DNA of 64,000 bases, taken from positions 62,001 to 126,000 of the forward strand of contig JAAFIG010000001.1 in assembly GCA_013298595.1 (NCBI GenBank), written 5' to 3'. A program made the translations under genes and the position numbers. Origin of the DNA: Deinococcales bacterium. Lineage in GTDB: Bacteria; Deinococcota; Deinococci; Deinococcales; JAAFIG01. The notes beneath the pieces were generated by a model, which was not told the DNA's origin, made no database searches, and was given only the letters and a program-made list of their open reading frames with translations. Shown here one piece after another: positions 1 to 64,000 of the stretch (the stretch's first letter is position 1; every line of letters begins with the position of its first letter).

Positions 1-2
1 AT

Positions 3-959
3 ATCTTATTCACCCGTACTTACACTGTGATTGAAAACAAAACCGTTGCTTTAGACAATGCCAATGTCGAAGTGAATTTTGAATTTGGTGATACTGGTGC
101 TGGGCGCTCGTATTATCGCACGGGTTTTGTTGGCAAATACACTTTGCAAAACCCATTAAACCAAGATGTCAATGTCAGTTTTAATTTTCCATTGCCCGCA
201 AATTCTGGAACGTTATCGGATTTTGAATTAAACGCTGCTGGTAAAAAAGTGGAATCCGATGATTTGGCTTCTGGTTTTTACTCATGGCAAGGAAATATTG
301 CTGCTAACGCCAAAATTGAATTTATTGTCAAATATAAAAATCAAGGCTCGAGCACATGGTCTTATGATTTTGGGCAACGCCGCGAACCAATTAAGAATTT
401 TTCGTTAAAAGTTAATTCGCCTCGCAGTATCAAATTTTTGCGTGGCAGTTTATACCCAACCAATCAAGTTGGTCCGCTCGAGTGGAACTTAAAAAATATT
501 ATCACCAGTCAGAATGTGGTACTGAGCTTCCCAGAATTATCATTGCGCGAAACCTTATTAAAACTGTTTCGTTTTGCTGATGCTGCACTGCTGTTAATGC
601 TGGTCTGGGCAATTTTATACGGCATCAGCCGTAAACTCGATCTCGAGCCAAAGCGCTTTGCTTTAGCTGCTCTTGGCATGGCACTTGGCATTGGTGCTGC
701 GGCTGTGCTGCTGGGTTACATTCCATCAACCATTGCCATGTGGATAGGCGCAATTATCGCTGCCATGCTTGGCATATTGGCACTCGGCACCAGTTTTGCC
801 TTACCCGTTGCGCTCTCGAGTTTAGCGCCATTGGCATTCTTGTCGGGCGGTCATGCCGGATTGTGGTTGTTGCTGCTGGCATTGGTGGTTGTCTCGAGCT
901 TACTGCCACGCGATTCGCTTCAAAGATTACAAGGCTTATTACCAAAAGGAAAGCCTTAA
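3..959 (+). CDS. Membrane protein with extracytoplasmic beta-rich domain, 5' end cut by the window
   Basis: The reading frame is open to the left edge of the window, so the true start is missing. A GTG at 27 is internal to the open frame and is not a convincing start. The first ~175 visible residues are polar and beta-rich, with many Asn, Ser and Phe, as in an exported domain. The last ~130 residues hold about four to five hydrophobic segments separated by short basic loops, and the tail is basic (ending KGKP). I do not recognise the family; a CreD-like inner-membrane protein is one weak possibility. Its stop overlaps the stop of the convergent Uma2 gene by 4 bases, with no terminator between them. 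Confidence 0.7.
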   Translation: MLFTRTYTVIENKTVALDNANVEVNFEFGDTGAGRSYYRTGFVGKYTLQNPLNQDVNVSFNFPLPANSGTLSDFELNAAGKKVESDDLASGFYSWQGNIAANAKIEFIVKYKNQGSSTWSYDFGQRREPIKNFSLKVNSPRSIKFLRGSLYPTNQVGPLEWNLKNIITSQNVVLSFPELSLRETLLKLFRFADAALLLMLVWAILYGISRKLDLEPKRFALAALGMALGIGAAAVLLGYIPSTIAMWIGAIIAAMLGILALGTSFALPVALSSLAPLAFLSGGHAGLWLLLLALVVVSSLLPRDSLQRLQGLLPKGKP

Positions 960-1498
960 AACTCGAGTCCGTTATAGATTTGCTCGAGAGTTAACGTCGC
1001 ACCGATACATGGAATATCTATTTCACCTATATCCTCGAGTGTTTCAAGTAACCACGTATTGTCACGGCGTTTGTAAACAACGACCAATCTCGAGTGTTGT
1101 TCGACCAAGATATACCGTTGCACACTTGGTATACGAGTGTATTCAAACAGTTTCTTATTGGTGTCGGTATCGGCTGTACTCGCCGAAACCACTTCGAGTA
1201 GAAAACATGGTGTTTCCTCAACTCGAGGATCATTGTTATCAAGGCAGTTAATCATGATGTCTGGATAACGGTAACGGGTGCTCGAGACTTCTAATTGAAT
1301 GGTTTTGGTTTGGAAACGACAACCTTTGGCTCGAGCAAGCAATGCCAATGCAAGGGTGATGTTCAGAACAATTTCCTCGTGGCGTTTACTCTCCCCTGCC
1401 ATTGCGTAGACTTTGCCATCCACGTACTCATGACGAATCTCGGCAATCATTTCTTGCTCGAGATATTCGGCTACACTCAGATTTGCCAGTTGCGTCAT
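956..1498 (-). CDS. Uma2 family (DUF820) putative endonuclease
   Basis: The 180-residue protein has the Uma2 layout. An N-terminal helical segment contains EIRHEYVDGKVYAM. A PD-(D/E)XK-like core follows, with YPDI (Asp ~118) and FLLEVVS (Glu ~138) as the presumed metal ligands, then the usual C-terminal IYNGLEF-type end. These proteins are numerous in cyanobacteria and some other phyla, and their biological role is mostly unknown. The start is supported by TAAACT exactly 6 bases upstream of ATG, which predicts a leaderless mRNA. It is convergent with and overlaps the preceding gene by 4 bases. The gene is dense in CTCGAG. Confidence 0.85.
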   Translation of the reverse strand: MTQLANLSVAEYLEQEMIAEIRHEYVDGKVYAMAGESKRHEEIVLNITLALALLARAKGCRFQTKTIQLEVSSTRYRYPDIMINCLDNNDPRVEETPCFLLEVVSASTADTDTNKKLFEYTRIPSVQRYILVEQHSRLVVVYKRRDNTWLLETLEDIGEIDIPCIGATLTLEQIYNGLEF

Positions 1499-1528
1499 TG
1501 GTCAAGTTTAGCAGAATTCTTAGGGCAT

Positions 1529-1563
1529 AAAAAAGCGCGAAAGATTTTCTTTCGCGCTTTTTT
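1529..1563. terminator. Bidirectional intrinsic terminator between rpsA and Uma2
   Basis: A 15-base-pair stem (1529-1543 with 1549-1563, GCGCGAAAG core) has a 5-base loop and is flanked by A and T runs. It serves rpsA on the minus strand and could stop plus-strand readthrough. It lies just upstream of the Uma2 start. Confidence 0.85.
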
Positions 1564-1573
1564 TGTGGAAAAT

Positions 1574-3193
1574 TTACTCGCCTTGTTTATCGTCTTTTTT
1601 GCCACCCAAACCAAATTGGGCGAACAGATCAGCGTAAACATCACCAAGTTTAGTGGTAACTTTACCGCCACCTGCGTCGGCATTGGCAAGGTTGCTCGAG
1701 TTGCTCGAGTAATCGTAATCGAATTCGCGTTTCTTGCTGCCTCGAGCGCTACCAAAGTTTGGTTTGCGTTCGGCTGCTGGCACACCGCCAAGGGCGCGTT
1801 TGCGGCTGAGGCTGGCGCGTTGGTCAACTGGGTCTATGTTGAGCACAACAGCTTCGACTTCGTCACCTTTCTTGAATAACTCAGCGGCATTGGTGACGCG
1901 TTCGTTGGCAAGTTCGGAGATATGGATTAAGCCTTCGATACCATCTTCGATTTCAATGAAAACACCGAAATCGGTTAAGCCTGTGACTTTACCTTTGACT
2001 GGTGTACCTGGTGGGTACTTGGCTGGCAATGCACTCCAAGGGTCTGGGGTGGTTTGGCGCATACCAAGGGAAATACGGCGGTCTTTGGTATCCATGCGTA
2101 AGACAACAGCTTCGACTTCGTCGCCTTCTTTAAGGACTTCGTTTGGATGACGCACGCGCTTGGTCCAGCTAAGCTCGGAAACGTGAATCAAACCTTCTAA
2201 GCCGCTCTCGAGTTCAACAAAAGCACCAAAGTTGGTGAGGTTGGTCACTTTACCGTTGACACGTTGACCAATGGTGAATTTCTCCATTGCTGCTGTCCAA
2301 GGGTCTTGCATCAGGGCTTTCATGGATAAGTTAATGCGGTCACGGTCGTTGTCCACATCCATGACTTGAACTTTGACAGCTTCGCCGAGTTTGACCACTT
2401 CTTTAGGGTGTCCAAAACGAGCAAATGTTAATTCGGAACGGTGCACAAGCCCATCCACACCACCAAGGGAAACAAACACGCCAAAATCGGTGATTTCAAC
2501 CACTTTGCCCTCGAGAATACTACCTGGGGCAAGGCGTTCGATGGTTTCTAATTTGGCTTTGTTCTTTTGTTCTTCGATAATGGCACGGCGAGAAATAATC
2601 ACGCGGTTGCGCTTACGATTTAACTCGATTAAACGAACCTCGAGTGGTTGTCCAACAAAAGGTGTTAAATCATTGATGCGGCGCACATCGAGTTGGCTGG
2701 CTGGCAAAAATGCACGCACACCTTCGATATTTGCAACCAAACCACCTTTGACTTGTTCTTCGATATTGACTGTGATGCTAGTAGCATCTTTAACAGCCTG
2801 CTCGAGTTTGCGCCAACCACGATCTTGCTCAGCGCGTTTCTTGCTGAGAATAATAACGCCATTTGCGATATCGCTGCGAACAACATAAGCATCGAGTTTA
2901 TCGCCGGCTTTGAATTGTTCTTGGGCTTGCTCGAGGGTGAGTGCGTCATCGGCGAGTTGATTGAGAGGAATTAACCCTTCGATTTTCGCGCCAACATCTA
3001 CGCTGACACCTTCGCTACCAACAAAAACCACTGTTCCGCTGACAACATCGCCACGGTTTAGTTCGGCAACGCGATCGGCTTCGGACGCAATGACGTCCTC
3101 CATGGTCATGGCTGGGTATTCTTCAACTGCCGCGACAACCGCGACTGGGACTGGGGTTGCTTCTGCAACCGGATTACTAGACGTGTCTTCCAT
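1574..3193 (-). CDS. rpsA: 30S ribosomal protein S1
   Basis: The 539-residue protein holds five S1 RNA-binding repeats at about residues 46-118, 136-204, 224-293, 306-378 and 393-466. The last three carry the classic pattern of DFGVFV/NFGAFV followed by GLIHxSEL. The N terminus is an acidic, Ala/Val/Pro-rich extension. The C terminus is a low-complexity Gly/Ser/Lys tail. S1 binds mRNA on the 30S subunit and helps initiation on structured leaders. The start is fixed by AGGAGG (3201-3206) seven bases upstream of ATG. A sigma-70-type promoter lies ~70 bases further up, and a strong terminator follows the stop. Five repeats is within the family range; the E. coli protein has six. Confidence 0.96.
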
Positions 3194-3259
3194 TCCGAAT
3201 TCCTCCTAAGGATTCTTAGCACTCCTTTAGAGGTTTTCTAAAGAGAACGCAACCTTGGA

Positions 3260-3288
3260 AGTGTACTGCAAAAGCGATACCTTGTAAA
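3260..3288 (-). promoter_or_regulatory. rpsA promoter
   Basis: On the minus strand, -35 TTTACA (3283-3288) and -10 TACACT (3260-3265) are separated by exactly 17 bases. They lie ~70 bases upstream of the rpsA ATG. The leader contains a small inverted repeat (CTTTAGA and its complement, ~3223-3241). Confidence 0.75.
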
Positions 3289-3353
3289 GGGCGAAAATCA
3301 CGTTAAGCAGCGCCTAGGCAAGCATCGCTACTATGTGCGGGTAATATTCGCCA

Positions 3354-3382
3354 TTGCCAGAGCCACATCTGTGTGATACACT
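3354..3382 (+). promoter_or_regulatory. rpmB promoter
   Basis: -35 TTGCCA (3354-3359), a 17-base spacer and -10 TACACT (3377-3382). The -10 is the same hexamer as in the divergent rpsA promoter. The predicted transcript starts near 3389, leaving a leader of ~75 bases before the bL28 ATG. Confidence 0.7.
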
Positions 3383-3392
3383 CCTCAAGTTT

Positions 3393-3408
3393 GACCTCCA
3401 AGGAGGTC
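3393..3408 (+). promoter_or_regulatory. Hairpin at the 5' end of the rpmB leader
   Basis: GACCTCC and GGAGGTC form a perfect 7-base-pair stem with a 2-base loop, right at the predicted transcript start. The right arm contains an anti-Shine-Dalgarno-like GGAGG. Further GGTC/GACC elements follow at ~3414-3441 and could pair alternatively. This may be an RNA-level control element for bL28 or simply a stabilising 5' hairpin. Confidence 0.4.
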
Positions 3409-3463
3409 GGTTCTTGACCCCAAATTGGCATTGGTCAGGGTCACTTTAGTGAGGTTCTTCAAT

Positions 3464-3703
3464 ATGGCAAAAACTTGTGCAGTTAGTGGAAAATCCAGCA
3501 TCGTTATCAACTCCGTCACCCGTCGTGGTAAAGCCAAAGCCGAAGGTGGCGTTGGTAAAAAAACCACTGGTATTTCAAAAGTTCGTAAATACGCCAACTT
3601 GCAAAAAAAGTCGGTCATGGTCAATGGCGAAAAGCAAACCATGTGGCTTTCGGCTCGTGCAATGCGTAAATTGCCAACCAACTGGGTTGTTGTCGCAAAA
3701 TAA
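3464..3703 (+). CDS. rpmB: 50S ribosomal protein bL28
   Basis: The 79-residue basic protein begins [10 protein letters not shown] and carries the bL28 core [20 protein letters not shown] and [10 protein letters not shown]. The pattern RRGKA-x-A-x-GGVG-x-KTTGI closely matches my memory of Deinococcus bL28, a modest taxonomic hint. The frame extends 13 codons further upstream. I chose the ATG at 3464 because it has GAGG (3451-3454) at proper spacing and because family members begin at this point. A sigma-70 promoter and a structured leader precede it, and a terminator follows. There is no CTCGAG in or near the gene. Confidence 0.95.
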
Positions 3704-3719
3704 AGTTACAACAACTGGA

Positions 3720-3746
3720 AAGGACGAAGCTAAAATCTTCGTCCTT
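3720..3746 (+). terminator. Intrinsic terminator of rpmB
   Basis: A 10-base-pair stem (3720-3729 with 3737-3746, AAGGACGAAG) with a 7-base loop is followed by ATTTTCTTT. It lies 16 bases after the bL28 stop. Confidence 0.85.
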
Positions 3747-3759
3747 ATTTTCTTTATCC

Positions 3760-4521
3760 TCAGCGATTGCCCGTAGCAGGTTGCGTAATAGCAGGTGTGG
3801 TTGGTGCAGTAACTGTACTCCTAAGTCGGCGACGGCGACGCGGTGTAGTAGTGGTGGTACCTGTTGTTCCTGAAGCGTTTGTAGTATCCCCTGGTTTTAC
3901 CACTGGTTCTGGAGGCGCAGGTGGTGGTGGAACAGGAATATACCGAATAGCTTCGTTACCAACACCATCCACAGCTCGAACTGTGATTGCTCTGGCTCGA
4001 GAACGCCGAATCACACGATAAAAAGGCACTTCAGGACCTGGTGAAACATTGATTGGTTCGCCATTTAAGAAAACCGTTTGTACTTTGCGATTATCTGTGG
4101 CTTGACCTCGTACCACCACAGCATCTATTTGTGATTCGACATTCTGAATTTCAATCACAGGTTTTTTGGTATCTACTGTCACACTGATATCTCGAGTTCC
4201 TGCGTTACGAGCCGCATCCACAGCGCGGATTTCGTATTTCAAAGCACCACCATCAAGTTGACTGGCAGGAAACTTAAAATTCACAATTTTACGCCCACGT
4301 TGCGAAGCCATTTCGCCCTTGGCAAGTAAATCTAAAGTGCCATTGATTGTTAATTTAACAACACCTTTGTCATCCCAAGCGTACCCTTCGATAACCACAC
4401 TTGAGTTTGGAGTGATATCCGATTTGGGACGAGTAATCACAATTTGCGGCGAAAACTGATCGAGTTCTCGAGTACACCCCAGCAACAGACTTGCCAGTAA
4501 GAAGGCTAATACGTAACGCAC
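3760..4521 (-). CDS. Lipoprotein with two Ig-like/invasin-type repeats
   Basis: The N terminus is a lipoprotein signal (hydrophobic run ending LLLGC; Cys ~16 would be acylated). Two tandem beta-sandwich-like repeats follow at about 25-115 and 118-200, each with a 'V-x-G-x-A-x-D' strand and an 'IRAVDAARNAG'/'VRAVDGVGNEA' end. This resembles bacterial Ig-like domains of surface proteins. The C-terminal ~55 residues are a Pro/Thr-rich linker with a striking RRRRRLR patch, possibly for anchoring to the cell envelope. The start codon is GTG with TATACT six bases upstream, so the mRNA should be leaderless. The exact role is unknown. Confidence 0.7.
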   Translation of the reverse strand: MRYVLAFLLASLLLGCTRELDQFSPQIVITRPKSDITPNSSVVIEGYAWDDKGVVKLTINGTLDLLAKGEMASQRGRKIVNFKFPASQLDGGALKYEIRAVDAARNAGTRDISVTVDTKKPVIEIQNVESQIDAVVVRGQATDNRKVQTVFLNGEPINVSPGPEVPFYRVIRRSRARAITVRAVDGVGNEAIRYIPVPPPPAPPEPVVKPGDTTNASGTTGTTTTTPRRRRRLRSTVTAPTTPAITQPATGNR

Positions 4522-4564
4522 TTGGCTAGTATATAACTCGAGACGATGAGTGAGAACTCATTAT

Positions 4565-5851
4565 TTATAAGTCTCGACGTAACCGCACAGCCACAGCAAA
4601 TGTCAGACTGTACAACACTGCACTGATAATGAAAACAGGTATGTAACTCACTTTATCGGCTAACCAACCACCAATAATGGGTGTAAAAACAGCAATACCG
4701 ACTAAGGTGTTGCTTGTACCAATGAATTTCCCACGCAGCTCGGGAGGTGCTAACGATAAAAGATAATTAGCATTACCAAGCATAATACCTGCATTACCAA
4801 CAGCCTGTGCAACGTAGACCAAAGCAAATGCAATCCCTGCACCTTTTGGCATCAGTAAGGCTAAAACAGGTGCCATAAAAGTAAAACCAAGGGCAATACG
4901 AATAATTCTTCTCGAGCCATAAGCACGCGCTAATTTAGCCCAGATAGCGTTTGAAAGTGGTGCAATAATACCAACAACAATTAAAAAAGTACCAATGGCT
5001 TCTTTACCAACAGCAACATTACGTAGTGCATGGGCTGTAAAAAACGCATCACCAATAGTTGAAGCCGCAAACAAAATACGATACAAAACATAGACACGAA
5101 AATCTGCATTAGCCGCTAATGTTTGCGGAATTGCCAGTAAATCATCCCAAATATTCAACGCTTTAGGTTGTGGTGGATTATCAGGTGGTTCATCAGATAA
5201 TCCAAAAAAATAATAGCCAAAACTAAACGTAATTGCTCCAAACAAAAAAATAAGGGTGTAATCGAATGGAAAAACTAAACTCGAGCCAAGAATTGCTTTA
5301 ATTGCAAAACCAGCACCAAGTGCTAACAACCCACCCCATAAATTACGCGTACCAAAAAACCGAGGTCGTTCCTGAGCTGAAATGGTTTTACCAACACTCT
5401 CGAGCCAAGGTAAACCACTGACACCACTGGCTAAACTATTGGCAATCAAGGCAATCAGAAAAGCAATTAACATCACCTGTGGTGCCTGTGCAAAAAGAAT
5501 TGTAGACAACACAATAGTCGCTAAAGCACTCGAGCGTACAAGACTGGCTGCCCGATACACATCCACTTTTCTTGGAATGTGGCGCACAGCCGCGCTGACA
5601 AAAATTTGTGGCAATAACCACCCACCCACAGCAATAGCAGGTAATAAACCAAGAATCCAATTGGGTGCAGCAAGTGCCGCCGCAAAACTGCTCAACACAA
5701 TGCCAGGATTCAAAAAAGCATCACCCATCGAACAAAACCAGCCGTTAAGCACACCCGCTGCATAAGATCGCGACCATGAAAAACGTTGTTCTAAAGCCTG
5801 AAGAAGCGGCTCGAAGACACCAGCAGATGGTCTATTTGACAAATCAGACAC
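4565..5851 (-). CDS. Major facilitator superfamily transporter
   Basis: The ~428-residue protein has about twelve hydrophobic segments and the MFS two-half layout, with a central cytoplasmic loop (DEPPDNPPQPKALNIWDDLL). Near the C terminus is a PPELRGKFIGTSNTLVGIA segment seen in MFS exporters of the DHA1 type. The open frame extends to an ATG at 5932, but that would overlap the divergent regulator gene. The GTG at 5851 has TATGCT exactly six bases upstream, matching the leaderless pattern of the window, so I start there. The substrate cannot be read from the sequence. The neighbouring MerR-like regulator may control it. Confidence 0.8.
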   Translation of the reverse strand: MSDLSNRPSAGVFEPLLQALEQRFSWSRSYAAGVLNGWFCSMGDAFLNPGIVLSSFAAALAAPNWILGLLPAIAVGGWLLPQIFVSAAVRHIPRKVDVYRAASLVRSSALATIVLSTILFAQAPQVMLIAFLIALIANSLASGVSGLPWLESVGKTISAQERPRFFGTRNLWGGLLALGAGFAIKAILGSSLVFPFDYTLIFLFGAITFSFGYYFFGLSDEPPDNPPQPKALNIWDDLLAIPQTLAANADFRVYVLYRILFAASTIGDAFFTAHALRNVAVGKEAIGTFLIVVGIIAPLSNAIWAKLARAYGSRRIIRIALGFTFMAPVLALLMPKGAGIAFALVYVAQAVGNAGIMLGNANYLLSLAPPELRGKFIGTSNTLVGIAVFTPIIGGWLADKVSYIPVFIISAVLYSLTFAVAVRLRRDL

Positions 5852-5917
5852 AACAAAAGCATACGCCCTAAACGACCTACTACTGCTCGAGTAACAAAAC
5901 CAGTAGAATACATTGTG

Positions 5918-6475
5918 ATGAATCAAGAACAAAAAACCGAACTCAAAGATGGCGTAACCTTAGCCCGTCTTGCCGAAATTGCTGGTACAACCACTGCCAT
6001 TGCTCGCACTTACGACCAAGTGGGTTTACTCGAGCATGAAACCGTAGAAGGTAAAAAACGCTTTCACTTAGCTGCCTTTGAAAGGCTCGAGCAAATACTG
6101 GTGCTCAATACCGAAGGCTTAAAGTTTGCTGACATCCTCAAGCGCTTTGGAATAGATGCTAAAACTGCAGCGCAGAACATGCGAGCCGAACTAGAAACCC
6201 TACAAGCCAGCCTCGAGATCAGTCGTGCAAAAATCAAAGCCATCAGTGAAAAACTAGGGTCTCGAGCTGTGCAACGTGTTAATGAATTAGTGCTCAGCAA
6301 AAAAGAATTAGCCGAACTCGAGCAATTGCGTCAAAGCAACATCCGCCGAGCCTTGTTAGTCGAACAAAAAGCTCGAGCCATTAAAACACAACTCGAGTAC
6401 AAAAATGCTTCCATGTCTGTGACACGAATTGATTTACCGCAAGCCCCAAGAAAATCCAAAAAACGCTTAAATTAG
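5918..6475 (+). CDS. MerR-like HTH regulator with long C-terminal coiled coil
   Basis: Residues ~12-70 resemble a MerR winged helix: a TLARLAEIAGTTTAIARTYDQVGLL helix-turn-helix, then a wing and EQILVLNTEGLKFADILKRFG. It is followed by ~90 residues of charged heptad-like helix, likely for dimerisation, and a basic tail. No ligand-binding domain is visible. A GTG at 5915 directly precedes the ATG at 5918. I prefer the ATG, but the -10 TAGAAT (5904-5909) fits either as a leaderless start. It is divergent from the MFS gene with a very short spacer, which suggests local control. The DinB-PDZ gene follows 10 bases downstream and is probably co-transcribed. Confidence 0.7.
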   Translation: MNQEQKTELKDGVTLARLAEIAGTTTAIARTYDQVGLLEHETVEGKKRFHLAAFERLEQILVLNTEGLKFADILKRFGIDAKTAAQNMRAELETLQASLEISRAKIKAISEKLGSRAVQRVNELVLSKKELAELEQLRQSNIRRALLVEQKARAIKTQLEYKNASMSVTRIDLPQAPRKSKKRLN

Positions 6476-6485
6476 GAGCAGCCAT

Positions 6486-7280
6486 ATGAAAAGCGCGATT
6501 AGTTCGTATTTTATTGGTGATATTGAAGGGTTCACACCGCAAATAGCTCGGTTGCTCTGCCAAATGAATTATGCTCGAGAAACCACATTGCAAATGGTGC
6601 GGGGTCTAACTATTGAAGAGCTTGACTCTCTACCAGACCCAACAGGGAACAGTATTGGCATGTTACTCGAGCATTTTGTAGCTGTAGAAATTGGTTATCA
6701 AGCCATCACATATGGCAATGGCGATTGGACTGCTGCCTTAGGTGAACGCTGGCAAGCAGGTGGCGATTTAGGCGAACTAGGACGCGAAAAAATCAAAGGT
6801 AATTCACTCAGTTATTACTTAGATAATTTACGAGCCACTCGAGAAAAAACCATTACCGAATTCCGTAACCGCAATGATACTTGGCTCGAGGAACCCATAG
6901 AATTTTGGGGAACCACAGGCAACCGAGCCTTTGCATGGTTTCACGTATTTGAAGACGAAATTAACCACCGAGGACAAATTCGTTTAATTGCTAAGCAATT
7001 ACCGCGCTTCCAAAACCGAGGCATGATGGGCATTAACCCAGCTGCTGCCAATAAAGATGGCACTGGTTTTACACTTCTTGAAGTGCGCGAAGGTGGACCC
7101 GCTGCCTTGGCTGGAATTCAAACAGGCGACATTGTTCTTGAGTTTGATGGCATAGATACCACAACCATGTTATTTGATGAAATTCCAGTTGTAAATCAAG
7201 CAGGTGTGACCAGTATTTTCAAAGTTCAGCGTGGTGCTGAAATTCTCGAGGTCAGTGTCACTCGAATTGCTCCAAGGTAA
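6486..7280 (+). CDS. DinB superfamily domain fused to a PDZ domain
   Basis: Residues ~20-175 form a DinB-like four-helix bundle. The three presumed metal-ligand histidines are present: His63 in LLEHF, and His154 and His162 in FHVFEDEINHRGQI. DinB/YfiT proteins are metal-dependent, often thiol-linked (bacillithiol or mycothiol) enzymes. Residues ~185-264 form a PDZ fold (FTLLEVREGGPAALAGIQTGDIVLEFDGIDT), as in HtrA-type proteins. There is no signal peptide, so the PDZ domain would act in the cytoplasm. The start has GGAG upstream. Its position 10 bases after the MerR-like gene suggests one operon. The combination is unusual. Confidence 0.8.
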   Translation: MKSAISSYFIGDIEGFTPQIARLLCQMNYARETTLQMVRGLTIEELDSLPDPTGNSIGMLLEHFVAVEIGYQAITYGNGDWTAALGERWQAGGDLGELGREKIKGNSLSYYLDNLRATREKTITEFRNRNDTWLEEPIEFWGTTGNRAFAWFHVFEDEINHRGQIRLIAKQLPRFQNRGMMGINPAAANKDGTGFTLLEVREGGPAALAGIQTGDIVLEFDGIDTTTMLFDEIPVVNQAGVTSIFKVQRGAEILEVSVTRIAPR

Positions 7281-7281
7281 T

Positions 7282-7344
7282 CTTGTGCTGTTCACCAGCC
7301 AAGAATATGAAGTCAATTTATTTGGTGCCAAAGTGATTGATTAG
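7282..7344 (+). other. Possible coding remnant in the spacer after the DinB-PDZ gene
   Basis: A 20-codon stretch reads LVLFTSQEYEVNLFGAKVID and ends in TAG. It looks protein-like but has no start signal. It may be the decayed 3' end of a lost gene. The rest of the spacer to 7450 shows one CTCGAG and no other structure I can name. Confidence 0.2.
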
Positions 7345-7450
7345 CTTGAGTAACCGAGTCACTCAAGCCATGAAAATCTCGAGCCAACACTGCAATTCAA
7401 AATGTGATTACCATTGCACAACACTGAGATTCTCGAATCACACTTAAACT

Positions 7451-8731
7451 TTAAGGTTTTAATTTTTTAAGTTCAGTTCGTAATTTTATCAGCGCTTGGG
7501 TTTGAACTGTGTTTGGGTTTGAACTTAAATTCTTGGCTTCAAATGGGTCGGCTTGTACGTCATAGAACTCCTCTCGAGCATCCGCAAAGCGAATCAATTT
7601 ATATTGTGCATCTCGGATGGCTTGGGCTTCTATTATTGCGCCTTCTTGTTGCACCGTATTTGCCGCCGTTTTAAAAACTTCTGTGTAGGCATAGGCTCGA
7701 GTTAGTGACTTTCCTTGCAACGCTGGTTGTAAATTTTGTCCGTCTGAATTGCTCAATTTTGCGCCTGTGATGTTGGCAATGGTAGCAGTCACGTCCACAC
7801 CATTGACTAAACCACTGGCTCGGGTGTTGGCTTGTCCTGCCCCTGAAATAATCAGTGGAACAGCAACCCCACCTTGGTAAACACTGCCTTTGGCTCGAGT
7901 GCGATCCGTTGTAATTTGGGTCACTTGGGCTGGTGTGCCATTATCGCCCATGAAAATAACCATGGTGTTTTTCTGATCTATACTCTCGAGTAAACGCCCC
8001 ATTTCGGCATCGAGTGCTTCAGCAGCCGCGAAGTAATAGGCTTGTGGATTGCCGCGAATATCGGCAACAGAACCCGTTAAACTTTGATTGCTGATAAGAT
8101 TTTTTGGTGGCAAATGAAACGGTGAGTGCGGTGCAGTGTACGCCAACCATAAAAACCAAGGTTGCTTCTGTTGCTTGACCCAATTCACAGCTAAGTCGGT
8201 AAAAACAGTGGTTGCATACCGTTCGACTGTTGAAACTGTGCCGTTATTAACCAGCGGGAAAGAATAATAATTCATTAACGATCCCTCGAGAAACCCAGCG
8301 TAATACGGCACGCCCATCTTGGCAGGATGCGTGCTGTCATTGCGAGCAGCCACGTGCCATTTTCCGATCACGGCGCTCGAGTACACACCTTGTTGATTTA
8401 AAGCATCAAAAATTGTTGGTTGAGTTTCGTTGAGCACATCGCCAACCGAGCCGACTTGGGTTCTAAAACCATACTTGCCAGTTAAAACCGTCGCTCGAGT
8501 TGGAGTACAAGTTGGATTAACCCAAGCGTTATCAAAAACAACCCCATTGGCACAGAGCCTCTCGAGGTTTGGCATTTTGGGTTTGTTCTTACCAACGGTG
8601 TAACACGGACTGGCATCAATACCAAAATCATCTGCAATGACCAGCAGCACATTGGGCAGTGTATTTTGTGAAACCGAAGTGGCACTAAAAGTCAGTAGCA
8701 ATACCGTTAGAGCAAGTATAGGACGAATCAT
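7451..8731 (-). CDS. Secreted type I sulfatase (arylsulfatase family)
   Basis: The 426-residue protein has a signal peptide (hydrophobic residues ~4-20). The sulfatase N-terminal metal site is NVLLVIADDFGIDA, with two adjacent Asp ligands. The formylglycine motif is CTPTRA, with Cys75 as the residue converted by a maturase; the C-x-P-x-R core is intact. Further motifs include GKWHVAAR, LAYTAPHSPFHLP and FMGDNGTP (Asp-Asn metal ligands). The C-terminal subdomain is present, so it looks complete and active. It would hydrolyse sulfate esters outside the cytoplasm. AAGGAG lies upstream of ATG. No formylglycine-generating enzyme is encoded in the window. Confidence 0.9.
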   Translation of the reverse strand: MIRPILALTVLLLTFSATSVSQNTLPNVLLVIADDFGIDASPCYTVGKNKPKMPNLERLCANGVVFDNAWVNPTCTPTRATVLTGKYGFRTQVGSVGDVLNETQPTIFDALNQQGVYSSAVIGKWHVAARNDSTHPAKMGVPYYAGFLEGSLMNYYSFPLVNNGTVSTVERYATTVFTDLAVNWVKQQKQPWFLWLAYTAPHSPFHLPPKNLISNQSLTGSVADIRGNPQAYYFAAAEALDAEMGRLLESIDQKNTMVIFMGDNGTPAQVTQITTDRTRAKGSVYQGGVAVPLIISGAGQANTRASGLVNGVDVTATIANITGAKLSNSDGQNLQPALQGKSLTRAYAYTEVFKTAANTVQQEGAIIEAQAIRDAQYKLIRFADAREEFYDVQADPFEAKNLSSNPNTVQTQALIKLRTELKKLKP

Positions 8732-8931
8732 TTTTTTACTCCTTTTGGCACTGTTTGGGGTATTTTCCTCTCTTGAGTTGCGAATGCCAATATCGTCTCG
8801 AGGAAAACCACAGTTTTAGAGCCACCAGAATTTTAATGGATACGAACATTCCAAAAACAAAAATTCTTCTTTGAATTTGCATATTTCTTCAGGCGTATTT
8901 GCACATAAGTCCTCGTATTGTTGACCAACCA

Positions 8932-8948
8932 CAGGTTCTTGCAACCTG
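8932..8948 (+). promoter_or_regulatory. Inverted repeat upstream of the YHYH gene
   Basis: CAGGTT (8932-8937) and AACCTG (8943-8948) flank a 5-base centre, four bases before the AGGAGG that serves the gene at 8964. It could be an operator or an mRNA hairpin next to the ribosome-binding site. The rest of 8732-8931 shows only the sulfatase ribosome-binding site. Confidence 0.35.
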
Positions 8949-8963
8949 AAGGCAGGAGGTTTT

Positions 8964-9902
8964 ATGAATCGGTTGATAAGATTAGGTGGTTTAGCTGCAC
9001 TGGCTTTAATGGCGTGTGCGCCAGCAGGAACAACAGCAGCAACCTCGGGTACGGCTGGGGTACTGTGCGATTACAGCCAGAGCGTGATGAACGATAGTGC
9101 TTCGGTAAATGCCCTCAGTACGGTTAAATGGTCTTGTACCATCACTTCAAGGGTTCTAACAGGCAATGGCATTCCAGATCACGCGGTGGGAACATTTCCC
9201 AATCCTAACAATCCAAATAAAATTTCAGCCCAAAATGTTTCTGCCACGTACACCCTAGCGCCAGAGCAAACCACAACTTCTACGACCTTGGGTGGTCCTC
9301 GAGGTGCATTGGGGTATATGCTCAACGGTGTCAAACTTGACCCAGATACGGGCGGTAGCTGCAACGATGCTGGTGATAACTGCACATTGAATGGCAATGT
9401 TGGTCAATGGCGTATGGAAGCCCTTGGAGGAACATCCTTTAACTTTGGTACGGACAGCAACACTGCTCATGTGCAACCAAGTGGCGAGTACCATTACCAC
9501 GGACTCCCAGAAGGTTACTTGGCTAAATTAAACAAAGGTCAAGCCATGACCCTGATTGGTTGGGCAGCCGATGGATTCCCAATTTACGGGCGTTACGGCT
9601 ACACCACTGCAACCGATGCGACCTCGAGTATCAAAGTCATGAAAGGCAGTTACCGCACCAAAGCCACCCCAGATGCCAACCGCCCTGCAACCACTTTGTA
9701 CGCAATGGGTACGTTTAAGAACGACTGGGAGTACGTGGCTGGTCTAAGCGAACTTGACGAATGCAATGGGCGTACTGGTGTCACCCCAGAATTCCCCAAT
9801 GGCACGTACCACTACTATGCCACTGATACCTACCCATTCTTGCAGCGCTGCGTCAAAGGTAAAGTCGTCAGTACAGGCAATCCACCGCCTCCTGGACGGT
9901 AA
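8964..9902 (+). CDS. YHYH-domain lipoprotein
   Basis: The 312-residue protein starts with a lipoprotein signal (LALMACAPAG; Cys ~18). The YHYH domain is recognised by GEYHYHGLPEGYLAKL, by WAADGFPIYGRYGY, and by C-terminal DECNGRTGVTPEFPNGTYHYYATDTYPFLQRC. Six or more Cys suggest disulfide bonds. The tail is Pro/Gly-rich. YHYH proteins are extracytoplasmic and of unproven function; the His-rich motif suggests metal binding. AGGAGG lies seven bases before ATG. It is the first gene of a five-gene co-directional run and is paralogous to the gene at 11053. Confidence 0.85.
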   Translation: MNRLIRLGGLAALALMACAPAGTTAATSGTAGVLCDYSQSVMNDSASVNALSTVKWSCTITSRVLTGNGIPDHAVGTFPNPNNPNKISAQNVSATYTLAPEQTTTSTTLGGPRGALGYMLNGVKLDPDTGGSCNDAGDNCTLNGNVGQWRMEALGGTSFNFGTDSNTAHVQPSGEYHYHGLPEGYLAKLNKGQAMTLIGWAADGFPIYGRYGYTTATDATSSIKVMKGSYRTKATPDANRPATTLYAMGTFKNDWEYVAGLSELDECNGRTGVTPEFPNGTYHYYATDTYPFLQRCVKGKVVSTGNPPPPGR

Positions 9903-9905
9903 ATT

Positions 9906-11003
9906 ATGACGTTTATCCGTTCACTTCTCGCCCTGCTTTTGACAGCAGGGCTATTTGGCACTGCATCAGCTCATTTGATGGTGGCACAAAAAGGCACGTT
10001 GAACATCTCGGGAAATGGGGCTTATCTGTTGGTTTCCATTCCCACCTCAGGACTCGAGAAGATAGATGATGACACTGATGGTTTGTTATCAACTCGAGAA
10101 CTGAGTCTGCATACCGAAAGTATCAAACAGCAAATTCAAGCGCGTTTACAACTCAGCGATACCGATGGTTTGCGTCCACTCGAGGGACTGATGCTGACCC
10201 TCTCACCAGAAGATGCAAAAGAGGGACAACCTGCCGATCAACTCGTGGTCATGGGTCGATTTGCGCTGGCAGACTCGAATAAACCATTGTCGTTTCAAAC
10301 CAGTTTGTGGGGCAAAAAAGAAACTGAGCAATCCTTGGGTTTAACCATCACCAAGAACCTCAAACAAGAAGAATTGTTGATGCTAACCCCAGAACACCCG
10401 ACAGGGAAATTATACGAACCTGCTCTGAATGTGTTTGTCTCATTTTTACAACATGGTATTGAACACGTTCTGAGTGGATTGGATCATCTTTTGTTTTTGC
10501 TGGTTGTCATTGCCACAGGTTGGGGTTGGAAACAAATCTTGTCTGCCCTAAGTATTTTTACAGTTGGTCATACCATCAGCCTGATGACTGTGGTTTACAG
10601 TGGAATCACTTTCCCAGAAAACATTGTTGAACCTGCCATTGCTGCAACCATTATTGGATTAGCCTTATATGACTTATGGAAAAGCCGCTCGAGTTCAGTG
10701 CAAACTTCTCGAGGACTGCGTTACGGTTTGGTTTTTGGTTGCTCGTTAATTCATGGCTTAGGATTGGGTGGCGCACTGACTTCACTGGGCATCAATCCAG
10801 CCCAACAAGGCGCAACGCTTCTAGGCTTTAACTTAGGCATTGAAATTGCCCAAGTTGGTGTGGCAGTGCTGGCAATTCTTGGATTGGCTTTGCTACAAAA
10901 AATGTTTGGTGATCGCAGTGTGCAAACAGCCTCAACGCTGGCAACCCTGAGCGCAGTTGTCATGGGTGGCATCTGGTTTATTGAACGTGTGATGTTCTCC
11001 TAA
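9906..11003 (+). CDS. HupE/UreJ-like membrane protein with N-terminal exported domain
   Basis: The 365-residue protein has a signal peptide (…LLLTAGLFGTASA-H). An extracytoplasmic domain of ~130 residues follows, with Asp-rich EF-hand-like stretches (DDDTDGLLSTREL, SDTDGLRPLEG). Residues ~165-365 form a six- to seven-helix membrane domain with HGIEHVLSGLDHLLFLL, FTVGHTISL and SLIHGLGLGGAL. These conserved His residues mark the HupE/UreJ_2 family, linked to nickel or other metal transport in some members. Only three bases separate it from the upstream YHYH gene, so the two are surely co-transcribed. The substrate is unknown. Confidence 0.8.
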   Translation: MTFIRSLLALLLTAGLFGTASAHLMVAQKGTLNISGNGAYLLVSIPTSGLEKIDDDTDGLLSTRELSLHTESIKQQIQARLQLSDTDGLRPLEGLMLTLSPEDAKEGQPADQLVVMGRFALADSNKPLSFQTSLWGKKETEQSLGLTITKNLKQEELLMLTPEHPTGKLYEPALNVFVSFLQHGIEHVLSGLDHLLFLLVVIATGWGWKQILSALSIFTVGHTISLMTVVYSGITFPENIVEPAIAATIIGLALYDLWKSRSSSVQTSRGLRYGLVFGCSLIHGLGLGGALTSLGINPAQQGATLLGFNLGIEIAQVGVAVLAILGLALLQKMFGDRSVQTASTLATLSAVVMGGIWFIERVMFS

Positions 11004-11052
11004 AGGGTAACGCGTTTTAGGCTCATCCTCAATCTGCTCAAATCGGAGATTT

Positions 11053-12030
11053 ATGAATAATGCAACAAAATTTTTTGGCTGCACCGTGGTCGCTTTGACT
11101 GCTTTAGCAGTCACCACCAACTCGAGTCATAACACTGTTCTTGCACAAACCAGCAATACCACCAGTACAGCAGGTGTGTTATGTAAGCTCAGTATTAACG
11201 AATTTAACTCGAGTGCTTCGATCAAAAAAACCAGCACATCCAAATGGACTTGTTCTGCCACTGAACGTTTACTGACTGCCAATGGCATTCCAAACCATGC
11301 TGTTGGGACGTTTCCAAATGCCAATAATCCAAATACCATTGCGGAAGTCAAGGTTTCGGCTAAGTTCGCCTTAAAACCCGTATTAACCACCACCGCCACC
11401 ACCCTTGGCGGTCCTCGAGGCGCAATTGCTTATGCCCTGAATGGTGTGAAATTTGACCCTGACACGGGCGGAACTTGTGATGATACTGGCTCGAGTTGCA
11501 GTGCTGCTGGTGGCACAGGCAATTGGCGAATGGAAGCACTTGGACAGAAATCATTTAATTTTGGCACAGACAGCAATGGCGCTCATGTTCAACCAGACGG
11601 TGAGTACCATTATCATGGCATCCCGGAAGATTACTTGGCTAAATTAAACAAAGGCAAAACCATGACCTTGATTGCTTGGGCAGCCGATGGTTTCCCAATT
11701 TATGCGCGGTATGGGTACACCAAAGCCGCCAATGCCAAATCTGCGATTAAAGTCATCAAAGGCAGTTACCGCACCAAAGCCAAAGCAGATGCGAACCGTC
11801 CTGCAACCAACCTCTACCCAATGGGAACATTTAAGCAAGATTGGGAATATGTTAAAGGTTCAGGTGATTTAGACGAATGCAATGGTCGTACAGGAGTTAC
11901 CCCAGAATTCCCCAAAGGGATTTATCATTACTACGCCACCGATACCTACCCATTTTTGCAGCGTTGTGTCAAAGGCAAAGTCACGGTGGCTGCGGGTGGT
12001 CCACCTCCTGGTGGTATGCCCCCAAGATGA
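11053..12030 (+). CDS. YHYH-domain secreted protein (paralog)
   Basis: The 325-residue protein is a close paralog of the gene at 8964. It shares the GEYHYHGIPEDYLAKL, WAADGFPIYARYGY and DECNGRTGVTPEFPKGIYHYYATDTYPFLQRC blocks and the Cys pattern. The exported N terminus differs: a conventional signal peptide ending VLA-Q and no lipobox Cys at the right place. So one copy is probably membrane-anchored and the other released. The C-terminal tail is Pro/Gly-rich. It lies 49 bases after the HupE-like gene and 22 bases before the response regulator. Duplication of the gene on either side of the transporter suggests a functional unit. Confidence 0.85.
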   Translation: MNNATKFFGCTVVALTALAVTTNSSHNTVLAQTSNTTSTAGVLCKLSINEFNSSASIKKTSTSKWTCSATERLLTANGIPNHAVGTFPNANNPNTIAEVKVSAKFALKPVLTTTATTLGGPRGAIAYALNGVKFDPDTGGTCDDTGSSCSAAGGTGNWRMEALGQKSFNFGTDSNGAHVQPDGEYHYHGIPEDYLAKLNKGKTMTLIAWAADGFPIYARYGYTKAANAKSAIKVIKGSYRTKAKADANRPATNLYPMGTFKQDWEYVKGSGDLDECNGRTGVTPEFPKGIYHYYATDTYPFLQRCVKGKVTVAAGGPPPGGMPPR

Positions 12031-12052
12031 TAAACTAAGGAGTGATGTCCGC

Positions 12053-12739
12053 TTGAGTGCTTCAGAACTCATTTTAATCGTCGAAGACGAACCGCGTATT
12101 GCTGACCTACTCGAGCGTGGTTTGCAAACAGCTGGCTACCGCACCGAACGCGCCAATTCTGGTAAGCGAGCGCTTGAGCTTTGGCGGGCAGCCCGTCCAC
12201 AACTGGTATTGCTGGACATTATGATTCCCGCCCCAGATGGTCTCGAGGTACTAAAAACCATTCGACGCGAATCCGATATTCCGATTCTCATTTTAAGTGC
12301 CAAAGTCGAAGAAATTGATCGCTTACTTGGCTTGGAATTTGGCGCAGATGATTATATTATTAAACCTTTCAGTCCTCGAGAAGTGCTGCTGCGTGTCAAA
12401 ACCGTGTTGCGCCGCGTCTCAAAAACCGCTCCAAAAGAGCGCCCTCGAGTGCAAATAGGCGACCTGAGTTTGGATTTAGAATCCTTTGTGGCGCATTGCG
12501 GCAGCGAAGAAATGCAGCTCACCCGCACACACTTTCATTTGCTGGCGGTGCTTGCCAGTCGCCCAGGACGGGTTTTTAGTCGGCTCGAGTTACTGGATGG
12601 CATCAGTGTGCAGAACCTCGATGAGCGCACCATAGACACCCACATCCGCAACCTGCGTTCACGCATGGGAACTTGTGGCGATTTACTGCAAACCGTGCGT
12701 GGCGTTGGTTATCGGCTCGGGTCTGGCAGTGAGAACTGA
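12053..12739 (+). CDS. OmpR-family response regulator
   Basis: The ~228-residue protein has a receiver domain (LILIVEDEPRIADLL; phospho-acceptor Asp in VLLDIMIPAPDG; Lys in DDYIIKPFSP) and a C-terminal winged helix (LTRTHFHLLAVLASRPGRVFSRLELLDGI … RTIDTHIRNLRSRM). The open frame runs far upstream into the YHYH gene, so I start at TTG 12053, which follows TAAGGAG. An out-of-frame four-codon ORF (ATG at 12044) ends over this TTG. It overlaps the putative operon of YHYH and HupE-like genes and precedes its kinase by one base, forming a classic two-component pair. Confidence 0.9.
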   Translation: MSASELILIVEDEPRIADLLERGLQTAGYRTERANSGKRALELWRAARPQLVLLDIMIPAPDGLEVLKTIRRESDIPILILSAKVEEIDRLLGLEFGADDYIIKPFSPREVLLRVKTVLRRVSKTAPKERPRVQIGDLSLDLESFVAHCGSEEMQLTRTHFHLLAVLASRPGRVFSRLELLDGISVQNLDERTIDTHIRNLRSRMGTCGDLLQTVRGVGYRLGSGSEN

Positions 12740-12740
12740 T

Positions 12741-13847
12741 ATGCGTTTATTTCCGCGTTTTGTACTGGCATTTGTGGTGGTGGCATTTATTGCTGCTTTC
12801 ACTGCGTCTTGGCTGAGTGAACAAGCGGCTCGAGGGCGAATTCGTATCGCAACACCTGAAATTTCTGGGACTGGGTTTAACTTCCCGCGCATTGTCCCAG
12901 AAGCCGAAGCCCCCAAAGGAGCGGCACGGTTGCTCGTCAGTTTGCAAGCTTCGCAGGTTGGCGCAACGATTATTGCGCTCAGTTTAGCTTTTTTGATTGG
13001 GGCTATATTGGCTTCACGGCTCGTCAAACCGATTCGTGGTTTAACCGAAATCAACCGCCGTTACTTGCGTGGCGAACGACATTTACGTTACACCAATCAA
13101 GGCAGTGACGAATTGCACGAACTCGGCATGACCTTTAACCTGATGGCAGATCAAATCGAAAAAGAACAACAACAACACAAGCAACTGGTCGCCGATGTCG
13201 CCCACGAATTACGCACACCATTAACAGTACTAAAAGGCGAACTCGAGTACATCCAAGATGGCATCACACCAACTTCGCCACAAGTGATTCAGCGCCTGAG
13301 TGAAGAAGTGGATTTACTGGTGCGTTTAGTTGGTGATTTGCGTTTACTTTCTTTAAGTGACTCGGGCGGTCTCGAGTTTAACTTTGTTGAATTGGATTTA
13401 ACCGAACTACTGCAAAACGCGGCTCGAGCTTTTGCCCAAGCCGCCAAGCAAAAACAATGCAGCATTGTTGTAACTGGTGAAGCTGCCCTGATTCGGGTTG
13501 ACCGCGAACGAATGCAGCAAGTGCTGTACAACCTGCTGGACAATGCCTTGAAGCACACTCGAGAAGCCACAGAAATTCGGTGCGAAGTGCAGAACAAACC
13601 AAATGAAATTATGGTGCAAATCCGAGACCACGGGGTTGGGATCGCAGAAGCCGACCTCGAGCGGGTCTTTTTGCGTTTATACCGCACTGACAGCAGCCGC
13701 ACCCGCCAAGATGGGGGCAGTGGGTTAGGGTTAGCCATAGTCAAAACCTTGATCGAAGCGCACAATGGGCATATCCAAGCCGAGAATCACCCTGAAGGCG
13801 GCGCAGATTTTATTTTCTCATTGCCAAAATCTCGAGCAGGGAGTTAA
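12741..13847 (+). CDS. Sensor histidine kinase
   Basis: The 368-residue protein has a first membrane helix at ~5-25, a short periplasmic loop of only ~45 residues, and a second helix at ~70-95. HAMP, HisKA (VAHELRTPLTVLKGELEY, phospho-His) and HATPase_c follow, the last with an N box (NLLDNALKHT), a G1 box (DHGVGIAEADL) and a G2 box (GGSGLGLAIVKTLI). All catalytic motifs are present. The tiny sensor loop suggests that it detects something at the membrane or through a partner, and the neighbouring YHYH or HupE-like proteins are candidates. ATG 12741 begins one base after the regulator stop. Confidence 0.92.
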   Translation: MRLFPRFVLAFVVVAFIAAFTASWLSEQAARGRIRIATPEISGTGFNFPRIVPEAEAPKGAARLLVSLQASQVGATIIALSLAFLIGAILASRLVKPIRGLTEINRRYLRGERHLRYTNQGSDELHELGMTFNLMADQIEKEQQQHKQLVADVAHELRTPLTVLKGELEYIQDGITPTSPQVIQRLSEEVDLLVRLVGDLRLLSLSDSGGLEFNFVELDLTELLQNAARAFAQAAKQKQCSIVVTGEAALIRVDRERMQQVLYNLLDNALKHTREATEIRCEVQNKPNEIMVQIRDHGVGIAEADLERVFLRLYRTDSSRTRQDGGSGLGLAIVKTLIEAHNGHIQAENHPEGGADFIFSLPKSRAGS

Positions 13848-13890
13848 AACCTGTGTACGTTGTCCACTTGAGGCTTTTACAAATGCGCTC

Positions 13891-14655
13891 TTAAGGCGCA
13901 CAAGTAACAGGTTCAATCCCCGTGGCATAACGCAAGCCCACTAACAGCGACGCACGAAAAGTAGGATCAGTAAACATCGCTTTGCTATGACCAAGACCCG
14001 TGTACCACGCACGCCCACTCTCGAGGTCACGACACCAGATGATTGGGTGGTCTGCACCCATTGTGCCGCCTTGATAAGTGCGTTCGTCAAGCGTAGCCAG
14101 CACACGCACAGTTCCACGGGGATTCGTGCGGAAGTTATACAACTCATCGCGCACACGCCAGCCATCGCTTGGAATCGAACGTGAAAGCGGATGGTCGCTG
14201 TCGGCGCTCACCACGGTATCCTGAAGACCATTGGGATGGTTTTTGAAGTACGCACCTACCAGTTGCCCGTACCATGCCCAGTTGTACTCTGTATCAGAAG
14301 CCGAGTGGATGCCCAACCATCCGCCCCCTGTTTTAACGAAGCGTTCAAGCGCACTTTGCTGTGTGTCATTGAGAACATCGCCAGTGGTCAGCGCAAACAC
14401 AACCGCGCGGTATTGGCGCAAGTTATTGTCAGTGAACACAGCCGCATCCTCGGTTGTGGTTATGTCCAAGCCGTCGCGCATAGCAAGTTCTTTGATGGCG
14501 TTTACAGCATCTGGGATTGAATCATGCCGAAAGCCAGCCGTTTTGGTAAATACAAGTACCGCTCCTGTTGTTTGCTTTTGCGCTGCCACACATGCAATCA
14601 GAACTGCACCAGCCACACAGAGTACCAATAAACGCCAAGAGCGAGTAAGTCTCAT
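13891..14655 (-). CDS. ThuA-like domain protein, exported
   Basis: The 254-residue protein has a signal peptide or lipobox-like N terminus (LLVLCVAGAVLIAC). A ThuA-like (class I glutamine-amidotransferase-like) fold follows: VLVFTKTAGFRHDSIPDAV, VVFALTTGDVLND, FVKTGGGWLGIHSASDTEY, FKNHPNG, DHPLSRSIP and WYTGLGHSKAMF. ThuA domains occur in secreted proteins linked to sugar metabolism. The founding ThuA acts in trehalose use. Catalysis has not been established for most. TAGACT lies six bases before ATG (leaderless). It is convergent with the histidine kinase gene. Confidence 0.85.
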   Translation of the reverse strand: MRLTRSWRLLVLCVAGAVLIACVAAQKQTTGAVLVFTKTAGFRHDSIPDAVNAIKELAMRDGLDITTTEDAAVFTDNNLRQYRAVVFALTTGDVLNDTQQSALERFVKTGGGWLGIHSASDTEYNWAWYGQLVGAYFKNHPNGLQDTVVSADSDHPLSRSIPSDGWRVRDELYNFRTNPRGTVRVLATLDERTYQGGTMGADHPIIWCRDLESGRAWYTGLGHSKAMFTDPTFRASLLVGLRYATGIEPVTCAP

Positions 14656-14690
14656 AAAAGCAGTCTAGGTGCTAAAGATGAGAACGTCCG

Positions 14691-15497
14691 CTACGCTTCA
14701 CTGAGTTTTGTTATAGCAAATTTATTCCACTCGAAAATTTGTTGCTCGAGGCGTTGCTTTTGCTCGAGGCTTGGTGCTTTGTTCTTTGCTCGACGCAAGA
14801 ATTCTATGGCTCGAGGGTCGGTGTTCTCGAGTAAGATTTGGCTGGCTTTGAGCAGATTTTCAAAGGTTGGTTCGGCTCGAGCTTGGGTGATTACATCACG
14901 TGTGGTTGCCTCGAGTTTCTGCTGATGATACTGGTTTTTGCGACATGCGGCACAGTCTTTTAAGCGAGCATTGACTTCAATCACATATGTTTCATGTGCC
15001 CAGCGTTGCTCGGATTTGCTGTACACAAAGGGTTTTTGGCAAGTTATACAAGTTTGTGTTTGATCGAAGTAAAAATATGGGCGGCGCTGCCCATAATTAT
15101 GTAAATTTAGGATAAACAAAATTTCAAAATTAGCAACCTCAGCTCGTCTAGTCGCAATGCAGTCATCACAAACCCATTCGCGCCACGGGTGCGGATGTTG
15201 CGTCCACGAGAACAAATCATTGTTGAGATAATAAAAATAACTCGAGGTTGGATTTCCCTGTGCCTTTAACGCATCGATTGCACTTTGTAACTGCCATTGC
15301 AAATGCCACAAAGCATTTTGCTCGAGCAAATACACTTGGCTACCACAACATGGGCAGTTTAACAGATACTTTTCTCGAGCTTTACCTTTGGGTTTGGGTG
15401 ATTTCTGCTGCGGGGTTTTCATTCGCTGGCGAAACAAAACTTGCCATGTGGGAATCCAAGCTGCCTCGAGCAAATGGCGTTCTGATTTGGCTGGCAT
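14691..15497 (-). CDS. Zinc-ribbon protein of unknown function
   Basis: The 268-residue protein has four CxxC pairs: CPCC near residue 48, CDDC near 110, CITC near 150 and CAAC near 180. This suggests two zinc sites. A sequence with many aromatic residues between them ends in helical C-terminal repeats (ENLLKASQILLENTDPRAIEFLRRAKNK). The N terminus is basic (QKSPKPKGKAREK). I recognise no family; nucleic-acid binding or a structural role is possible. TAAAAT lies five bases before ATG, consistent with a leaderless start. It is divergent from sucC. Confidence 0.55.
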   Translation of the reverse strand: MPAKSERHLLEAAWIPTWQVLFRQRMKTPQQKSPKPKGKAREKYLLNCPCCGSQVYLLEQNALWHLQWQLQSAIDALKAQGNPTSSYFYYLNNDLFSWTQHPHPWREWVCDDCIATRRAEVANFEILFILNLHNYGQRRPYFYFDQTQTCITCQKPFVYSKSEQRWAHETYVIEVNARLKDCAACRKNQYHQQKLEATTRDVITQARAEPTFENLLKASQILLENTDPRAIEFLRRAKNKAPSLEQKQRLEQQIFEWNKFAITKLSEA

Positions 15498-15615
15498 AAC
15501 GTATTTTACCTAAGTTTTGTCACCGTAACAGGCACAACGATTCTCAAAGGTTGAAAAGGTGTAAACTTTAGCGTTTTGTGCCGTTGGGAGATACCCGCAT
15601 GGCATTAGGAGGAAC

Positions 15616-16746
15616 ATGAAACTTCACGAGTACCAAGCGAAAGAATTACTGGCAAGTTACGGTGTGCCAGTCCCAGCAGGCAAAATTGCCCGCACCCCAG
15701 AGGAAGCCAAAGCCATCGCCAATGAATACGCGTCTTTGACTGTGATTAAAGCCCAAGTGCATGTTGGTGGGCGCGGCAAAGCTGGCGGCGTGAAATTGGC
15801 TAAGGATGCCAATGATGCGTTTGAAAAAGCCCAAGCCATTCTTGGTATGGATATCAAAGGCTTAACCGTTAAAAAAGTCTTGGTTGCGAAAGCCGTAGAT
15901 ATTGCCAAAGAGTACTACTGTGGTTTAATTCACGACCGCAATGTACAATCTTTTACTTTGATGGTCTCTAAAGAAGGCGGTGTGGACATCGAAGAGGTGG
16001 CTGCTACCAACCCTGCCGCCATTACCCGTTTTGCCATAGACCCAATCAAGGGCTTACGTGCCTTTGAAGCCCGTCAAATCGCCTTGGATGCTGGTCTCGA
16101 GGGAAACCTCAATAAGATTGCTGCCATGATGGTTGGCTTGTGGAATGCGTGCGCTGGTTCAGATGCAACCCTAGCCGAAATCAACCCACTTGTTATCACC
16201 ACCACAGGCGAAGTGATTGCTGCTGATGCCAAAATAGACATTGACGATAACGCCATGTACCGTCACCCTGAACTCGAGGCGTACCGTGAAGTTGAAGCTG
16301 AACACCCACTCGAGGTTGAAGCCAAAGCCTTTGGTTTTAGTTACGTCAAATTAGACGGGCATATTGGTGTAATTGGTAACGGCGCTGGATTGGTCATGAC
16401 CAGTTTAGATGTGGTCTCGAGGGTCGGTGGTAAAGCCGCAAATTTCCTTGATATTGGTGGTGGCGCAAAAGCCGAAATTGTTTATAACGCGGTTAAATTG
16501 GTTTGCAAAGACCCAGATGTCAAAGGAATTTTAATTAATATCTTTGGTGGTATTACTCGGGCGGACGAAGTCGCTAAAGGTGTAATTCGGGCACTTGAGG
16601 AAGGCATTTTGAATAAACCTCTTGCCATGCGTGTTGCAGGTACAGCCGTGGCTGAAGCTAACGAATTACTCAAAGACAAACCCATTAACATTTACCCAAC
16701 CATGATGGAAGCTGCCACCGCCGTCGTCAAGGAGGCTGCACAATGA
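15616..16746 (+). CDS. sucC: Succinate-CoA ligase, beta subunit
   Basis: The 376-residue protein has an ATP-grasp N terminus ([20 protein letters not shown]), [13 protein letters not shown] for nucleotide binding, [26 protein letters not shown] for metal binding, and a CoA-ligase C-terminal domain with [11 protein letters not shown] and [15 protein letters not shown]. It works with SucD in the TCA cycle, converting succinyl-CoA to succinate with nucleoside triphosphate formation. TTAGGAGGAAC precedes ATG. Upstream, TAAACT (~15562) is a likely -10 with a normal leader. The stop overlaps the sucD start by four bases (ATGA), indicating translational coupling. Confidence 0.97.
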
Positions 16747-17633
16747 GCATCTTAATTAACAAATCTTCAAAAGTTCTGGTACAAGGCATCACCGGACGCG
16801 AAGGTGCATACCACGCCGAAAAAATGCTCGAGTACGGCACACAAGTGATTGCGGGTAGCACTCCAGGTAAAGGTGGTCAAGTATTTTCAGCGCTTGGTAA
16901 AACAATTCCTGTGTACAACAGTGTTAGCGAAGCCAAAGCTGCTCACCCAGACTTAGATGCCACAATAATTTTTGTACCACCAGCCGCTGCTGCCGACGCA
17001 ACCCTCGAGGCTGCCCATGCTGGAATTCCATTAATTGTTAATATCGCCGAAGGTATGCCAGTGCTGGACATGATGAAAGTGGTCAAAGAACTCAAATCTC
17101 TGCCCAATGTGCGTTTAATTGGTGGGAACTGCCCAGGGTTAATCACACCAGGCGAATGCAAACTCGGCATTATGCCAGCCAGCACCTTCAAAGCTGGGCG
17201 CGTCGGTATGATCTCGAGAAGCGGCACTTTAACCTACGAAGCCAGTGCCATGCTCGCTGCTGCTGACATTGGTTGTAGCACTGTAGTTGGCATTGGTGGC
17301 GATCCAATGATTGGGACAACTTTTATTGATTTGTTACCAATGTTCAACGATGATCCAAACACCGATGCTGTTGTTATGATTGGTGAAATTGGTGGTGCAG
17401 ACGAAGAACAAGCTGCCGAATGGATTGCAAAGAACATGAAAAAACCAGTGATTGCATTTATCAGTGGACGCACCGCACCAAAAGGCAAACGCATGGGTCA
17501 TGCGGGCGCACTGATTATGGGTAATGTTGGAACAGCCGAGAGTAAACTCGAGGCGATGGCAAAAGCCAATGTACCAGTGGCTGACACAATGGAAGAAATT
17601 ATTGTGCTGACCAAAAAAGCTTTAGGGTTATAA
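16743..17633 (+). CDS. sucD: Succinate-CoA ligase, alpha subunit
   Basis: The 296-residue protein has an N-terminal CoA-binding Rossmann fold ([31 protein letters not shown]). A C-terminal ligase domain carries [36 protein letters not shown] and GHAGALIMG, the last containing the His that is phosphorylated in the catalytic cycle. It matches the usual family length. It overlaps sucC by ATGA, and a strong terminator follows, so sucCD is a self-contained operon. Confidence 0.97.
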
Positions 17634-17647
17634 GATTTCTCGAGGAA

Positions 17648-17675
17648 AAAAAGCGCAACTTAGGTTGCGCTTTTT
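17648..17675. terminator. Terminator of sucCD, likely bidirectional
   Basis: A 12-base-pair stem (17648-17659 with 17664-17675, AGCGCAAC core) with a 4-base loop is flanked by A and T runs. It sits between the convergent sucD and the SHOCT-like gene, only 3 bases from the latter's stop. Confidence 0.88.
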
Positions 17676-17678
17676 GTT

Positions 17679-18167
17679 TTAGCTGCGTTCGATTTCGTTT
17701 CGCCGTTGTGAATAACTGTCTTGAGCAACCTGGTAAGCACGGGCTTTTGCTACTTGGTTGATGCCGCTCCAAATCCCAAAAATCGTGAAGATGATGCCAA
17801 AAAGTGGCATAAATTGAGCGATTTCAAATGCACCAAATTTTGGCATATTTGATGTGATGGAGTAAGTTGTTATTGTCCAAAGAGTGCCGAAACCACCAAT
17901 CACAAATGCCGAGATTAATCCACCTACAACTGATGGTTTGTGTTGCGATCCGTACCGCCCTCTAACCATATAATTTTGTTGCTCGAATTGCCATTCACGG
18001 TCTAGGCGGCTAAGTTGAGCTTCTTTGTTGAGTACCGCAACAGCTTGGTCGGGAATGGATGCTGGATTGCTGAGCAATTGGCTTTTGGCTTGAGCGAATT
18101 CAGCAGCGCTCAAACTACCGTTTCGGTACAGTTGCTCGAGTTTTTGTAGTTCTTCGACTAATCCCAT
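17679..18167 (-). CDS. SHOCT-like protein with two membrane segments
   Basis: The 162-residue protein opens with a short helical SHOCT-like motif (LQKLEQLYRNGSLSAAEFAQAKSQLL). A charged linker follows, then two hydrophobic segments (VVGGLISAFVIGGFGTLWTI and FMPLFGIIFTIFGIWSG) and a charged tail. SHOCT motifs are thought to mediate oligomerisation. I chose ATG 18167 because TAATAT lies five bases upstream and the SHOCT motif begins immediately. The open frame continues 17 codons further without an initiation signal. The function is unknown. Confidence 0.6.
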   Translation of the reverse strand: MGLVEELQKLEQLYRNGSLSAAEFAQAKSQLLSNPASIPDQAVAVLNKEAQLSRLDREWQFEQQNYMVRGRYGSQHKPSVVGGLISAFVIGGFGTLWTITTYSITSNMPKFGAFEIAQFMPLFGIIFTIFGIWSGINQVAKARAYQVAQDSYSQRRNEIERS

Positions 18168-18772
18168 GATTGATATTACGACGATTTTACAGAAATGGTT
18201 TCGTGATACAAAACTCAATTTAACTTATTTTGTCTCGAGTTAAGTTTCTAAGACTCGACCAATTGTTTGATTGTGCTTAGCAGTAGAATTGCTTGTGAGT
18301 GAGTATACGGATCATTTTAATACTTTGGTTCTGAAATTTGTTGCTAAGTCGCCTTTGGTTTAGCATCAAATAGCAATAAAATTAGAATAACTCGAGAACT
18401 TTTTGCAGTGGTTGGCGGCTACTCTCCTCACACCGAACCAGTTACGGCGCTGATATGTATTGGATGGCGAATTCTCAAGCGAATAATAAAAGTTTTGCGT
18501 CTCGAGAGAAGGCATTATTGCTTGGTATTTCGGCTACTGAGAAATTTGATTGGTTCAAGAATTTCCAGTTTTCATGTTTGAATCAATTGTTGGTGAAAGA
18601 CTATCGGTTCGCGAAGATTTTATTGAAGGTATGCTGCAACGTACTTATGATTTGCTATAGCAAACATTGATCGCTTGAAAATACCTATCATAGGATGCTA
18701 AATCTACCTACTCAAGCCAAACCAACGTTATCAAAAAAGCATCAACGAGTTTGCTCATGTTACGCTTCTACC
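18168..18772. other. ~600-base spacer without a convincing gene
   Basis: A 71-codon open frame at 18455-18670 (+) lacks a ribosome-binding site, a -10 at the leaderless distance and any recognisable motif, so I do not call it. The stretch is AT-rich with three scattered CTCGAG copies, two of them inside that open frame. No tRNA-like fold or terminator is evident. Confidence 0.5.
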
Positions 18773-19108
18773 ATGCAAGATCGCCTCTCGAGCACTTGGT
18801 TAATGATTGATAACCCTACACTTCCCGATGAACGAATTACCATTCAAGCTGGCGCAGATAAGTACGCTTTGGTTTTTACAAATGTGGCAATTGCAGCTGT
18901 GTTCATGGCGGATTTACAAGACCCAACTTTGCGTCTCGAGTCCTTAGATTCTTGGGTTTTAAAAGAAACATATTTGACTACCTGTGCTTTGCTTGGTGCT
19001 TCTCGAGTGGTGTTTGATTATCAGCGTGGGCAGCATCATGCTGTGTCTGCGCCGCTTGAGGGTTTGCGTTTGTATTGTGCCGAGCAAATTGGTGGGTTGC
19101 CGCATTAG
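18773..19108 (+). CDS. Small protein of unknown function upstream of the DNA polymerase
   Basis: The 111-residue protein begins MQDRLSSTWLMIDNPTLP. The start at 18773 is supported by TACGCT six bases upstream; the frame is open for 26 more codons without a signal. The sequence alternates beta and alpha elements (KYALVFTNVAIAAVFMADLQ … LRLESLDSWVLKETYLTTCALLGASRVVFDYQRGQ), somewhat like SseB-type proteins, but I cannot assign a family. The polymerase frame opens immediately after its stop, so the two are probably co-transcribed. A role linked to the polymerase is only a guess. Confidence 0.5.
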   Translation: MQDRLSSTWLMIDNPTLPDERITIQAGADKYALVFTNVAIAAVFMADLQDPTLRLESLDSWVLKETYLTTCALLGASRVVFDYQRGQHHAVSAPLEGLRLYCAEQIGGLPH

Positions 19109-19147
19109 GTTTTGCGGCTCGAGAAAGTGTATTCTGTTTTTAACAAA

Positions 19148-21337
19148 ATGAGTCTGGCTTTACCTGAACATTCTTTGCATTGGCTCGAGGGTTGGGATGA
19201 CACCTCGGGGATTGTTTCTGTGGATGCTAATTCTCGAGGTGTTGTGCGGATTTGGCGGCGTGTTGAGGGTGTTTTACAACTCGAGCAAGATTCGTTTACA
19301 CCGTGGGTTTATGCCAAAAAAGTCGAGGCTCGTTGGGATTTACAGATCACGGAATTACCTGGTTCTGGTACGTACAAATACCTGATTCAAAACAATGATT
19401 GGCAAAAGTTGCGTAACACCATTGGTTTGACCAGAGAACACCCAGATTTTTATGCTGTGGGTTTAAACGAACAATACTTGATGGCTTCGGGTCGAACATA
19501 TTTTAAGTCTCTCGAGTACACAGATTTGATTCGTTTGCAATTTGATTTGGAAACCACAGCACTTGAGGCAAACAACGGAATTATTTTCTTAATTGCCATC
19601 AGGGATTCGACTGGTTTTGAGCTGTTACTCGAGGGTGACGAAGCCAATTTGATTCGCAATCTCGTTAAAATTGTGCAGCAACGCAACCCTGATATTCTCG
19701 AGAATCATAATATCAATGGTTTTGATTTACCTTTTCTTGAAGCACGAGCGGTGGTGCACAACATTCCGTTGCTATTAGGGCGAACCCAAAAGCCACTGCG
19801 CCGCGAAGGTGATCGGTATAGCGTAGCTGGGCGTGAAATTATTGATACTTTAGATGCTGTTTGGCGACACGATTTTGTGACTCGAGAATTGCCAAGTCAC
19901 CGCCTTAAAGATGTGGCAAAACATTATGGTTTAAGCGCACCAGATCGGGTGTACCTTGAAGGCTCGAGCATTGCCAGTATGTATCAAACAAATCCCGATT
20001 TGGTACGCCGTTATGCACTCGAGGATGTACGTGAAGTTGATAAACTTTCACAAAAACTTTTGCCAGCAAGTTTTGCCTTAGCTAAACTTGCTCCACGCCG
20101 ATACGAACGAATTTCCAGTGCTGGCACAGCCACAGGTATTCTCGAGCCAATGCTGGTACGGGCGTATTACCAGGCTAAGCGGGCTTTACCAAGTTCAGAT
20201 TGTGCTTATCTCGAGACTCCACATAATGGTGGAGCGGTTTTTTTATTTGCCACTGGTTTAGTCAAAAACGTGGTCAAAGCCGATATTGCCAGTTTGTACC
20301 CAAGTGTCATGCGGGCTTTTGATATTGGCTCGAGTTGCGATGAAATGGGTGTACTACTGGCATTGGTTAAACAAATGCTGGTCACTCGGCTCGAGCATAA
20401 GCGCCTCGCTAAAGCCAAACAAGGTGGACATCATGATGCTATGCAAGCCGCGCTCAAACTGGTTCTGAACAGTGCTTATGGTTATTTAGGTGCTGGCAAT
20501 ATGGCATTGTTTGCAGATCGTAAAGCAGCCGATGCGATTACACAAACTGGGCGCGATATTCTCGAGAATGTGATTCAGCAATTACGCGCAGCTAAAGTAA
20601 TGCTACTCGAGGCGGATACCGATGGTGTTTTTTTTGCCTCAAATTTTACCGAAAGTCAAGCTCGAGACGTTGTTAAAAACATTTCCGATTCGCTACCAGA
20701 AGGTATCACCCTCGAGTTTGATGATTTATACACAGCTATGCTTTCGCATGATATTAAAAATTATGCCCTGCTTCGCCGCGATAACACTGTGCAATTACGT
20801 GGTGTGAATTTTCGCTCAAGCCGTTTTGAACCAGCCATGCAAGTCTTCACAGAACAAATAGTCACAGCTGCGTTGCACAACAACACCGACGAAATCAGCC
20901 GCATTTACTTCGAGACTCGTGGCAAACTCGAGCAACGCCTCTATACTGCTCGAGAACTTGCCACTCGAGTGCGCTTACGAAAAACCATGTCCGAGTACAG
21001 CACTTCAAGAAACAAAATGCGTGAAGCTGCTTACGAAGCCATGCTTGCTGCTGGGCAGACTTGGGTCAAAGGGCAACGTCTTCGTATTTACCGCCGAGTT
21101 GGAGGGTACGGCATTTTACCTGCTGATGAAACCGAATCTGATCTCGAGCGAGCCAACGATTACGATGTAACGCATTACTTAAATTTACTCGAGCGAGTTT
21201 ATGCAAAAAAATTAGACACCGCTTTTAGTAAAGAAGATTTTGCTCGGGTTTTCTCGAGTTTTGCACAGGATAATTTGTTTGCCAGCGAAGCAAAACTGCA
21301 CTGGCTCGATCAGACAGTTACTTCAGGTCTTTTCTAA
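19148..21337 (+). CDS. Family B DNA polymerase with 3'-5' exonuclease
   Basis: The ~729-residue protein has all family B signatures. Exo I is LQFDLETTAL, Exo II is ILENHNINGFDLPFL, and Exo III is YALEDVREVD. Motif A is KADIASLYPSVM, motif B is ALKLVLNSAYGYLG, and motif C is LLEADTDGVFFAS with its catalytic Asp pair. Proofreading and polymerase centres therefore look intact. It is slightly shorter than E. coli Pol II (783 residues), with a compact thumb, and is probably a repair or bypass polymerase. Alternative starts are TTG 19112 and GTG 19127. I chose ATG 19148 because homology-like sequence starts right after it. The longer frame (19112-21337) holds 24 CTCGAG copies, one in each ~90 bases. 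Confidence 0.9.
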   Translation: MSLALPEHSLHWLEGWDDTSGIVSVDANSRGVVRIWRRVEGVLQLEQDSFTPWVYAKKVEARWDLQITELPGSGTYKYLIQNNDWQKLRNTIGLTREHPDFYAVGLNEQYLMASGRTYFKSLEYTDLIRLQFDLETTALEANNGIIFLIAIRDSTGFELLLEGDEANLIRNLVKIVQQRNPDILENHNINGFDLPFLEARAVVHNIPLLLGRTQKPLRREGDRYSVAGREIIDTLDAVWRHDFVTRELPSHRLKDVAKHYGLSAPDRVYLEGSSIASMYQTNPDLVRRYALEDVREVDKLSQKLLPASFALAKLAPRRYERISSAGTATGILEPMLVRAYYQAKRALPSSDCAYLETPHNGGAVFLFATGLVKNVVKADIASLYPSVMRAFDIGSSCDEMGVLLALVKQMLVTRLEHKRLAKAKQGGHHDAMQAALKLVLNSAYGYLGAGNMALFADRKAADAITQTGRDILENVIQQLRAAKVMLLEADTDGVFFASNFTESQARDVVKNISDSLPEGITLEFDDLYTAMLSHDIKNYALLRRDNTVQLRGVNFRSSRFEPAMQVFTEQIVTAALHNNTDEISRIYFETRGKLEQRLYTARELATRVRLRKTMSEYSTSRNKMREAAYEAMLAAGQTWVKGQRLRIYRRVGGYGILPADETESDLERANDYDVTHYLNLLERVYAKKLDTAFSKEDFARVFSSFAQDNLFASEAKLHWLDQTVTSGLF

Positions 21338-21350
21338 AATAATGATTGTT

Positions 21351-21370
21351 ATGTAAGTTAAAACTTACGT
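21351..21370 (+). promoter_or_regulatory. ArsR-type operator 1, autoregulatory
   Basis: The inverted repeat ATGTAAGT-N4-ACTTACGT is immediately followed by, and shares its last T with, the -10 TATACT (21370-21375). Initiation should fall at or next to ATG 21383, so a bound repressor would block the promoter. The same motif occurs at 22175-22194. Confidence 0.75.
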
Positions 21371-21382
21371 ATACTAGGAAGT

Positions 21383-21715
21383 ATGCCAACTTCACAACGC
21401 ACTGACTTTGATTTATTTACAGCCATTGCTGACCCAACACGACGCGGTATTGTGGATCTACTCAAAACAGGTGATCAATCTGTCTCGAGTTTAGCTGCTC
21501 CATTTCGTATGTCACGCCCAGCAATTTCGCAGCATTTACGGGTATTGCGTTTAGCAGGTTTGGTTACAGAACGCCGTGTTGGACGCGAACGCCATTATGG
21601 ATTACAAGCCGCACGCTTACGTGAAGTCTACGATTGGGTTCAACAATACCAACAGTTCTGGACAACAAAACTCGAGGCGCTTGGCACTTTTTTAGATACC
21701 AAGGTTCAATCGTGA
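21383..21715 (+). CDS. ArsR-family HTH repressor
   Basis: The 110-residue winged-helix protein has a typical AHSA1-associated ArsR sequence: FDLFTAIADPTRRGIVDLLKTGDQSVSSLAAPFRMSRPAISQHLRVLRLAGLVTERRVGRERHYGLQ. It lacks the metal-binding ELCVCDL motif of arsenic-type members, so it probably responds to something else. TATACT lies seven bases before ATG (leaderless). It overlaps the next gene by four bases (GTGA). The palindrome over its promoter recurs upstream of the VOC gene, which defines a small regulon. Confidence 0.9.
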   Translation: MPTSQRTDFDLFTAIADPTRRGIVDLLKTGDQSVSSLAAPFRMSRPAISQHLRVLRLAGLVTERRVGRERHYGLQAARLREVYDWVQQYQQFWTTKLEALGTFLDTKVQS

Positions 21716-22122
21716 ACCGTGACATTCGCTTAGAAATGCGTTACCCGCACTCACTTGAACGAGTCTGGCATGCCTTGACAGACCGTGAAGCTTTAGCGCT
21801 TTGGCTCATGCCTAACACTTTTGAAAGTCAGGTAGGACATCAATTTGAATTTCGGACTCGACCAGCCCTTGGTTTTGATGGCATTGTGCGTTGCCAAGTC
21901 ACCATCCTCGAACCACAACATCGTCTGGCTTACACATGGCTTGGTGGAGCAATGAATAAACCAACAATGGTCACATGGACGCTTGAAGCCGAGAATACCA
22001 GCACCAAAGTTATTCTCGAGCATACTGGCTTTGAGGGCATTGGTGGCATAGCCATCAGTTACTTACTTGGCAATGGTTGGCAGCGTATGTTGCAAAATGC
22101 CTTATCTAAAATTCTTGAGTGA
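21712..22122 (+). CDS. SRPBCC/AHSA1-domain protein
   Basis: The 136-residue protein matches the activator-of-Hsp90-ATPase-like START fold: RYPHSLERVWHALTDREALALWLMPNTFES at the N terminus, TWLGGAMNKPTMVTWTLE in the middle, and a C-terminal helix NGWQRMLQNALSKILE. Such proteins are hydrophobic-ligand binders often encoded next to ArsR repressors. I start it at GTG 21712, overlapping the ArsR stop by four bases, because residues before it do not look like the fold. The ligand is unknown. Confidence 0.82.
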   Translation: MNRDIRLEMRYPHSLERVWHALTDREALALWLMPNTFESQVGHQFEFRTRPALGFDGIVRCQVTILEPQHRLAYTWLGGAMNKPTMVTWTLEAENTSTKVILEHTGFEGIGGIAISYLLGNGWQRMLQNALSKILE

Positions 22123-22169
22123 CACAACATTGTGCTAATTAATCGCAAATGCACAGTAAATTACAAAAC

Positions 22170-22199
22170 TTGACATGTAAGTATTTACTTATGTATTAT
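22170..22199 (+). promoter_or_regulatory. Promoter of the VOC gene with ArsR-type operator 2
   Basis: -35 TTGACA (22170-22175) and -10 TATTAT (22194-22199) are 18 bases apart. The spacer is almost filled by ATGTAAGT-N4-ACTTATGT (22175-22194), which matches operator 1 in 15 of the 16 half-site bases. A repressor bound here would occlude RNA polymerase. Confidence 0.78.
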
Positions 22200-22223
22200 G
22201 AGCGCTGCAAAAAGGAGAACACC

Positions 22224-22610
22224 ATGAGCTTAATCGGCATTCGAGTTGTTTCTATCCCAGTTACTGACCAAGAAAAAGCCAAACAATTTTACGTAGAACA
22301 ATTAGGCTTTGAACTTGTCACCGACAACCCCTTTCAAATGTTTGGCAAGCAATTTCGCTGGATTGAAGTCGCACCCCATGGCGCATATACCACTATTTCA
22401 CTGACCAACTGGTTTCCTGACCTCAAACCGCTAACTGGTTTAGTGCTCAATACCAATGATGTCAACAACGATTACGAATTACTCAAAAGCAGAGGTATTC
22501 CCTTCTCCGCTCCACCTACAGATTCACACAGTGGCGGTGGACGGGTCGCATTTTTTTCCGACCCAGACGGTAATCGCTGGAATTTGACACAAGACGATGG
22601 ACGTGAATAA
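22224..22610 (+). CDS. VOC/glyoxalase-fold protein
   Basis: The 128-residue protein shows the VOC fold as two βαβββ modules: IRVVSIPVTDQEKAKQFYVEQLGFELVTDNPF, and a second half with GLVLNTNDVNNDYELLKSRGIPFSAPPTD and GRVAFFSDPDGNRWNLTQD. Such proteins include glyoxalases, dioxygenases and resistance proteins; this one resembles the small uncharacterised class. AAAGGAG precedes ATG 22224. Its promoter carries an operator matching that of the ArsR gene ~0.8 kb upstream, so the repressor probably controls it. Confidence 0.85.
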   Translation: MSLIGIRVVSIPVTDQEKAKQFYVEQLGFELVTDNPFQMFGKQFRWIEVAPHGAYTTISLTNWFPDLKPLTGLVLNTNDVNNDYELLKSRGIPFSAPPTDSHSGGGRVAFFSDPDGNRWNLTQDDGRE

Positions 22611-22751
22611 TTTCAGTATTACAGTTGTATCCAGATTGCATTGAGCTAGATGGGTGGCTAGTTCAATAACAAAAGCCATTGCCTTTGTATTCATGGTCAG
22701 TTCAGAAATCCTCTAGAATTTTTTAAACTTGCTGTAACGTTAAAACAGCAA

Positions 22752-24665
22752 CTATCGGTAACATCGAATTCGTCCGTCCAGTGTTGGCACATATAAATTC
22801 CCATTCATCATCAGTGGTGTGCCTTGGACACTCGAGCCGAGGTTATCTTGCCAAAGCACTGCGCCATCCTCAAGCCTAAATGCAATGAGTTCACCTGATT
22901 CGGTGGCAGTGTAAACAATACTTCTGGAAATAATCGGACTCGAAGTAATCCGACCTGATGTTTGGTGTGTCCAGATGTCATCGCCTGTCTCAAGGTGAAT
23001 GGCTCGGAGTACACCGTTGTCTTTTGCCCAGTTGCCTAGGATGACGGTATTACTACAAATAGCAGGAGCTGCCCAGACTTCACCTTCAAGGTCGTATTCC
23101 CAACGGCTTTCGGTTTCTGGTAACCAATCGTTGTTATTGCGGCGTAACTCGAGGGTGGTCACTTCGCCTTGCCATGATGGGATAACCAGTAGGGCTGCAT
23201 CAGGGTTTTTGGGGTCTCGAGTGATGCTTGGGGTAGCTTGGATTCCCTCGAGGGTTAATGTCCAAATGCGTTTACCATTTTGCAAATTAATACTGCTGAT
23301 ATTGCCATCTTCATCGCAAATAATAGCACTACCACCCCAGATAATCGGTGTGGCAACAATCGCACCACTGCTTTGGTATGTCCATTCAGGTTTGCCATTT
23401 CGTACACTGCTCAGTGTGCCATCTCGAGCGGCAATCAACCATGCGCCGTTCCACAGGGTTGGTGCAGCACTGATTTCACTTTTACAACGATGCGACCAGA
23501 GTGTGCGACTGGTACGCCATGTGATGGCTCTGGTGATGCCATCCCAACCAGCAAAAACGAGGGTGTCGCCATCAAAAGCGGCGGGCGCTGTGAGTTCATC
23601 GGTGGTTTGAAAATCAGCTAATCTCGAGCCGTTACTCGCATCCAAAATGCACATTGTGCCAGCTCGAGTGCCAATAGCAAGCGCTTCTCGAGAAGCTGTA
23701 ATGGCTGTACCCCACGTGATTTCGCTTGGCAGTTGGACTTGCCATACCAGTTTTAAACGGCTTGGGTCGGCAACGCCACCAGGATGATTGCCTGTGCGGT
23801 TACGTCCTCCTCGAAAATGCGCTGGGAAATGTTCAAAGGTTAAGCGGTCGTAACTTTCCGAGAAACGCTCAGCGGCATTGTTAGGTCGGGCAGAAGGGTC
23901 TTTTTGCAAAAAAGCAAAAATGGTTTCACCAATTGCTTTAGGAATAGCTGGGTTATGTTCCTCGAGCGGTTTAGGCATTTCATACACATGTTGGTAAAGC
24001 ACACCTTGGTCGTTATCGGCTTCAAAAGGCGCAATACCAGTTGCGCTGCGGTACAGCACTGCACCAAACGAATAAATATCGGATTTAGCGCTAATGCCCG
24101 TACCTTTAGCTTGCTCAGGAGCCATGTACTGTGGTGTGCCCAATGTGTACCCAGTACGGGTTAAATCTCTGGTGGCATCTGAAACATAGACCAAACCAAA
24201 ATCCATGATCCGAGGATGTCCTCTCGAGTCTATTAAAATATTGCGTGGTGTTAAATCCCGATGCACCAATTTACTATCGTGCAAATACGCTAAACCTCGA
24301 GCAGCTTCTTTTGCCACACGTAAAAAACGCTCGAGTTCTTCGGGGTTATCCTCGAGCGGACCTAAACTACTGATATGCCCACCTGTTAAGAGTTCCATTG
24401 TGAAAAAAGCCCGACCGTCCTCTTCACCAAGATCATAAATTCCAATAATATTGGGATGAGCTAACCTCGAGAGGGTACGGATTTCACGTCTGAAACGCTG
24501 CCGATCTGTGGGTGGCACATATTCATGAAGCACTTTTAAAGCAACATCACGTTTTAAAATGGTATCAAATGCACGCCAAACAACAGCCATACCACCTTCG
24601 CCAACGGGTTCGCGTAATTGGTAACGCCCAGCTAGTAGCGTGGGTTTGGCTTCGGGTTCAGACAC
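22752..24665 (-). CDS. Ser/Thr protein kinase fused to a PQQ-like beta-propeller
   Basis: The 637-residue protein has an N-terminal Hanks-type kinase domain at ~12-280: glycine loop [10 protein letters not shown], Lys in [16 protein letters not shown] catalytic loop, DFGLVY, and [10 protein letters not shown]. The usual HRDLKP Lys is replaced by Thr, a substitution also seen in other kinases. A short linker without a membrane segment leads to ~340 residues of PQQ/WD-like repeats ([13 protein letters not shown]-type blades with 'AAPAxW', 'ASPSI', 'SSPIIS'). The whole protein appears cytoplasmic. The propeller may bind a ligand or a partner. GTG start with TAAACT six bases upstream. Confidence 0.88.
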
Positions 24666-24741
24666 AATGGTAGTTTAACGCAGAAAGTGGCAAAGGTATA
24701 ACCTAGGGTTGCAAGCAATATGTATGTCTCGAGATAGAAGC

Positions 24742-24927
24742 TCATTTGCGTGGCACTCGAGGTTCGGCTTTGCTTGGTTGCCCTCGGCGTTCAGGTCGAG
24801 GTTCGTTGACAGCCGCACCTTGATCGTTTGGACTGGGGCGTTTAGGCGCACCAACACCAACCAATTCGCCACCTTCTAATGGTGGTTTTTGTGGTGGATC
24901 CTCGAGCCTAGGGGCAATGGCAGGCAT
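24742..24927 (-). CDS. Small basic Pro-rich protein
   Basis: This 61-residue ORF reads MPAIAPRLEDPPQKPPLEGG and continues Pro/Arg/Glu-rich to PRVPRK. It looks disordered and basic. The only support is TACACT (24934-24939) exactly six bases upstream of the ATG, the pattern seen at many other genes here, and the fact that the frame contains CTCGAG copies read as Leu-Glu and Ala-Arg. There is no homology that I recognise. It lies between the terminator of the gene above and the kinase start. Confidence 0.4.
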   Translation of the reverse strand: MPAIAPRLEDPPQKPPLEGGELVGVGAPKRPSPNDQGAAVNEPRPERRGQPSKAEPRVPRK

Positions 24928-24956
24928 GGATAAAGTGTACTGGGGTTTCATGAAAA

Positions 24957-24978
24957 AACCCCAGCCAAAGCTGGGGTT
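24957..24978 (-). terminator. Terminator of the secreted-protein gene at 24993
   Basis: AACCCCAGC (24957-24965) and its complement (24970-24978) form a 9-base-pair stem with a 4-base loop. On the minus strand a run of six T follows (24953-24958). Confidence 0.85.
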
Positions 24979-24992
24979 CCTCGAGCAGAAGG

Positions 24993-25973
24993 TTATTTCA
25001 AGCGGAACAAAGCACATTTTTCGGTTAACGGTCGGGCTACACCTGTGCCAGATCGGTAAATAACCGTGCCAGTATAGGCTTTATCTTGAATACCTTTAAG
25101 GTCAAAACTGCAAATAAATTGGTCTGCACCGACGTTTAACTCGAGGGTTAAACGGTTTTCACTCGAGTTGTAAAACATAAAGGCTTCACCATTAGCTGCG
25201 CCTCGTTTGGCTGTGCCGCGTACAATCCCAGCCGCTGTGGTTTGCAAAGTAATATCAAAACTCAGATTACTGATTCGGGCTAACCAGCTTTGTTTCACTT
25301 CGATTTTTGGAGGCCAGACCAGTGCAACGGCTGTTTGTGGTGCTTTGATATCAGTGGCTACGCCTGTTGTTGGGTTTACCGCAGCAGGTGGGATTGGTGG
25401 GGTGACAACAGGCGGTGTGGTTGCAACAGGTGGTGTGGTTACAGGCGCTGCTGGTGTTGGAACTGTACCAGTGGTTGGTTGAATTGAAAGCGGCGCAGCC
25501 GGCGAATTGACCCACGAAACTAAACAAATAGACTCGAGTTTCTCGAATGGCTTGCCTGGAGCTTTGACATACGCAGCCCCAATCATGGTCACATCCAATG
25601 GGTTCTTACTAACAGAATCCTTGGTAAATTGGCATAAATACCCCGAACCATTGCTATTGGATAAATACAAATTGGTAATATCCGAGGTTTTTAAATAATA
25701 AAAAAAGGTTTGGTAATTCACACCACCTTGAACATTGGATTTCGCCGTGCCGATTGGGTCGCCATCTTTATCTTTAGCAGACAAATTAATTTCCCATTGA
25801 CCTAAAGGCTCGAGGGTTAAAACCCAGCGTTGACCAACCTCGAGAATCGGGGGCCAACTGAGTGCAGGTTTTGCTGGTGCTGGCTGCGCTGCTGGTGGTG
25901 TCGCAGGTGTGGTCTGCGCCAAAGCAGCCCCAGATAACATAAGGGCGGCAAAAAAAGTGAACAAGGATTTCAT
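24993..25973 (-). CDS. Secreted protein with two repeated domains and a Pro/Thr linker
   Basis: The 326-residue protein has a signal peptide (FFAALMLSGAALA-Q) and a short Pro/Ala stretch. Domain 1 (~37-150) and domain 2 (~220-326) are homologous: each starts WPP-x-x-EV-x-Q-x-W, has a GTAK motif and a Phe/Tyr-rich strand, and ends in a buried-Cys strand (YLCQF / FICSF). The two are joined by a 60-residue Pro/Thr/Ala/Val linker. This indicates internal duplication. I recognise no family; it is probably a surface or periplasmic binding protein. No ribosome-binding site or close -10 is clear upstream, and 25974-26135 shows no other element. Confidence 0.65.
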   Translation of the reverse strand: MKSLFTFFAALMLSGAALAQTTPATPPAAQPAPAKPALSWPPILEVGQRWVLTLEPLGQWEINLSAKDKDGDPIGTAKSNVQGGVNYQTFFYYLKTSDITNLYLSNSNGSGYLCQFTKDSVSKNPLDVTMIGAAYVKAPGKPFEKLESICLVSWVNSPAAPLSIQPTTGTVPTPAAPVTTPPVATTPPVVTPPIPPAAVNPTTGVATDIKAPQTAVALVWPPKIEVKQSWLARISNLSFDITLQTTAAGIVRGTAKRGAANGEAFMFYNSSENRLTLELNVGADQFICSFDLKGIQDKAYTGTVIYRSGTGVARPLTEKCALFRLK

Positions 25974-26135
25974 CGGGGCTTACTCTCGCAAATCAGCATG
26001 AGTGAGAAACCCAACATTTGATGAAGGCTTCTCATGGAAGAGCAGTCCAAATACTCATACTGCTAGGTTTGAGTTTAAAAAGGTTACGTTCTTGAAACCA
26101 TTTTTGGGTATTGGGTGTTCTACAAAACAAGCAAA

Positions 26136-26163
26136 AAGCCGTTTGCTCTAAAACAAACGGCTT
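26136..26163 (-). terminator. Terminator of the peroxiredoxin gene
   Basis: A 10-base-pair stem (26136-26145 with 26154-26163, AAGCCGTTTG) with an 8-base loop is followed on the minus strand by a T run. Confidence 0.82.
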
Positions 26164-26175
26164 GGGCTAGAATAT

Positions 26176-26631
26176 TTACAAGGATTTAATTTTCTCGAGT
26201 ACTTCGTCGGCATGTAAATTAAAATCACCTGCGTTGGTTTCGACATGTTCCATGACAACAGTACCAGCTTTATCTATTAAAAAAGTGGCTCGTTTGGAAA
26301 TACCGCGATCCTCGATAGCAACACCATACGCCTTGGCTGTTGCTAAGGTCATATCAGAAAGCAAAGGTACTTCGATACCGTATTCTTTTGCCCAAGCTTT
26401 ATGACTCCAAGGGCTGTCGCGGTTCACGCCGATAATAGTGGTATTTAATTCCTCAAAATCGGTTTTCATGGCACTAAATTCTGGCAGTTGTATACTGCAA
26501 ACTGGCGAGAAATCGAGTGGGTAGAAAATCAGGAGCACATTTTCTTTACCTTTAAATTGCTCGAGGTTGATATCTTCACCTGTGTGGGCTTTGAGGGCAA
26601 AATTCGGGGCTGTTTGATTAAGTAAGCTCAT
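26176..26631 (-). CDS. Single-cysteine peroxiredoxin (AhpC/TSA, AhpE-like)
   Basis: The 151-residue thioredoxin-fold protein has the peroxidatic motif YPLDFSPVCSIQLPEF (Cys45, with the Pro and Thr/Ser positions of the active site). The rest is typical: VNRDSPWSHKAWAKEYG, and RATFLIDKAGTVV, which contains the conserved catalytic Arg. Cys45 is the only Cys, so it would need an external thiol for recycling, as in mycobacterial AhpE. The leaderless promoter is TAGACT seven bases before ATG. Confidence 0.88.
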   Translation of the reverse strand: MSLLNQTAPNFALKAHTGEDINLEQFKGKENVLLIFYPLDFSPVCSIQLPEFSAMKTDFEELNTTIIGVNRDSPWSHKAWAKEYGIEVPLLSDMTLATAKAYGVAIEDRGISKRATFLIDKAGTVVMEHVETNAGDFNLHADEVLEKIKSL

Positions 26632-26680
26632 GACTTCCAGTCTACCATGCCCATTTTATGAGTTCTTAGTATTGCAGCAT

Positions 26681-27301
26681 TCAGAGCAGAGGTTTTTCTG
26701 GATCACGAACAGGTAATGTCAAACGGTAACGCCGAGCAGCTAACCTCGAGATAAACGTAACAAGCGCCCCAGAAGCCAGCACAATGTCACTCGAGACATG
26801 AGGTGTTAGGAAGTACACCACCACACAACCAAAAGCAGCCGTACTGGCATACAACTCGCCTGGTAAGAAAATTCTTGGCACTTCCCTGGCTAGAATATCG
26901 CGGATAACACCACCACCAACCCCAGAAACCGTGCCAATAAAAATGACACCCAGTAAACCAAAACCAAGTTCCATACCACGCTGAGCTGCACTCGCCGCAA
27001 ATAAACTCAAACCCAGTGCATCCAAAAACTCGAGTTCAGCTTCACGTTTCTCGAGCCGACGATATGCCAAAAATCCAAGGATTGCCCCACCAATGGCAGC
27101 CCAGAGTAAGCGTTCATCCTTAAACCACGAGGCAGGCAAAGAACCCGTTAAAGTGTCACGCAACGCGCCACCACCAACAGCTGTAACACAACCAAGCACA
27201 ATCACACCCAGTAAATCAAAACCTTTACGCACCCCAAGCATTGCACCGCTGGCAGCAAAAACCACCGTACCAATAAACGAAGCTATCTCAAGAGGAGTCA
27301 T
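26681..27301 (-). CDS. TRIC-family (UPF0126) cation channel homolog
   Basis: The 206-residue protein has seven membrane segments in two repeated halves. Each half carries the Gly-rich signature (VTAVGGGALRDTLTG and VSGVGGGVIRDILAR), which marks the trimeric intracellular cation channel family. Bacterial members are potassium or cation channels of uncertain role. Its ATG overlaps the xisI stop by four bases, so it is translated in the same operon as xisH-xisI. Confidence 0.88.
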   Translation of the reverse strand: MTPLEIASFIGTVVFAASGAMLGVRKGFDLLGVIVLGCVTAVGGGALRDTLTGSLPASWFKDERLLWAAIGGAILGFLAYRRLEKREAELEFLDALGLSLFAASAAQRGMELGFGLLGVIFIGTVSGVGGGVIRDILAREVPRIFLPGELYASTAAFGCVVVYFLTPHVSSDIVLASGALVTFISRLAARRYRLTLPVRDPEKPLL

Positions 27302-27621
27302 CGAATGGCGTACTCGGTGTATTGGCGTTCAATTTCAGGAAACCATGCCAATACAATACGGTCTTTACTAATTCCATGTTCCTCAAGATCAGCCACAATG
27401 CCTTCTTCTAAACCATCCCGATGAATCCAAAATTTATTCTCACGAATTTCAATGTCCACAACAATGTTGTGGATTCTTTTGTCGCCATCCCAGCCAATGG
27501 TGAGCAGCAAAAATCTTTGGCGTTCTCGATCAAAAATTGTTTGACCTTGTAGGGTGCCGTGGGCATACGGAATACTGGCGTATTGATTAAGTAAATTCTC
27601 AACAACAGCAATTTCTGTCAT
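27298..27621 (-). CDS. xisI: XisI family protein
   Basis: The ~107-residue protein has the XisI core: VENLLNQYASIPYAHGTLQGQTIFDRERQRFLLLTIGWDGDKRIHNIVVDIEIRENKFWIHRDGLEEGIVADLEEHGISKDRIVLAWFP. In Nostoc, XisI and XisH are needed for excision of the fdxN element. Homologs are common in cyanobacteria, where they lie in pairs. I start at ATG 27621, which overlaps the xisH stop by four bases; a start six codons upstream is possible. No recombinase lies nearby. Confidence 0.88.
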   Translation of the reverse strand: MTEIAVVENLLNQYASIPYAHGTLQGQTIFDRERQRFLLLTIGWDGDKRIHNIVVDIEIRENKFWIHRDGLEEGIVADLEEHGISKDRIVLAWFPEIERQYTEYAIR

Positions 27622-28040
27622 GGTCGATTCGGAATCCATTTGGTCACCTCATGTTCTTGTACATCAAAGCCAAGTACCCTAAGACTGTGGTCTTCGAGTA
27701 GTAATTCTCCAAAACTATCCTCAAACAAATTAATCAGTATTGTGTTAGGAACGGCTAAGAATAGCATTCTATTAGCATCTTTGCGTTGCAAAATTTTTTG
27801 ATACAAAACATATTGCCCAATTGCCCGCTCGAGTTCTGTAATTTCTGAACGAGCTGTAAAACTTTTGACTTCTACTGCGATTCGGGCATTACCTTGTTCA
27901 GCAGCAATCATTTCTGCGCCAAGATCAATAAAAACATCTCTACCACGCCATGCCATATGGTACGGGTCGTGTGTAATACGCCAACCATCTTTCTCGAGGG
28001 CAGTCCGAACTATTTGGTGGTGTAAATCCTTGGCTGGCAT
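27618..28040 (-). CDS. xisH: XisH family protein, PD-(D/E)XK nuclease-like
   Basis: The ~140-residue protein begins MPAKDLHHQIVRTALEKDGW, a nearly universal XisH opening. It carries nuclease-like residues DVFIDLGAE and IAVEVKSF (Asp…Glu-x-Lys). The frame is open another 31 codons upstream, but ATG 28040 has TACGAT six bases upstream plus a -35 TTGCAA with a 17-base spacer, and the XisH-specific sequence starts there. It is the first gene of the xisH-xisI-TRIC operon and is divergent from relA. Confidence 0.9.
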   Translation of the reverse strand: MPAKDLHHQIVRTALEKDGWRITHDPYHMAWRGRDVFIDLGAEMIAAEQGNARIAVEVKSFTARSEITELERAIGQYVLYQKILQRKDANRMLFLAVPNTILINLFEDSFGELLLEDHSLRVLGFDVQEHEVTKWIPNRP

Positions 28041-28046
28041 ATCACT

Positions 28047-28075
28047 ATCGTAACGACATAGCCAAATCCTTGCAA
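28047..28075 (-). promoter_or_regulatory. xisH promoter, leaderless
   Basis: -35 TTGCAA (28070-28075), a 17-base spacer and -10 TACGAT (complement of 28047-28052). The ATG begins six bases after the -10. The relA promoter (TAAACT nine bases before ATG 28098) lies back to back in the same 57-base spacer. Confidence 0.72.
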
Positions 28076-28097
28076 CTCGCGTTAAACTACCCAAACC

Positions 28098-30428
28098 ATG
28101 ACGGCACTCGAGTCGGCTGTACCTACTTGGCAAACCTTTGGTGGTGATGCTTTGTTGTTACTGCATGGCTACCCAGAGTTAGCTAAGCGGCTCGAGCATA
28201 TCTCGGTGGGTGCTCGAGAGCGGGTGGAAAAAGCTTTTCGTTTTGCGGCTTTTGCCCATGATGGGCAGTTACGTAAAAGCGGTGAGCCGTATATCACGCA
28301 CCCTGTGGCTGTAGCTGTGATTCTGGCAGATTTGCGTTTGGATGCCAGTGCCATTCAAGCTGGGTTATTGCACGACACTGTCGAAGATACCCATGTTTCA
28401 CTCGAGGATGTCGAAAGCGAATTTGGTGTAACAGTACGACGGATTGTTGAAGGTGAAACCAAGGTTTCTAAATTATCTAAGCAAGCTAAAGATGGTATCG
28501 AAGACGAACAAGCCGAGAATTTACGGCAGTTACTGGTGCAAATGACCAAAGACATTCGCATCATTATTGTCAAATTAGCGGATCGTTTACATAACATGCG
28601 AACCCTTGCCAGTATGAAACCCGAAAAGCAAGTGCGAATTGCCACCGAAACCATCGAGATTTACGCACCATTAGCCCATCGGTTGGGAATTGGTAGTTTA
28701 AAATGGGAACTCGAGGATTTAAGTTTTTTGTACCTCAACCCAACTGGCTATGCCGAAGTTGCCCAAGCCATTCGGCAACAACAAGCCGAACGCGATGCCA
28801 CCGTGCAACATGCGATTGCCGATTTGCGTGAAGTGCTCGAGAATGATCGTGAGTTAAATCGGTGGTTGGTACGTTTTGAAATTACGGGTCGCAGCAAGCA
28901 TTTATATAGTATCTGGGAAAAAATGCAGCGCGATACCAAAAGTTTAGAACAAATTTTTGATTTACTTGCCATTCGGGTTGTGCTCGAGCCACGAGCTGTT
29001 TCTGATGCCGAGTTATCTGGTGGCGATGGTTCAACTCGAGAAGCACTGGCTTTACAACGCGAAAAACGGGTTTGTTATCACACGCTTGGCGTGGCACATA
29101 GTTTGTATACGCCAATTCCTGGGCGTTTTAAGGATTACATTGCAGTGCCTAAACCCAATGGTTACCAAAGTTTGCACAGCACAGTCATTTCGCTCGAGGG
29201 GCAACCTATTGAAGTGCAAATTCGTACCACTCGGATGCACAGCATTGCGGAGTATGGCGTGGCAGCGCACTGGTTGTACAAACAAGGAATCGAAGATGGT
29301 AGTGGTTTTGAAACCCGAAGTGCTGGTTTAGATGAATTACGCCAAGGGATGAATTGGCTCGAGAATTTAGAAGCTTTATCGAGTGAAATTAAAGATGCTG
29401 GCGATTTTGTGGATGCGGTGCAACAAGATTTATTGTCCACTCGTATTTTTGTTTTTACACCTAAAGGAAAAAGTATTTCTTTGCCTTTAGGTGCAACCCC
29501 AATTGATATGGCGTACCATATTCACACCAATATTGGACATCATGCAATTGGCGCTAAAGTTAATGGAAGTATTGTGCCATTATCGTATAAGCTCGACAAT
29601 GGCGAGCGTGTCGAAATCATTGTCAATCGCAATTCACCAGGTCCAAGCCGCGACTGGATGGATTTTGCTGCAACCCGCAGTGCTAAAAGTAAAATCCGCC
29701 AATTCTTCCGTGTGCAAGAACGCAGCGAAGCCCTACAACACGGTCACGAAAGCTTAGATCGGTACCTGAAAAAACGCGGATTACCTGCTCGTAAACTGAT
29801 GCGAACCAAAAATCTCGAGGATATCACCGAAAAACTGATGGGCAGCCGCAACCCAGACGACCTTTACATGGCACTGAACAGCGGACGTTTCACGCCGCAA
29901 CAAGTGGCCCGAGCACTTGTCCCAGACCTTGAACCAAGCCAACCTTTGCCGCAGCCACAAGAAAAACCACCACCCAGCACCAATGGCGTATTCCTCGAGA
30001 ATGGGCTTCAAGCCCCTGTAAAATTCGCCCAATGCTGCAAACCCATTCGTGGTGACAGCATCATTGGTTATATCACCAGAGGGCGTGGTGTGACGATTCA
30101 TCGCCATGATTGCAGCAACAGCAAACGCTTGCGGCTCGAGGAAAGTGACCGCATGGTCAGTGCTGGTTGGGATGTGACCAGTCTATCCAGCAACATTGTG
30201 GATATCGAAGTGATTGCCCAAGACCGCATTGGTTTACTTAAAGATGTACTCGATGTGCTTGAACGCTTACGAAAAAGTGCTCTCAAAGTCGAAGCCAATG
30301 TTAACAACGGCGAGGCACGTATTGGTTTGCGCTTTGAAGTTCGGCATCAAGGCGAATATGATGTCGCTAAAACCGCCTTACTCGAGATTCAAAATGTTAA
30401 AGAAATTGTGCGAGTTGGACAAAAATAA
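28098..30428 (+). CDS. Bifunctional (p)ppGpp synthetase/hydrolase, RelA/SpoT family
   Basis: The 776-residue protein contains an HD hydrolase domain (LLHDTVEDT, ~40-190), the RelA/SpoT synthetase domain (KPNGYQSLHSTVIS, RMHSIAEYGVAAHWLYK), TGS (~425-490), a zinc-finger-like segment (FAQCCKPIRGDSIIGY … HRHDCSN) and a C-terminal ACT domain. The intact HD motif predicts hydrolysis as well as synthesis of (p)ppGpp, so it is a Rel-type stringent-response enzyme. The -10 TAAACT is nine bases from ATG, which suggests a very short leader or none. Its stop directly abuts the tmk stop on the other strand. Confidence 0.95.
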   Translation: MTALESAVPTWQTFGGDALLLLHGYPELAKRLEHISVGARERVEKAFRFAAFAHDGQLRKSGEPYITHPVAVAVILADLRLDASAIQAGLLHDTVEDTHVSLEDVESEFGVTVRRIVEGETKVSKLSKQAKDGIEDEQAENLRQLLVQMTKDIRIIIVKLADRLHNMRTLASMKPEKQVRIATETIEIYAPLAHRLGIGSLKWELEDLSFLYLNPTGYAEVAQAIRQQQAERDATVQHAIADLREVLENDRELNRWLVRFEITGRSKHLYSIWEKMQRDTKSLEQIFDLLAIRVVLEPRAVSDAELSGGDGSTREALALQREKRVCYHTLGVAHSLYTPIPGRFKDYIAVPKPNGYQSLHSTVISLEGQPIEVQIRTTRMHSIAEYGVAAHWLYKQGIEDGSGFETRSAGLDELRQGMNWLENLEALSSEIKDAGDFVDAVQQDLLSTRIFVFTPKGKSISLPLGATPIDMAYHIHTNIGHHAIGAKVNGSIVPLSYKLDNGERVEIIVNRNSPGPSRDWMDFAATRSAKSKIRQFFRVQERSEALQHGHESLDRYLKKRGLPARKLMRTKNLEDITEKLMGSRNPDDLYMALNSGRFTPQQVARALVPDLEPSQPLPQPQEKPPPSTNGVFLENGLQAPVKFAQCCKPIRGDSIIGYITRGRGVTIHRHDCSNSKRLRLEESDRMVSAGWDVTSLSSNIVDIEVIAQDRIGLLKDVLDVLERLRKSALKVEANVNNGEARIGLRFEVRHQGEYDVAKTALLEIQNVKEIVRVGQK

Positions 30429-31058
30429 TCAGGTTGCCATTGCACTTAACGAACCCGTGACTGCTGATAAAATATGTTCATGAATCACTTGTGGGTCTTG
30501 GGTGGCATCCACCACTAAAAAACGCTCAGGTTCAAATTGGGCTAACTCGAGAAACCCTGCTCGGACTTTTTGATGAAATGCCAAATCGGCTTGTTCTAAA
30601 CGATCAGGCGCACCTACTCTGGCAGCTCGTTGCAAACCAAGTTTTGGCTCGAGGTCAAGCAAAATCGTCACATGCGGACGCAAACCACCCGTAGCTTCCC
30701 ATGTCACTTCTCGTAAAAACTCGAGATTCAAACCACGCCCATACCCTTGGTAGGCTAAACTTGAATCAAAAAAACGATCACAAATCACCACTCGGTTGCC
30801 TGCAATTGCAGGCACAATCACATCCTTAGTCAGTTGTGCTCGAGAAGCACTAAATAATAAAAACTCGGGTAAAGCAGCAATCTCCAGATCGGGATTGAGC
30901 AATGCACCTCTGACCACATCGCCCAGTGGTGTACCACCTGGTTCTCGAGTTAACTCGACAGCATAGCCAGCTCGTTCAAGGGCAGCTTGTAAGAGTTTTG
31001 TTTGTGTGCTTTTTCCCGCACCTTCAGGACCTTCAAACGTGATAAACACACCAGGCAT
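30429..31058 (-). CDS. tmk: Thymidylate kinase
   Basis: The 209-residue protein has P-loop FEGPEGAGKST, TREPGGTPLGD, and DRFFDSSLAYQGYGRGL with the DR motif and lid region. It converts dTMP to dTDP. The length is typical. TACATT lies seven bases before ATG (leaderless). The gene is convergent with relA with no bases between the stop codons and no visible terminator. Confidence 0.95.
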   Translation of the reverse strand: MPGVFITFEGPEGAGKSTQTKLLQAALERAGYAVELTREPGGTPLGDVVRGALLNPDLEIAALPEFLLFSASRAQLTKDVIVPAIAGNRVVICDRFFDSSLAYQGYGRGLNLEFLREVTWEATGGLRPHVTILLDLEPKLGLQRAARVGAPDRLEQADLAFHQKVRAGFLELAQFEPERFLVVDATQDPQVIHEHILSAVTGSLSAMAT

Positions 31059-31122
31059 ATGGGGGAATGTAACATTTTTGGCTTCGAGCTGAAAGGAGGA
31101 AAGGCGGGATTCGCCCTTTTAA

Positions 31123-32049
31123 CTATTTCATAGACCAGATTCGGGCAACTCCGTCTCGGCTGGCACTAGCAAGTTTGCTGCTGTCTGGCGAAAATTGTAG
31201 GGATTTGATATAGCTGATATGACCTGAAAGGGTTTGTTGTTTTTCTTGTCCTTTGGCATCCCAGATATCAATGGTGCCGTTGTCGTTACCAACAGCTAAG
31301 GTTTTTCCGTCTGGGCTAAAGGCAACACTCCACGTGATGCGATTAGCACCAACTTCAGTAATTTCTTGCCCGTTAATACGATTCCAGATTTTGACTCCTT
31401 CTTGTGAGGCAGTTGCAAAACGAGTGCCATCTGGAGAAAGTGCCAGATTGTACATCCAACCTTTGATTTCGATAGTACGGGTATTTGTGCCACTAACAGC
31501 ATTCCAAAAACGCACGGTGCCATCTCGAGAAGCAGTGACAACTTGGTTTTGGACAACAAAAACACTGGTTAACCAACTCGAGTGACCAATCAGGGTTTGC
31601 ACTAATTTACCAGTTTGGGTATCCCAAACTTTTGCAGTTTTATCATCGCTGGCAGTGACCAATCTCGAGCCGTCTTCGTTAAAAGCCAGTGCTCGAATCC
31701 ATGCACTATGGGCACTCCAGACTCGCAGTAATTTTTTATTTGGCACATCCCATAAGGCAACTCGCCCTTCGGAATCAGATGTTGCAGCCATGCCATTGGC
31801 GCTTAAAATAGCATCTAAAACCCAACCCGTATGCCCTGTTAATTTCATTTCGACTTCGCCTGTCACAGCATTCCAAACTCGAGCTGTACTGTCATCGCTT
31901 GAGGTGACAATGGTTGTGCCACTTGGCGAAAAGGCTACAGAATTCACACCTTTTTGATGATGATCCAGTAACAAAGGCTCGAGTTGGGCTACAGCCACAC
32001 CGACAAGAACAAGTCCAATCACACTAGCACTACGAAAAACATTCAACAT
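31123..32049 (-). CDS. Exported WD40-repeat protein, seven blades
   Basis: The 308-residue protein has a signal peptide-like N terminus (VIGLVLVGVAVAQ) followed by seven WD40 repeats. They end in VWNA, LWDV, VWDT, FWNA, IWNR, IWDA and IWSM, each with the GH or GD/'SPDGT' elements of the family. Seven blades make a closed propeller with no extra domain, so it is most likely a protein-interaction module outside the cytoplasm. TACGAT lies six bases before ATG (leaderless). Confidence 0.85.
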   Translation of the reverse strand: MLNVFRSASVIGLVLVGVAVAQLEPLLLDHHQKGVNSVAFSPSGTTIVTSSDDSTARVWNAVTGEVEMKLTGHTGWVLDAILSANGMAATSDSEGRVALWDVPNKKLLRVWSAHSAWIRALAFNEDGSRLVTASDDKTAKVWDTQTGKLVQTLIGHSSWLTSVFVVQNQVVTASRDGTVRFWNAVSGTNTRTIEIKGWMYNLALSPDGTRFATASQEGVKIWNRINGQEITEVGANRITWSVAFSPDGKTLAVGNDNGTIDIWDAKGQEKQQTLSGHISYIKSLQFSPDSSKLASASRDGVARIWSMK

Positions 32050-32072
32050 ATTTGTATCGTAGCAAAGAAATT

Positions 32073-32483
32073 TTAGCGGCTTTGGTCAAAACGCTCCATG
32101 AATTTTTCTGGTGCTGCTAAAGCCGTAAAACCATACTGCGCGTACAAGCCATGTGCATCTCGAGTAGCAAGCATAAAACGGCGAATTCCTTGGAGTTCAG
32201 GATGCTCAAGAATTGCCTTCATCAAAGCCTTACCAACACCTCGACCTTGGTATAGCTCGAGCACAACCACATCGCAAAGGTAGGCAAAAACTGCGTAATC
32301 GGTGACAACTCTAGCAAAACCAATCAATTGCGTACCGTTATAAGCACCAAAATTGAGAGAATGTGCCAAGCTTTTAAGAATTGTGGCTCGAGAACGTTGG
32401 TTTGCCCAGTATGAATCCTCGAGCATCCGAAAAATCGTATCAGTATCGAGTAAATTATTATCGGTTGAAATGATAAAATTCAT
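32073..32483 (-). CDS. GNAT-family N-acetyltransferase
   Basis: The 136-residue protein has a GNAT fold with the acetyl-CoA loop motif VVLELYQGRGVGKALMKAILEH (Q/R-x-x-G-x-G/A), preceded by GFARVVTDYAVFAYLCDV and followed by RRFMLATRDAHGLYAQYGF. The substrate is unknown. Its ATG overlaps the decarboxylase stop by four bases (ATGA), so the two are co-translated in the LysE-decarboxylase-GNAT operon. Confidence 0.88.
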   Translation of the reverse strand: MNFIISTDNNLLDTDTIFRMLEDSYWANQRSRATILKSLAHSLNFGAYNGTQLIGFARVVTDYAVFAYLCDVVVLELYQGRGVGKALMKAILEHPELQGIRRFMLATRDAHGLYAQYGFTALAAPEKFMERFDQSR

Positions 32484-33859
32484 ACGACCTCATTGAGCGC
32501 GTTTTGCATAGCTTGCCAAATACGTTCAAGATCGGCAAAAGTGGTACGCCAGTTGCTAAAAGCAGCCCGAATACCTGCTTGACCATGTAATGCCGTTGGC
32601 GTTAAAAACACTTCACCACTAGCACGCAAAGACTCGAGGAAAGCAGCATTTGCACCACTTGTTACTGCAAAGCACACCACATTCATCCGAACATCGGCAA
32701 GTAAAGTAAAGTGTGGTTCGAGTTTAATTTTTTCGGCAAATGCCAAAGCCAAATCGCAGCAGCGTTCAACAATTTCTTGATAACCTGCTTTGCCATATGC
32801 CTGCAATGTAAACCAAGCAGGTAATGCCCGCAAACGCCTCGAGTTTTCTGGGGTCAAATGCACAAAATCAGGAGTACTACTTGGCATGCCAAGGTACACA
32901 GCACTATTTTGAAAAACCTCGAGACGCAAATTGGCATGACGCGAAAAACTCATGGCAGCGTCATAAGGCACGTTCAACCACTTATGGGCATCTATACAAA
33001 TACTATCAGCAGCTTCTAAACCCTGCACTAAACTCGAGAACCGTGGCGATAAAGCCGCAAAACCACCAAACGCAGCATCCACATGTAACCAAAACGAATA
33101 ACGTTTTTTTAACTCGAGGATCGCAACAATATCATCAAAATCCACAGTGTTAACCGTGCCTGCATTGACCACAACGATACAAGGCGTAGCCTGTTTTGCT
33201 AAGGCTTGCTCGAGGGCTGCCACATCTATAGCTTCACGATTTGGCAGTAATGCTACTGTCTCGAGGCAATTACGCCCCATACCCAACATAGATAAAGCCT
33301 TAAAAGTACTCGAGTGAGCAGCACCTGAAAAAACTTTTATTGCTGGTAAACCACATAAACCATGTTGTGCCACACTGCGCCCAGATTGATTAGCAACCCA
33401 TTCTCGAGCCATTGCCAAACCCACAAAATTAGACATGGTTGCACCACTAACAAAAACACCATCAAAATCCGTAGGTAAACCAAAAAATTGGCGTAACATG
33501 CCAATACACTCACGCTCGAGATCGGGGGCACTAGAATCTAAACCCGACGTTGGATTCTGATCAAATGTACTGGTTAACCAATCTGCGGCTAAAGCTGCAG
33601 GAGTCGAGCCACCTGTCACAAAACCCAAATACCTCGAGCCTGCACTGCCACTAAAGCCAGATGCAAAACGCTCGAGAAAAACAGTTAAAGCCTGTTCAAA
33701 ACCCATACCCTGTACAGATACATCTGCAAAATTGGTCACAGCAGGAGGCACTGCCACCGCTCGAGTCTCCAAATTTTGCAACACGTCCACAGCAACCACT
33801 CGAGTTCGCTCGAGAATAGCCGCAAAGTTTTCTGAATCATGTTCTAACCAAGTATTCAT
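32480..33859 (-). CDS. PLP-dependent amino acid decarboxylase (group II)
   Basis: The ~459-residue protein has the fold-type I group II decarboxylase pattern: VFVSGATMSNFVGLAMAREW, HSSTFKALSMLGMG, WLHVDAAFGGFAALSP, and the PLP lysine in SICIDAHKWLNVPYD. The family includes aromatic-L-amino-acid, glutamate and diaminobutyrate decarboxylases. The exact substrate cannot be fixed. ATG 33859 is preceded by GAGAGG; a longer start at 33886 would overlap the LysE gene. It is the middle gene of an operon with a LysE exporter and a GNAT enzyme. Confidence 0.85.
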   Translation of the reverse strand: MNTWLEHDSENFAAILERTRVVAVDVLQNLETRAVAVPPAVTNFADVSVQGMGFEQALTVFLERFASGFSGSAGSRYLGFVTGGSTPAALAADWLTSTFDQNPTSGLDSSAPDLERECIGMLRQFFGLPTDFDGVFVSGATMSNFVGLAMAREWVANQSGRSVAQHGLCGLPAIKVFSGAAHSSTFKALSMLGMGRNCLETVALLPNREAIDVAALEQALAKQATPCIVVVNAGTVNTVDFDDIVAILELKKRYSFWLHVDAAFGGFAALSPRFSSLVQGLEAADSICIDAHKWLNVPYDAAMSFSRHANLRLEVFQNSAVYLGMPSSTPDFVHLTPENSRRLRALPAWFTLQAYGKAGYQEIVERCCDLALAFAEKIKLEPHFTLLADVRMNVVCFAVTSGANAAFLESLRASGEVFLTPTALHGQAGIRAAFSNWRTTFADLERIWQAMQNALNEVV

Positions 33860-33875
33860 TGCTATGACCTCTCTT

Positions 33876-34499
33876 TCACTTTTCAAGAAATAACAAGCGC
33901 ACCGCTAAAATTATCATCACCACAGCCAGAAACTGACTTTGCAACCTCGCCACTCGAGGATTGTTATTTAAAAACTGCCCAATCTGCCCACTGAACATTC
34001 CTAAAGCCGAATGAAAACATGCCGAAATAGCCGTTAACACCAAACCCAAAATCAGCAATTGCCAACCCACGCTGCCTCGAGCAGCACTGGCAAATTGCGG
34101 TAAGAACAACATAAAAAACAGCAACGCCTTAGGGTTTAATAAACTATTCAACGCTGCTCGAGCAAAAATCTGTGAAACAGGTACTGTCGAACGTTGTAAG
34201 AATTTTGCTGAACCACCCGAAACCCAAGATTGCCAAGCCAACCACAACAAATACAAAGCCCCTGCAAACCGCAAAATATCAAATGAACCCGACCAAGCCG
34301 CAATCAAAGCTGTTACCCCTGTAGCAGTTAAAACTGTTAAAACCAAATCCGCCACAACAATACCAAGCCCTGCTGCTACACCACCTCTCGAGCCATGAAC
34401 AATACCGTGAGACAAAACAAAGAACATATTAGGACCAGGCGAAAGAAACAACAGCAAAACCGAACCAATAAATGCAAACAGGGTTGTTAAGTCAATCAT
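33876..34499 (-). CDS. LysE/RhtB-family amino acid exporter
   Basis: The 207-residue protein has six membrane segments and the family signature LSPGPNMFFVLSHGIVHGSRGGVAAGLGI near the N terminus. LysE-type proteins export basic amino acids, homoserine or threonine. Located directly upstream of a decarboxylase with a 16-base gap, it could export the decarboxylase substrate or product. AAGG close to ATG suggests ribosome binding, or TAAGGT acts as a -10; this is unclear. Confidence 0.86.
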   Translation of the reverse strand: MIDLTTLFAFIGSVLLLFLSPGPNMFFVLSHGIVHGSRGGVAAGLGIVVADLVLTVLTATGVTALIAAWSGSFDILRFAGALYLLWLAWQSWVSGGSAKFLQRSTVPVSQIFARAALNSLLNPKALLFFMLFLPQFASAARGSVGWQLLILGLVLTAISACFHSALGMFSGQIGQFLNNNPRVARLQSQFLAVVMIILAVRLLFLEK

Positions 34500-34562
34500 A
34501 GAGACCTTAAAGCGGAAGCAGGAGAAAAGACGAAGGCAACGTTAAGCACACCGAGGTAGCAG

Positions 34563-35474
34563 CTATTTTGCTACTCGAGTAAATCTGGCTAGTATTGCGA
34601 CCAGTACCATAAAACCTCCTGCAAGCATGGTGATTGGGTCTACGTATTCGTGCAGAATCAGGGCAGACCAAAGCAGTGTTAATGGCGTTTGAATCAGTTG
34701 GATTTGTCCTGTTTTAGCAATACTACCAAGGGCAAGTCCTTTATACCAAGCAAAAAACCCAAGAAACATACTAAATACACTAACGTAGATAAATCCAAGC
34801 CATGCCATCGGAGTTGGATTGAAAGCATGACTCGAGAAAGCAAACGGAAAAATAATAATCAGCAGTGGCAAGGCAAAAACCAGTGCCCAACTAATGACTC
34901 GCCAGCCTTCAATTTCTCGAGCTAGTTTGCCGCCTTCGGCATAGCCAATTGCACCTAGACTGACCGCTGCAAGCATTAATAAATCCCCTGCTTGTAAATT
35001 GCCTGCACCCCTGGTGATACCGTATAAAATTGCGGCAATAACACCTATAGCGCAGACAATCCAGAATGTCCAATGTGGACGTTCCTTGGCAAAAATAACA
35101 GCTGCAACAGCGCTAGCAGCTGGGAGTAAACCGTTGATGACGCTGCCGTGGCTCGAGTCTACAAATTGTAGAGCAATGCTGGAAAGTACTGGAAAACCAA
35201 AGATCACACCTAGGGCAACAAGGGCTAGGCTGCGCCAATGTTTGCGATCTGGGAGGTGTTCACGTCTGAAAAAAAGCAGTAACCCTGCCAAACTGGCTGC
35301 GATAATAGCTCGTCCGATACCAACTGTAAAACCACCAAACGCTGGAGCAGCAATTCGGGTAAAGGGCAAAGTCAGGGAAAACATCAGTACGCCAAGAAAC
35401 GCCCACAGGACTGCTTGTGTCTCGAGTGGTAGCGTTATTGATTTTTCTACAGTAGCGTTACTGGTATTCTTCAT
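34563..35474 (-). CDS. EamA/DMT-superfamily transporter
   Basis: The ~303-residue protein has ten predicted membrane helices in two EamA repeats (FTRIAAPAFGGFTVGIGRAIIA; IQLIQTPLTLLWSALILHEYVDPITMLAGGFMVLVAI). It exports a small metabolite of unknown identity. I chose ATG 35474 because TACGAT lies five bases upstream and a -35 TTGCAG is 18 bases beyond it. The frame extends 30 basic residues further into the divergent regulator's 5' end, which is implausible. It is probably controlled by that divergent MocR-type regulator. Confidence 0.85.
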   Translation of the reverse strand: MKNTSNATVEKSITLPLETQAVLWAFLGVLMFSLTLPFTRIAAPAFGGFTVGIGRAIIAASLAGLLLFFRREHLPDRKHWRSLALVALGVIFGFPVLSSIALQFVDSSHGSVINGLLPAASAVAAVIFAKERPHWTFWIVCAIGVIAAILYGITRGAGNLQAGDLLMLAAVSLGAIGYAEGGKLAREIEGWRVISWALVFALPLLIIIFPFAFSSHAFNPTPMAWLGFIYVSVFSMFLGFFAWYKGLALGSIAKTGQIQLIQTPLTLLWSALILHEYVDPITMLAGGFMVLVAILARFTRVAK

Positions 35475-35475
35475 G

Positions 35476-35509
35476 TAGTATCGTAACACTATGCCTAGCC
35501 TGACTGCAA
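35476..35509. promoter_or_regulatory. Overlapping divergent promoters of EamA and MocR genes
   Basis: The minus-strand promoter has -35 TTGCAG (35504-35509) inside the MocR coding sequence, an 18-base spacer and -10 TACGAT (35480-35485). The plus-strand -10 TAGTAT (35476-35481) overlaps it by two bases, nine bases before the MocR ATG. Only 16 bases separate the two start codons, and both mRNAs would be leaderless or nearly so. Confidence 0.7.
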
Positions 35510-36891
35510 CCAGCAATGCCGAGCAAAGTTTTTTATTGCGTTTCAAAGAAGATTTTTTAGCCAATGCAAACTCAAATCAGTTATTACCCAGTGTGCGTGA
35601 ACTCAGTCAGCGTTATCGTATTTCACCTGTCACCATTACTCGAGGCTTAAAAATCTTAACGCTTGAGGGTAAAATTTTAACCAAACCAGGCGCTGGTACT
35701 TTTGTTGCCGAGAAAACACTTAATCAGGCTGCACTAGACACATCTTGGCAAAGTTTAGCGTTGGGTGCTCGAGTACCATTTGGCGAAGAAACCCAAATCC
35801 TGATGAATCCACCTCGAGCCGATTATTTTTTACTTGGAGGCGGTTACCCAGATGAGCGCTTACAACCCCATGCTTTGCTGAATAAAGCTGCCACAGCAGC
35901 CTTACGACGCGGCGATGCCTGGACTCGCAGTCATCCCAGTGGTTTAGAAGCTTTACGCATCTGGTTTGCTCGAGAACTCAGTGCAGATTTCTCGAGTCAA
36001 GATGTGCTGATTGCCCCTGGTGGACAAGCCGCAGTCGCCGCTTGTTTACGAGCACTGATAGCAGCCAATGGCACTGTTTTAATGGAATCACCAACCTATT
36101 TTGGCGCTTTAGCAGTAGCCCGTTCATCTGGATTTATCACTGTGCCAGTGCCGATAGATCAATTTGGAGTACGTCCAGATTGGCTAGAAAGTGCTTTCTC
36201 GAGCAGTGGTGCTCGAGTTGCTTATTTACAACCCACACACCACAACCCAACAGGAGCAATTCTTTCTCCTGAAAGGCGCAAAGCGGTACTTGAAGTGGCA
36301 GCGAAATTTAATGCTTTTATTATTGAAGATGATTATGCCCAAGATTTCACCTTATCGGGTACACCACCCCGCCCACTGATTCTTGATGACACCGATGGTC
36401 GAGTAATTTGTATTCGTAGCCTCACCAAAGCCAGTGCGCCAAGTATGCGAGTGGCTGCAATCATTGCTCGAGGTGCAGTCCGAGAACGATTACGCGCGCA
36501 ACTAGCTATTTCGGAAATGTTCACACCACTGGTTTTACAAATCACTGCCCTCGAGTTGGTCAGCAGTGCAGGCTGGGGTAAGCACTTAAAAAACATGCGC
36601 CAACAATTGCGATCACGCCGAGACAGCTTAATTCATGCCCTCGAGCAAAATGGTTTTGCAGTACCAAAAACACCCAATGGCGGTTTTGGCATTTGGTTAC
36701 CGTTACCATCTGACGATCTCGAGTTCACCCAAGCCGCTTTACAACTTGGCGTGCAATTACTACCAGGTAAAGCATTTTTTCCAGCCGAAAGCAACGGGAA
36801 TTTTGCTCGAGTTTCGTATGCGGCTGCCGATGAAAATGCCTTACTCGAGGCTGCTAAACGACTGGGTTCAATTCGGTCTGGGAACGTTTAA
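35491..36891 (+). CDS. MocR-family (GntR HTH + aminotransferase) regulator
   Basis: The 466-residue protein has an N-terminal winged helix (LPSVRELSQRYRISPVTITRGLKILTLEGKI, ~30-80) fused to a fold-type I aminotransferase-like domain (~100-465). Visible blocks include GGQAAVAACLRALI, ESPTYFGAL, QPTHHNPTGAILS and SLTKASAPSMRVA with the PLP lysine. MocR proteins (GabR, PdxR, TauR) bind PLP plus an amine or amino acid and control nearby genes. The divergent EamA exporter is the obvious target. Confidence 0.92.
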   Translation: MPSLTATSNAEQSFLLRFKEDFLANANSNQLLPSVRELSQRYRISPVTITRGLKILTLEGKILTKPGAGTFVAEKTLNQAALDTSWQSLALGARVPFGEETQILMNPPRADYFLLGGGYPDERLQPHALLNKAATAALRRGDAWTRSHPSGLEALRIWFARELSADFSSQDVLIAPGGQAAVAACLRALIAANGTVLMESPTYFGALAVARSSGFITVPVPIDQFGVRPDWLESAFSSSGARVAYLQPTHHNPTGAILSPERRKAVLEVAAKFNAFIIEDDYAQDFTLSGTPPRPLILDDTDGRVICIRSLTKASAPSMRVAAIIARGAVRERLRAQLAISEMFTPLVLQITALELVSSAGWGKHLKNMRQQLRSRRDSLIHALEQNGFAVPKTPNGGFGIWLPLPSDDLEFTQAALQLGVQLLPGKAFFPAESNGNFARVSYAAADENALLEAAKRLGSIRSGNV

Positions 36892-36916
36892 CCTAAAATT
36901 CGCGTAGACTAGATAA

Positions 36917-38344
36917 ATGAAAAGTAATCCTATTCTACCTTTGATTGTCATGTTGCTGCTTGGATACGGTGCTTACACGCTGTATCAACGTGGGCAACTC
37001 AATTTACCAGGATTTCCACCACAAACACCTACAAAAACACCTACAAACACACCACCTGTGCCTATAAAAAACCCCACGACAGCACCTGTATATTCGCTCG
37101 AGATTGAACCAATCAAATTTGTCCGACCAGAAATTCAAGCTTTGTATGCTTTACGTGCAAAAAAAGATTGGGCGCAATTACTGACCGATGCTGATGCTTT
37201 TCGGCGTAAAAACCCAACTGATGCTTTGGCAGGAATGCTGCGCGAAGAAGCCATTGTCAAACTTGCTAACGGCGATAATTACATGATTGGTGTCTCCGCC
37301 CCACTCAGCGGACCACTCCGTCAAGTCGGTGAGGCATTCTTACAGGGTGTCTATCTTGCCAGCAAAGAAGTCAACGAAGCTGGCGGATTCTTACGCAACG
37401 GTAAAGGCAAACCACAAAAAATCACAGTACGGGTACTTAACGATGCTGGTGACCGTGCCACAGCCATCAAAGTCGCCAGCGAATTTGTCCAAGACCAATT
37501 TATTTGGGGTATTGTTGGACCTTACTCGAGCAGCACATTACTCGCTGCTGCACCCATTTATAATGCTGCCAGCCCTGGTACACCCATTATTGCGCCAGCC
37601 GCAACCAACCCTAAAATTACCAATGCGGGAAAAATGATTTACCGTGTTGCACCATCTGACAGCACTCAAGGCGCTGCGTTGGCTCGGCTGGTCAAATCTC
37701 GAGGGGCAAAAAGTGTGGCTGTTGTTTTTGATGAAAGCGATGCGTACTCTTTGGGTTTAGCTCAAACTTTTAAAGCCCAAGCCAGCCAAATTAACCTGAC
37801 CACCTCGGATATTCCATTTTCCTTAAATAATTACACCCAACCCAAAGTTGGTAATTTTGCTGTAGATGCCATTTTTGTAGCAGCTTACACAGCTGATGTT
37901 GCTGCTGTTGCTAAAGTCGAAAAATCTTTTAATAAAGCAATTTATGCTGGCGATGGAGCCTACGGGCAAGACCTGATAGCCCAAGGTGGTCAAGATATCG
38001 AAGGAGTTGTGGTCACCAGTTTCTGGCACAGCACCTTAACTGATAAAAACTCGGCTCAATTTACCAAACGTTTCCAAAACTTATTTGGTGGCGGCACTCC
38101 TAACGCCAATGCGATGCAAGCCTACGATGCAACTCGAGCCTTAATTGAAGCCCTGCGTCGTATGCGAGCCAAACCCGAAAATGGCGAAGGTGTACGCCTT
38201 GCTTTAGAAAGCCTGACCAAAAAACCCATTGATGGCATTACCTCACCCATCCAGTTTGATGCTAACGGCGACATGAATAACCGTCCGTGGGTCGCTATTA
38301 CCGTAGAGAACGGTAAATTCAAAGCGATTGGTTATGCTAAGTAA
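36917..38344 (+). CDS. Membrane-anchored periplasmic-binding-like protein (LIV-type), copy 1
   Basis: The 475-residue protein has one hydrophobic N-terminal helix (LIVMLLLGYGAYTLY), a Pro/Thr-rich linker (~35-60), a ~60-residue helical TPR-like segment, then a type I periplasmic-binding fold of the Leu/Ile/Val class (GVSAPLSGPLRQVGEAFLQGVYLASKEVNEAGG, GIVGPYSSSTLLAAAPIY, AAYTADVAAVAKVEKSF). No lipobox or permease/ATPase genes are nearby. It may be a ligand sensor or present substrate to a remote ABC transporter. TAGACT is six bases before ATG (leaderless). A paralog follows. Confidence 0.82.
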   Translation: MKSNPILPLIVMLLLGYGAYTLYQRGQLNLPGFPPQTPTKTPTNTPPVPIKNPTTAPVYSLEIEPIKFVRPEIQALYALRAKKDWAQLLTDADAFRRKNPTDALAGMLREEAIVKLANGDNYMIGVSAPLSGPLRQVGEAFLQGVYLASKEVNEAGGFLRNGKGKPQKITVRVLNDAGDRATAIKVASEFVQDQFIWGIVGPYSSSTLLAAAPIYNAASPGTPIIAPAATNPKITNAGKMIYRVAPSDSTQGAALARLVKSRGAKSVAVVFDESDAYSLGLAQTFKAQASQINLTTSDIPFSLNNYTQPKVGNFAVDAIFVAAYTADVAAVAKVEKSFNKAIYAGDGAYGQDLIAQGGQDIEGVVVTSFWHSTLTDKNSAQFTKRFQNLFGGGTPNANAMQAYDATRALIEALRRMRAKPENGEGVRLALESLTKKPIDGITSPIQFDANGDMNNRPWVAITVENGKFKAIGYAK

Positions 38345-38349
38345 ACAAT

Positions 38350-38390
38350 ATTGGTTACGCCACTCAGTAAATGTATTTGGTTACGCCAAG
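38350..38390 (+). repeat. Short direct repeats after the first binding-protein gene
   Basis: TTGGTTACGCCA occurs at ~38350-38361 and ~38379-38390. Each is a near copy of the 3' end of the preceding gene (TTGGTTATGCTAAGTAAAC at ~38328-38346). It looks like tandem duplication of the gene's last codons and stop. No function is apparent. Confidence 0.45.
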
Positions 38391-38445
38391 TAAACCATAA
38401 TTTGAGCAGTAGCTGCTCTCCCCTATTCTCGAGTAGACTACATCC

Positions 38446-40044
38446 ATGAAACCTCAGAATTTGATTCCAATTATTGTCATTGCTATTGCCGCGTACTTTG
38501 GTTGGCAGCAACATCAAAGTTGCAATATTCAATTACCAGGAATTGCTGTGCCTACCGCTTGTCAATCGGCAGTACCAAGTACACCACCCACCACTAACCC
38601 AACAACGACAACTCCTACAACGCCGCCACCTGTAACCACAACACCCTCGAGTCCTCCACAAACCACGGCACCAGTTACACCTTCAACTCCACCTGCTACA
38701 CCACCTAACACAACAACGCCTACTAACCCACCCACAACAACACCACCTGCAACCACAACCACAACAACACCCGCTGCAACAAGTGGTTATCCCGAAGCCA
38801 GTTTAGTGACACCCAGCGTGGTGGTTGAAGACAACTTACGCCCCGAACGTGCCGATATTTTATCGGCTTACACAGCCAAAACATACTCAGATGCCATCGA
38901 AAAAGCCGATGCTTGGTTAAACTCGAGACCAACCGATGCTTTAATTGGTTTGGTTCGCAATAATGCTTTTGCTCGGCAACTCGGTCAGGATGCACTGGTG
39001 ATTGGTTTATCGGTTCCTACCAGCGGCTCGAGTGTGCAACAAGGCGAAGCCATTTTGCAAGGCACCAATATGGCATTGCAAGAAGTCAATCAAGCTGGTG
39101 GTATTGCTGGTAAACGTGTGATTATCGAAATTCGCAATGACCAAAATGATCGTTCTTTAGCTGTCCAAGCCAGTAGTAGTTTGGTTCAAGAAAGCAAAGT
39201 GCTTGGTGTGATTGGTCCTGTCAACTCGAGTGCAGCCGTAGCAGCTGCTGATTTCTATAATGCTGGAAGTTTAGTCCATCTTACGCCTTCTGCTACAGAT
39301 GATCGGTTAGGTACCAAAGGTGGTTATACCTACCGTTTAGCCGTGCCAAGCAGTGTGCAAGGCAAAGCACTGGCAAAGATTGCTCAGAAACGCAATTACA
39401 GCCGTATCCCTGTCTACTTTGACCCAAAGGATGCCTATAGTAAAAGCCTTGCCGATGCCTTTATGCAGGAAGCAAAAAATCAAAGTATTAGCACTGTGCC
39501 AATCGAATTTCCCAGCAAAGGCTTACCTGCCGATTATCTAATTTTTCAAGACGACCCACGCCCAGATGCCATTTTTATTGCTGGTACAGCCCAAGATTGC
39601 GCCCGTATTGCCACAGCAATTGCCGCTGAAAAAGTGCAGTTACCCATTTTAACAGGCAGTGCCGCTTACAGCCAAGAACTCTTACAAGGTGGTGAAGCCG
39701 TTGAAGGCTTAACGATGTTGTCTTTTTTCCACGCCACCAGCACTGTTGGTAATACCCAACAATTTGTCAAAGCTTTCCAAAAACGCTATGGCGGTGGTAC
39801 ACCTAACGCTCGAGCCATGCAAGCTTACGATGCCACCCGAGCACTGTTAGAAGCCATGAAACGCGCAAGTGCCAGTGGTACTGTGACTCGAGCCAGTGTC
39901 AAAAAAGCCTTGGATGGTTTCTCGAGTAAACCCGCACCTGGTGTGACCAGTGCAGTGCAATTCAAAGCTGGTGCGATTCTCAATCGTCCTTTGGTTGTGA
40001 TTGAAGTACGAAAAGGTAAACTCGAAGCGACAGATGTGATTTAA
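38446..40044 (+). CDS. Membrane-anchored periplasmic-binding-like protein (LIV-type), copy 2
   Basis: The 532-residue protein is paralogous to the gene at 36917: same N-terminal anchor (LIPIIVIAIAAYFGWQ), but a much longer Thr/Pro linker (~40-115, almost only Thr, Pro, Ala, Asn). The TPR-like helical segment and LIV-type binding fold follow (GLSVPTSGSSVQQGEAILQGTNMALQEVNQAGG, GVIGPVNSSAAVAAADFYNAG, RYGGGTPNARAMQAYDATRALLEA). TAGACT is six bases before ATG. Ligand-specific residues differ, so the two likely bind different solutes. Confidence 0.82.
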   Translation: MKPQNLIPIIVIAIAAYFGWQQHQSCNIQLPGIAVPTACQSAVPSTPPTTNPTTTTPTTPPPVTTTPSSPPQTTAPVTPSTPPATPPNTTTPTNPPTTTPPATTTTTTPAATSGYPEASLVTPSVVVEDNLRPERADILSAYTAKTYSDAIEKADAWLNSRPTDALIGLVRNNAFARQLGQDALVIGLSVPTSGSSVQQGEAILQGTNMALQEVNQAGGIAGKRVIIEIRNDQNDRSLAVQASSSLVQESKVLGVIGPVNSSAAVAAADFYNAGSLVHLTPSATDDRLGTKGGYTYRLAVPSSVQGKALAKIAQKRNYSRIPVYFDPKDAYSKSLADAFMQEAKNQSISTVPIEFPSKGLPADYLIFQDDPRPDAIFIAGTAQDCARIATAIAAEKVQLPILTGSAAYSQELLQGGEAVEGLTMLSFFHATSTVGNTQQFVKAFQKRYGGGTPNARAMQAYDATRALLEAMKRASASGTVTRASVKKALDGFSSKPAPGVTSAVQFKAGAILNRPLVVIEVRKGKLEATDVI

Positions 40045-40090
40045 CAAATTTAGGCTGTGTCGCAAGTTCACAAACAAGTATGCTTGCGCC

Positions 40091-42013
40091 ATGAAACAAA
40101 CTGCTGAAGCCTTATACGATCTCAAATTTGTCTCTGAACCCATTGTTTCAAGCGATGGTCGTTTTGTGGCATGTGTTGTCACCGAAGTTGCTGAGGATAA
40201 AAAAGCCTACACTTCAGGGATTTACTTATCTCGGGATGGCAAAGAAGTTCAGCGTTTAACATCGGGTAAACACAAAGACAGCAGTCCAAAATTCTCGAGC
40301 GACTCTAGTCAAATGATTTTTGTGCGTGTTATCGAGAAAAAACCACAATTATTCGCAGTACCATTACACGGCGGCGAACCACGACAACTGACCAAATTAA
40401 AAGCTGGTGTCTCGAGTCCAATATTTTCTGCTGACGGCTCAAGAGTGGCTTTTTTATCTCGAGGCGATTGGACAGATACAGCACTCGAAGAAGGTTTACC
40501 ACGGGTGATTGAACATTCGCGTTACAAAGAAAATGGTATTCCTGGTACAGGTTTTTTAGCCACCGAACCACTGGCATTATGGGTGCTGGATTTAGCCACC
40601 GAAAACTGCGAATGTGTTTCTAAACACCCCACCGATATTGGTAGTTTTGCTTGGCTACCAGATGGTTGGGGTTTGGTTTTTACTGCTGCTCGCAATATCG
40701 AAAGTACAGCAAAATGGTCTGCCGAAGTTTTTTTGCTGATGCTCGGACAGAAAAAACCGCGCCGCTTAACCAATTGGCGTGGTTCGCTTAGCGGCATTAC
40801 CGTATCCCCAAATGGTTTATATTTTGCAGTGCTTGCCGATCCAGATTTTTCTGATCAACCAGGCGATGCCCACCTTTACTACGCCAAACTCGAGAGTAAC
40901 ACCACTTTGCAACGCCTCGCAGCGAATACTGACATGCTGATGACCCAAACTGTTAATGCTGACACGCATTATGGTGCATACCCCAACACACCAATCTGGA
41001 TTTCTGATACAACAATTCTTTGCATCGGACAAAAAGGTGGCAGCGGCGGTCTCTATGAAGTCTCGATTAAAAATAACAGCATCAAACCACGTATCGAACC
41101 ACAACACTCGAGTATTCCTGCTTTTAGTGCCAGCCAAGACGGACGCACAGCCTACTTACTCGAGCACCCAGCCCACCCATGCGAACTACACTTTGTAGGT
41201 AAGCAACTCTCCAATTTTCATCAAAGCGCCAGCAACCGCGACCTCGAGCATATTGTTGTGCAACGCGGCAATTTTACCATCGAAGGTTGGTTAATGAAAC
41301 CCACAGCTTTTAAACGCAATGGCAAATACCCAGTGGTGCTCAATGTGCATGGTGGACCCGCAACAGCTTGGGGCTACACATACATGCACGAATTTCAAGT
41401 GTTAGCAGCGGCTGGTTACGCTGTGGCATTCTGCAATATCCGTGGCAGCACAGGCTACGGAGATGCTCAAACCGCTGGTATCCAAGGTGATTACCTCAAT
41501 GAAGATTACCAAGATGTACTGACTTTCCTCGATGCTTGTTTAGAGAAATTCTCGTATCTTGATAAAAAACGCACAGCTATTGTGGGCGGAAGTTACGGTG
41601 GTGTCATGACCAACTGGGTAATCAGTCACACCAACCGCTTCAAAGCCGCTATTACCGACCGCAGTATTTGCAACTGGGTATCTTTTACGGGTTCAAGCGA
41701 TATTGGTTACAGATTTGTCCCTCGAGAATTACATGGAAAAGTCCCTCAAGATTGGGAAAGACTCTGGGAAAAATCACCATTAAAACATGTACAAAATGTT
41801 AAAACACCTTGCTTAATTGTGCACTCCGAAGAAGACCATCGCTGCCCCATCGAACAAGCCGAACAATGGTTTATTGCCCTGAAAAACCAAGGTGTACCCA
41901 CCAAATTTATTCGTATCCCCAACGAAAATCATGAACTCTCAAGAAGTGGCAGACCTGACAGACGCGTCTACCGCTTAAATGCTTATCTGCAATGGCTCGA
42001 GGAGCATTTGTAA
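40091..42013 (+). CDS. S9 family prolyl oligopeptidase (acylaminoacyl-peptidase-like), copy 1
   Basis: The 640-residue protein has an N-terminal propeller (~1-370, PD40/WD40-like 'SSDGRFVACVVTEV', 'SADGSRVAFLSRGD') and a C-terminal alpha/beta hydrolase (~380-640). The nucleophile motif is VGGSYGGVMTNW. The triad is completed by Asp in HSEEDHRCPIEQAEQW and His in ENHELSRSG. This S9C architecture cleaves short peptides. No signal peptide, so cytosolic. TATGCT is six bases before ATG. The tandem paralog at 42091 has an identical promoter core. Confidence 0.92.
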   Translation: MKQTAEALYDLKFVSEPIVSSDGRFVACVVTEVAEDKKAYTSGIYLSRDGKEVQRLTSGKHKDSSPKFSSDSSQMIFVRVIEKKPQLFAVPLHGGEPRQLTKLKAGVSSPIFSADGSRVAFLSRGDWTDTALEEGLPRVIEHSRYKENGIPGTGFLATEPLALWVLDLATENCECVSKHPTDIGSFAWLPDGWGLVFTAARNIESTAKWSAEVFLLMLGQKKPRRLTNWRGSLSGITVSPNGLYFAVLADPDFSDQPGDAHLYYAKLESNTTLQRLAANTDMLMTQTVNADTHYGAYPNTPIWISDTTILCIGQKGGSGGLYEVSIKNNSIKPRIEPQHSSIPAFSASQDGRTAYLLEHPAHPCELHFVGKQLSNFHQSASNRDLEHIVVQRGNFTIEGWLMKPTAFKRNGKYPVVLNVHGGPATAWGYTYMHEFQVLAAAGYAVAFCNIRGSTGYGDAQTAGIQGDYLNEDYQDVLTFLDACLEKFSYLDKKRTAIVGGSYGGVMTNWVISHTNRFKAAITDRSICNWVSFTGSSDIGYRFVPRELHGKVPQDWERLWEKSPLKHVQNVKTPCLIVHSEEDHRCPIEQAEQWFIALKNQGVPTKFIRIPNENHELSRSGRPDRRVYRLNAYLQWLEEHL

Positions 42014-42090
42014 ATCAATACCAAGTGTGAAGAGATATTTCAATAACTGATCTCACTTCACTGCAATTTCACAGGAAATATGCTTGCACC

Positions 42091-44031
42091 ATGAAACAAA
42101 CCGCCGAAACCTTATACGATCTGAAATTCGTCTCTGAACCGATTGTCTCGAGCGATGGGCGCTTTGTGGCGTGTGTAGTCAGCCAAGTGACTGAGAATAA
42201 AAAAGGCTATACCTCGCAGATTTATTTGTCTCGAGACGGGCAGGAGGTACAACCTTTCACTTCGGGTCAACACATAGACAGCAGCCCAAGATTCTCAAAT
42301 GATGGTTTGCAAATGGTCTTTGTTCGGGTAGTGGACGATCAATCACAGTTATTTATCTTGCCTGTGCATGGTGGCGAAGCTCGACAATTGACCAAATTAA
42401 AATCTGGTATCTCAAGTCCACAATTTTCTGTGGATGGCACAAGAGTGGCTTTTTTATCTCGAGGTGATTGGGTGGATATAGCCCTCATCGAAGGTTTACC
42501 TCGAGAAATCGAGCATCTGCGCTACAAAGAAGATGGTGTTGCAGGCGCAGGACTATGTGCTACCGAACCAAAAGCCCTTTGGGTATTGGATTTGACATCT
42601 GGAAAACTCGAGCGTGTCTCCAAACACCCAACTGAGATTGGTTCTTTTGCATGGTTGCCAACTGGTTGGGGTTTGGTCTTTACCGCCAGCCAAAACCAAA
42701 CCAGCAATGACAAACTGGCTTCGGAAGTATTTTTGCTAATGTTGGGACAGAAAAAACCACAGCGTTTAACCAATTGGCACGGCTCGTTGGGTCACATTGC
42801 AGTTTCGCCAAATGGTTTACATTTTGCTGTGCTTGCCAACCCCGATCTTTTCGGTCAACCCGGTGACAGCCATTTGTACTATGCCAAGCTCGAGCGCAAT
42901 ACCAAATTGCAACCTGTTGCTGCCGAAGCTGATTTACGGGTTGGTAACAGCCTTTATGCCGACTCGCAATTAGGTGCATATCCAATCACCCCATTTTGGC
43001 GTTCTGACGATACGATCCTATGCTTGATTGAAAAAAGCGGCAGTTGCAGAATATATGAATTCTCGATCCACAAAGACAGCGCTAAAGCCCTGATCGAACC
43101 GCAGGGTTCAAGTATTTCTGCTTTTAGTGCCACCACCGATGGACGCGTGGCTTATCTGCTCGAGCATCCTGCTCATCCTTGTGAGCTGTATTTTGTCAGT
43201 CGGCAACTCTCCAATTTCAATAACAGTTCACCAAACCACGACCTCGAGCATATTGTTTTTCAGCGCGACCACTTTACAATAGAAGGCTGGGTATTGAAAC
43301 CCACCAATTTGAAACGCAACAAAAAATGCCCCGTCGTCTTATATGTTCATGGTGGACCGGCTTGGGCTTGGGGCTACACTCACATGCACGAATTTCAAGT
43401 CTTAGCATCGGCTGGTTATGCTGTGGCATTTTGTAATATTCGCGGTAGCACTGGCTACGGTGATGCCCAAACAGCTGGTATTCAAGGCGATTATTTGAAC
43501 GAGGATTACCAAGATTTGCTGGCATTTTTTGATGCTTGCTTAGAACAATTCCCCTACCTTGATCAAAACCGAACCGCGATTATCGGTAGCAGTTACGGCG
43601 GACTGATGACCAACTGGACAATCAGTCATACCAAGCGCTTTAAAGCGGCGATTGCTGATTGCAGCCTCTGCAACTGGATTTCTTTAACAGGCACCAGCGA
43701 CATTGGCTACCGTTTTGTACCAAGGGAATTGCGTGGCACTTTCCCAGAAGACTGGGAGCATCTCTGGGAGAAATCACCGCTGAAACACGTTAAAAATGTT
43801 TCAACACCCTGTTTGATTCTGCACTCCGAAGAAGACCATCGCTGCCCGATTGAACAAGCCGAGCAATGGTATGTTGCTCTAAAAAAGGTAGGTGTTCCCA
43901 CCAAATTGATTCGGGTACCAGGCGAAAACCATGAACTCTCGAGCAGTGGCAGACCAGACAGGCGTGTGTACCGCTTAAATGCGTTCTTGCAATGGCTCGA
44001 GGAACATTTGCAAGCTCCCAAATTTCGATAA
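42091..44031 (+). CDS. S9 family prolyl oligopeptidase, copy 2
   Basis: The 646-residue tandem paralog of the gene at 40091 keeps the same order: propeller, hydrolase with IGSSYGGLMTNW, HSEEDHRCPIEQAEQWYVALK and ENHELSSSGRPDRR. The serine, aspartate and histidine are conserved. The sequences are very similar over the catalytic half and diverge more in the propeller, which gates substrate entry, so specificity may differ. TATGCT six bases before ATG and the first codons (MKQTAE) match copy 1, so the duplication included the promoter. Confidence 0.92.
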   Translation: MKQTAETLYDLKFVSEPIVSSDGRFVACVVSQVTENKKGYTSQIYLSRDGQEVQPFTSGQHIDSSPRFSNDGLQMVFVRVVDDQSQLFILPVHGGEARQLTKLKSGISSPQFSVDGTRVAFLSRGDWVDIALIEGLPREIEHLRYKEDGVAGAGLCATEPKALWVLDLTSGKLERVSKHPTEIGSFAWLPTGWGLVFTASQNQTSNDKLASEVFLLMLGQKKPQRLTNWHGSLGHIAVSPNGLHFAVLANPDLFGQPGDSHLYYAKLERNTKLQPVAAEADLRVGNSLYADSQLGAYPITPFWRSDDTILCLIEKSGSCRIYEFSIHKDSAKALIEPQGSSISAFSATTDGRVAYLLEHPAHPCELYFVSRQLSNFNNSSPNHDLEHIVFQRDHFTIEGWVLKPTNLKRNKKCPVVLYVHGGPAWAWGYTHMHEFQVLASAGYAVAFCNIRGSTGYGDAQTAGIQGDYLNEDYQDLLAFFDACLEQFPYLDQNRTAIIGSSYGGLMTNWTISHTKRFKAAIADCSLCNWISLTGTSDIGYRFVPRELRGTFPEDWEHLWEKSPLKHVKNVSTPCLILHSEEDHRCPIEQAEQWYVALKKVGVPTKLIRVPGENHELSSSGRPDRRVYRLNAFLQWLEEHLQAPKFR

Positions 44032-44089
44032 AAGCGATGTATGTCTCGCCACTACGATCGCGGCATACTCATTTTGCTAGACTACTGTT

Positions 44090-44713
44090 ATGCAACCACT
44101 CGAGACACGCACAGATTACACACATGGGCAATTAGATGTTTTAGATGTTTTAGATTCACCGCTCGAGCAATTACAAATGTGGCTTTCAGAGGCAGCAGAG
44201 GCAAATATTCTCGAGCCAAATGGCATGACTATTTCGACGGTGCGCCAAGGAATGCCAAGTAGTCGTGTGGTGCTATTGCGTGGTTTAGATACTGGTTTGG
44301 TGTTTTATACCAATTACTTATCACGTAAAGGTACAGACATTGCCAGTAATGCGTTTGTGGCAGCAAATTTTTGGTGGGCTGCGCTCGAGCGGCAAGTTCG
44401 GATAGAGGGGAAACTTGAGAAAGTTTCGGCAGCTGAATCTGATGCGTATTTTGCCAGCCGTCCATTTGAGAGTCAGCTTGCGAGTGCTGCCAGTCCACAA
44501 AGCCAAGTGGTGGAACGGCATGTTCTCGAGCAAATGGTGACAGATTTACGGGCAACTCATGTTGATAGTATGCCGCGCCCAGCTCATTGGGGCGGGTTTC
44601 GGTTAGTACCTACGTATTTTGAATTTTGGCAAGGTCGCAAAGCACGATTGCATGACCGAATTGCCTTTGTACTTGAGGCTGGGATATGGCGTAAGGAGCG
44701 TTTAGCGCCATGA
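44090..44713 (+). CDS. pdxH: Pyridoxamine 5'-phosphate oxidase
   Basis: The 207-residue protein has the PdxH pattern: TVRQGMPSSRVVLLRGLDTGLVFYTNYLSRKG (FMN-binding), NFWWAALERQVRIEG, FASRPFESQLASAASPQS, and the C-terminal RPAHWGGFRLVPTYFEFWQGRKARLHDR … RLAP block. It oxidises pyridoxamine or pyridoxine 5'-phosphate to PLP with FMN. TAGACT is six bases before ATG. The stop overlaps the next start by four bases. Confidence 0.95.
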   Translation: MQPLETRTDYTHGQLDVLDVLDSPLEQLQMWLSEAAEANILEPNGMTISTVRQGMPSSRVVLLRGLDTGLVFYTNYLSRKGTDIASNAFVAANFWWAALERQVRIEGKLEKVSAAESDAYFASRPFESQLASAASPQSQVVERHVLEQMVTDLRATHVDSMPRPAHWGGFRLVPTYFEFWQGRKARLHDRIAFVLEAGIWRKERLAP

Positions 44714-45840
44714 ATTTAACCCTAAATCGACCACTTTGGGATGATCATCCGTGGGTAGCATTACCAAAGCTCGAGGCTGATGCCAGTTGTGATGTTTGTG
44801 TTGTTGGTTTAGGTGGCAGTGGTTTAGCGGCAACACTCGAGGCATTACAACACGGTGCCAGTGTTATTGCTGTGGATGGCAACCAAGTTGGGTCTGGTGC
44901 GGCTGGACGAAATGGTGGTTTTATGCTGGCAGGAGCTGCTAAATTTCATCATCAAGTGGTGGCGGAAATTGGCGCAGCCAAAGCTACAGCCTTGTACCAT
45001 GCAACACTTGCAGAAATAGAGCATCTGATTGCTTTGACACCCACTGCAATTCGGCGCACTGGCAGTATTCGTTTGGCAAGTTCGGCAGATGAACTCGAGG
45101 ATTGTGCTGTGCAATTGGCTACAATGCAAGCTGATGGTTTACCCGTTGAAAGCTTTGAAGGGCAAGAAGGCATTGGGCTGCATTTCCCCAAAGATTGCGC
45201 CATGAACCCGTTAGCTCGAGTGCGACTCTTAGCCCAAATTGCGCTGCAACGTGGCGCACAGTTATTTGAGAACACATTGGTCAAACAGCTCGAGTCTGGG
45301 GTTGTTCGTACCGAACATTACCGCATATTTGCAAAAAAAATTATTGTTGCTGTAGATGGTAAACTCGAGCAAATTTTTCCTCAGTTACAGTCTCGAGTTC
45401 GCACAACCCGTTTACAAATGCTCGGTACAGCTCCGACAGCTGCTCGTTTTGCCAAACCTGTTTATGCTCGTTGGGGGTACGAATACTGGCAACAACAACC
45501 CGATGGACGGATTACCATTGGTGGATTCCGTGATCATTTTGAGAACAACGAATGGACTCTCGAGCACACCCCAAGCGAGGAATTACAAACCCATCTCGAG
45601 CAATTTTTGCGCGTAGACCTTGGTGTCAATGCTCAAATCACGCATCGTTGGGCTGCCAGTGTTTCCTATAGCCAAACGGGTTTACCCATTCTCGAGGAGA
45701 TGCAACCAGATGTCTGGGCAGTTGGTGCGTACAACGGCACAGGCAATGTTATGGGTAGTATTTATGCTCGAGCAGCTGTTCGGCAAGCATTAGGTATGAC
45801 TTCAAGCGATTATATTGTTTATACCAAGGCATCTACCTGA
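44710..45840 (+). CDS. FAD-dependent oxidoreductase of the DAO family
   Basis: The 376-residue protein has an N-terminal dinucleotide-binding motif (VCVVGLGGSGLAATLEALQHGASVIAVDG) and a D-amino-acid-oxidase-type core (SGAAGRNGGFMLAG), a C-terminal WGYEYWQQQPDGRITIGGFRD strand, and SYSQTGLPILEEMQPDVWAVGAYNGTGNVMGSIYAR. It oxidises an amine substrate, probably of the sarcosine/glycine/gamma-glutamylputrescine class. ATGA overlap with pdxH means co-translation. Its 3' end overlaps the convergent pterin dehydratase by 22 bases. Confidence 0.88.
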   Translation: MNLTLNRPLWDDHPWVALPKLEADASCDVCVVGLGGSGLAATLEALQHGASVIAVDGNQVGSGAAGRNGGFMLAGAAKFHHQVVAEIGAAKATALYHATLAEIEHLIALTPTAIRRTGSIRLASSADELEDCAVQLATMQADGLPVESFEGQEGIGLHFPKDCAMNPLARVRLLAQIALQRGAQLFENTLVKQLESGVVRTEHYRIFAKKIIVAVDGKLEQIFPQLQSRVRTTRLQMLGTAPTAARFAKPVYARWGYEYWQQQPDGRITIGGFRDHFENNEWTLEHTPSEELQTHLEQFLRVDLGVNAQITHRWAASVSYSQTGLPILEEMQPDVWAVGAYNGTGNVMGSIYARAAVRQALGMTSSDYIVYTKAST

Positions 45841-46097
45841 GTAGCCGCCGCAAAGTCCAGAATCGTGATGCCATCCACGCTATGGGTTAGGTATGCCACA
45901 CGAACTTTTTTCCAACCTATCTCGAGACTATCAGGATGATGATCTATGGCTTCGGATAGCATGGCAACTCGGACAGCGAATGCCACACCACTCGAGTAAG
46001 CATCGAATATAAAATGCCGTACCAAGTGCTTTCCCTCGAGTATCCACGCTGGTTGTTCGGCGAGACGTTCTTGAATGTCGGTATCAGTCAGTTTCAT
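45819..46097 (-). CDS. Pterin-4a-carbinolamine dehydratase
   Basis: The 92-residue protein shows the PCD motif LSEAIDHHPDSLEIGWKKVRVAYLTHSVDGIT, with the catalytic His pair. It dehydrates 4a-hydroxytetrahydrobiopterin to regenerate the pterin cofactor of aromatic-amino-acid hydroxylases. No hydroxylase is encoded in the window. TAAGCT is seven bases before ATG, inside a perfect palindrome. The stop lies inside the convergent oxidoreductase gene. Confidence 0.93.
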   Translation of the reverse strand: MKLTDTDIQERLAEQPAWILEGKHLVRHFIFDAYSSGVAFAVRVAMLSEAIDHHPDSLEIGWKKVRVAYLTHSVDGITILDFAAATQVDALV

Positions 46098-46116
46098 TTG
46101 TAATAGCTTATTACAA
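46098..46116 (-). promoter_or_regulatory. Palindrome over the pterin dehydratase -10
   Basis: TTGTAATA-N3-TATTACAA is a perfect 8-base-arm inverted repeat whose centre overlaps the -10 TAAGCT. It ends directly before the ATG, so it could be an operator. It also ends near the stop of the HAD gene (46120). Confidence 0.45.
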
Positions 46117-46119
46117 TTA

Positions 46120-46773
46120 CTACATTTTTTCTGCTATTTGCTGCAACGAGACACCTGCCAGTGTCGCTATTTTATGCACACCTTTTGGGAACTCGAGATT
46201 CTTGGTCACATTATTTGGTATGGCAATACATGTCACACCAGCGGCTAGTGCGGCTTTACAACCATTTGGTGAATCCTCGAGAATAATTGCCTCAGCAGGC
46301 TCGAGCTGCAATTTTTGTAATGCCAGTAAAAACAAAGCTGGGTCTGGTTTGACATGTTCAACTTCGTATCGGGTAGCAAGTGCATCAAAATACTCGAGGA
46401 TTCCGTGTTTAGCTGTCCAATCTGAGACCCAATCAAAACTGCTCGAGGAAGCAATAGCAAGTTTTAAGCCTGCGGCTTTGCTTTCTAGCATTAAGGCTTT
46501 GGTACCTGGTAATAAATCCGAAGCGGCGATGCGTTTAAGCACTTCGGTACGATGCTCGAGTTCTAAGATTTCTCTGGGTAGCGCCGTACCTACTTTTTGC
46601 TCGAGGTCTTGCCAAGGGTCAAATGCGCCCCATGTGCCAATACCTTTGCCCCAATCGGCTGGATCAAGTTCTTGGTTATAACGCTTATATAATTCTTGCC
46701 AGACAGTAAATTCTGGTGTTTCGGTATCTAAAATTGTGCCATCAAAATCAAAAATTAAGGCTTTCAAACTCAT
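46120..46773 (-). CDS. HAD-superfamily phosphatase (beta-phosphoglucomutase-like)
   Basis: The 217-residue protein has motif I FDFDGTILDTETPEF, a helical cap, motif II in LAIASSSSF, motif III Lys in HVKPDPALF, and motif IV ILEDSPNGCKAALAAG. This subgroup includes beta-phosphoglucomutases and sugar-phosphate phosphatases; the DGTILDTE beginning fits either. The promoter is TATGCT six bases before ATG. The -10 overlaps a CTCGAG copy: the 13-mer GGGTATGCTCGAG is also found before the CobW gene. Confidence 0.9.
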   Translation of the reverse strand: MSLKALIFDFDGTILDTETPEFTVWQELYKRYNQELDPADWGKGIGTWGAFDPWQDLEQKVGTALPREILELEHRTEVLKRIAASDLLPGTKALMLESKAAGLKLAIASSSSFDWVSDWTAKHGILEYFDALATRYEVEHVKPDPALFLLALQKLQLEPAEAIILEDSPNGCKAALAAGVTCIAIPNNVTKNLEFPKGVHKIATLAGVSLQQIAEKM

Positions 46774-46849
46774 ACCTCGAGCATACCCGCTTTTGTTTGC
46801 AGTGTGTCATACCGTTTCCAGATTCAAAGCTCGAGTAGATTAAGTGTCT

Positions 46850-48283
46850 ATGTCTTCAACTTTTACTGGCGAAACCAGAGCTTTTATTGCGGGGCAATGG
46901 GTGACAACCTCAAACACCTTTGCAGTGACCAATCCTTTTGATGGGGCACAAGTAGCTCGAGTGGCGGATTGCGATGCCAGTCATGCCCAAACAGCCCTTG
47001 AAGCCAGTGTTGCCGCTTTTACGTGGTGGAGTAAAACCACGGCGTATGAGCGATCGGCTTTGCTGAAAAAATGGCATGCTTTGATGTTGCGTGACGAACA
47101 AGAAATAGCCCGAATGATTGCCCTCGAGATGGGCAAACCTGTTTCTGAAGCACTCGGAGAGGTTCGTTATGCGGCTGGATTTATCGAATGGTACGCCGAA
47201 GAAGCCAAACGAGTCTACGGCGAAACCATTCCCAGTCAATTTGCCCATAAACGCTTATTTGCCATTCGCCAGCCAGTTGGTGCGGTTTACGCAGTCACAC
47301 CGTGGAATTTTCCAGCTGCCATGGTAACCCGCAAACTTGCACCTGCACTTGCCGCAGGTTGCACCATGATTCTTAAACCTGCTGAGCAAAGCCCCTTAAC
47401 TGCCTTGAAATTAGCACAACTCTGGCTCGAGGCTGGTGGTCATGGCGATGTTTTTCAAGTCATTACCACTAACGACCCAATTGGTGTTTCCAAAATCATG
47501 ATGCAAGACGAACGCATTCGTAAAATTACATTTACAGGTAGCACCGAAGTTGGCAAAATCCTGACCAAACAAGCCGCTGACACCTTAAAACGTGTTTCGA
47601 TGGAACTTGGTGGGCATGCCCCGTACCTCATTTTTGCCGATGCTGACCTCGAGCAAGCCGTTAAAGATGTGATTGCTTGTAAATTCCGCAATGCAGGTCA
47701 AACTTGTGTTTGCACTAACCGCGTCTATGTGCAACGCGATATTGTGGCAGCTTTCACCGAAAAACTTGGCGCAGCTGTTGCTGCCCTGAAAATTGGTGAT
47801 CCACTCGAGACCAGCACGCAAATCGGACCTGTTGTAGACCAAGCTGGACTTGAAAAAGTTATACGCCATGTATCCGATGCTGTCAGCAAAGGTGCCACTA
47901 TTGTTACTGGTGGAAAAGTTGAACAAGGGCTGATTTTCCAACCAACCGTGCTTGGAAATGTCTCGAGCAATATGCTGGTCTTACAAGAAGAAACCTTTGG
48001 TCCTGTGGCACCAATTATTGCTTTTGATACCGAAAGCGAAGCCATAAGCGCTGCTAATAACACCCCATTTGGCTTAGCCGCTTATATTTGGACAAAAGAT
48101 ATCTCCAGAGCTGTGCGCGTTGCCGAAAGCCTCGAGTATGGCATTATTGGTTTAAACGATGCCGTACCAAGTACTGTTCAAGCTCCTTTTGGTGGAGTTA
48201 AACAAAGTGGTTATGGACGCGAAGGTGGGCATTGGGGACTCGAGGAATACTTGTTTGTTAAATATGTTTCGTTGGGTATTTAA
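46850..48283 (+). CDS. NAD(P)-dependent succinate-semialdehyde dehydrogenase family enzyme
   Basis: The ~477-residue aldehyde dehydrogenase has PWNFPAAMVTRKLAPALAAGCTMILKPAEQSPLTAL for cofactor binding, FTGSTEVGKIL, the general base in SMELGGHAPYLIF, and the nucleophile in FRNAGQTCVCTNR. The C-terminal QAPFGGVKQSGYGREGGHWGLEEY matches the SSADH (GabD) subgroup. ATG 46850 lies eight bases after TAGATT. A GTG two codons upstream would give only a two-base spacing. No GABA transaminase is nearby. Confidence 0.88.
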   Translation: MSSTFTGETRAFIAGQWVTTSNTFAVTNPFDGAQVARVADCDASHAQTALEASVAAFTWWSKTTAYERSALLKKWHALMLRDEQEIARMIALEMGKPVSEALGEVRYAAGFIEWYAEEAKRVYGETIPSQFAHKRLFAIRQPVGAVYAVTPWNFPAAMVTRKLAPALAAGCTMILKPAEQSPLTALKLAQLWLEAGGHGDVFQVITTNDPIGVSKIMMQDERIRKITFTGSTEVGKILTKQAADTLKRVSMELGGHAPYLIFADADLEQAVKDVIACKFRNAGQTCVCTNRVYVQRDIVAAFTEKLGAAVAALKIGDPLETSTQIGPVVDQAGLEKVIRHVSDAVSKGATIVTGGKVEQGLIFQPTVLGNVSSNMLVLQEETFGPVAPIIAFDTESEAISAANNTPFGLAAYIWTKDISRAVRVAESLEYGIIGLNDAVPSTVQAPFGGVKQSGYGREGGHWGLEEYLFVKYVSLGI

Positions 48284-48367
48284 ATACTACATTTCAATAG
48301 ATACCACAGGGCGAACTTTAAATGTGTCACAGCCGCGAAAAATTGAAAACCGAACTGTTGGCTATAA

Positions 48368-48397
48368 AAAACCCTCGTCTGCTTAGACGAGGGTTTT
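48368..48397. terminator. Bidirectional terminator between aldehyde dehydrogenase and bacilliredoxin genes
   Basis: A 13-base-pair stem (48368-48380 with 48385-48397, AAAACCCTCGTCT) with a 4-base loop, flanked by A and T runs. It lies between two convergent stops. Confidence 0.9.
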
Positions 48398-48408
48398 ACT
48401 GTTAAATT

Positions 48409-49065
48409 TTACAGAGCATTCATTTGTTGACGCAATTCTTGGACTCGCTCGAGTAACGGTGCAACAGCTCCTATTTCTTGTTGCTGCATCTCGAGTTGGA
48501 CAATGGCTCCTGCATGAATATGATGGTCGTCTGGGTTACCAAACAAGCTGTCTAATAAGGAAAATTCGTCTTGTGAACGCAGATTTGCATCGTTGCGGAA
48601 CATCTCGAGGTATGTCCATTGGAATTGCTGTTCGGAGATGCTACCTGCAATGTATTTATCCATTAAGTTCTTATAGGGGTCTAAGCTGGTGCGTTTCTCG
48701 GCAGCAACGACTTCGCCTGCAACGGGTGGTAAGTGCTGCTCAAGGTTTGGCTCGAGGTTTTCTTTGGTGATATTCCAGTTATCTAAGTCAAATTTGGCTT
48801 GTTGATCGCGGAAAACAATAATTTGTGGGCTTTGATGGACAATGCCTGTGATTTCTGCAACATGGTTACTGGCTGGGCGGCTTTCAACAACCCGAATCAC
48901 TCCAACGGGTACGTCTGGGCGTTGACTGAGGTACGATTCGATATTTCCCCAACCTTGCATGGTTTTATGGCACGTACCTGCTTTGAAAATGGCACACGTT
49001 GGATTTTCTGAAATAAATACATTTACTTCTTCTGGTGTGGTTAGAGCAAACATTCTTTCGCGCAT
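48409..49065 (-). CDS. Bacilliredoxin-like (YtxJ/DUF2847) domain fused to a colicin-immunity-like domain
   Basis: The 218-residue protein has an N-terminal thioredoxin-fold domain (~1-105) like YtxJ, with IFKAGTCHKTMQGW at the active site. Cys32 is present, but the usual TCPIS-type surroundings read TCHKT. A C-terminal domain at ~130-190 (LDPYKNLMDKYIAGSISEQQFQWTYLEMFRNDA … SLLDSLFGNPDDHHI) resembles the bacterial self-protective colicin-immunity fold. It ends in a helical Gln-rich tail. AAGAGG precedes ATG. The function of the fusion is unknown. Confidence 0.68.
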   Translation of the reverse strand: MRERMFALTTPEEVNVFISENPTCAIFKAGTCHKTMQGWGNIESYLSQRPDVPVGVIRVVESRPASNHVAEITGIVHQSPQIIVFRDQQAKFDLDNWNITKENLEPNLEQHLPPVAGEVVAAEKRTSLDPYKNLMDKYIAGSISEQQFQWTYLEMFRNDANLRSQDEFSLLDSLFGNPDDHHIHAGAIVQLEMQQQEIGAVAPLLERVQELRQQMNAL

Positions 49066-49134
49066 AGATACCTCTTTCTTGGTGTATTGTGCCGCATAAT
49101 CGCCTGAGAAAGGGTTAGGCAGATAACATGGGGG

Positions 49135-49695
49135 CTAAGGCTTACTGCCCATTCGCTCGAGGGCTGCATCAAAGTTCAGATGGTTAAATAAATAATGTGC
49201 CAGCATCGTGGGGATTAAGCTGTTAGAAACAATTGTAATGATACCAAAGAGCATACCAATACAACCTGTCCAGAGAGTGTAACCCCAAGCAGCTCGAGGA
49301 GCTGGGTGAAAAGCAGCAAAGATGATGGCTTGGAGGATCAGTGCAAGCCAGATTGGGAGAAATTTGATGCCTAAGCCAAGCAGTAATCCTCGGAAGAAAA
49401 GTTCTTCGCCAATACCACTGGTGAGCGATAAAGCAAAAGCCCAGACTGGGGTTAAATTTAATTGCCAAATAATTCCCTCGAGTTGTCCACCTGCTAAGCG
49501 AAAACTTGGGATGTATTGCTCGAAGGTGCTGGATAAAAACATGGCTAAGCAAAAAGCTGTCAGACTGGCAAATAAAGCAATCTCTGGGCTGGTGTCTAGT
49601 AATGGAATACCCAGCAATCGGCTACCAATATAACCAATCAGCATCATGGCAATACCGGGTAAGGCTAAAAGAATTTTAATATCAACTCGGCGCAC
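49135..49695 (-). CDS. CPBP-family intramembrane metalloprotease
   Basis: The 186-residue protein has about five to six membrane segments and the CPBP (Abi) motifs: GIGEELFFRGLLLG (EExxxR), FAAFHP and AHYLFNHLNF. Members cleave prenylated substrates or act in bacteriocin immunity or chaperone roles. It starts with GTG and lies four bases after the CobW stop, indicating one operon. Confidence 0.85.
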   Translation of the reverse strand: MRRVDIKILLALPGIAMMLIGYIGSRLLGIPLLDTSPEIALFASLTAFCLAMFLSSTFEQYIPSFRLAGGQLEGIIWQLNLTPVWAFALSLTSGIGEELFFRGLLLGLGIKFLPIWLALILQAIIFAAFHPAPRAAWGYTLWTGCIGMLFGIITIVSNSLIPTMLAHYLFNHLNFDAALERMGSKP

Positions 49696-49699
49696 AAAT

Positions 49700-50653
49700 T
49701 TATCGGCGTGGCATCAAAGGCAGATGCAATTGAGCGAAAGCCTCACGGTACTCAGTTTCCTCGAGTCCACGTCCAATCACCACTAAACTCGAGTTACCTT
49801 CGTGGCGTTGTGCCCCTTTGGTGACTTTAACGATTTCTCGAACAGCTTGGAAAATAATTTCATCAGGAATTTGACGAAACGCCAGAAAACCTTTGGCGCG
49901 AAAAACATTGCCTGGTCGTGCCAGAATCAGTTCTTCCATAAAAGCATTCCATGCCATTGCATCAAGCGGTTCTTTGTGGTGCAAGGTAAAAGTTTTAATC
50001 CCTTGGGTGTGTTTATGCTCATGCCCATCAGGTTGCCAATCGGATTCAAAGGCACCTTGCTCGAGTTGAGCTTTGGCATCCACATTGGCATTGATACTCT
50101 CAACAATCTGCCCCAACGGATTAAGTTGCTGCACTAAACCTCTGGCAACCTCGAGTTGTTCTGGTGTAGCTAAATCAGTTTTATTGAGAATAATACTGCT
50201 GGCATACGCAAGTTGCACTGCTCCTTCGGGCACTTCTTGCAGCGTTTGATACAAATTTCGGGCATCGGCAACACCAATAATGCCATCTAAATCAAAGATA
50301 TGACGCAGTTGCGGCTCGAGCACTGTTTGTGCCACTGGCACTGGGTCGGCAAGCCCCGAAAGTTCAACAATTAAATGCTCGGGTGGGTTTTTACGTAAAC
50401 TCAGTTTCAGCATTGCTTCGGCAAGATCATCGCGTCCAGCGCAGCACAGGCAACCATCGGAAAATTCGGTAACACCGTCTTCGTCCATATTTTCGATCAG
50501 TGCACCATCAACGTTAACATCACCGAATTCATTGACAATCACACCAAATCGTTTTTGACCCGTTTTAATTAAATGATTGACCAATGTGGTTTTGCCAGCC
50601 CCTAAGAAACCACCAACAACAGTCACAGGAATTTTTTGCTTAAAAGTAAACAT
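49700..50653 (-). CDS. CobW/COG0523-type G3E GTPase
   Basis: The ~317-residue protein has Walker A VVGGFLGAGKTTLVNHL, the metal-binding SDGCLCCAGRDDL (CxCC), Walker B-like VELSGLADP, and NKTD. The C-terminal CobW_C domain follows (GIKTFTLHHKEPLDAMAWNAFMEELI … RAKGFLAF). These GTPases act as metal chaperones, often for zinc. A His-rich loop (DGHEHKHTQG) supports metal handling. I start at ATG 50653: TATGCT lies seven bases upstream. The longer frame adds four residues. Confidence 0.92.
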   Translation of the reverse strand: MFTFKQKIPVTVVGGFLGAGKTTLVNHLIKTGQKRFGVIVNEFGDVNVDGALIENMDEDGVTEFSDGCLCCAGRDDLAEAMLKLSLRKNPPEHLIVELSGLADPVPVAQTVLEPQLRHIFDLDGIIGVADARNLYQTLQEVPEGAVQLAYASSIILNKTDLATPEQLEVARGLVQQLNPLGQIVESINANVDAKAQLEQGAFESDWQPDGHEHKHTQGIKTFTLHHKEPLDAMAWNAFMEELILARPGNVFRAKGFLAFRQIPDEIIFQAVREIVKVTKGAQRHEGNSSLVVIGRGLEETEYREAFAQLHLPLMPRR

Positions 50654-50968
50654 CTGCTCGAGCATACCCAGTTTTGATGTGTTTTGTCGTGACTTGTACT
50701 ACGCGTTTGTGCTACCTTCGACTTTGGTCTAACAGGATTAACAGACTTTCTTCTATGCCAAGAGTATGTTAGAAGTAGTTGGGTCATGGCTTATTGCAAG
50801 CTATGTTTGCAGCTCGCTGGAGAAACAAGTTCTATGACATGGTGTGATTGTTGCTATGATTGGTTGATTGTACGTTATGATTCAAGTGTTATATTTATCA
50901 CATATTAACAAATCTGCTGTGATACTCGGCTCCCGACCTCTTTTTGCAGAAAGGCTCTTCTCAGGTTC
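50654..50968. other. Spacer with the likely HD-GYP promoter
   Basis: No ORF with support. The first 13 bases hold the CobW -10. An AT-rich stretch (50877-50925, including TTATATTTATCACATATTAAC) is a likely promoter zone for the gene at 50969, but I cannot fix the boxes. No terminator is needed since both genes diverge. Confidence 0.45.
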
Positions 50969-53734
50969 ATGAATTGGCTTGATCTGGCAACTGCGGTTGG
51001 AACTCTTGGCTTGCTACTACTGCTGCATCAGCGTCGCAGCCGTTTTGGACGGCTAGGATTTTTAATTGGCTTAGTCATCGCTGTACTGATGGCATGGACT
51101 GTACAAATTTCCCAACCAGATGCTTGGTTATTTGACGCGTTTTATGTTGTCATCCAAGCAGCTTTACTAATAGATTATTTGCTCGAGAAAACTGTGCCGT
51201 GGCGTGCAGCAGTATTAGTCACAACTTTTGCAACTGGGTTTTTAGCTTTACTCGAGTCCAGTGGTTTATTACTGTTTTTAGGTGTTAACCCACATGGTTC
51301 TTTGATGGCGTGGCATGGTGTTTTTATGTTAGTCACAGCCGCTGTACTGGTTGGTTTTGATTTGCTGCTCAAACGTTGGGGGCTAACTCGTATCAATATT
51401 TTATTTGTACTGGTTGGTGCAGCTGGTTGGGTATGGTGGCGTTTTCTTGAACGCCCATACAGCCTCGAGTCACATCTTATTCTGGCAGCCGTTGCGTTGG
51501 TGATGATGGCATTTTACTTAGAGCAAAGCAATCCTCGGCAAACCATTCCCGCTTCGCAAATGGTGGCGTACCAAAGTTTGCTTGGAACCCTCGAGCGTTT
51601 AGCCAACACCACCCGTAATGGCACTAACTTTAGCGATAATTTACTGACCACCATGTTTGGCACAGCGCGTTTAATGGTTGGAGGCAATTCTGACCAAGAA
51701 CTCTGGGGGCGTTTACTGGATGCGGCAGTCTTACTTGTTCCTGGGGCAGAAGCAGGTAGTTTACGTTTACGGATTGGTACAAATTTTCGTTATGTAGCAC
51801 AACAAGGGCATAACAGTACTTTAATTGGTGTGGAATTAAACGAACAAAATGCTCGAGAATGGCATGGCGATGTGATGGGATGGCATCGTGGTGATCCGCG
51901 CATTGTACGCCAACCACAAATTTTTCTTGGACAAAATCCGATTTTGCAACAACAAATTTTTGCCACTAAAAAATTGCGAGCCAATTTATACTTACCCATC
52001 GTTGTGGGCAACGAAGTGGTCGCAGATTTAAACTTAGATAATTTTTCCAACGAAAATGCTTTTAACCAAGATTCTATTCGAGGTGCACGCCAATTTGCTG
52101 TTCAACTAGCCGCCCTGATGAGTGCCCAACGTGAACGCTCAGACCTCGAAGCACGTTCTCGAGAATTCACCAGTTTAGAAGCCGTCGCCGAAGCTTTACA
52201 TGATGCCAGAACACCAGCCCGCATTGCCGAAAGTGTCCTCGAGCAAGCTGTCATGTTATTGAACGTGCCACATTCAGCATTTTTATTAGTAGCCTCTGAT
52301 AATTCGCATCTCAAAATCTTATCCGCCCGTGGTTTATTTCAAATCATGGTTTCAGGCGCAGTCCCTCGGGGACAAGGTTTATCGTGGGCAGCGCTGGAAG
52401 CCAGAGGCACAGTTTACTCGAGTAGTGCCATGCAAGACCCTCGAGCCTTTGATCCAACACCTAATGATGACAGCCCACCACATAGCCAATTAACTGTGCC
52501 AATTCTCGATTCTCATGGTGCACCACTTGGCGTACTACTAGTCGCTCGAAATTTACCAGAGCAATTCACCAATTTAGATCAGCGTTTAACCGAAGTGATT
52601 GCCAAAGTGGCTGGCAGTGCTTTAGAGCGAATTCGGGCTACTGAAAGCTTAGAGCGGCAAATTTTTGAAAGCCGTAACCTACTCAATTTAGCGCGTTTAC
52701 TCGAGGGTAACGATGCCGCTTCGCTCGAGAGCGCCTTAGAACGTGTCCGACAATTAGCAGTTGCTGATGCTGTTGTCTTACTCCGCATTGAAAATGGTTT
52801 TTTTATTCTCCAAAGCGAAGTGGGTAAAAACCCAAACCCACAAACCATTGCTCGTAGCCTCCAACTCGAGCCACTGCTGGCATGGGCGAGACAACCCGTA
52901 CAACGCACCTTAGAGCTAAGTATTGACACTGTTGGCACTGGCATGCGCGAAATCGGTGTACGTTCGATGCTGGCAACCATGCTTGACGGCGGTGGCACAT
53001 TACTTGGAGCATTGGTGGTCTACCGCTTTGAACAACAAGGTTGGACTCGTAGCGAAAAACCTCTGATTGAAGCAGCTGGTGGCATGATCGGTGCGTTATT
53101 ATCACGCTTAGAACGCCTTGAGACCTTAGAAGCTGCCTACGAAGGCGCACTTGCCATGATCGGTAAATCACTCGAGATGCGCGACCTCGAAACAGGTAAC
53201 CATACCGAACGCGTTGCCCATTTAGCCGTTCGCATGGCAAAAGCATTACAATTACCCGATAGTGAATTACGGGCTGTGCGTTGGGGAGCCTATCTGCACG
53301 ATGTTGGTAAATTTGCTATATCCGATGAAGTACTACGTAAACCCGCTAAACTCAATGCCGAGGAACGCCGTCTGATCGAACAGCACCCACAAAATGGCTT
53401 TGAACTGATCAAAGATATTCCCTTCTTACCAATCACCACCAAACACATTGTTTTGTACCACCACGAACGCTGGGATGGCATGGGTTACCCTAGTCGTTTA
53501 GCCACCGAGAATATTCCGTTAGCAGCCCGAATTTTCGCTGTTTGTGATGTCTTTGATGCCCTACAAAGTAAACGTTCCTATAAAGCCGCTTTTTCCATTG
53601 AACGCACCATTGCCGAACTCTATGCCAGTGCCCACAGCGGACATTTAGAACTGCGCTTGGTGCGTTTACTTGAGCAAATCCTTAAAGAAGATGGCACCAC
53701 TTTACGCACTCAATCCGAGTTATTCAAACTCTAA
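50969..53734 (+). CDS. Membrane-bound GAF/HD-GYP cyclic-di-GMP phosphodiesterase
   Basis: The 921-residue protein has an N-terminal domain with about seven membrane helices (~1-190), three GAF-like domains (~230-390, ~405-560, ~570-700) and a C-terminal HD-GYP domain (~715-900): NHTERVAHLAVRMAKAL, YLHDVGKFAI, IVLYHHERWDGMGYPSRL (GYP loop) and IFAVCDVFDALQSKRSYK. HD-GYP enzymes degrade c-di-GMP to GMP. All signature residues are there, so it should be active, with the GAF domains as small-molecule sensors. Confidence 0.92.
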   Translation: MNWLDLATAVGTLGLLLLLHQRRSRFGRLGFLIGLVIAVLMAWTVQISQPDAWLFDAFYVVIQAALLIDYLLEKTVPWRAAVLVTTFATGFLALLESSGLLLFLGVNPHGSLMAWHGVFMLVTAAVLVGFDLLLKRWGLTRINILFVLVGAAGWVWWRFLERPYSLESHLILAAVALVMMAFYLEQSNPRQTIPASQMVAYQSLLGTLERLANTTRNGTNFSDNLLTTMFGTARLMVGGNSDQELWGRLLDAAVLLVPGAEAGSLRLRIGTNFRYVAQQGHNSTLIGVELNEQNAREWHGDVMGWHRGDPRIVRQPQIFLGQNPILQQQIFATKKLRANLYLPIVVGNEVVADLNLDNFSNENAFNQDSIRGARQFAVQLAALMSAQRERSDLEARSREFTSLEAVAEALHDARTPARIAESVLEQAVMLLNVPHSAFLLVASDNSHLKILSARGLFQIMVSGAVPRGQGLSWAALEARGTVYSSSAMQDPRAFDPTPNDDSPPHSQLTVPILDSHGAPLGVLLVARNLPEQFTNLDQRLTEVIAKVAGSALERIRATESLERQIFESRNLLNLARLLEGNDAASLESALERVRQLAVADAVVLLRIENGFFILQSEVGKNPNPQTIARSLQLEPLLAWARQPVQRTLELSIDTVGTGMREIGVRSMLATMLDGGGTLLGALVVYRFEQQGWTRSEKPLIEAAGGMIGALLSRLERLETLEAAYEGALAMIGKSLEMRDLETGNHTERVAHLAVRMAKALQLPDSELRAVRWGAYLHDVGKFAISDEVLRKPAKLNAEERRLIEQHPQNGFELIKDIPFLPITTKHIVLYHHERWDGMGYPSRLATENIPLAARIFAVCDVFDALQSKRSYKAAFSIERTIAELYASAHSGHLELRLVRLLEQILKEDGTTLRTQSELFKL

Positions 53735-53760
53735 AACTCGAGACAACCTAAAAACTAAAA

Positions 53761-53788
53761 TACCCCTCGAGTTATGGCTCGAGGGGTA
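53761..53788 (-). terminator. CTCGAG-containing terminator
   Basis: TACCCCTCGAG (53761-53771) and its complement (53778-53788) form an 11-base-pair stem with a 6-base loop; each arm contains one CTCGAG. On the minus strand a T-rich run follows, so it terminates the gene at 53812-54263; readthrough from the HD-GYP gene would see no T run. Confidence 0.75.
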
Positions 53789-53811
53789 CCGTTGGTGCTG
53801 GTATAAATTCA

Positions 53812-54263
53812 TCAGGGTGTTGCGTAAACGCTTAAATTCCCTGTCTGTGCAACCAAAGGACCTGGGTTTTGATTCATAACAGCATTACTCACCCCTTTCA
53901 TTGACTTATAGAACATCACATTGTGCGAGTACCCATCCAATGCACTGGTGTACATTCGGTACCACGAACCAGGAGCAGGTTTCAAATCCACAATATGATC
54001 TAATTGAGTGTGATTGAAAAAAGAATCAGTTGTAGTACCCAAGCGAAAACCCATTTGACTCGAGTAATGTACCAAGCCATCGTTATCCACTTGCTTGTCC
54101 TGAATAATTTGATTTATAGCCTCGAGTTGTGGTGCTGGTAAGGTAAATTCAGCAGACCCAAGTGACCAATTACTGATATTTCCAGCATTGAACCAAGTCA
54201 GTATGTACCCCCTTCATGAGTTTGCACCGCAGGTGGTCCTAACAAACGCATTTGCGTGGACAT
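53812..54263 (-). pseudogene. Unknown ~150-residue protein gene with a single-base frameshift
   Basis: Reading from ATG 54263 (with TATGCT eight bases upstream) gives MSTQMRLLGPPAVQTHEGG, then TY and a stop. In the +1-shifted frame the sequence continues for ~130 residues to the stop at 53812: YILTWFNAGN … GLVHYSSQMGFRLGTTTDSFFNHTQLDHIVDLKPAPGSWYRMY … NLSVYATP. The frames join exactly at a run of five Gs (54208-54212 as Cs on the plus strand). A sixth G would restore one ORF. A homopolymer sequencing error, a true mutation or slippage could explain it. I recognise no family; a terminator follows. Confidence 0.6.
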
Positions 54264-54356
54264 AATTGCCTAGCATAACAGAGTCATCAAACAAACAATA
54301 CTAATCGGTGTAAAGTACCAACCAGCCAACAAATCTCGAGAATGCTATGTTTGATT

Positions 54357-54384
54357 TTGCTTTTCACATCAAAGAACTTATACT
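54357..54384 (+). promoter_or_regulatory. Promoter of the fatty-acyl-CoA ligase gene
   Basis: -35 TTGCTT (54357-54362) and -10 TATACT (54379-54384) with a 16-base spacer. A leader of ~18 bases follows with GAGG (54400-54403) before ATG 54409, a conventional leadered gene. Confidence 0.6.
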
Positions 54385-54408
54385 AAGTTCAAAGATAGCG
54401 AGGTAATC

Positions 54409-56109
54409 ATGACTCAACCGTGGCTCGAGCAGTACGACGCAGGTGTTCCTAAAACCCTGATTTACCCAGAAGCACCGATTTACCATTTGCTAGAAGGCGC
54501 AACCAAACGCGCTCCTAAACGCATGGCACTCGAGTTTCTTGGCTTTACCATGAACTATCAACAACTCTTTGACCAAGCTCGGCAATTTGCCAATGCGCTC
54601 GAGAAACTAGGTATTAAAAAAGGTGACCGAGTAGCTGTGATGCTACCTAATTGCCCACAATTTGTGATTGCTTTTTACGGCGCAATGATGATTGGAGCTG
54701 TGGTTGTCAATACCAGCCCCTTATACGTAGCTCGGGAACTTGAGCATCAATTGCGTGACAGTGGCGCAGAAACACTGGTAATGCTGAACTTATTTTATCC
54801 ACGTTACCGTGAAATTGCAGCCAGTGTACCTGTCAAACGTGTTGTTATGACATCAATCGGCGATTACTTACCGTTCCCAAAAAACATGTTGTACCCATTA
54901 AAAGCCAAAAAAGATGGCACTTGGGTTGATGTGAAACCCGAACCATTTATTTTCCCATTTAAAAAACTGCTCGAGGGAAGCCCAACTTCAGCACCAAAAG
55001 CCGTGGTACACCCCGATGATTTGGCTTTGCTGCAATACACTGGTGGTACCACAGGCGTACCCAAAGGTGCCATGCTGACCCATCGCAACTTAATGAGCAA
55101 CGTGGTCAGTGCTGTCAGTTGGACAACCGAGAATATGGACAGCAAAGGCGTAATGCTTGGCGTAATTCCGTTCTTTCATGTTTACGGTATGACAGTGGCT
55201 ATGAACATGGCAATTAAAAGCGCTGCCAGCATTATCTTATTGCCACGCTTTCAAATTAAAGATGTGCTCGAGGCTATTCATAAACATAAACCCACCATGT
55301 TCCCTGGTGTACCCACCATGTACGTTGCCATTAATAACCACCCTGACATCAAAAAATATGATCTCTCGAGTATCAAACTTTGCTTATCAGGCGCAGCCCC
55401 ATTACCACTCGAGGTTGCCCGTACCTTTGAAGGACTGAGTAGTGGGCGTTTACTCGAGGGTTATGGTTTAACCGAGTGCAGCCCTTGTGCTACCAACAAC
55501 CCCATCAATGGCAAGTACCGCGAAGGCAGTATTGGCGTACCGATTCCTGGTGTTGAACTGGCAATTTTTTCCGAGAATCTCGAGCCAATGCCTGTTGGTG
55601 AAATTGGCGAAATTGCCATTGCAGGTCATAATGTGATGAAAGGCTACTGGCAACGCGAGGACGAAACCGCTAAGTGCATCAAAGAAATTGCAGGCAAACG
55701 CTGGTTGTTAACTGGCGACATGGCACGCATGGACGCAGATGGTTACTTTTACATTGTTGATCGCAAAAAAGACATGATTGATGCCAGTGGTTTTAATGTC
55801 TACCCACGCGAAGTCGAAGAAGTCATTTATAAACACCTCGCTGTCCAAGAATGCGTTGTGATTGGCGTACCAGACGAATACCGAGGCGAAACCGTCAAAG
55901 CCTTTATTGTGCTAAAAGACGGCTCGAGTGCCACTGCCGAAGAAATTATTGAATTCTGCAAAGGGCAATTGGCTTCGTTCAAAGCTCCAAAGCAAGTGGA
56001 GTTTAGGCTCGAGTTACCAAAATCCTTGATTGGCAAAATTCTACGCCGAACTTTACGCGATGAAGAAGAAGCGAAACACAAAGCCAAAAAAGCTGCGCTA
56101 CAAACTTGA
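54409..56109 (+). CDS. fadD: Long-chain fatty acid-CoA ligase
   Basis: The 566-residue ANL-superfamily enzyme has the AMP motif YTGGTTGVPKGAMLTHRN, GVIPFFHVYGMT, GYGLTECSPC, TGDMARMDADGYFYIVDRKKDMIDASGFNVYPREVEE, and the C-terminal catalytic Lys in PKSLIGKILRRTLRDEE. It activates fatty acids to acyl-CoA via an acyl-adenylate. The pattern fits FadD; specificity for chain length cannot be proved from sequence. A conventional ribosome-binding site precedes it, and a terminator follows. Confidence 0.92.
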   Translation: MTQPWLEQYDAGVPKTLIYPEAPIYHLLEGATKRAPKRMALEFLGFTMNYQQLFDQARQFANALEKLGIKKGDRVAVMLPNCPQFVIAFYGAMMIGAVVVNTSPLYVARELEHQLRDSGAETLVMLNLFYPRYREIAASVPVKRVVMTSIGDYLPFPKNMLYPLKAKKDGTWVDVKPEPFIFPFKKLLEGSPTSAPKAVVHPDDLALLQYTGGTTGVPKGAMLTHRNLMSNVVSAVSWTTENMDSKGVMLGVIPFFHVYGMTVAMNMAIKSAASIILLPRFQIKDVLEAIHKHKPTMFPGVPTMYVAINNHPDIKKYDLSSIKLCLSGAAPLPLEVARTFEGLSSGRLLEGYGLTECSPCATNNPINGKYREGSIGVPIPGVELAIFSENLEPMPVGEIGEIAIAGHNVMKGYWQREDETAKCIKEIAGKRWLLTGDMARMDADGYFYIVDRKKDMIDASGFNVYPREVEEVIYKHLAVQECVVIGVPDEYRGETVKAFIVLKDGSSATAEEIIEFCKGQLASFKAPKQVEFRLELPKSLIGKILRRTLRDEEEAKHKAKKAALQT

Positions 56110-56136
56110 ACGTGAGTAGGACTTGCGCACATGCTT

Positions 56137-56169
56137 AACTCGAGAATCTGCGTAACAGATTCTCGAGTT
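56137..56169. terminator. CTCGAG-containing terminator after fadD
   Basis: AACTCGAGAATCTG (56137-56150) pairs with its complement (56156-56169) in a 14-base-pair stem with a 5-base loop. One CTCGAG sits in each arm. A short T-rich tail (TTCTTCTT) follows on the plus strand. Confidence 0.75.
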
Positions 56170-56234
56170 CTTCTTGACCAAAAAATTTCCCACCTACAAA
56201 TGGGGTGTAAATTCTCGAGGGGCGAAAAAACACT

Positions 56235-57650
56235 TTACTGAACCGCCTCGAGAATTGTACCTGACCTAGCCGCCAACTCGAAATTATTTTCCACCCGAGC
56301 ACCTGTGAACGCATCTGTGAACGCACCCGTTAGCTCAAGAGTAATGCTGGTTTCAGCTGCATTTAAGACAATTAAAGCTCGGCTGGTTTCGGTTTTGCGC
56401 TCGAGAATAACAGTCATACCTTCGGCATAAACAATGTTAAATTCGCCGCGCCGCAGGGCTGGGATACGTTTTCTGATGGCAATAGCTTGTTTGGTAAACT
56501 CGAGAATATCAGTATTCCATTTTTGTGTATCCCACGGCATACCACGTCGGCTGTCAGGGTCGCGTTCGCCAAGCATGCCAACTTCATCTCCATAATAAAC
56601 ACATGGCGCACCGGGAAAGCCCATTTGGAAAATCGTTAATAGTTTATAGGTGGCAATATCGTTTCCAATGATGCTATGAACTCGAGGTGTGTCGTGGCTA
56701 CCGAGTAAATTCATTTGTACAAGATTAATATCCCACGGGTAAAGTGCCAGTAAATCTTTGCAACCTTGGGCAAAACTCTGGGCATTCAAGGTTTTACTAC
56801 CAAGATGCTTTAAGCCTGTATCTTTGACCACACTGGCTTGGATGCGTTTACCTGCCAGAAAATCGTAAGCCAGACTCGAGAAAACATAGTTCATAACAGC
56901 ATCGAATTGATCGCCTTGCAACCAACGCCCTGCGGTTTCCCAGATTTCGCCAACAATGTAGCCTTCTGGATTAACTTTTTTCACCCGACGACGAAATTCT
57001 TGCCAGAAGGCATCATCATCTATTTCGTTTGGCACATCTAAACGCCAACCATCTATACCTTGGTGCATCCAGTATTCGGCAACACCCCACAAGTATTCGC
57101 GGACAGCAGGTGTATCAGTATTAAATTTTGGCAAAGCAGGGTAGCCCCACCATGCCTCGTAATTGGGTGGTTCACGGCTTTCGTAAGCCCGCAAAGGGTA
57201 GCCTTTAATATAAAACCAATCGAGGTACGCGCTTTGCGAACCATTCTCGAGCACATCATGGAATTGAAAAAAACCACGTGAAGCATGGTTAAACACACCA
57301 TCCAAAACCACTTTCATACCTCTGGCATGGGCAGCCTCGAGCAAAGTTTTTAAGGCTTCGTTACCACCAAGCATTGGGTCTACAACTTTGTAATCATGGG
57401 TATGATAGCGATGATTCGCACCACTTTGAAATACAGGGCAAAAATAAATCGCATTGACACCCAATGCCTCGAGATAATCTAAATGCTCGACCACACCAAG
57501 TAAATCGCCACCCTTGTACCCATGTGGGGTGGGTTTAGAATCCCAAAGCTCGAGATTACTGCTTTTTTCAACTCGAGAAGATTTAGCGAAACGGTCGGGG
57601 AAAATTTGGTAAAAAACAGCGTCTTTTACCCAGTCTGGGGTGAGGCTCAT
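56235..57650 (-). CDS. GH13 alpha-amylase family glycosidase, neopullulanase/cyclomaltodextrinase-like
   Basis: The 471-residue protein has the four GH13 regions: DGVFNH, GWRLDVPNEI (nucleophile Asp), VGEIWE (acid/base Glu) and LLGSHDTPR (third Asp). The start WVKDAVFYQIFPDRFAKS and the region MLGERDPDSRRGMPWD match the neopullulanase-type subgroup. It lacks the extra N-terminal domain of cyclomaltodextrinases. No signal peptide, so it acts on intracellular maltodextrins. TAGAAT is seven bases before ATG. Confidence 0.93.
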   Translation of the reverse strand: MSLTPDWVKDAVFYQIFPDRFAKSSRVEKSSNLELWDSKPTPHGYKGGDLLGVVEHLDYLEALGVNAIYFCPVFQSGANHRYHTHDYKVVDPMLGGNEALKTLLEAAHARGMKVVLDGVFNHASRGFFQFHDVLENGSQSAYLDWFYIKGYPLRAYESREPPNYEAWWGYPALPKFNTDTPAVREYLWGVAEYWMHQGIDGWRLDVPNEIDDDAFWQEFRRRVKKVNPEGYIVGEIWETAGRWLQGDQFDAVMNYVFSSLAYDFLAGKRIQASVVKDTGLKHLGSKTLNAQSFAQGCKDLLALYPWDINLVQMNLLGSHDTPRVHSIIGNDIATYKLLTIFQMGFPGAPCVYYGDEVGMLGERDPDSRRGMPWDTQKWNTDILEFTKQAIAIRKRIPALRRGEFNIVYAEGMTVILERKTETSRALIVLNAAETSITLELTGAFTDAFTGARVENNFELAARSGTILEAVQ

Positions 57651-57878
57651 GGATTGTATTCTACCTTGAGTTGACTGGTGCGTACATTTGAAAGCAAATT
57701 GGCTGAGCTACGACTCAAGCATGTGCTCGAGCTTAACGAATTGAACGACAAAACCATTCCTAAATAGCAATTTAATGCCCTAAACCACCAATGCTGTTAG
57801 GTTTTTATTTTATACTTAGATACGACTGGGCAGCTATTGCGTAGCCATTATGAAAAGTGATTGGATTTACAAATGAAT

Positions 57879-57917
57879 ATAAAGCACAATTGGATTGTGA
57901 ACTCAATTGTGCTTTAT
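57879..57917 (-). terminator. Hairpin after the gene at 57949, probable terminator
   Basis: ATAAAGCACAATTG (57879-57892) pairs with 57904-57917 in a perfect 14-base-pair stem with an 11-base loop. It starts 31 bases after the stop of the minus-strand gene. The T run after it is weak. The rest of 57651-57878 shows nothing I can name. Confidence 0.5.
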
Positions 57918-57948
57918 ACAAAAAACAGTTCAAATTTGCAGAAACCAT

Positions 57949-58353
57949 TCAAACATGAAGGTTTTTACAAGTCATTGACACACGCACATAATCTTCGGGG
58001 TCACCTTCATCTGTGTTCACAACTTTTCGATCAAAGCTCACCGTCATACCCTTCTTAACAATAAAGCTGAAGTATCGTTCCCCATCCAGATCTTCGGAAG
58101 TTTCACTAGTACCTTCATACAGACGGATGGAGCCTTTGAGCCGAACATCTCCGTTACCGAGAAGCCGTGCGTCCATGTCTAGTTCTCCGCGCACCTCACC
58201 CCCCACAGCTTCAATGACTTCCAGAAGTTGCTGGAGTTGGTTATCATCGAGTGTTGCTTCTTGTTCAAAAGGAATCGTCCTGCGTTCGTTTGCACCAAAG
58301 ACTTCGTAGTCCGAGAGTTTCATATTGCCTGTCACAACAATCTTGCGAGCCAT
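57949..58353 (-). CDS. Unrecognised acidic 134-residue protein
   Basis: The protein starts MARKIVVTGNMKLSDYEVFG and is acidic, with a beta-rich middle (GEVRGELDMDARLLGNGDVRLKGSIRLYEG) and a C-terminal strand (RYFSFIVKKGMTVSF … VRVSMTCKNLHV). I recognise no family. AAAGGAGGAAGAAA precedes ATG 58353, one of the strongest ribosome-binding sites of the window, so it may be well expressed. A TTGACA (~58401) is a possible -35. The gene and ~1 kb around it contain no CTCGAG, unlike the rest of the window: this may mean transfer or strong sequence constraint. Confidence 0.72.
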   Translation of the reverse strand: MARKIVVTGNMKLSDYEVFGANERRTIPFEQEATLDDNQLQQLLEVIEAVGGEVRGELDMDARLLGNGDVRLKGSIRLYEGTSETSEDLDGERYFSFIVKKGMTVSFDRKVVNTDEGDPEDYVRVSMTCKNLHV

Positions 58354-58836
58354 TTTCTTCCTCCTTTGAGAATGTGGACAAAAAAGCACAATGGCATTTT
58401 TGTCAAGCGAATAATTACACCGCACCTACGGCATAATCCCCTTATTGCAGTTGTTTGACCGCAATTTGATGGCGTTTTAATACCTACGTAGAACGGCAGA
58501 GCAGGCGATGAATATTGCCAATAGATTACGACCTGTCACGCTACACAACCTACGACTTCTATTTAGCTTTGGTTTCTTTTATCATGATTTTCTGTTGTCA
58601 TGCCTAAGATCATACGGAGCAGCCGTTGCGTCGCCGTTGCGAAAATTTTTTGATACGTGAAGGACAAGTTTTTCGGGGTATTCTCCTGAAAAGTCTAGAG
58701 CATTTCTATGCCGTTAATTTTTTTATTCGTATTAGTTTCTGCCTATGCTCGAGCCTTGATAGCGATGATTATTGGGCAAATCTAATGCAACATGTTACCT
58801 GATATCTTTTGTATCCTCGGGTAATGTGTTGTTGGT
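58354..58836. other. ~480-base spacer without a gene
   Basis: Apart from the ribosome-binding site and possible -35 of the gene at 57949, I see no ORF with support, tRNA fold or terminator. One CTCGAG lies at ~58747. The sequence has irregular codon-like patterns only. Confidence 0.5.
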
Positions 58837-59421
58837 TTATGCCAGCAATACCGCGATTTGCTGTTCAACGACAGCTTTTGTGGTGTCAGGGCTGATAATA
58901 CCAGTTAAATTTTGTATGACTAAACCATCGCTGAGGGCAAGTAAGCTGCTGGCAGTCGTTTGTGGCTCGAGTTCGCGGCTAAGTTCGCCTTGGTTCTGCC
59001 CCCAAATAATAATTTCGGCAATTCCTTGTCTGGCTGGTTGGTAGTGCTGCTCAAGTTGTGGGCGAAAGCTTGGCGTGGTCACAGCGTGACTGAGATAGGA
59101 AAGCCAAATTATGGTTTCAGCTCGAGCTTCGTCTTGAGTACTGGATAGCTCAATTAGGATGTTATGCAGGGCGGCTTTGGCACTCATTGTTTGGGAATTG
59201 AGCAGGCGTTGGTGGAGTCGTTGCTCAAGTTGTTGTACCGAGTATTGCAAAGCAAAATGCAGCAGTTGGTCTTTGCTTGGGAACTGACGTTGAATCATAC
59301 CCAATGAGTATCCTGCTTCTTGTGCTACGGTTCGTAGGCTGACTGCTTCGATGCCACCTTGGGCAACCAAGCGCAATAAAGCCTGAGCAATGGTTTGACG
59401 ACGGTCTTTGGTGGCTTGCAT
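58837..59421 (-). CDS. TetR-family repressor
   Basis: The 194-residue protein has an N-terminal HTH (RQTIAQALLRLVAQGGIEAVSLRTVAQEAGYSLGMIQRQFPSKDQLLHFAL) and an all-helical ligand domain (TIIWLSYLSHAVTTPSFRPQLEQHYQPARQ). It is divergent from a DUF418 gene across a 90-base spacer with two matching operators, one overlapping its own promoter. It likely represses both genes until an unknown ligand binds. Confidence 0.92.
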   Translation of the reverse strand: MQATKDRRQTIAQALLRLVAQGGIEAVSLRTVAQEAGYSLGMIQRQFPSKDQLLHFALQYSVQQLEQRLHQRLLNSQTMSAKAALHNILIELSSTQDEARAETIIWLSYLSHAVTTPSFRPQLEQHYQPARQGIAEIIIWGQNQGELSRELEPQTTASSLLALSDGLVIQNLTGIISPDTTKAVVEQQIAVLLA

Positions 59422-59438
59422 GCTGCGAGTATGACATA

Positions 59439-59462
59439 AGACCGATACGCTTGTATTGATTT
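59439..59462. promoter_or_regulatory. TetR operator, distal copy
   Basis: AGACCGATAC-N4-GTATTGATTT: the left half is identical to the operator at 59475; the right half matches 7 of 10. It starts 18 bases upstream of the TetR ATG, so it covers that promoter. The centres of the two operators lie 36 bases apart. Confidence 0.7.
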
Positions 59463-59474
59463 ATGCTAAACTCA

Positions 59475-59498
59475 AGACCGATACAAGTGTATCGGTCT
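59475..59498. promoter_or_regulatory. TetR operator, perfect copy
   Basis: AGACCGATAC-N4-GTATCGGTCT is a perfect palindrome with 10-base arms. It lies just after the likely -10 boxes (TATGCT 59462 / TAAACT 59467) of the DUF418 gene and before its AAGGAG, so binding would block initiation. Confidence 0.8.
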
Positions 59499-59510
59499 AA
59501 CAAGGAGCTT

Positions 59511-60632
59511 ATGCAATCAAGATTACAAATTCTCGATGTTTTACGTGGTGCAGCAATTCTTGGCACCTTAGGTACAAACATTTGGCTTTTTGCCAACGCT
59601 GGTAATTTAGGAGCACTTTTTGGGCAAAACAGTTACTCGAGCCAAATCGAGCACGCTTTACAACAAGCAACTCTTTTCTTGACCAATGGCAAATTCCTAG
59701 GAATGCTCACCATTCTTTTTGGGATTGGACTCGAATTACAATATCAAAGTGCTAAACGGCACAACACCGCATTTCTACCAGCTTATTTATGGCGCTCAAC
59801 AATTCTATTTTTGGATGGGTTACTGCATTTTATTTTCGTTATCGAATTCGACATCCTCATGGGATACGCACTGACTGCTATGGTTGTGGCTTGGCTAGTC
59901 ACCAAAGGTGAACGACTGATCCATTTTGCGATGTGGGCAGCCTTTGGGATTCATCTGCTGATGGCGATAGCCGTGACCATAGGTTTAAACAGCCAAGACT
60001 TCGGCAACCTCGAGGAAATCAGTCGAGTTTATTTAGGTGGTACGTATCTTGAAGGCTTACAGTACCGTTTACAAAATTTTTGGTCTTTACGGCTCGAACC
60101 AATTTTTGTGATTCCTCTAAGTGCTGGACTATTTTTATTTGGAGTACGATTATTTCGCGTAGGAGGGCTAACTGAACTTCAGACCTTACGCCGCTTCATG
60201 TTCTGGGGGCTTGGATTGGGTTTACCACTCAATGCTTTGAGTTTCCTACCAGAGCTTGGTTTAGACATCATGGTTCGCTATGTATTCGCACCAATTTTAT
60301 CTTTAGGTTATATAGGGTTGATCGGCTACGGATTTCAACGCGGTTGGCTCGAGTTGATAAAAAATAGTCTCGCCACAATTGGACGTATGGCACTAAGCAA
60401 CTATATGTTACAAGGTATTTTTGCATCGGTACTCTTCTATGGTTGGGGCATTGGGTTAGCACGCCAACCCAATGCTTTTGTGGCACTAGCAGCCTGGTTG
60501 GGTATTGGTACGGCATTAGTGGTGTTGTCACAGTTATGGCTTAAACACTTTTCAAATGGTCCATTTGAAACCATTTGGAAATTCCTAAGCGAATTGCCAT
60601 TCAAAACTAAAGGCAACACGACCAAAACCTGA
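59511..60632 (+). CDS. DUF418 (YeiB-like) multi-pass membrane protein
   Basis: The 373-residue protein begins MQSRLQILDVLRGAAILGTLGTNI, the usual YeiB-family opening, with about ten membrane segments. A C-terminal DUF418 region has LATIGRMALSNYMLQGIFASVLFY and ALVVLSQLWLKHFSNGPFETIWK. The family may transport or modify something at the membrane; its role is unproven. I start at ATG 59511 (AACAAGGAGCTT upstream); the frame runs upstream through the operator. It is controlled by the divergent TetR repressor. Confidence 0.88.
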   Translation: MQSRLQILDVLRGAAILGTLGTNIWLFANAGNLGALFGQNSYSSQIEHALQQATLFLTNGKFLGMLTILFGIGLELQYQSAKRHNTAFLPAYLWRSTILFLDGLLHFIFVIEFDILMGYALTAMVVAWLVTKGERLIHFAMWAAFGIHLLMAIAVTIGLNSQDFGNLEEISRVYLGGTYLEGLQYRLQNFWSLRLEPIFVIPLSAGLFLFGVRLFRVGGLTELQTLRRFMFWGLGLGLPLNALSFLPELGLDIMVRYVFAPILSLGYIGLIGYGFQRGWLELIKNSLATIGRMALSNYMLQGIFASVLFYGWGIGLARQPNAFVALAAWLGIGTALVVLSQLWLKHFSNGPFETIWKFLSELPFKTKGNTTKT

Positions 60633-60811
60633 TGCCTCAAAAACCATTTGCAAACCTGTGGGTCAGATACCAAATATGTTCAAACTATTTGTTTAATGTT
60701 TTCTGTATTTGACACAAGCCTTACTACAAACTGCAAAAAGTAATACTCGAATTAGCTATTACTTATACTAATCCGCTCGAGGACAATATTTTTGAGTGTG
60801 GTACTTTTTAG

Positions 60812-63800
60812 TCAATCTATAAATAACTCGCCAAAAGCAGTTTGTAAATCTGGGTATCCAATGAGTGAATCTGTCATCTCGAGCATCAGTTTTTTTGTGG
60901 CTCGCTGAAAATACTGATACTTTTTGGCAGATGTGTTTTCAAGTATTTTAAGCAGCACGTACCGAAGCTTGAGCGTACTTGGGTTTGCTGGGCTTGATTG
61001 CACAAGTTGCAATGCCTGTACGACATCCCCAGAGGTTTTCGAGATTATCTGTCGCTGCAACTCAAATTTCCAGAAACGCCACTGGTCTTCTGGAAACTTA
61101 GAACTGCGAAGTGGTTCAAGCAGCACTTTAGCTTCATTTATGTTGCCAGACCAAAGCAGGTATTTCACTTGAACAAATCGCAAATCGGTCTGTTCGTTAT
61201 GTTCAGCTAAGCTCTTGAATTCCAGAGCGTTTGCAAGGTGAGTTTGGCTGGCATGTCGGTCTTTGCATTTGATAGCACAGCGTAATAAGCCTGTCTCGAG
61301 CGAGCAATAATACGCTTTGCTTTGAACATGTTGGGCATGTTGCAAAGCAAGCTGAAAATGTTGCTGTGCTTGTTGCGTATCGCCCAAGTCAAGTAAAAGT
61401 GTCGCCAGACGACGCAAAGCAATAATTTCTGCGACAGCACTGACTGTTTTAGCGAGTTTGAGGGCGTGTTGTGCGCTATCTAAAGCTGTTCCTAATTGCC
61501 CTTGGATGTTTTGCAACCGCGCTTGCATAAGTAGCAATCGAACAAGGGTCAACTTGTCATCACTTTGTACTGCTAATGTCATGGCATGTTGAATGTTGAT
61601 CTCTGCTTCTACCCATTGCCCAAGGCGAATCTGGTTGTAACTAAGCCACATTTGTGCGTATAACTGCTCGCCAACCCTACCGATTTGCATGGCTAACGCG
61701 AGTGATTCTTGAAGCATTCTGGTTGCACGCAGCACTTCACCTTTAATCATTGCAATACGTGCCATTCCTGTGGTCGCGCCGAGTTTTCCAGACACACTGC
61801 CAAATCGCACGGCAATCTCCATCTCTCGAGCCACGTGGTATTCGGCTACTGCCACTTCGCCTTCGTAAAGTGCAATGACACGCAAACACGAATGGATTTC
61901 AGCATGGGTGCTTGGCTCGAGTAAGTCCTCGTGTTTCAACGCATCAGACAGGTCGTGCTTACCAGTAGATAGTTCACCTAACCGAAACCAACCGATACCA
62001 CGTTCTAGCCACGCCCAAGCCAAATCTTGAGAAGATAAGTTGTGTTGTGCAAGCAAGGTATCTATGGTGCTTATGGCTAACCGATACTGCCTAGTTTGAT
62101 TGAGATGCTGAGCCAAATGTAATTGTGCAAGTACCTGCCATTGCAGGTTCTGGAATTCTAAGGCGAGTCGGTTCATCTCTTCGAGGACAACGCTGCGCTC
62201 TTGTGACAATCCAAGTGCTGTCATTACACGCACTTGATCTTGATAAAGCGTAAATAAATCCTTGCGATTAGCAAACTGCATTGCCATTCGGTATTGCTCG
62301 AGAGCTTGGTTATGAGCATAGACTTGTTCGGCTTGCTTGGCAGCTTGGATACGCCACGGCACGGCTTTTTGTGCGTTTCCAGACTGCTCCAAGTGCCCTG
62401 CGATTCGTGCAGCGTCAGCGTTGGTTTGCTCGAGTGATACAGCCAGTTTGCTATGAATCAGGCGTTGCCGCTCGAGACTGAGGGTGCTTTGTAGCGCAGC
62501 TCGGGTAATTTCATGAACAAATCCGTAACCAGATTCGCGTGCTATGACAATATGAGCTTGTACTGCTTGCTCGAGTCCTTCTAGGCTTTCCCATTCACTT
62601 AGGGCTGTGGCAGGTTGGATATCTTCGAGGCAAAAACCATCTTGGCTTAAAGCCGCTGTTTCAAGCAAACGCTGGGTTGCTTTACCAAGTTTTTCCACAC
62701 GCTGCAACACAGCCCGACGTACACTCGGGGCAATACCAGTATCAGCATTGTTCTCAAGCCAGTGGCGTAAGGTTTCGCAGATGTAAAAGCTATTGCCAGC
62801 AGTAGCAGTGAACAGATTTTGGGCAAGATCAGCATTCGCATTGATACTGTTAGCAAGTTGCTGCACTTCAAGTAACGATAGTGGCTCGAGGGGAAAATTG
62901 GTTAATAATTGGTCTTGGCGCAGTATTTCGAGCAAATCTTGGGTTTGGTGGCTGAGTTCTTCGGGACGAGCAGTTGCTACTATTCGCCAAGCATCGGGTT
63001 CACCCATCACACGACGCGACAGATGCGCCAATAACTCGAGGCTACTGTCATCTGCCCAATGGATGTCCTCAAAAATAATTATATTCGTGACGCAACAAAG
63101 CACCACTTGTGTTAAACCCTCAAGAAACACCCGTCGTTCTTGAGCAGGGCGTTTTGGGGATTTTGGTAACAATTCTGGCATTAAACGAGCTGCCTCGAGT
63201 TGCCAAATCGCTTCGAGCGTATCAAAACGCTCTCTGATTTCAGGGTTGTTCAAAGCTTGACGCAAACTTTCAGCAATGGCATAAAACGGTGTTTGGCTCG
63301 AGACTGCTTTGAATTGCACACGCAAGGCTTGAGGGGCGAACACCTCGAGTAAACGGGTTTTACCAATACCTGCTTCGCCTAACACAAGGGTCAGTGGGGT
63401 TAAGCTACCCTCGAGCATAGCCAGTGCCACAGTGCGACCAACAAATGGTGCCACCCAAGTTGGTGCCACCAAAACCTGTGCTGATTCAGCTGACTCGAGT
63501 GGGCTGCTGCGTTGTGCTAGGCGTATTTGTTGCGCCAGTTGTAGTGTGATAGGCAAGGGTTCTAAACCAAGTTCGGTGTGCAAAATCCGTTTGCATTGCT
63601 CAAATTGGCGCAATGCGGCTTCGCGTTGCCCAAGCAAATGCTGTAAACGCATGACTTCGCGGTGCTGGGCTTCTTGTAATGGATCGATTTGTAGTACAGC
63701 TTGGTGCAATTCCAAAGCGCGTGTCCAATCTCCTTTGGTTTGAAAACACTCAGCAAGCTCGAGTTGCAGGTGTTTACGCTGTTCGCTTAAACGCCCGCGC

Positions 63801-64000
63801 CACTGCTCGAGCCAAGCATCAAACATAGGCATGGGTTCAACCCGAAGTTCGCTAAGTAATTCACCACGGTATAACTCGAGGGCAGTTTCTAAATTACCAT
63901 TTTTAACTGCCGCTTCAAATAACTGCACATCGGTGTTAAGCCCATGTTGTAGACACACTTGGTCTTCAGGGGTTTGTAGTACATCGCGCAGACCTGCCTC
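60812..64000 (-). CDS. BTAD/AAA-ATPase/TPR transcriptional activator (SARP-like), N terminus beyond the window
   Basis: The frame is open to the right edge, so the N-terminal part, where a winged-helix DNA-binding domain would lie, is missing. The visible ~1060 residues begin with a BTAD domain (LETALELYRGELLSELRVEPMPMFDAWLEQWRGRL … HREVMRLQHLLGQREAALRQFEQCKRIL). A STAND-type AAA ATPase follows (Walker A TLVLGEAGIGKTRLLEVF; Walker B NIIIFEDIHWADDSSLEL), and then ~550 residues of TPR-like helices. No LuxR-type HTH at the C terminus. Such proteins are large signal-integrating activators; targets are unknown. Confidence 0.88.
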   Translation of the reverse strand, partial: EAGLRDVLQTPEDQVCLQHGLNTDVQLFEAAVKNGNLETALELYRGELLSELRVEPMPMFDAWLEQWRGRLSEQRKHLQLELAECFQTKGDWTRALELHQAVLQIDPLQEAQHREVMRLQHLLGQREAALRQFEQCKRILHTELGLEPLPITLQLAQQIRLAQRSSPLESAESAQVLVAPTWVAPFVGRTVALAMLEGSLTPLTLVLGEAGIGKTRLLEVFAPQALRVQFKAVSSQTPFYAIAESLRQALNNPEIRERFDTLEAIWQLEAARLMPELLPKSPKRPAQERRVFLEGLTQVVLCCVTNIIIFEDIHWADDSSLELLAHLSRRVMGEPDAWRIVATARPEELSHQTQDLLEILRQDQLLTNFPLEPLSLLEVQQLANSINANADLAQNLFTATAGNSFYICETLRHWLENNADTGIAPSVRRAVLQRVEKLGKATQRLLETAALSQDGFCLEDIQPATALSEWESLEGLEQAVQAHIVIARESGYGFVHEITRAALQSTLSLERQRLIHSKLAVSLEQTNADAARIAGHLEQSGNAQKAVPWRIQAAKQAEQVYAHNQALEQYRMAMQFANRKDLFTLYQDQVRVMTALGLSQERSVVLEEMNRLALEFQNLQWQVLAQLHLAQHLNQTRQYRLAISTIDTLLAQHNLSSQDLAWAWLERGIGWFRLGELSTGKHDLSDALKHEDLLEPSTHAEIHSCLRVIALYEGEVAVAEYHVAREMEIAVRFGSVSGKLGATTGMARIAMIKGEVLRATRMLQESLALAMQIGRVGEQLYAQMWLSYNQIRLGQWVEAEINIQHAMTLAVQSDDKLTLVRLLLMQARLQNIQGQLGTALDSAQHALKLAKTVSAVAEIIALRRLATLLLDLGDTQQAQQHFQLALQHAQHVQSKAYYCSLETGLLRCAIKCKDRHASQTHLANALEFKSLAEHNEQTDLRFVQVKYLLWSGNINEAKVLLEPLRSSKFPEDQWRFWKFELQRQIISKTSGDVVQALQLVQSSPANPSTLKLRYVLLKILENTSAKKYQYFQRATKKLMLEMTDSLIGYPDLQTAFGELFID

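Follow-up and report, generated by a model that had tools for sequence, protein, structure and literature searches.

CTCGAG is a clade-wide, HIP-like iterated palindrome of extreme density in Deinococcota

The highly iterated palindrome HIP1 (GCGATCGC) of cyanobacteria was first described in 1995 and is, to our knowledge, still without a proven function. HIP1 reaches densities of 0.3 to 2.7 per kb, all highly iterated palindromes of cyanobacteria have a matching methyltransferase, and the cyanobacterial words GGCGCC, rCCGGy, and GCsGC were prominent in single strains (Elhai 2015, PMC4390886). Other short words dispersed far above chance, some of them as inverted-repeat pairs, are the uptake sequences (DUS/USS) of Neisseriaceae and Pasteurellaceae; the described uptake words are longer than a hexamer, nonpalindromic, and present in about 1,500 to 2,000 copies per genome (PMC1939737). 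Here, we analyzed a 64,000-nucleotide stretch of a Deinococcales genome (hereafter, the window), together with the remainder of that genome and its relatives, and found CTCGAG to be a real and extreme iterated palindrome that extends across a clade of uncultured bacteria outside cyanobacteria. Like HIP1 and the alternate HIPs, CTCGAG is hugely overrepresented genome-wide, in coding and noncoding DNA, and is patchily lost or replaced in relatives. In contrast to them, it is a different word in a different phylum and an exact 6-mer, its range takes in an entire family plus some members of a sister family, and it reaches 5.9 to 7.7 copies per kb, such that a genome at 5.9/kb is 2 to 20 times denser than one carrying HIP1. 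It also differs in that copies closer than 21 bp are underrepresented, and in that we found no vertically conserved methyltransferase among five Pfam families; the HIP1 core CGATCG itself has just 3 copies in the window. Relative to DUS/USS, CTCGAG is shorter, palindromic, and more than ten times more frequent. The XhoI/PaeR7I restriction-modification systems recognize the identical sequence, but restriction sites are normally depleted whereas CTCGAG is enriched. The Dam site GATC, likewise palindromic, has a density in E. coli similar to that of CTCGAG here, yet GATC is near the expectation for a 4-mer, whereas CTCGAG is enriched ~30-fold. In agreement with the preliminary description of this DNA, we found no published account of CTCGAG in such a role, nor any report of its overrepresentation in Deinococcota, in the open-access literature searched (most subscription papers lie outside it).

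The window (positions 1 to 64000) contains 374 copies of CTCGAG, i.e., one per 171 bp, as against 13.1 expected from base composition (order 0) and 6.15 ± 2.56 (maximum, 12) in 100 dinucleotide shuffles, corresponding to average excesses of 29-fold and 60-fold, respectively. The 13 copies previously counted in positions 1 to 1500 (the first dense run, 347 to 1462) and the 24 in the open reading frame at 19112 to 21337 (cluster at 19118 to 21258) were exact upon recounting, and the previous expectation of 0.2/kb is right for an order-0 model; the accompanying claim of a 40- to 50-fold excess holds for these two dense stretches, but not for the window average. The largest gaps between copies, measured from start to next start, are 1,066 bp (2930 to 3995) and 1,022 bp (57726 to 58747). 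An order-4 Markov model, which had been proposed as a check, proved uninformative, "expecting" 320 copies in the window, solely because nearly every CTCGA and TCGAG there lies within a CTCGAG. Across the whole genome (4,582,226 bases in 68 contigs), the count was far above expectation, at 27,159 copies (5.9/kb), versus 15 copies of the reversed-word control GAGCTC. Order-0 observed/expected (O/E) ratios were 20 to 30 in five genomes, which places CTCGAG at or above the genome-wide excess of ~20-fold used to define HIP-type words.

What repeats is the hexamer alone, its flanks being close to neutral; an extended consensus was considered and rejected, as the surrounding bases show weak preferences, part of which recur around control palindromes. 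Variants that differ from CTCGAG at one position occur at nearly background levels; a modest surplus of transitions, seen at each of the three positions, fits slow decay. As previously stated, the word lies in both coding and noncoding DNA: coding copies in the window occupy all three reading frames (197/79/61), noncoding DNA carries 5.1 copies per kb in the window and 5.5 per kb in a sample of 864 kb, and the density stays level across gene starts and between genes. An artifact of composition, codon pairs, or amino acid usage would be conceivable given that sampled Thermus-like genomes carry CTCGAG near or below the level predicted from codon usage. However, synonymous shuffling of the window retains only ~1/9 of its coding copies (the observed number being 9.5-fold over shuffles) and noncoding DNA carries the word at the same density, so that such an artifact is ruled out for practical purposes. 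The spelling of proteins also argues against it. Leu-Glu pairs are written CTCGAG in 67% of cases in a 464-kb sample, versus 1.7% predicted from codon usage elsewhere, and in 67 to 78% of cases across the saturated genomes (defined below), versus 2 to 9% expected. In the latter genomes, the Leu-Glu dipeptide occurs at 2.1 to 2.5 times expectation and Glu-Leu at 1.0 to 1.1 times, and the share of CGA among Arg codons is 0.75 to 0.89 within the motif context versus 0.07 to 0.16 elsewhere. From the Leu-Glu excess and these spelling biases, we conclude that CTCGAG has altered amino acid sequence; with one dipeptide more than doubled, protein sequence here gives way, strikingly and genome-wide, to a constraint at the level of DNA.

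We assessed conservation in 20.8 kb of alignment (73% identity) between the source genome (G000) and its congener (G001); the RelA/SpoT gene (28098 to 30428, plus strand) lies within the segment used to fetch the homologous DNA of relatives. Within this alignment, CTCGAG was intact at 67 of 108 aligned sites (62%), versus 21% for all hexamers and likewise 21% for hexamers matched to it in composition, making it the best conserved of the 143 hexamers with enough data. This shows that CTCGAG is maintained, by selection or by biased repair. Whether isolated sites are better conserved than clustered ones was also considered, and no trend was apparent over 115 sites. The resemblance to HIP1 drawn in the preliminary description is thus right at the level of pattern, i.e., an iterated palindrome that is genome-wide, independent of codon usage, and conserved.

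Judged by ribosomal protein S1, the source genome has its closest relatives among metagenome-assembled genomes of Deinococcales. CTCGAG saturation proved common to all four genomes of the family (5.9 to 6.5/kb; sampled GC, 0.45 to 0.60). In a sister family, densities were 6.2 to 7.7/kb in one genus (g11), 3.6/kb in genome G008, and 0.3/kb in G004, and no further genome reached 4/kb or more among the 111 Deinococcota genomes examined. The saturated genomes are G000 to G003, G012, and G016. We labeled two other genera Meiothermus-like (g13) and Thermus-like (g7), assignments suggested by GC, family structure, and the like. In the Meiothermus-like genome G015, the excess was less pronounced though still real (56% of Leu-Glu pairs versus 10% expected; 4.2/kb in noncoding DNA), and none was found in Thermus-like G007 or in G004. 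Comparing the gene content of the saturated genomes with that of word-poor relatives (G004, Thermus-like) makes the question of function testable.

Spacing between copies was analyzed in 864 kb of G000 and in samples of three relatives. Pairs of CTCGAG less than 21 bp apart fell short of expectation by a factor of roughly 1.5 to 8, with the strongest deficit at the shortest distances; the pooled pair correlation for the four family genomes was 0.0 to 0.7 below 21 bp and ~1 from 21 bp onward. The deficit was mostly over by 21 bp, with a milder one extending to ~70 bp in G000. As a control, random hexamer sets of equal density gave 1.01 ± 0.05 at 6 to 14 bp. Generic coding inverted repeats of similar GC were only mildly depleted (0.66 to 0.99), and the emptiest spacings in G000 were those of 6 to 8 bp (0.13), which are unable to form a good hairpin; therefore, hairpin avoidance is at most a partial cause of the exclusion, and was rejected as its sole cause. 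We detected no clear signal of helical phasing. The exclusion may instead represent the footprint of a bound factor. The role of a protein-binding site suggested in the preliminary description fits short-range exclusion better than does a plain methylation site, with the protein itself still putative.

Something in these cells probably recognizes CTCGAG. Our tentative reading, to which we assign somewhat less than an even chance, is that the word is an alternate HIP in a new phylum, a genome-wide recognition word whose copies are docking sites held by selection. A putative sequence-specific DNA-binding factor, possibly a nucleoid-organizing or a DNA-repair/licensing protein, would dock on each CTCGAG with a footprint of ~20 bp, or about two helical turns; selection would then maintain a usable site about every 170 bp, with no gain from copies spaced less than ~20 bp apart. 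We adopt this reading because the word is enriched, conserved, imposed on codons and proteins, level in density across gene starts and intergenic DNA, and kept at about 6/kb despite large differences in GC, and because it combines exclusion below ~20 bp with the lack of a vertically conserved methyltransferase in the five Pfam families searched. Several points count against docking: (i) the weak flanking preferences are partly shared with control palindromes; (ii) close pairs in intergenic DNA are less depleted, and about half of them are terminator-like stems, although 20 pairs remain versus ~51 expected once these stems are removed; (iii) stationary enrichment alone is compatible with biased repair or conversion as well as with selection; and (iv) the conservation test covers the above 20.8 kb only.

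The intergenic pairs also bear on a different explanation, in which competence machinery prefers CTCGAG and recombination spreads the word without any function at the site. Uptake words are typically dispersed and in part arranged as inverted pairs, and here 18 of 38 close intergenic pairs form extended stems. Natural competence is moreover common in Deinococcota. Nevertheless, we consider such an uptake or biased-conversion word quite improbable, as it gives no reason for the exclusion below 21 bp and the described words are longer, nonpalindromic, and far fewer than the ~27,000 copies of CTCGAG (PMC1939737).

To address methylation, we searched 21 genomes for five methyltransferase Pfam families (PF07669, PF01555, PF00145, PF02086, and PF02384) and compared the matches. 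The methyltransferases of G000 include one next to a NotI-like nuclease, a distant TaqI-like (TCGA) methylase (L075), and an HhaI-like C5 enzyme; none from the five families has an ortholog in the congener or the family. The XhoI-type nuclease (PF04555) was found in 0 of 4 family genomes. Gene content thus lends no support to a plain methylation site, one of the roles listed in the preliminary description. A more elaborate scheme follows Elhai's model for HIPs, in which the old strand is tagged by a methyltransferase specific for CTCGAG or TCGA, and the word arises and persists through methyl-directed mismatch repair. Consistent with it are the methyltransferases that match every cyanobacterial iterated palindrome (PMC4390886), a CTCGAG density that suits the need for strand marking, the TaqI-like methylase of G000, and the existence of m5C methylation of CTCGAG in Halorubrum (PMC8112702). 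Likewise, G015, with its weaker excess, carries a methylase (L059) that is 48% identical to one in G009 (L055/L053) adjoining an XhoI-like nuclease gene broken by in-frame stops, and no XhoI nuclease match was found in G015. Against this scheme, the G000 enzymes of the five families lack the orthologs that vertical inheritance would leave, and one adjoins a NotI-like nuclease; strand marking would not lead one to expect the exclusion below 21 bp; and the surplus of single-base variants falls on transitions at each of the three positions. We therefore regard methylation-directed repair as unlikely. The methylase gene adjoining the NotI-like restriction nuclease gene is at L089:1399-3245 (G000:C34).

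The saturated genomes also share a strong avoidance of other palindromes that is not seen in G004 or G008: 8 to 18 other palindromic hexamers have O/E below 0.1, and pooled O/E is 0.36 to 0.62, versus 0.69 to 0.94 in relatives. GGCC is almost missing (3 versus 214 expected in the window; 20 versus 1,467 expected in 464 kb of G000), CCGG is strongly depleted in the window, and avoidance of both was evident in samples of G000, G001, and G003. Such avoidance is a sign of strong restriction pressure. A first scan of viral sequences was flooded by GC-rich phages, and an AT-flanked pattern then isolated one convincing phage; a further candidate (L407) was discarded as only a local cluster. The tailed-phage contig thus obtained (L426; IMGVR_UViG_3300049491_000613, positions 1 to 13581), which carries terminase (TerL), SU10-type portal, and RecT genes, has 84 CTCGAG in 13.6 kb (6.2/kb) and one GGCC. 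It probably infects the saturated clade, judging from the match in composition and palindrome avoidance; a search of the 21 genomes for its terminase yielded no homolog. Short-range exclusion is absent from the contig (12 gaps under 21 bp versus 7.4 expected), which counts against a simple footprint rule.

The phage and the avoidance pattern raise the alternative that CTCGAG signals self, in a Chi-like manner, to a defense or end-processing nuclease, with host and adapted phages accumulating the word. A polysaccharide-biosynthesis island in G000 (L204:10000-20000; G000:C34:70000-80000), of lower GC (0.34 to 0.38) and likely acquired recently, is mostly devoid of CTCGAG, which counts in favor of such a scheme, but it persists in the chromosome despite its few copies. 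Known Chi sites, moreover, are asymmetric and much rarer than CTCGAG here. We hold a self mark to be quite improbable, and favor the docking of a DNA-binding factor over methylation-directed repair, self-marking, and uptake drive, in descending order of probability. A broader version, slightly less probable than docking itself, is that the whole clade and its phages write CTCGAG every 170 bp as an address code for a putative non-methyltransferase DNA-binding reader, with selection biasing the proteome. If true, the phylum, hitherto not known to have any HIP system, would possess one that is independent of methylation. An independent and denser HIP-like word with a measurable exclusion distance, from an unrelated phylum and with no shared methyltransferase of the five families, renders the question testable.

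Two minor observations concern individual loci. The open reading frame at 19112 to 21337, which holds 24 copies of CTCGAG, resembles a family-B DNA polymerase gene, here in a Deinococcota genome. Pairs of CTCGAG form the stems of terminator-like intergenic inverted repeats at L201:16818, L212:4841, and L207:11704, as well as at 53766 to 53783 in the window, where two copies 12 bp apart form the extended inverted repeat TACCCCTCGAG-TTATGG-CTCGAGGGGTA.

Follow-up and report, generated by a model that had tools for sequence, protein, structure and literature searches.

YHYH proteins beside an anglerase-like HupE protein and a divergent sulfatase in a Deinococcales gene cluster

Introduction

Proteins of the YHYH family (Pfam PF14240) have been reported in diatoms and phages. 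To our knowledge the family has no known function and no solved structure; in the literature both the term "YHYH domain" and the Pfam family name are in use. The YHYH proteins of phage tails are predicted to be Zn-dependent hydrolases (PMC7824862).

The second family of interest is represented by the Ang-1 anglerase-HupE/UreJ-2 protein RbAng-1a (PDB 9GCE), described in 2025, which has a Cu/Ni-binding domain (PMC12537917). HupE proteins are known as Ni transporters (PMC12537917 and its references), and ZrgA of V. cholerae and PA4063 of P. aeruginosa are zinc-binding periplasmic proteins (PMC12537917). The text of PMC12537917 on anglerases makes no mention of YHYH.

The recurrent neighbours and fusions of YHYH genes, an anglerase and one kind of sulfatase, provide a first testable clue to YHYH function. 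The reading preferred here is that YHYH proteins form the centre of an envelope module that would be supplied with metal by the anglerase, have a sulfatase as partner, and be controlled by a local two-component system. Taken whole, we regard this reading as evenly poised between right and wrong.

Gene layout

The window, a stretch of 64,000 nucleotides of Deinococcales DNA, contains between 8964 and 13847 five genes arranged head-to-tail: YHYH1, a HupE/UreJ-2 protein, YHYH2, an OmpR-type regulator and a short-loop kinase (Table 1). The intergenic gaps are, in gene order, 3, 49, 22 and 1 bases. An earlier note on this DNA had described two YHYH paralogues flanking a HupE/UreJ-like gene, with a response regulator and kinase following at 22 and 1 bases, and the genes are in place as described. 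The response regulator gene has a TTG start with AAGGAG upstream. Within the cluster, promoter and terminator scans found no more candidates than in shuffled sequence.

In a congener (G001) the order is YHYH, HupE, response regulator and kinase; YHYH2 is absent and a 305-bp gap precedes the regulator. About 108 bp just before and at the start of YHYH1 are 80% identical in the window and the congener, though the genes further upstream differ. This similarity suggests a putative, and probable, promoter or regulatory stretch for YHYH1.

Table 1. Features of the cluster and its divergent neighbour (positions in the window).
Feature	Position	Strand	Basis
Exported sulfatase (PF00884)	7451..8731	-	Pfam 146 bits; divergent to YHYH1; signature C-T-P-T-R
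Probable promoter/regulatory stretch before YHYH1, into its first codons	8865..8972	+	Similarity to congener G001
YHYH1, probable lipoprotein, PF14240	8964..9902	+	Pfam; LMAC in the sequence resembles a lipobox
Anglerase-HupE: signal peptide, Ang-1-like domain, HupE_UreJ_2 permease	9906..11003	+	PF13795; AF2; structural match
Codon of residue 23, predicted N-terminal His1 after cleavage between ASA and H	9972..9974	+	His conservation
EF-hand loop, residues 54-66 of exported domain	10065..10103	+	Conservation in relatives
HX5DH permease signature HVLSGLDH	10464..10487	+	Sequence; kept in permease-bearing relatives
YHYH2, secreted paralogue	11053..12030	+	Pfam; AF2 pLDDT 88.7; congener without copy
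OmpR-family response regulator	12053..12739	+	Nearest NCBIfam model BaeR, below cut-off
Histidine kinase, short loop	12741..13847	+	Nearest NCBIfam model BaeS, below cut-off
Kinase extracytoplasmic loop, about 38 aa, no His/Cys/Met	12816..12929	+	Sequence

The anglerase-HupE protein

The permease half of this protein belongs to PF13795 (118.6 bits; gathering cut-off 24.5) and carries the HX5DH motif. In the AF2 model (pLDDT 92.5) the exported N-terminal domain has 9GCE as its top structural match (Z 11.1, rmsd 3.6, 135 residues), so that an Ang-1 fold is fused to a PF13795 permease. The link to 9GCE comes from structure only, as a search of the PDB with the single window sequence gave no match. 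ZrgA (Z 10.7) and PA4063 (Z 9.8) are also matched; they share the fold of the exported domain at about 10% identity, and the matched structures lack the permease fusion.

With RbAng-1a the window protein shares a signal peptide followed by an N-terminal His, a beta-sandwich with helices between strands 2 and 3, and the fusion to PF13795. The cleavage site ahead of the His was predicted by eye, and 42 of the 43 aligned relatives have a His at this position. The two proteins differ in sequence (13% identity), and in the window branch there is a conserved EF-hand, a tight coupling to YHYH, and stand-alone forms without a permease. The anglerase family is thus widened by EF-hand and stand-alone members.

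EF-hand-like loops in the exported domain, in the plural, had been noted earlier. One good loop, DDDTDGLLSTRE, is kept in nearly all of the 43 relatives; such conservation is lacking for the second DTDG stretch. The Ang profile matches calmodulin EF-hands, and the Pfam EF-hand model scores slightly below its cut-off in two loci (L007 and L113). In the preferred reading the anglerase domain, with its N-terminal His and Ca-type EF-hand, would pick up a transition metal, by analogy with Ang-1 most likely Cu or Ni.

The YHYH proteins

Both proteins score far above the PF14240 gathering cut-off of 25 bits (YHYH1 229, YHYH2 226) and are about 68-71% identical to each other. The earlier view that one is a lipoprotein and the other secreted agrees with a reading of the sequences by eye: YHYH1 has the lipobox-like LMAC (LIAC in its congener equivalent) and YHYH2 a plain signal peptide. 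Across 71 sequences of the family H82, D173, H178, H186, H188, D212, D263 and D274 are invariant. YHYH1 keeps every one, and the set looks enzyme-like.

Single-sequence and profile searches of the PDB with YHYH gave no meaningful match. For a high-confidence YHYH model, Foldseek found nothing better than E 2 and the best VIA-align Z was 2.4. As YHYH has neither a solved relative nor a match in fold, any active site is a guess. The phage-tail proteins of PMC7824862 are in the same Pfam family, to which the window proteins belong well over the cut-off, and conserved His and Asp are common to both. Those of the window are instead cellular and exported, and their links are with Ang and sulfatase, not with phage tails; function is unproven in both. 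In the module proposed here, YHYH1 and YHYH2 would most likely lie outside the cytoplasmic membrane, as metal-dependent enzymes or as proteins with a metal site.

Conservation of the YHYH-anglerase pair

In 47 of 65 dereplicated loci (those drawn by a single query are not independent) YHYH adjoins an Ang or Ang-HupE gene on the same strand, frequently with 4-bp overlaps. YHYH is found together with HupE, and with two-component genes, in several orders and orientations. The earlier note had staked its single unit on such co-occurrence in other genomes. With this adjacency, and two-component genes nearby in 17 of the 65 loci, the idea survives on that point. Several loci have YHYH with neither an Ang nor a sulfatase partner.

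Many gammaproteobacteria encode the Ang domain alone, without a permease, and one such carrier genome (G069) has no PF13795 anywhere. The YHYH-Ang pair is thus the core, and the permease is dispensable; the conserved partner of YHYH is the exported N-terminal Ang domain. A short gammaproteobacterial "HupE" match was considered as a permease and rejected, since Pfam and its sequence identify it as an Ang domain alone.

These pairs bear on a view in line with the earlier note, in which the cluster serves metal acquisition only: the YHYH proteins would bind metal in the periplasm and deliver it to Ang-HupE, which would take it up, and the two-component system would sense scarcity or excess. The tight YHYH-Ang-HupE coupling, the metal-binding Ang fold, the many invariant His of YHYH and the Ni transport known for the HupE family (PMC12537917 and its references) are as this view would have it. 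It fits poorly with YHYH-Ang pairs that lack a permease, including a carrier genome free of PF13795, with a kinase loop devoid of metal ligands, and with YHYH-sulfatase fusion, which would be odd for a scavenger. We consider it unlikely. In the preferred reading, captured metal would serve to load YHYH in the periplasm, and proteins with a fused permease would take it up as well.

The divergent sulfatase

The sulfatase gene, overlooked by the earlier reader, encodes a type I enzyme (PF00884, cut-off 25 bits) with the C-x-P-x-R signature as CTPTR. It shares these features with the formylglycine sulfatases; five YHYH-linked gammaproteobacterial relatives have C-x-T-x-R in place of C-x-P-x-R. The subfamily is rare, occurring in only 5 of 369 gammaproteobacterial genomes, and all five are among the 20 that carry YHYH. 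Two of these sulfatases are fused to YHYH in one ORF and two are adjacent to it. The fifth continues into the beginning of a YHYH region, where the contig ends, and is probably a truncated fusion. Of 26 Bacteroidia genomes that have the sulfatase, 6 also show it adjacent to YHYH, as does locus L046. PF14240 is carried by 155 of 395 sampled Bacteroidia genomes (about 39%), and the majority of the YHYH genes there do not lie beside the subfamily. The subfamily was not found in congener G001, so the sulfatase is not an obligatory partner.

One YHYH branch is thus tied to the newly described anglerase domain and another to a rare sulfatase subfamily, up to gene fusion. To an orphan family these ties bring definite questions for experiment, on its metal, its chaperone and its substrate. 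In proteobacteria the sulfatase-linked and Ang-linked YHYH are usually different paralogues, and three genomes (G063, G120 and G259) each have one of either kind.

In a further alternative, YHYH is a metal-dependent hydrolase of envelope or extracellular polymers, the metal genes only supply its cofactor, and the sulfatase desulfates the same polymer. The phage-tail prediction (PMC7824862), the sulfatase fusions and the enzyme-like invariant residues point this way; that activity is a prediction only, and neither Foldseek nor VIA-align gave a fold match to any hydrolase. It amounts to the enzyme half of the main proposal alone and leaves the tight coupling to Ang genes unexplained; we consider it improbable. 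In the proposed module the divergent sulfatase would be the catalytic partner of YHYH, and the two would probably share one extracellular substrate, sulfated or a related ester.

A bolder version, which we hold to be doubtful, is that YHYH proteins form a new class of exported metalloenzymes, with the N-terminal-His/EF-hand anglerase as their dedicated metallochaperone, co-made in stoichiometric amounts (permease optional). They would work on sulfated substrates, in tandem with or fused to a sulfatase that is atypical, having C-x-T-x-R in the pairs from proteobacteria.

The two-component system

A histidine kinase lies near the YHYH unit in 17 of 65 loci, whereas the outer flanks contain 3 (p about 5e-4). 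The nearest NCBIfam models for the window regulator and kinase, and for the YHYH-linked proteobacterial pairs tested, are BaeR and BaeS, all below curated cut-offs; in the window the scores are 217 and 244 bits (equivalog cut-offs 380 for BaeR, 500/603 for BaeS). The heavy-metal two-component families TIGR01387/TIGR01386 were rejected as identities, with 160 and 192 bits against curated cut-offs of 279 and 293.

The window kinase has no sensor domain, and its loop is very small, as had been noted. Metal capture, uptake and sensing in one unit, linked by His-rich extracytoplasmic motifs, had also been suggested. Capture by the HupE N-terminal domain is backed by the 9GCE, ZrgA and PA4063 matches; His-rich sensing fails because the kinase loop lacks all three of His, Cys and Met. 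Nor is the short sensor specific to YHYH. The window kinase groups with short-loop kinases of its own order, not with YHYH-linked kinases, and the same family occurs in same-order relatives without any YHYH gene; the YHYH-adjacent kinases of proteobacteria are BaeS-like, with sensor loops of 144-190 aa.

That grouping would suit a chance neighbourhood, in which a laterally acquired YHYH-HupE pair landed by an unrelated two-component system and sulfatase, as would the position of the window YHYH copies among proteobacterial sequences in the family tree and the lack of the sulfatase in the congener. The two-component adjacency is, against this, kept in two species and recurs elsewhere, and two other phyla likewise show a link between YHYH and this kind of sulfatase. 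We consider chance very improbable. For the envelope module, the local two-component system would control the unit, in the window through a native short-loop kinase rather than a YHYH-specific sensor.

A ThuA gene (13891-14655) has a single, distant match in the set of loci and was for this reason left out of the module; it is a neighbour of the kinase in the congener too.

Gene layout and the YHYH-anglerase pair

Intergenic gaps in the five-gene cluster are, in order, 3, 49, 22 and 1 bases, and a scan for terminators inside it found none above chance. YHYH1 and YHYH2, the two PF14240 proteins, are encoded by the only YHYH genes in the genome.

Genes of the YHYH cluster and its flanks, in window coordinates
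Feature	Position	Strand	Remarks
YHYH1, HupE/UreJ-2 protein, YHYH2, OmpR-type response regulator, histidine kinase	8964-13847	+	head-to-tail, in this order
OmpR-type response regulator	TTG start 12053	+	
Sulfatase	7451-8731	-	flanking gene, opposite strand to the cluster
ThuA protein	13891-14655	-	flanking gene, opposite strand to the cluster

A congeneric genome, G001, keeps YHYH, HupE, regulator and kinase, with ThuA and sucCD continuing the order on the far side of a contig break. YHYH2 is missing, and 305 bp that include a repeat-like insert separate HupE and regulator (L096:9649-9953, REP/MITE-like, where the window has YHYH2). Conservation between the two genomes reaches 80% over about 108 bp that run into the start of the YHYH1 coding sequence; since the genes further upstream differ, this stretch is likely a control region. 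Tn7-like transposition genes (TnsA/B/C/TniQ-like, by eye) lie upstream of the G001 cluster (L096:1-4853).

Searching public genomes yielded 79 loci, 65 after dereplication; these were found with one query and are not independent of one another, and MAG contigs may be misbinned. In 47 of the 65, YHYH directly adjoins, on the same strand and often with a 4-bp overlap, a gene for the exported metal-binding domain Ang ("anglerase") or Ang-HupE, its fusion to a PF13795 permease. The conserved core is this YHYH-Ang pair. Burkholderiales, sphingomonads and the window have the fused form; Ang is a stand-alone exported protein of ~180 residues in Alteromonadales, Thiothrix and other gammaproteobacteria. 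In a Pseudocolwellia genome (G069), Ang is matched twice and PF13795 is absent genome-wide. The permease is thus optional, and the earlier note's single unit for metal capture, uptake and sensing describes just one version of the module. YHYH is present in 20 of 369 gammaproteobacterial genomes sampled independently, and 4 of these 20 have an adjoining Ang or HupE gene, so the link is a property of a branch and not of every YHYH gene.

In the Burkholderiales loci L006, L018, L019 and L045, YHYH genes belonging to two old clades stand in tandem ahead of Ang-HupE; paired YHYH genes therefore recur. Other neighbours have also been observed. A GDSL-like exported hydrolase is found downstream of YHYH in L027, L035, L064 and L066, with no HupE found nearby in L027, L064 and L066. 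Upstream of YHYH, Burkholderiales loci (L006, L021, L026, L031, L035, L045, L064) encode a small exported protein that contains Cys and has no Pfam match. One same-strand run in Colwellia has two genes between the two-component system and YHYH-Ang, one for a small exported protein with a double EF-hand and one for an unknown protein (L112:7461-8272).

The anglerase and YHYH proteins

Signal peptides and lipoboxes were assigned by visual inspection of the sequences. In the HupE protein, predicted cleavage at ASA|H would leave an N-terminal histidine, and histidine occupies this column in 42 of 43 aligned relatives. The AlphaFold2 model is confident (mean pLDDT 92.5). Its exported domain best matches 9GCE (Z 11.1, 135 residues), a Cu-loaded Ang-1 structure from a HupE/UreJ-2 protein (PMC12537917), with the zinc-binding proteins ZrgA and PA4063 as the next matches. 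The window HupE protein combines an anglerase domain with the permease. The 2025 description of Ang-1 (PMC12537917) presents it as an "anglerase" that binds Cu/Ni and may supply the permease; YHYH is not among the gene neighbours listed there. The EF-hand loop noticed earlier in the exported domain is real, and it is conserved in nearly all members of its branch (43 relatives).

A 71-sequence YHYH alignment has invariant H82, D173, H178, H186, H188, D212, D263 and D274, all present in YHYH1 and YHYH2. Phage-tail YHYH has been predicted to be a Zn-dependent hydrolase (PMC7824862). The confident YHYH model (pLDDT 88.7) matched no solved structure, and sequence searches of the PDB gave nothing meaningful. 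In the YHYH tree both window copies fall among beta/gammaproteobacterial sequences; YHYH1 groups with the G001 gene, and YHYH2 takes no firm position among them. The PDB entries closest to the window SucD are 3ufx and 1oi7, both from Thermus. Together, the Thermus-like SucD and the proteobacterial placement of YHYH make lateral transfer of the YHYH genes into a Deinococcota-like lineage likely.

The two-component system

Of the 65 loci, 17 have a histidine kinase no more than 3 kb from the unit, versus 3 for the outer flanks (binomial p ~5e-4); at least four gene orders are represented. The linked proteobacterial pairs tested are BaeSR-like, with sensor loops of 144-190 residues. In the window kinase the loop spans 38 residues and lacks His, Cys and Met; the protein clusters with other kinases from its order, in which relatives carrying such short-loop kinases lack YHYH genes. 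These observations do not support a short sensor kinase specific to YHYH. The enrichment and the own-order grouping instead point to local regulation that is recurrent and, in the window, to a native recruit; indirect signalling by way of HupE or YHYH might still occur. In another family of the order, a short-loop kinase/regulator pair adjoins a DUF2202 protein (L099:8453-9205), a lead to the normal target of these kinases.

The sulfatase

YHYH-tied relatives of the divergent sulfatase share 41-47% identity with it. The subfamily occurs in just 5 of the 369 gammaproteobacterial genomes, all 5 among the 20 YHYH carriers: sulfatase and YHYH form one polypeptide in G364 and G063 and are neighbouring genes in G259 and G208, and in G120 the sulfatase gene leaves the contig inside sequence resembling, by eye, a YHYH-region start. 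Among 395 Bacteroidia genomes, the sulfatase is present in 26 and YHYH in 155, and the two are adjacent in 6 (G511, G547, G731, G777, G816, G829); L046 adds one more adjacency. From this distribution, the window sulfatase is assigned to the YHYH context. It is absent from G001 and hence not obligatory. Sulfatase-linked and Ang/HupE-linked YHYH occupy separate sites in G063, G120 and G259; in the window both partners are at one YHYH site. In YHYH-linked gammaproteobacterial sulfatases (L106, L107, L108, L109, L114), C-x-T-x-R replaces C-x-P-x-R, the formylglycine signature, a substitution that bears on how, or whether, they are matured.

Proposed mechanism

Gene adjacency and fusion, the identity of the domains and the conserved residues are observed; beyond them, a working scheme can be proposed. 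YHYH proteins would be exported metalloproteins, probably enzymes. The anglerase would capture a transition metal, most likely Cu or Ni, and deliver it; when fused to HupE, it would additionally feed metal uptake. The sulfatase would be the catalytic partner of YHYH, probably on a shared substrate, and the local two-component system would set expression of the unit.

CTCGAG palindrome

CTCGAG occurs 374 times, evenly spread, in the window (1-64000) versus 13 expected from base composition (28-fold). It is 6-25-fold over-represented in loci of same-order relatives (L096, L097, L098-L100, L102, L103, L105), a pattern that resembles the cyanobacterial HIP1 element.
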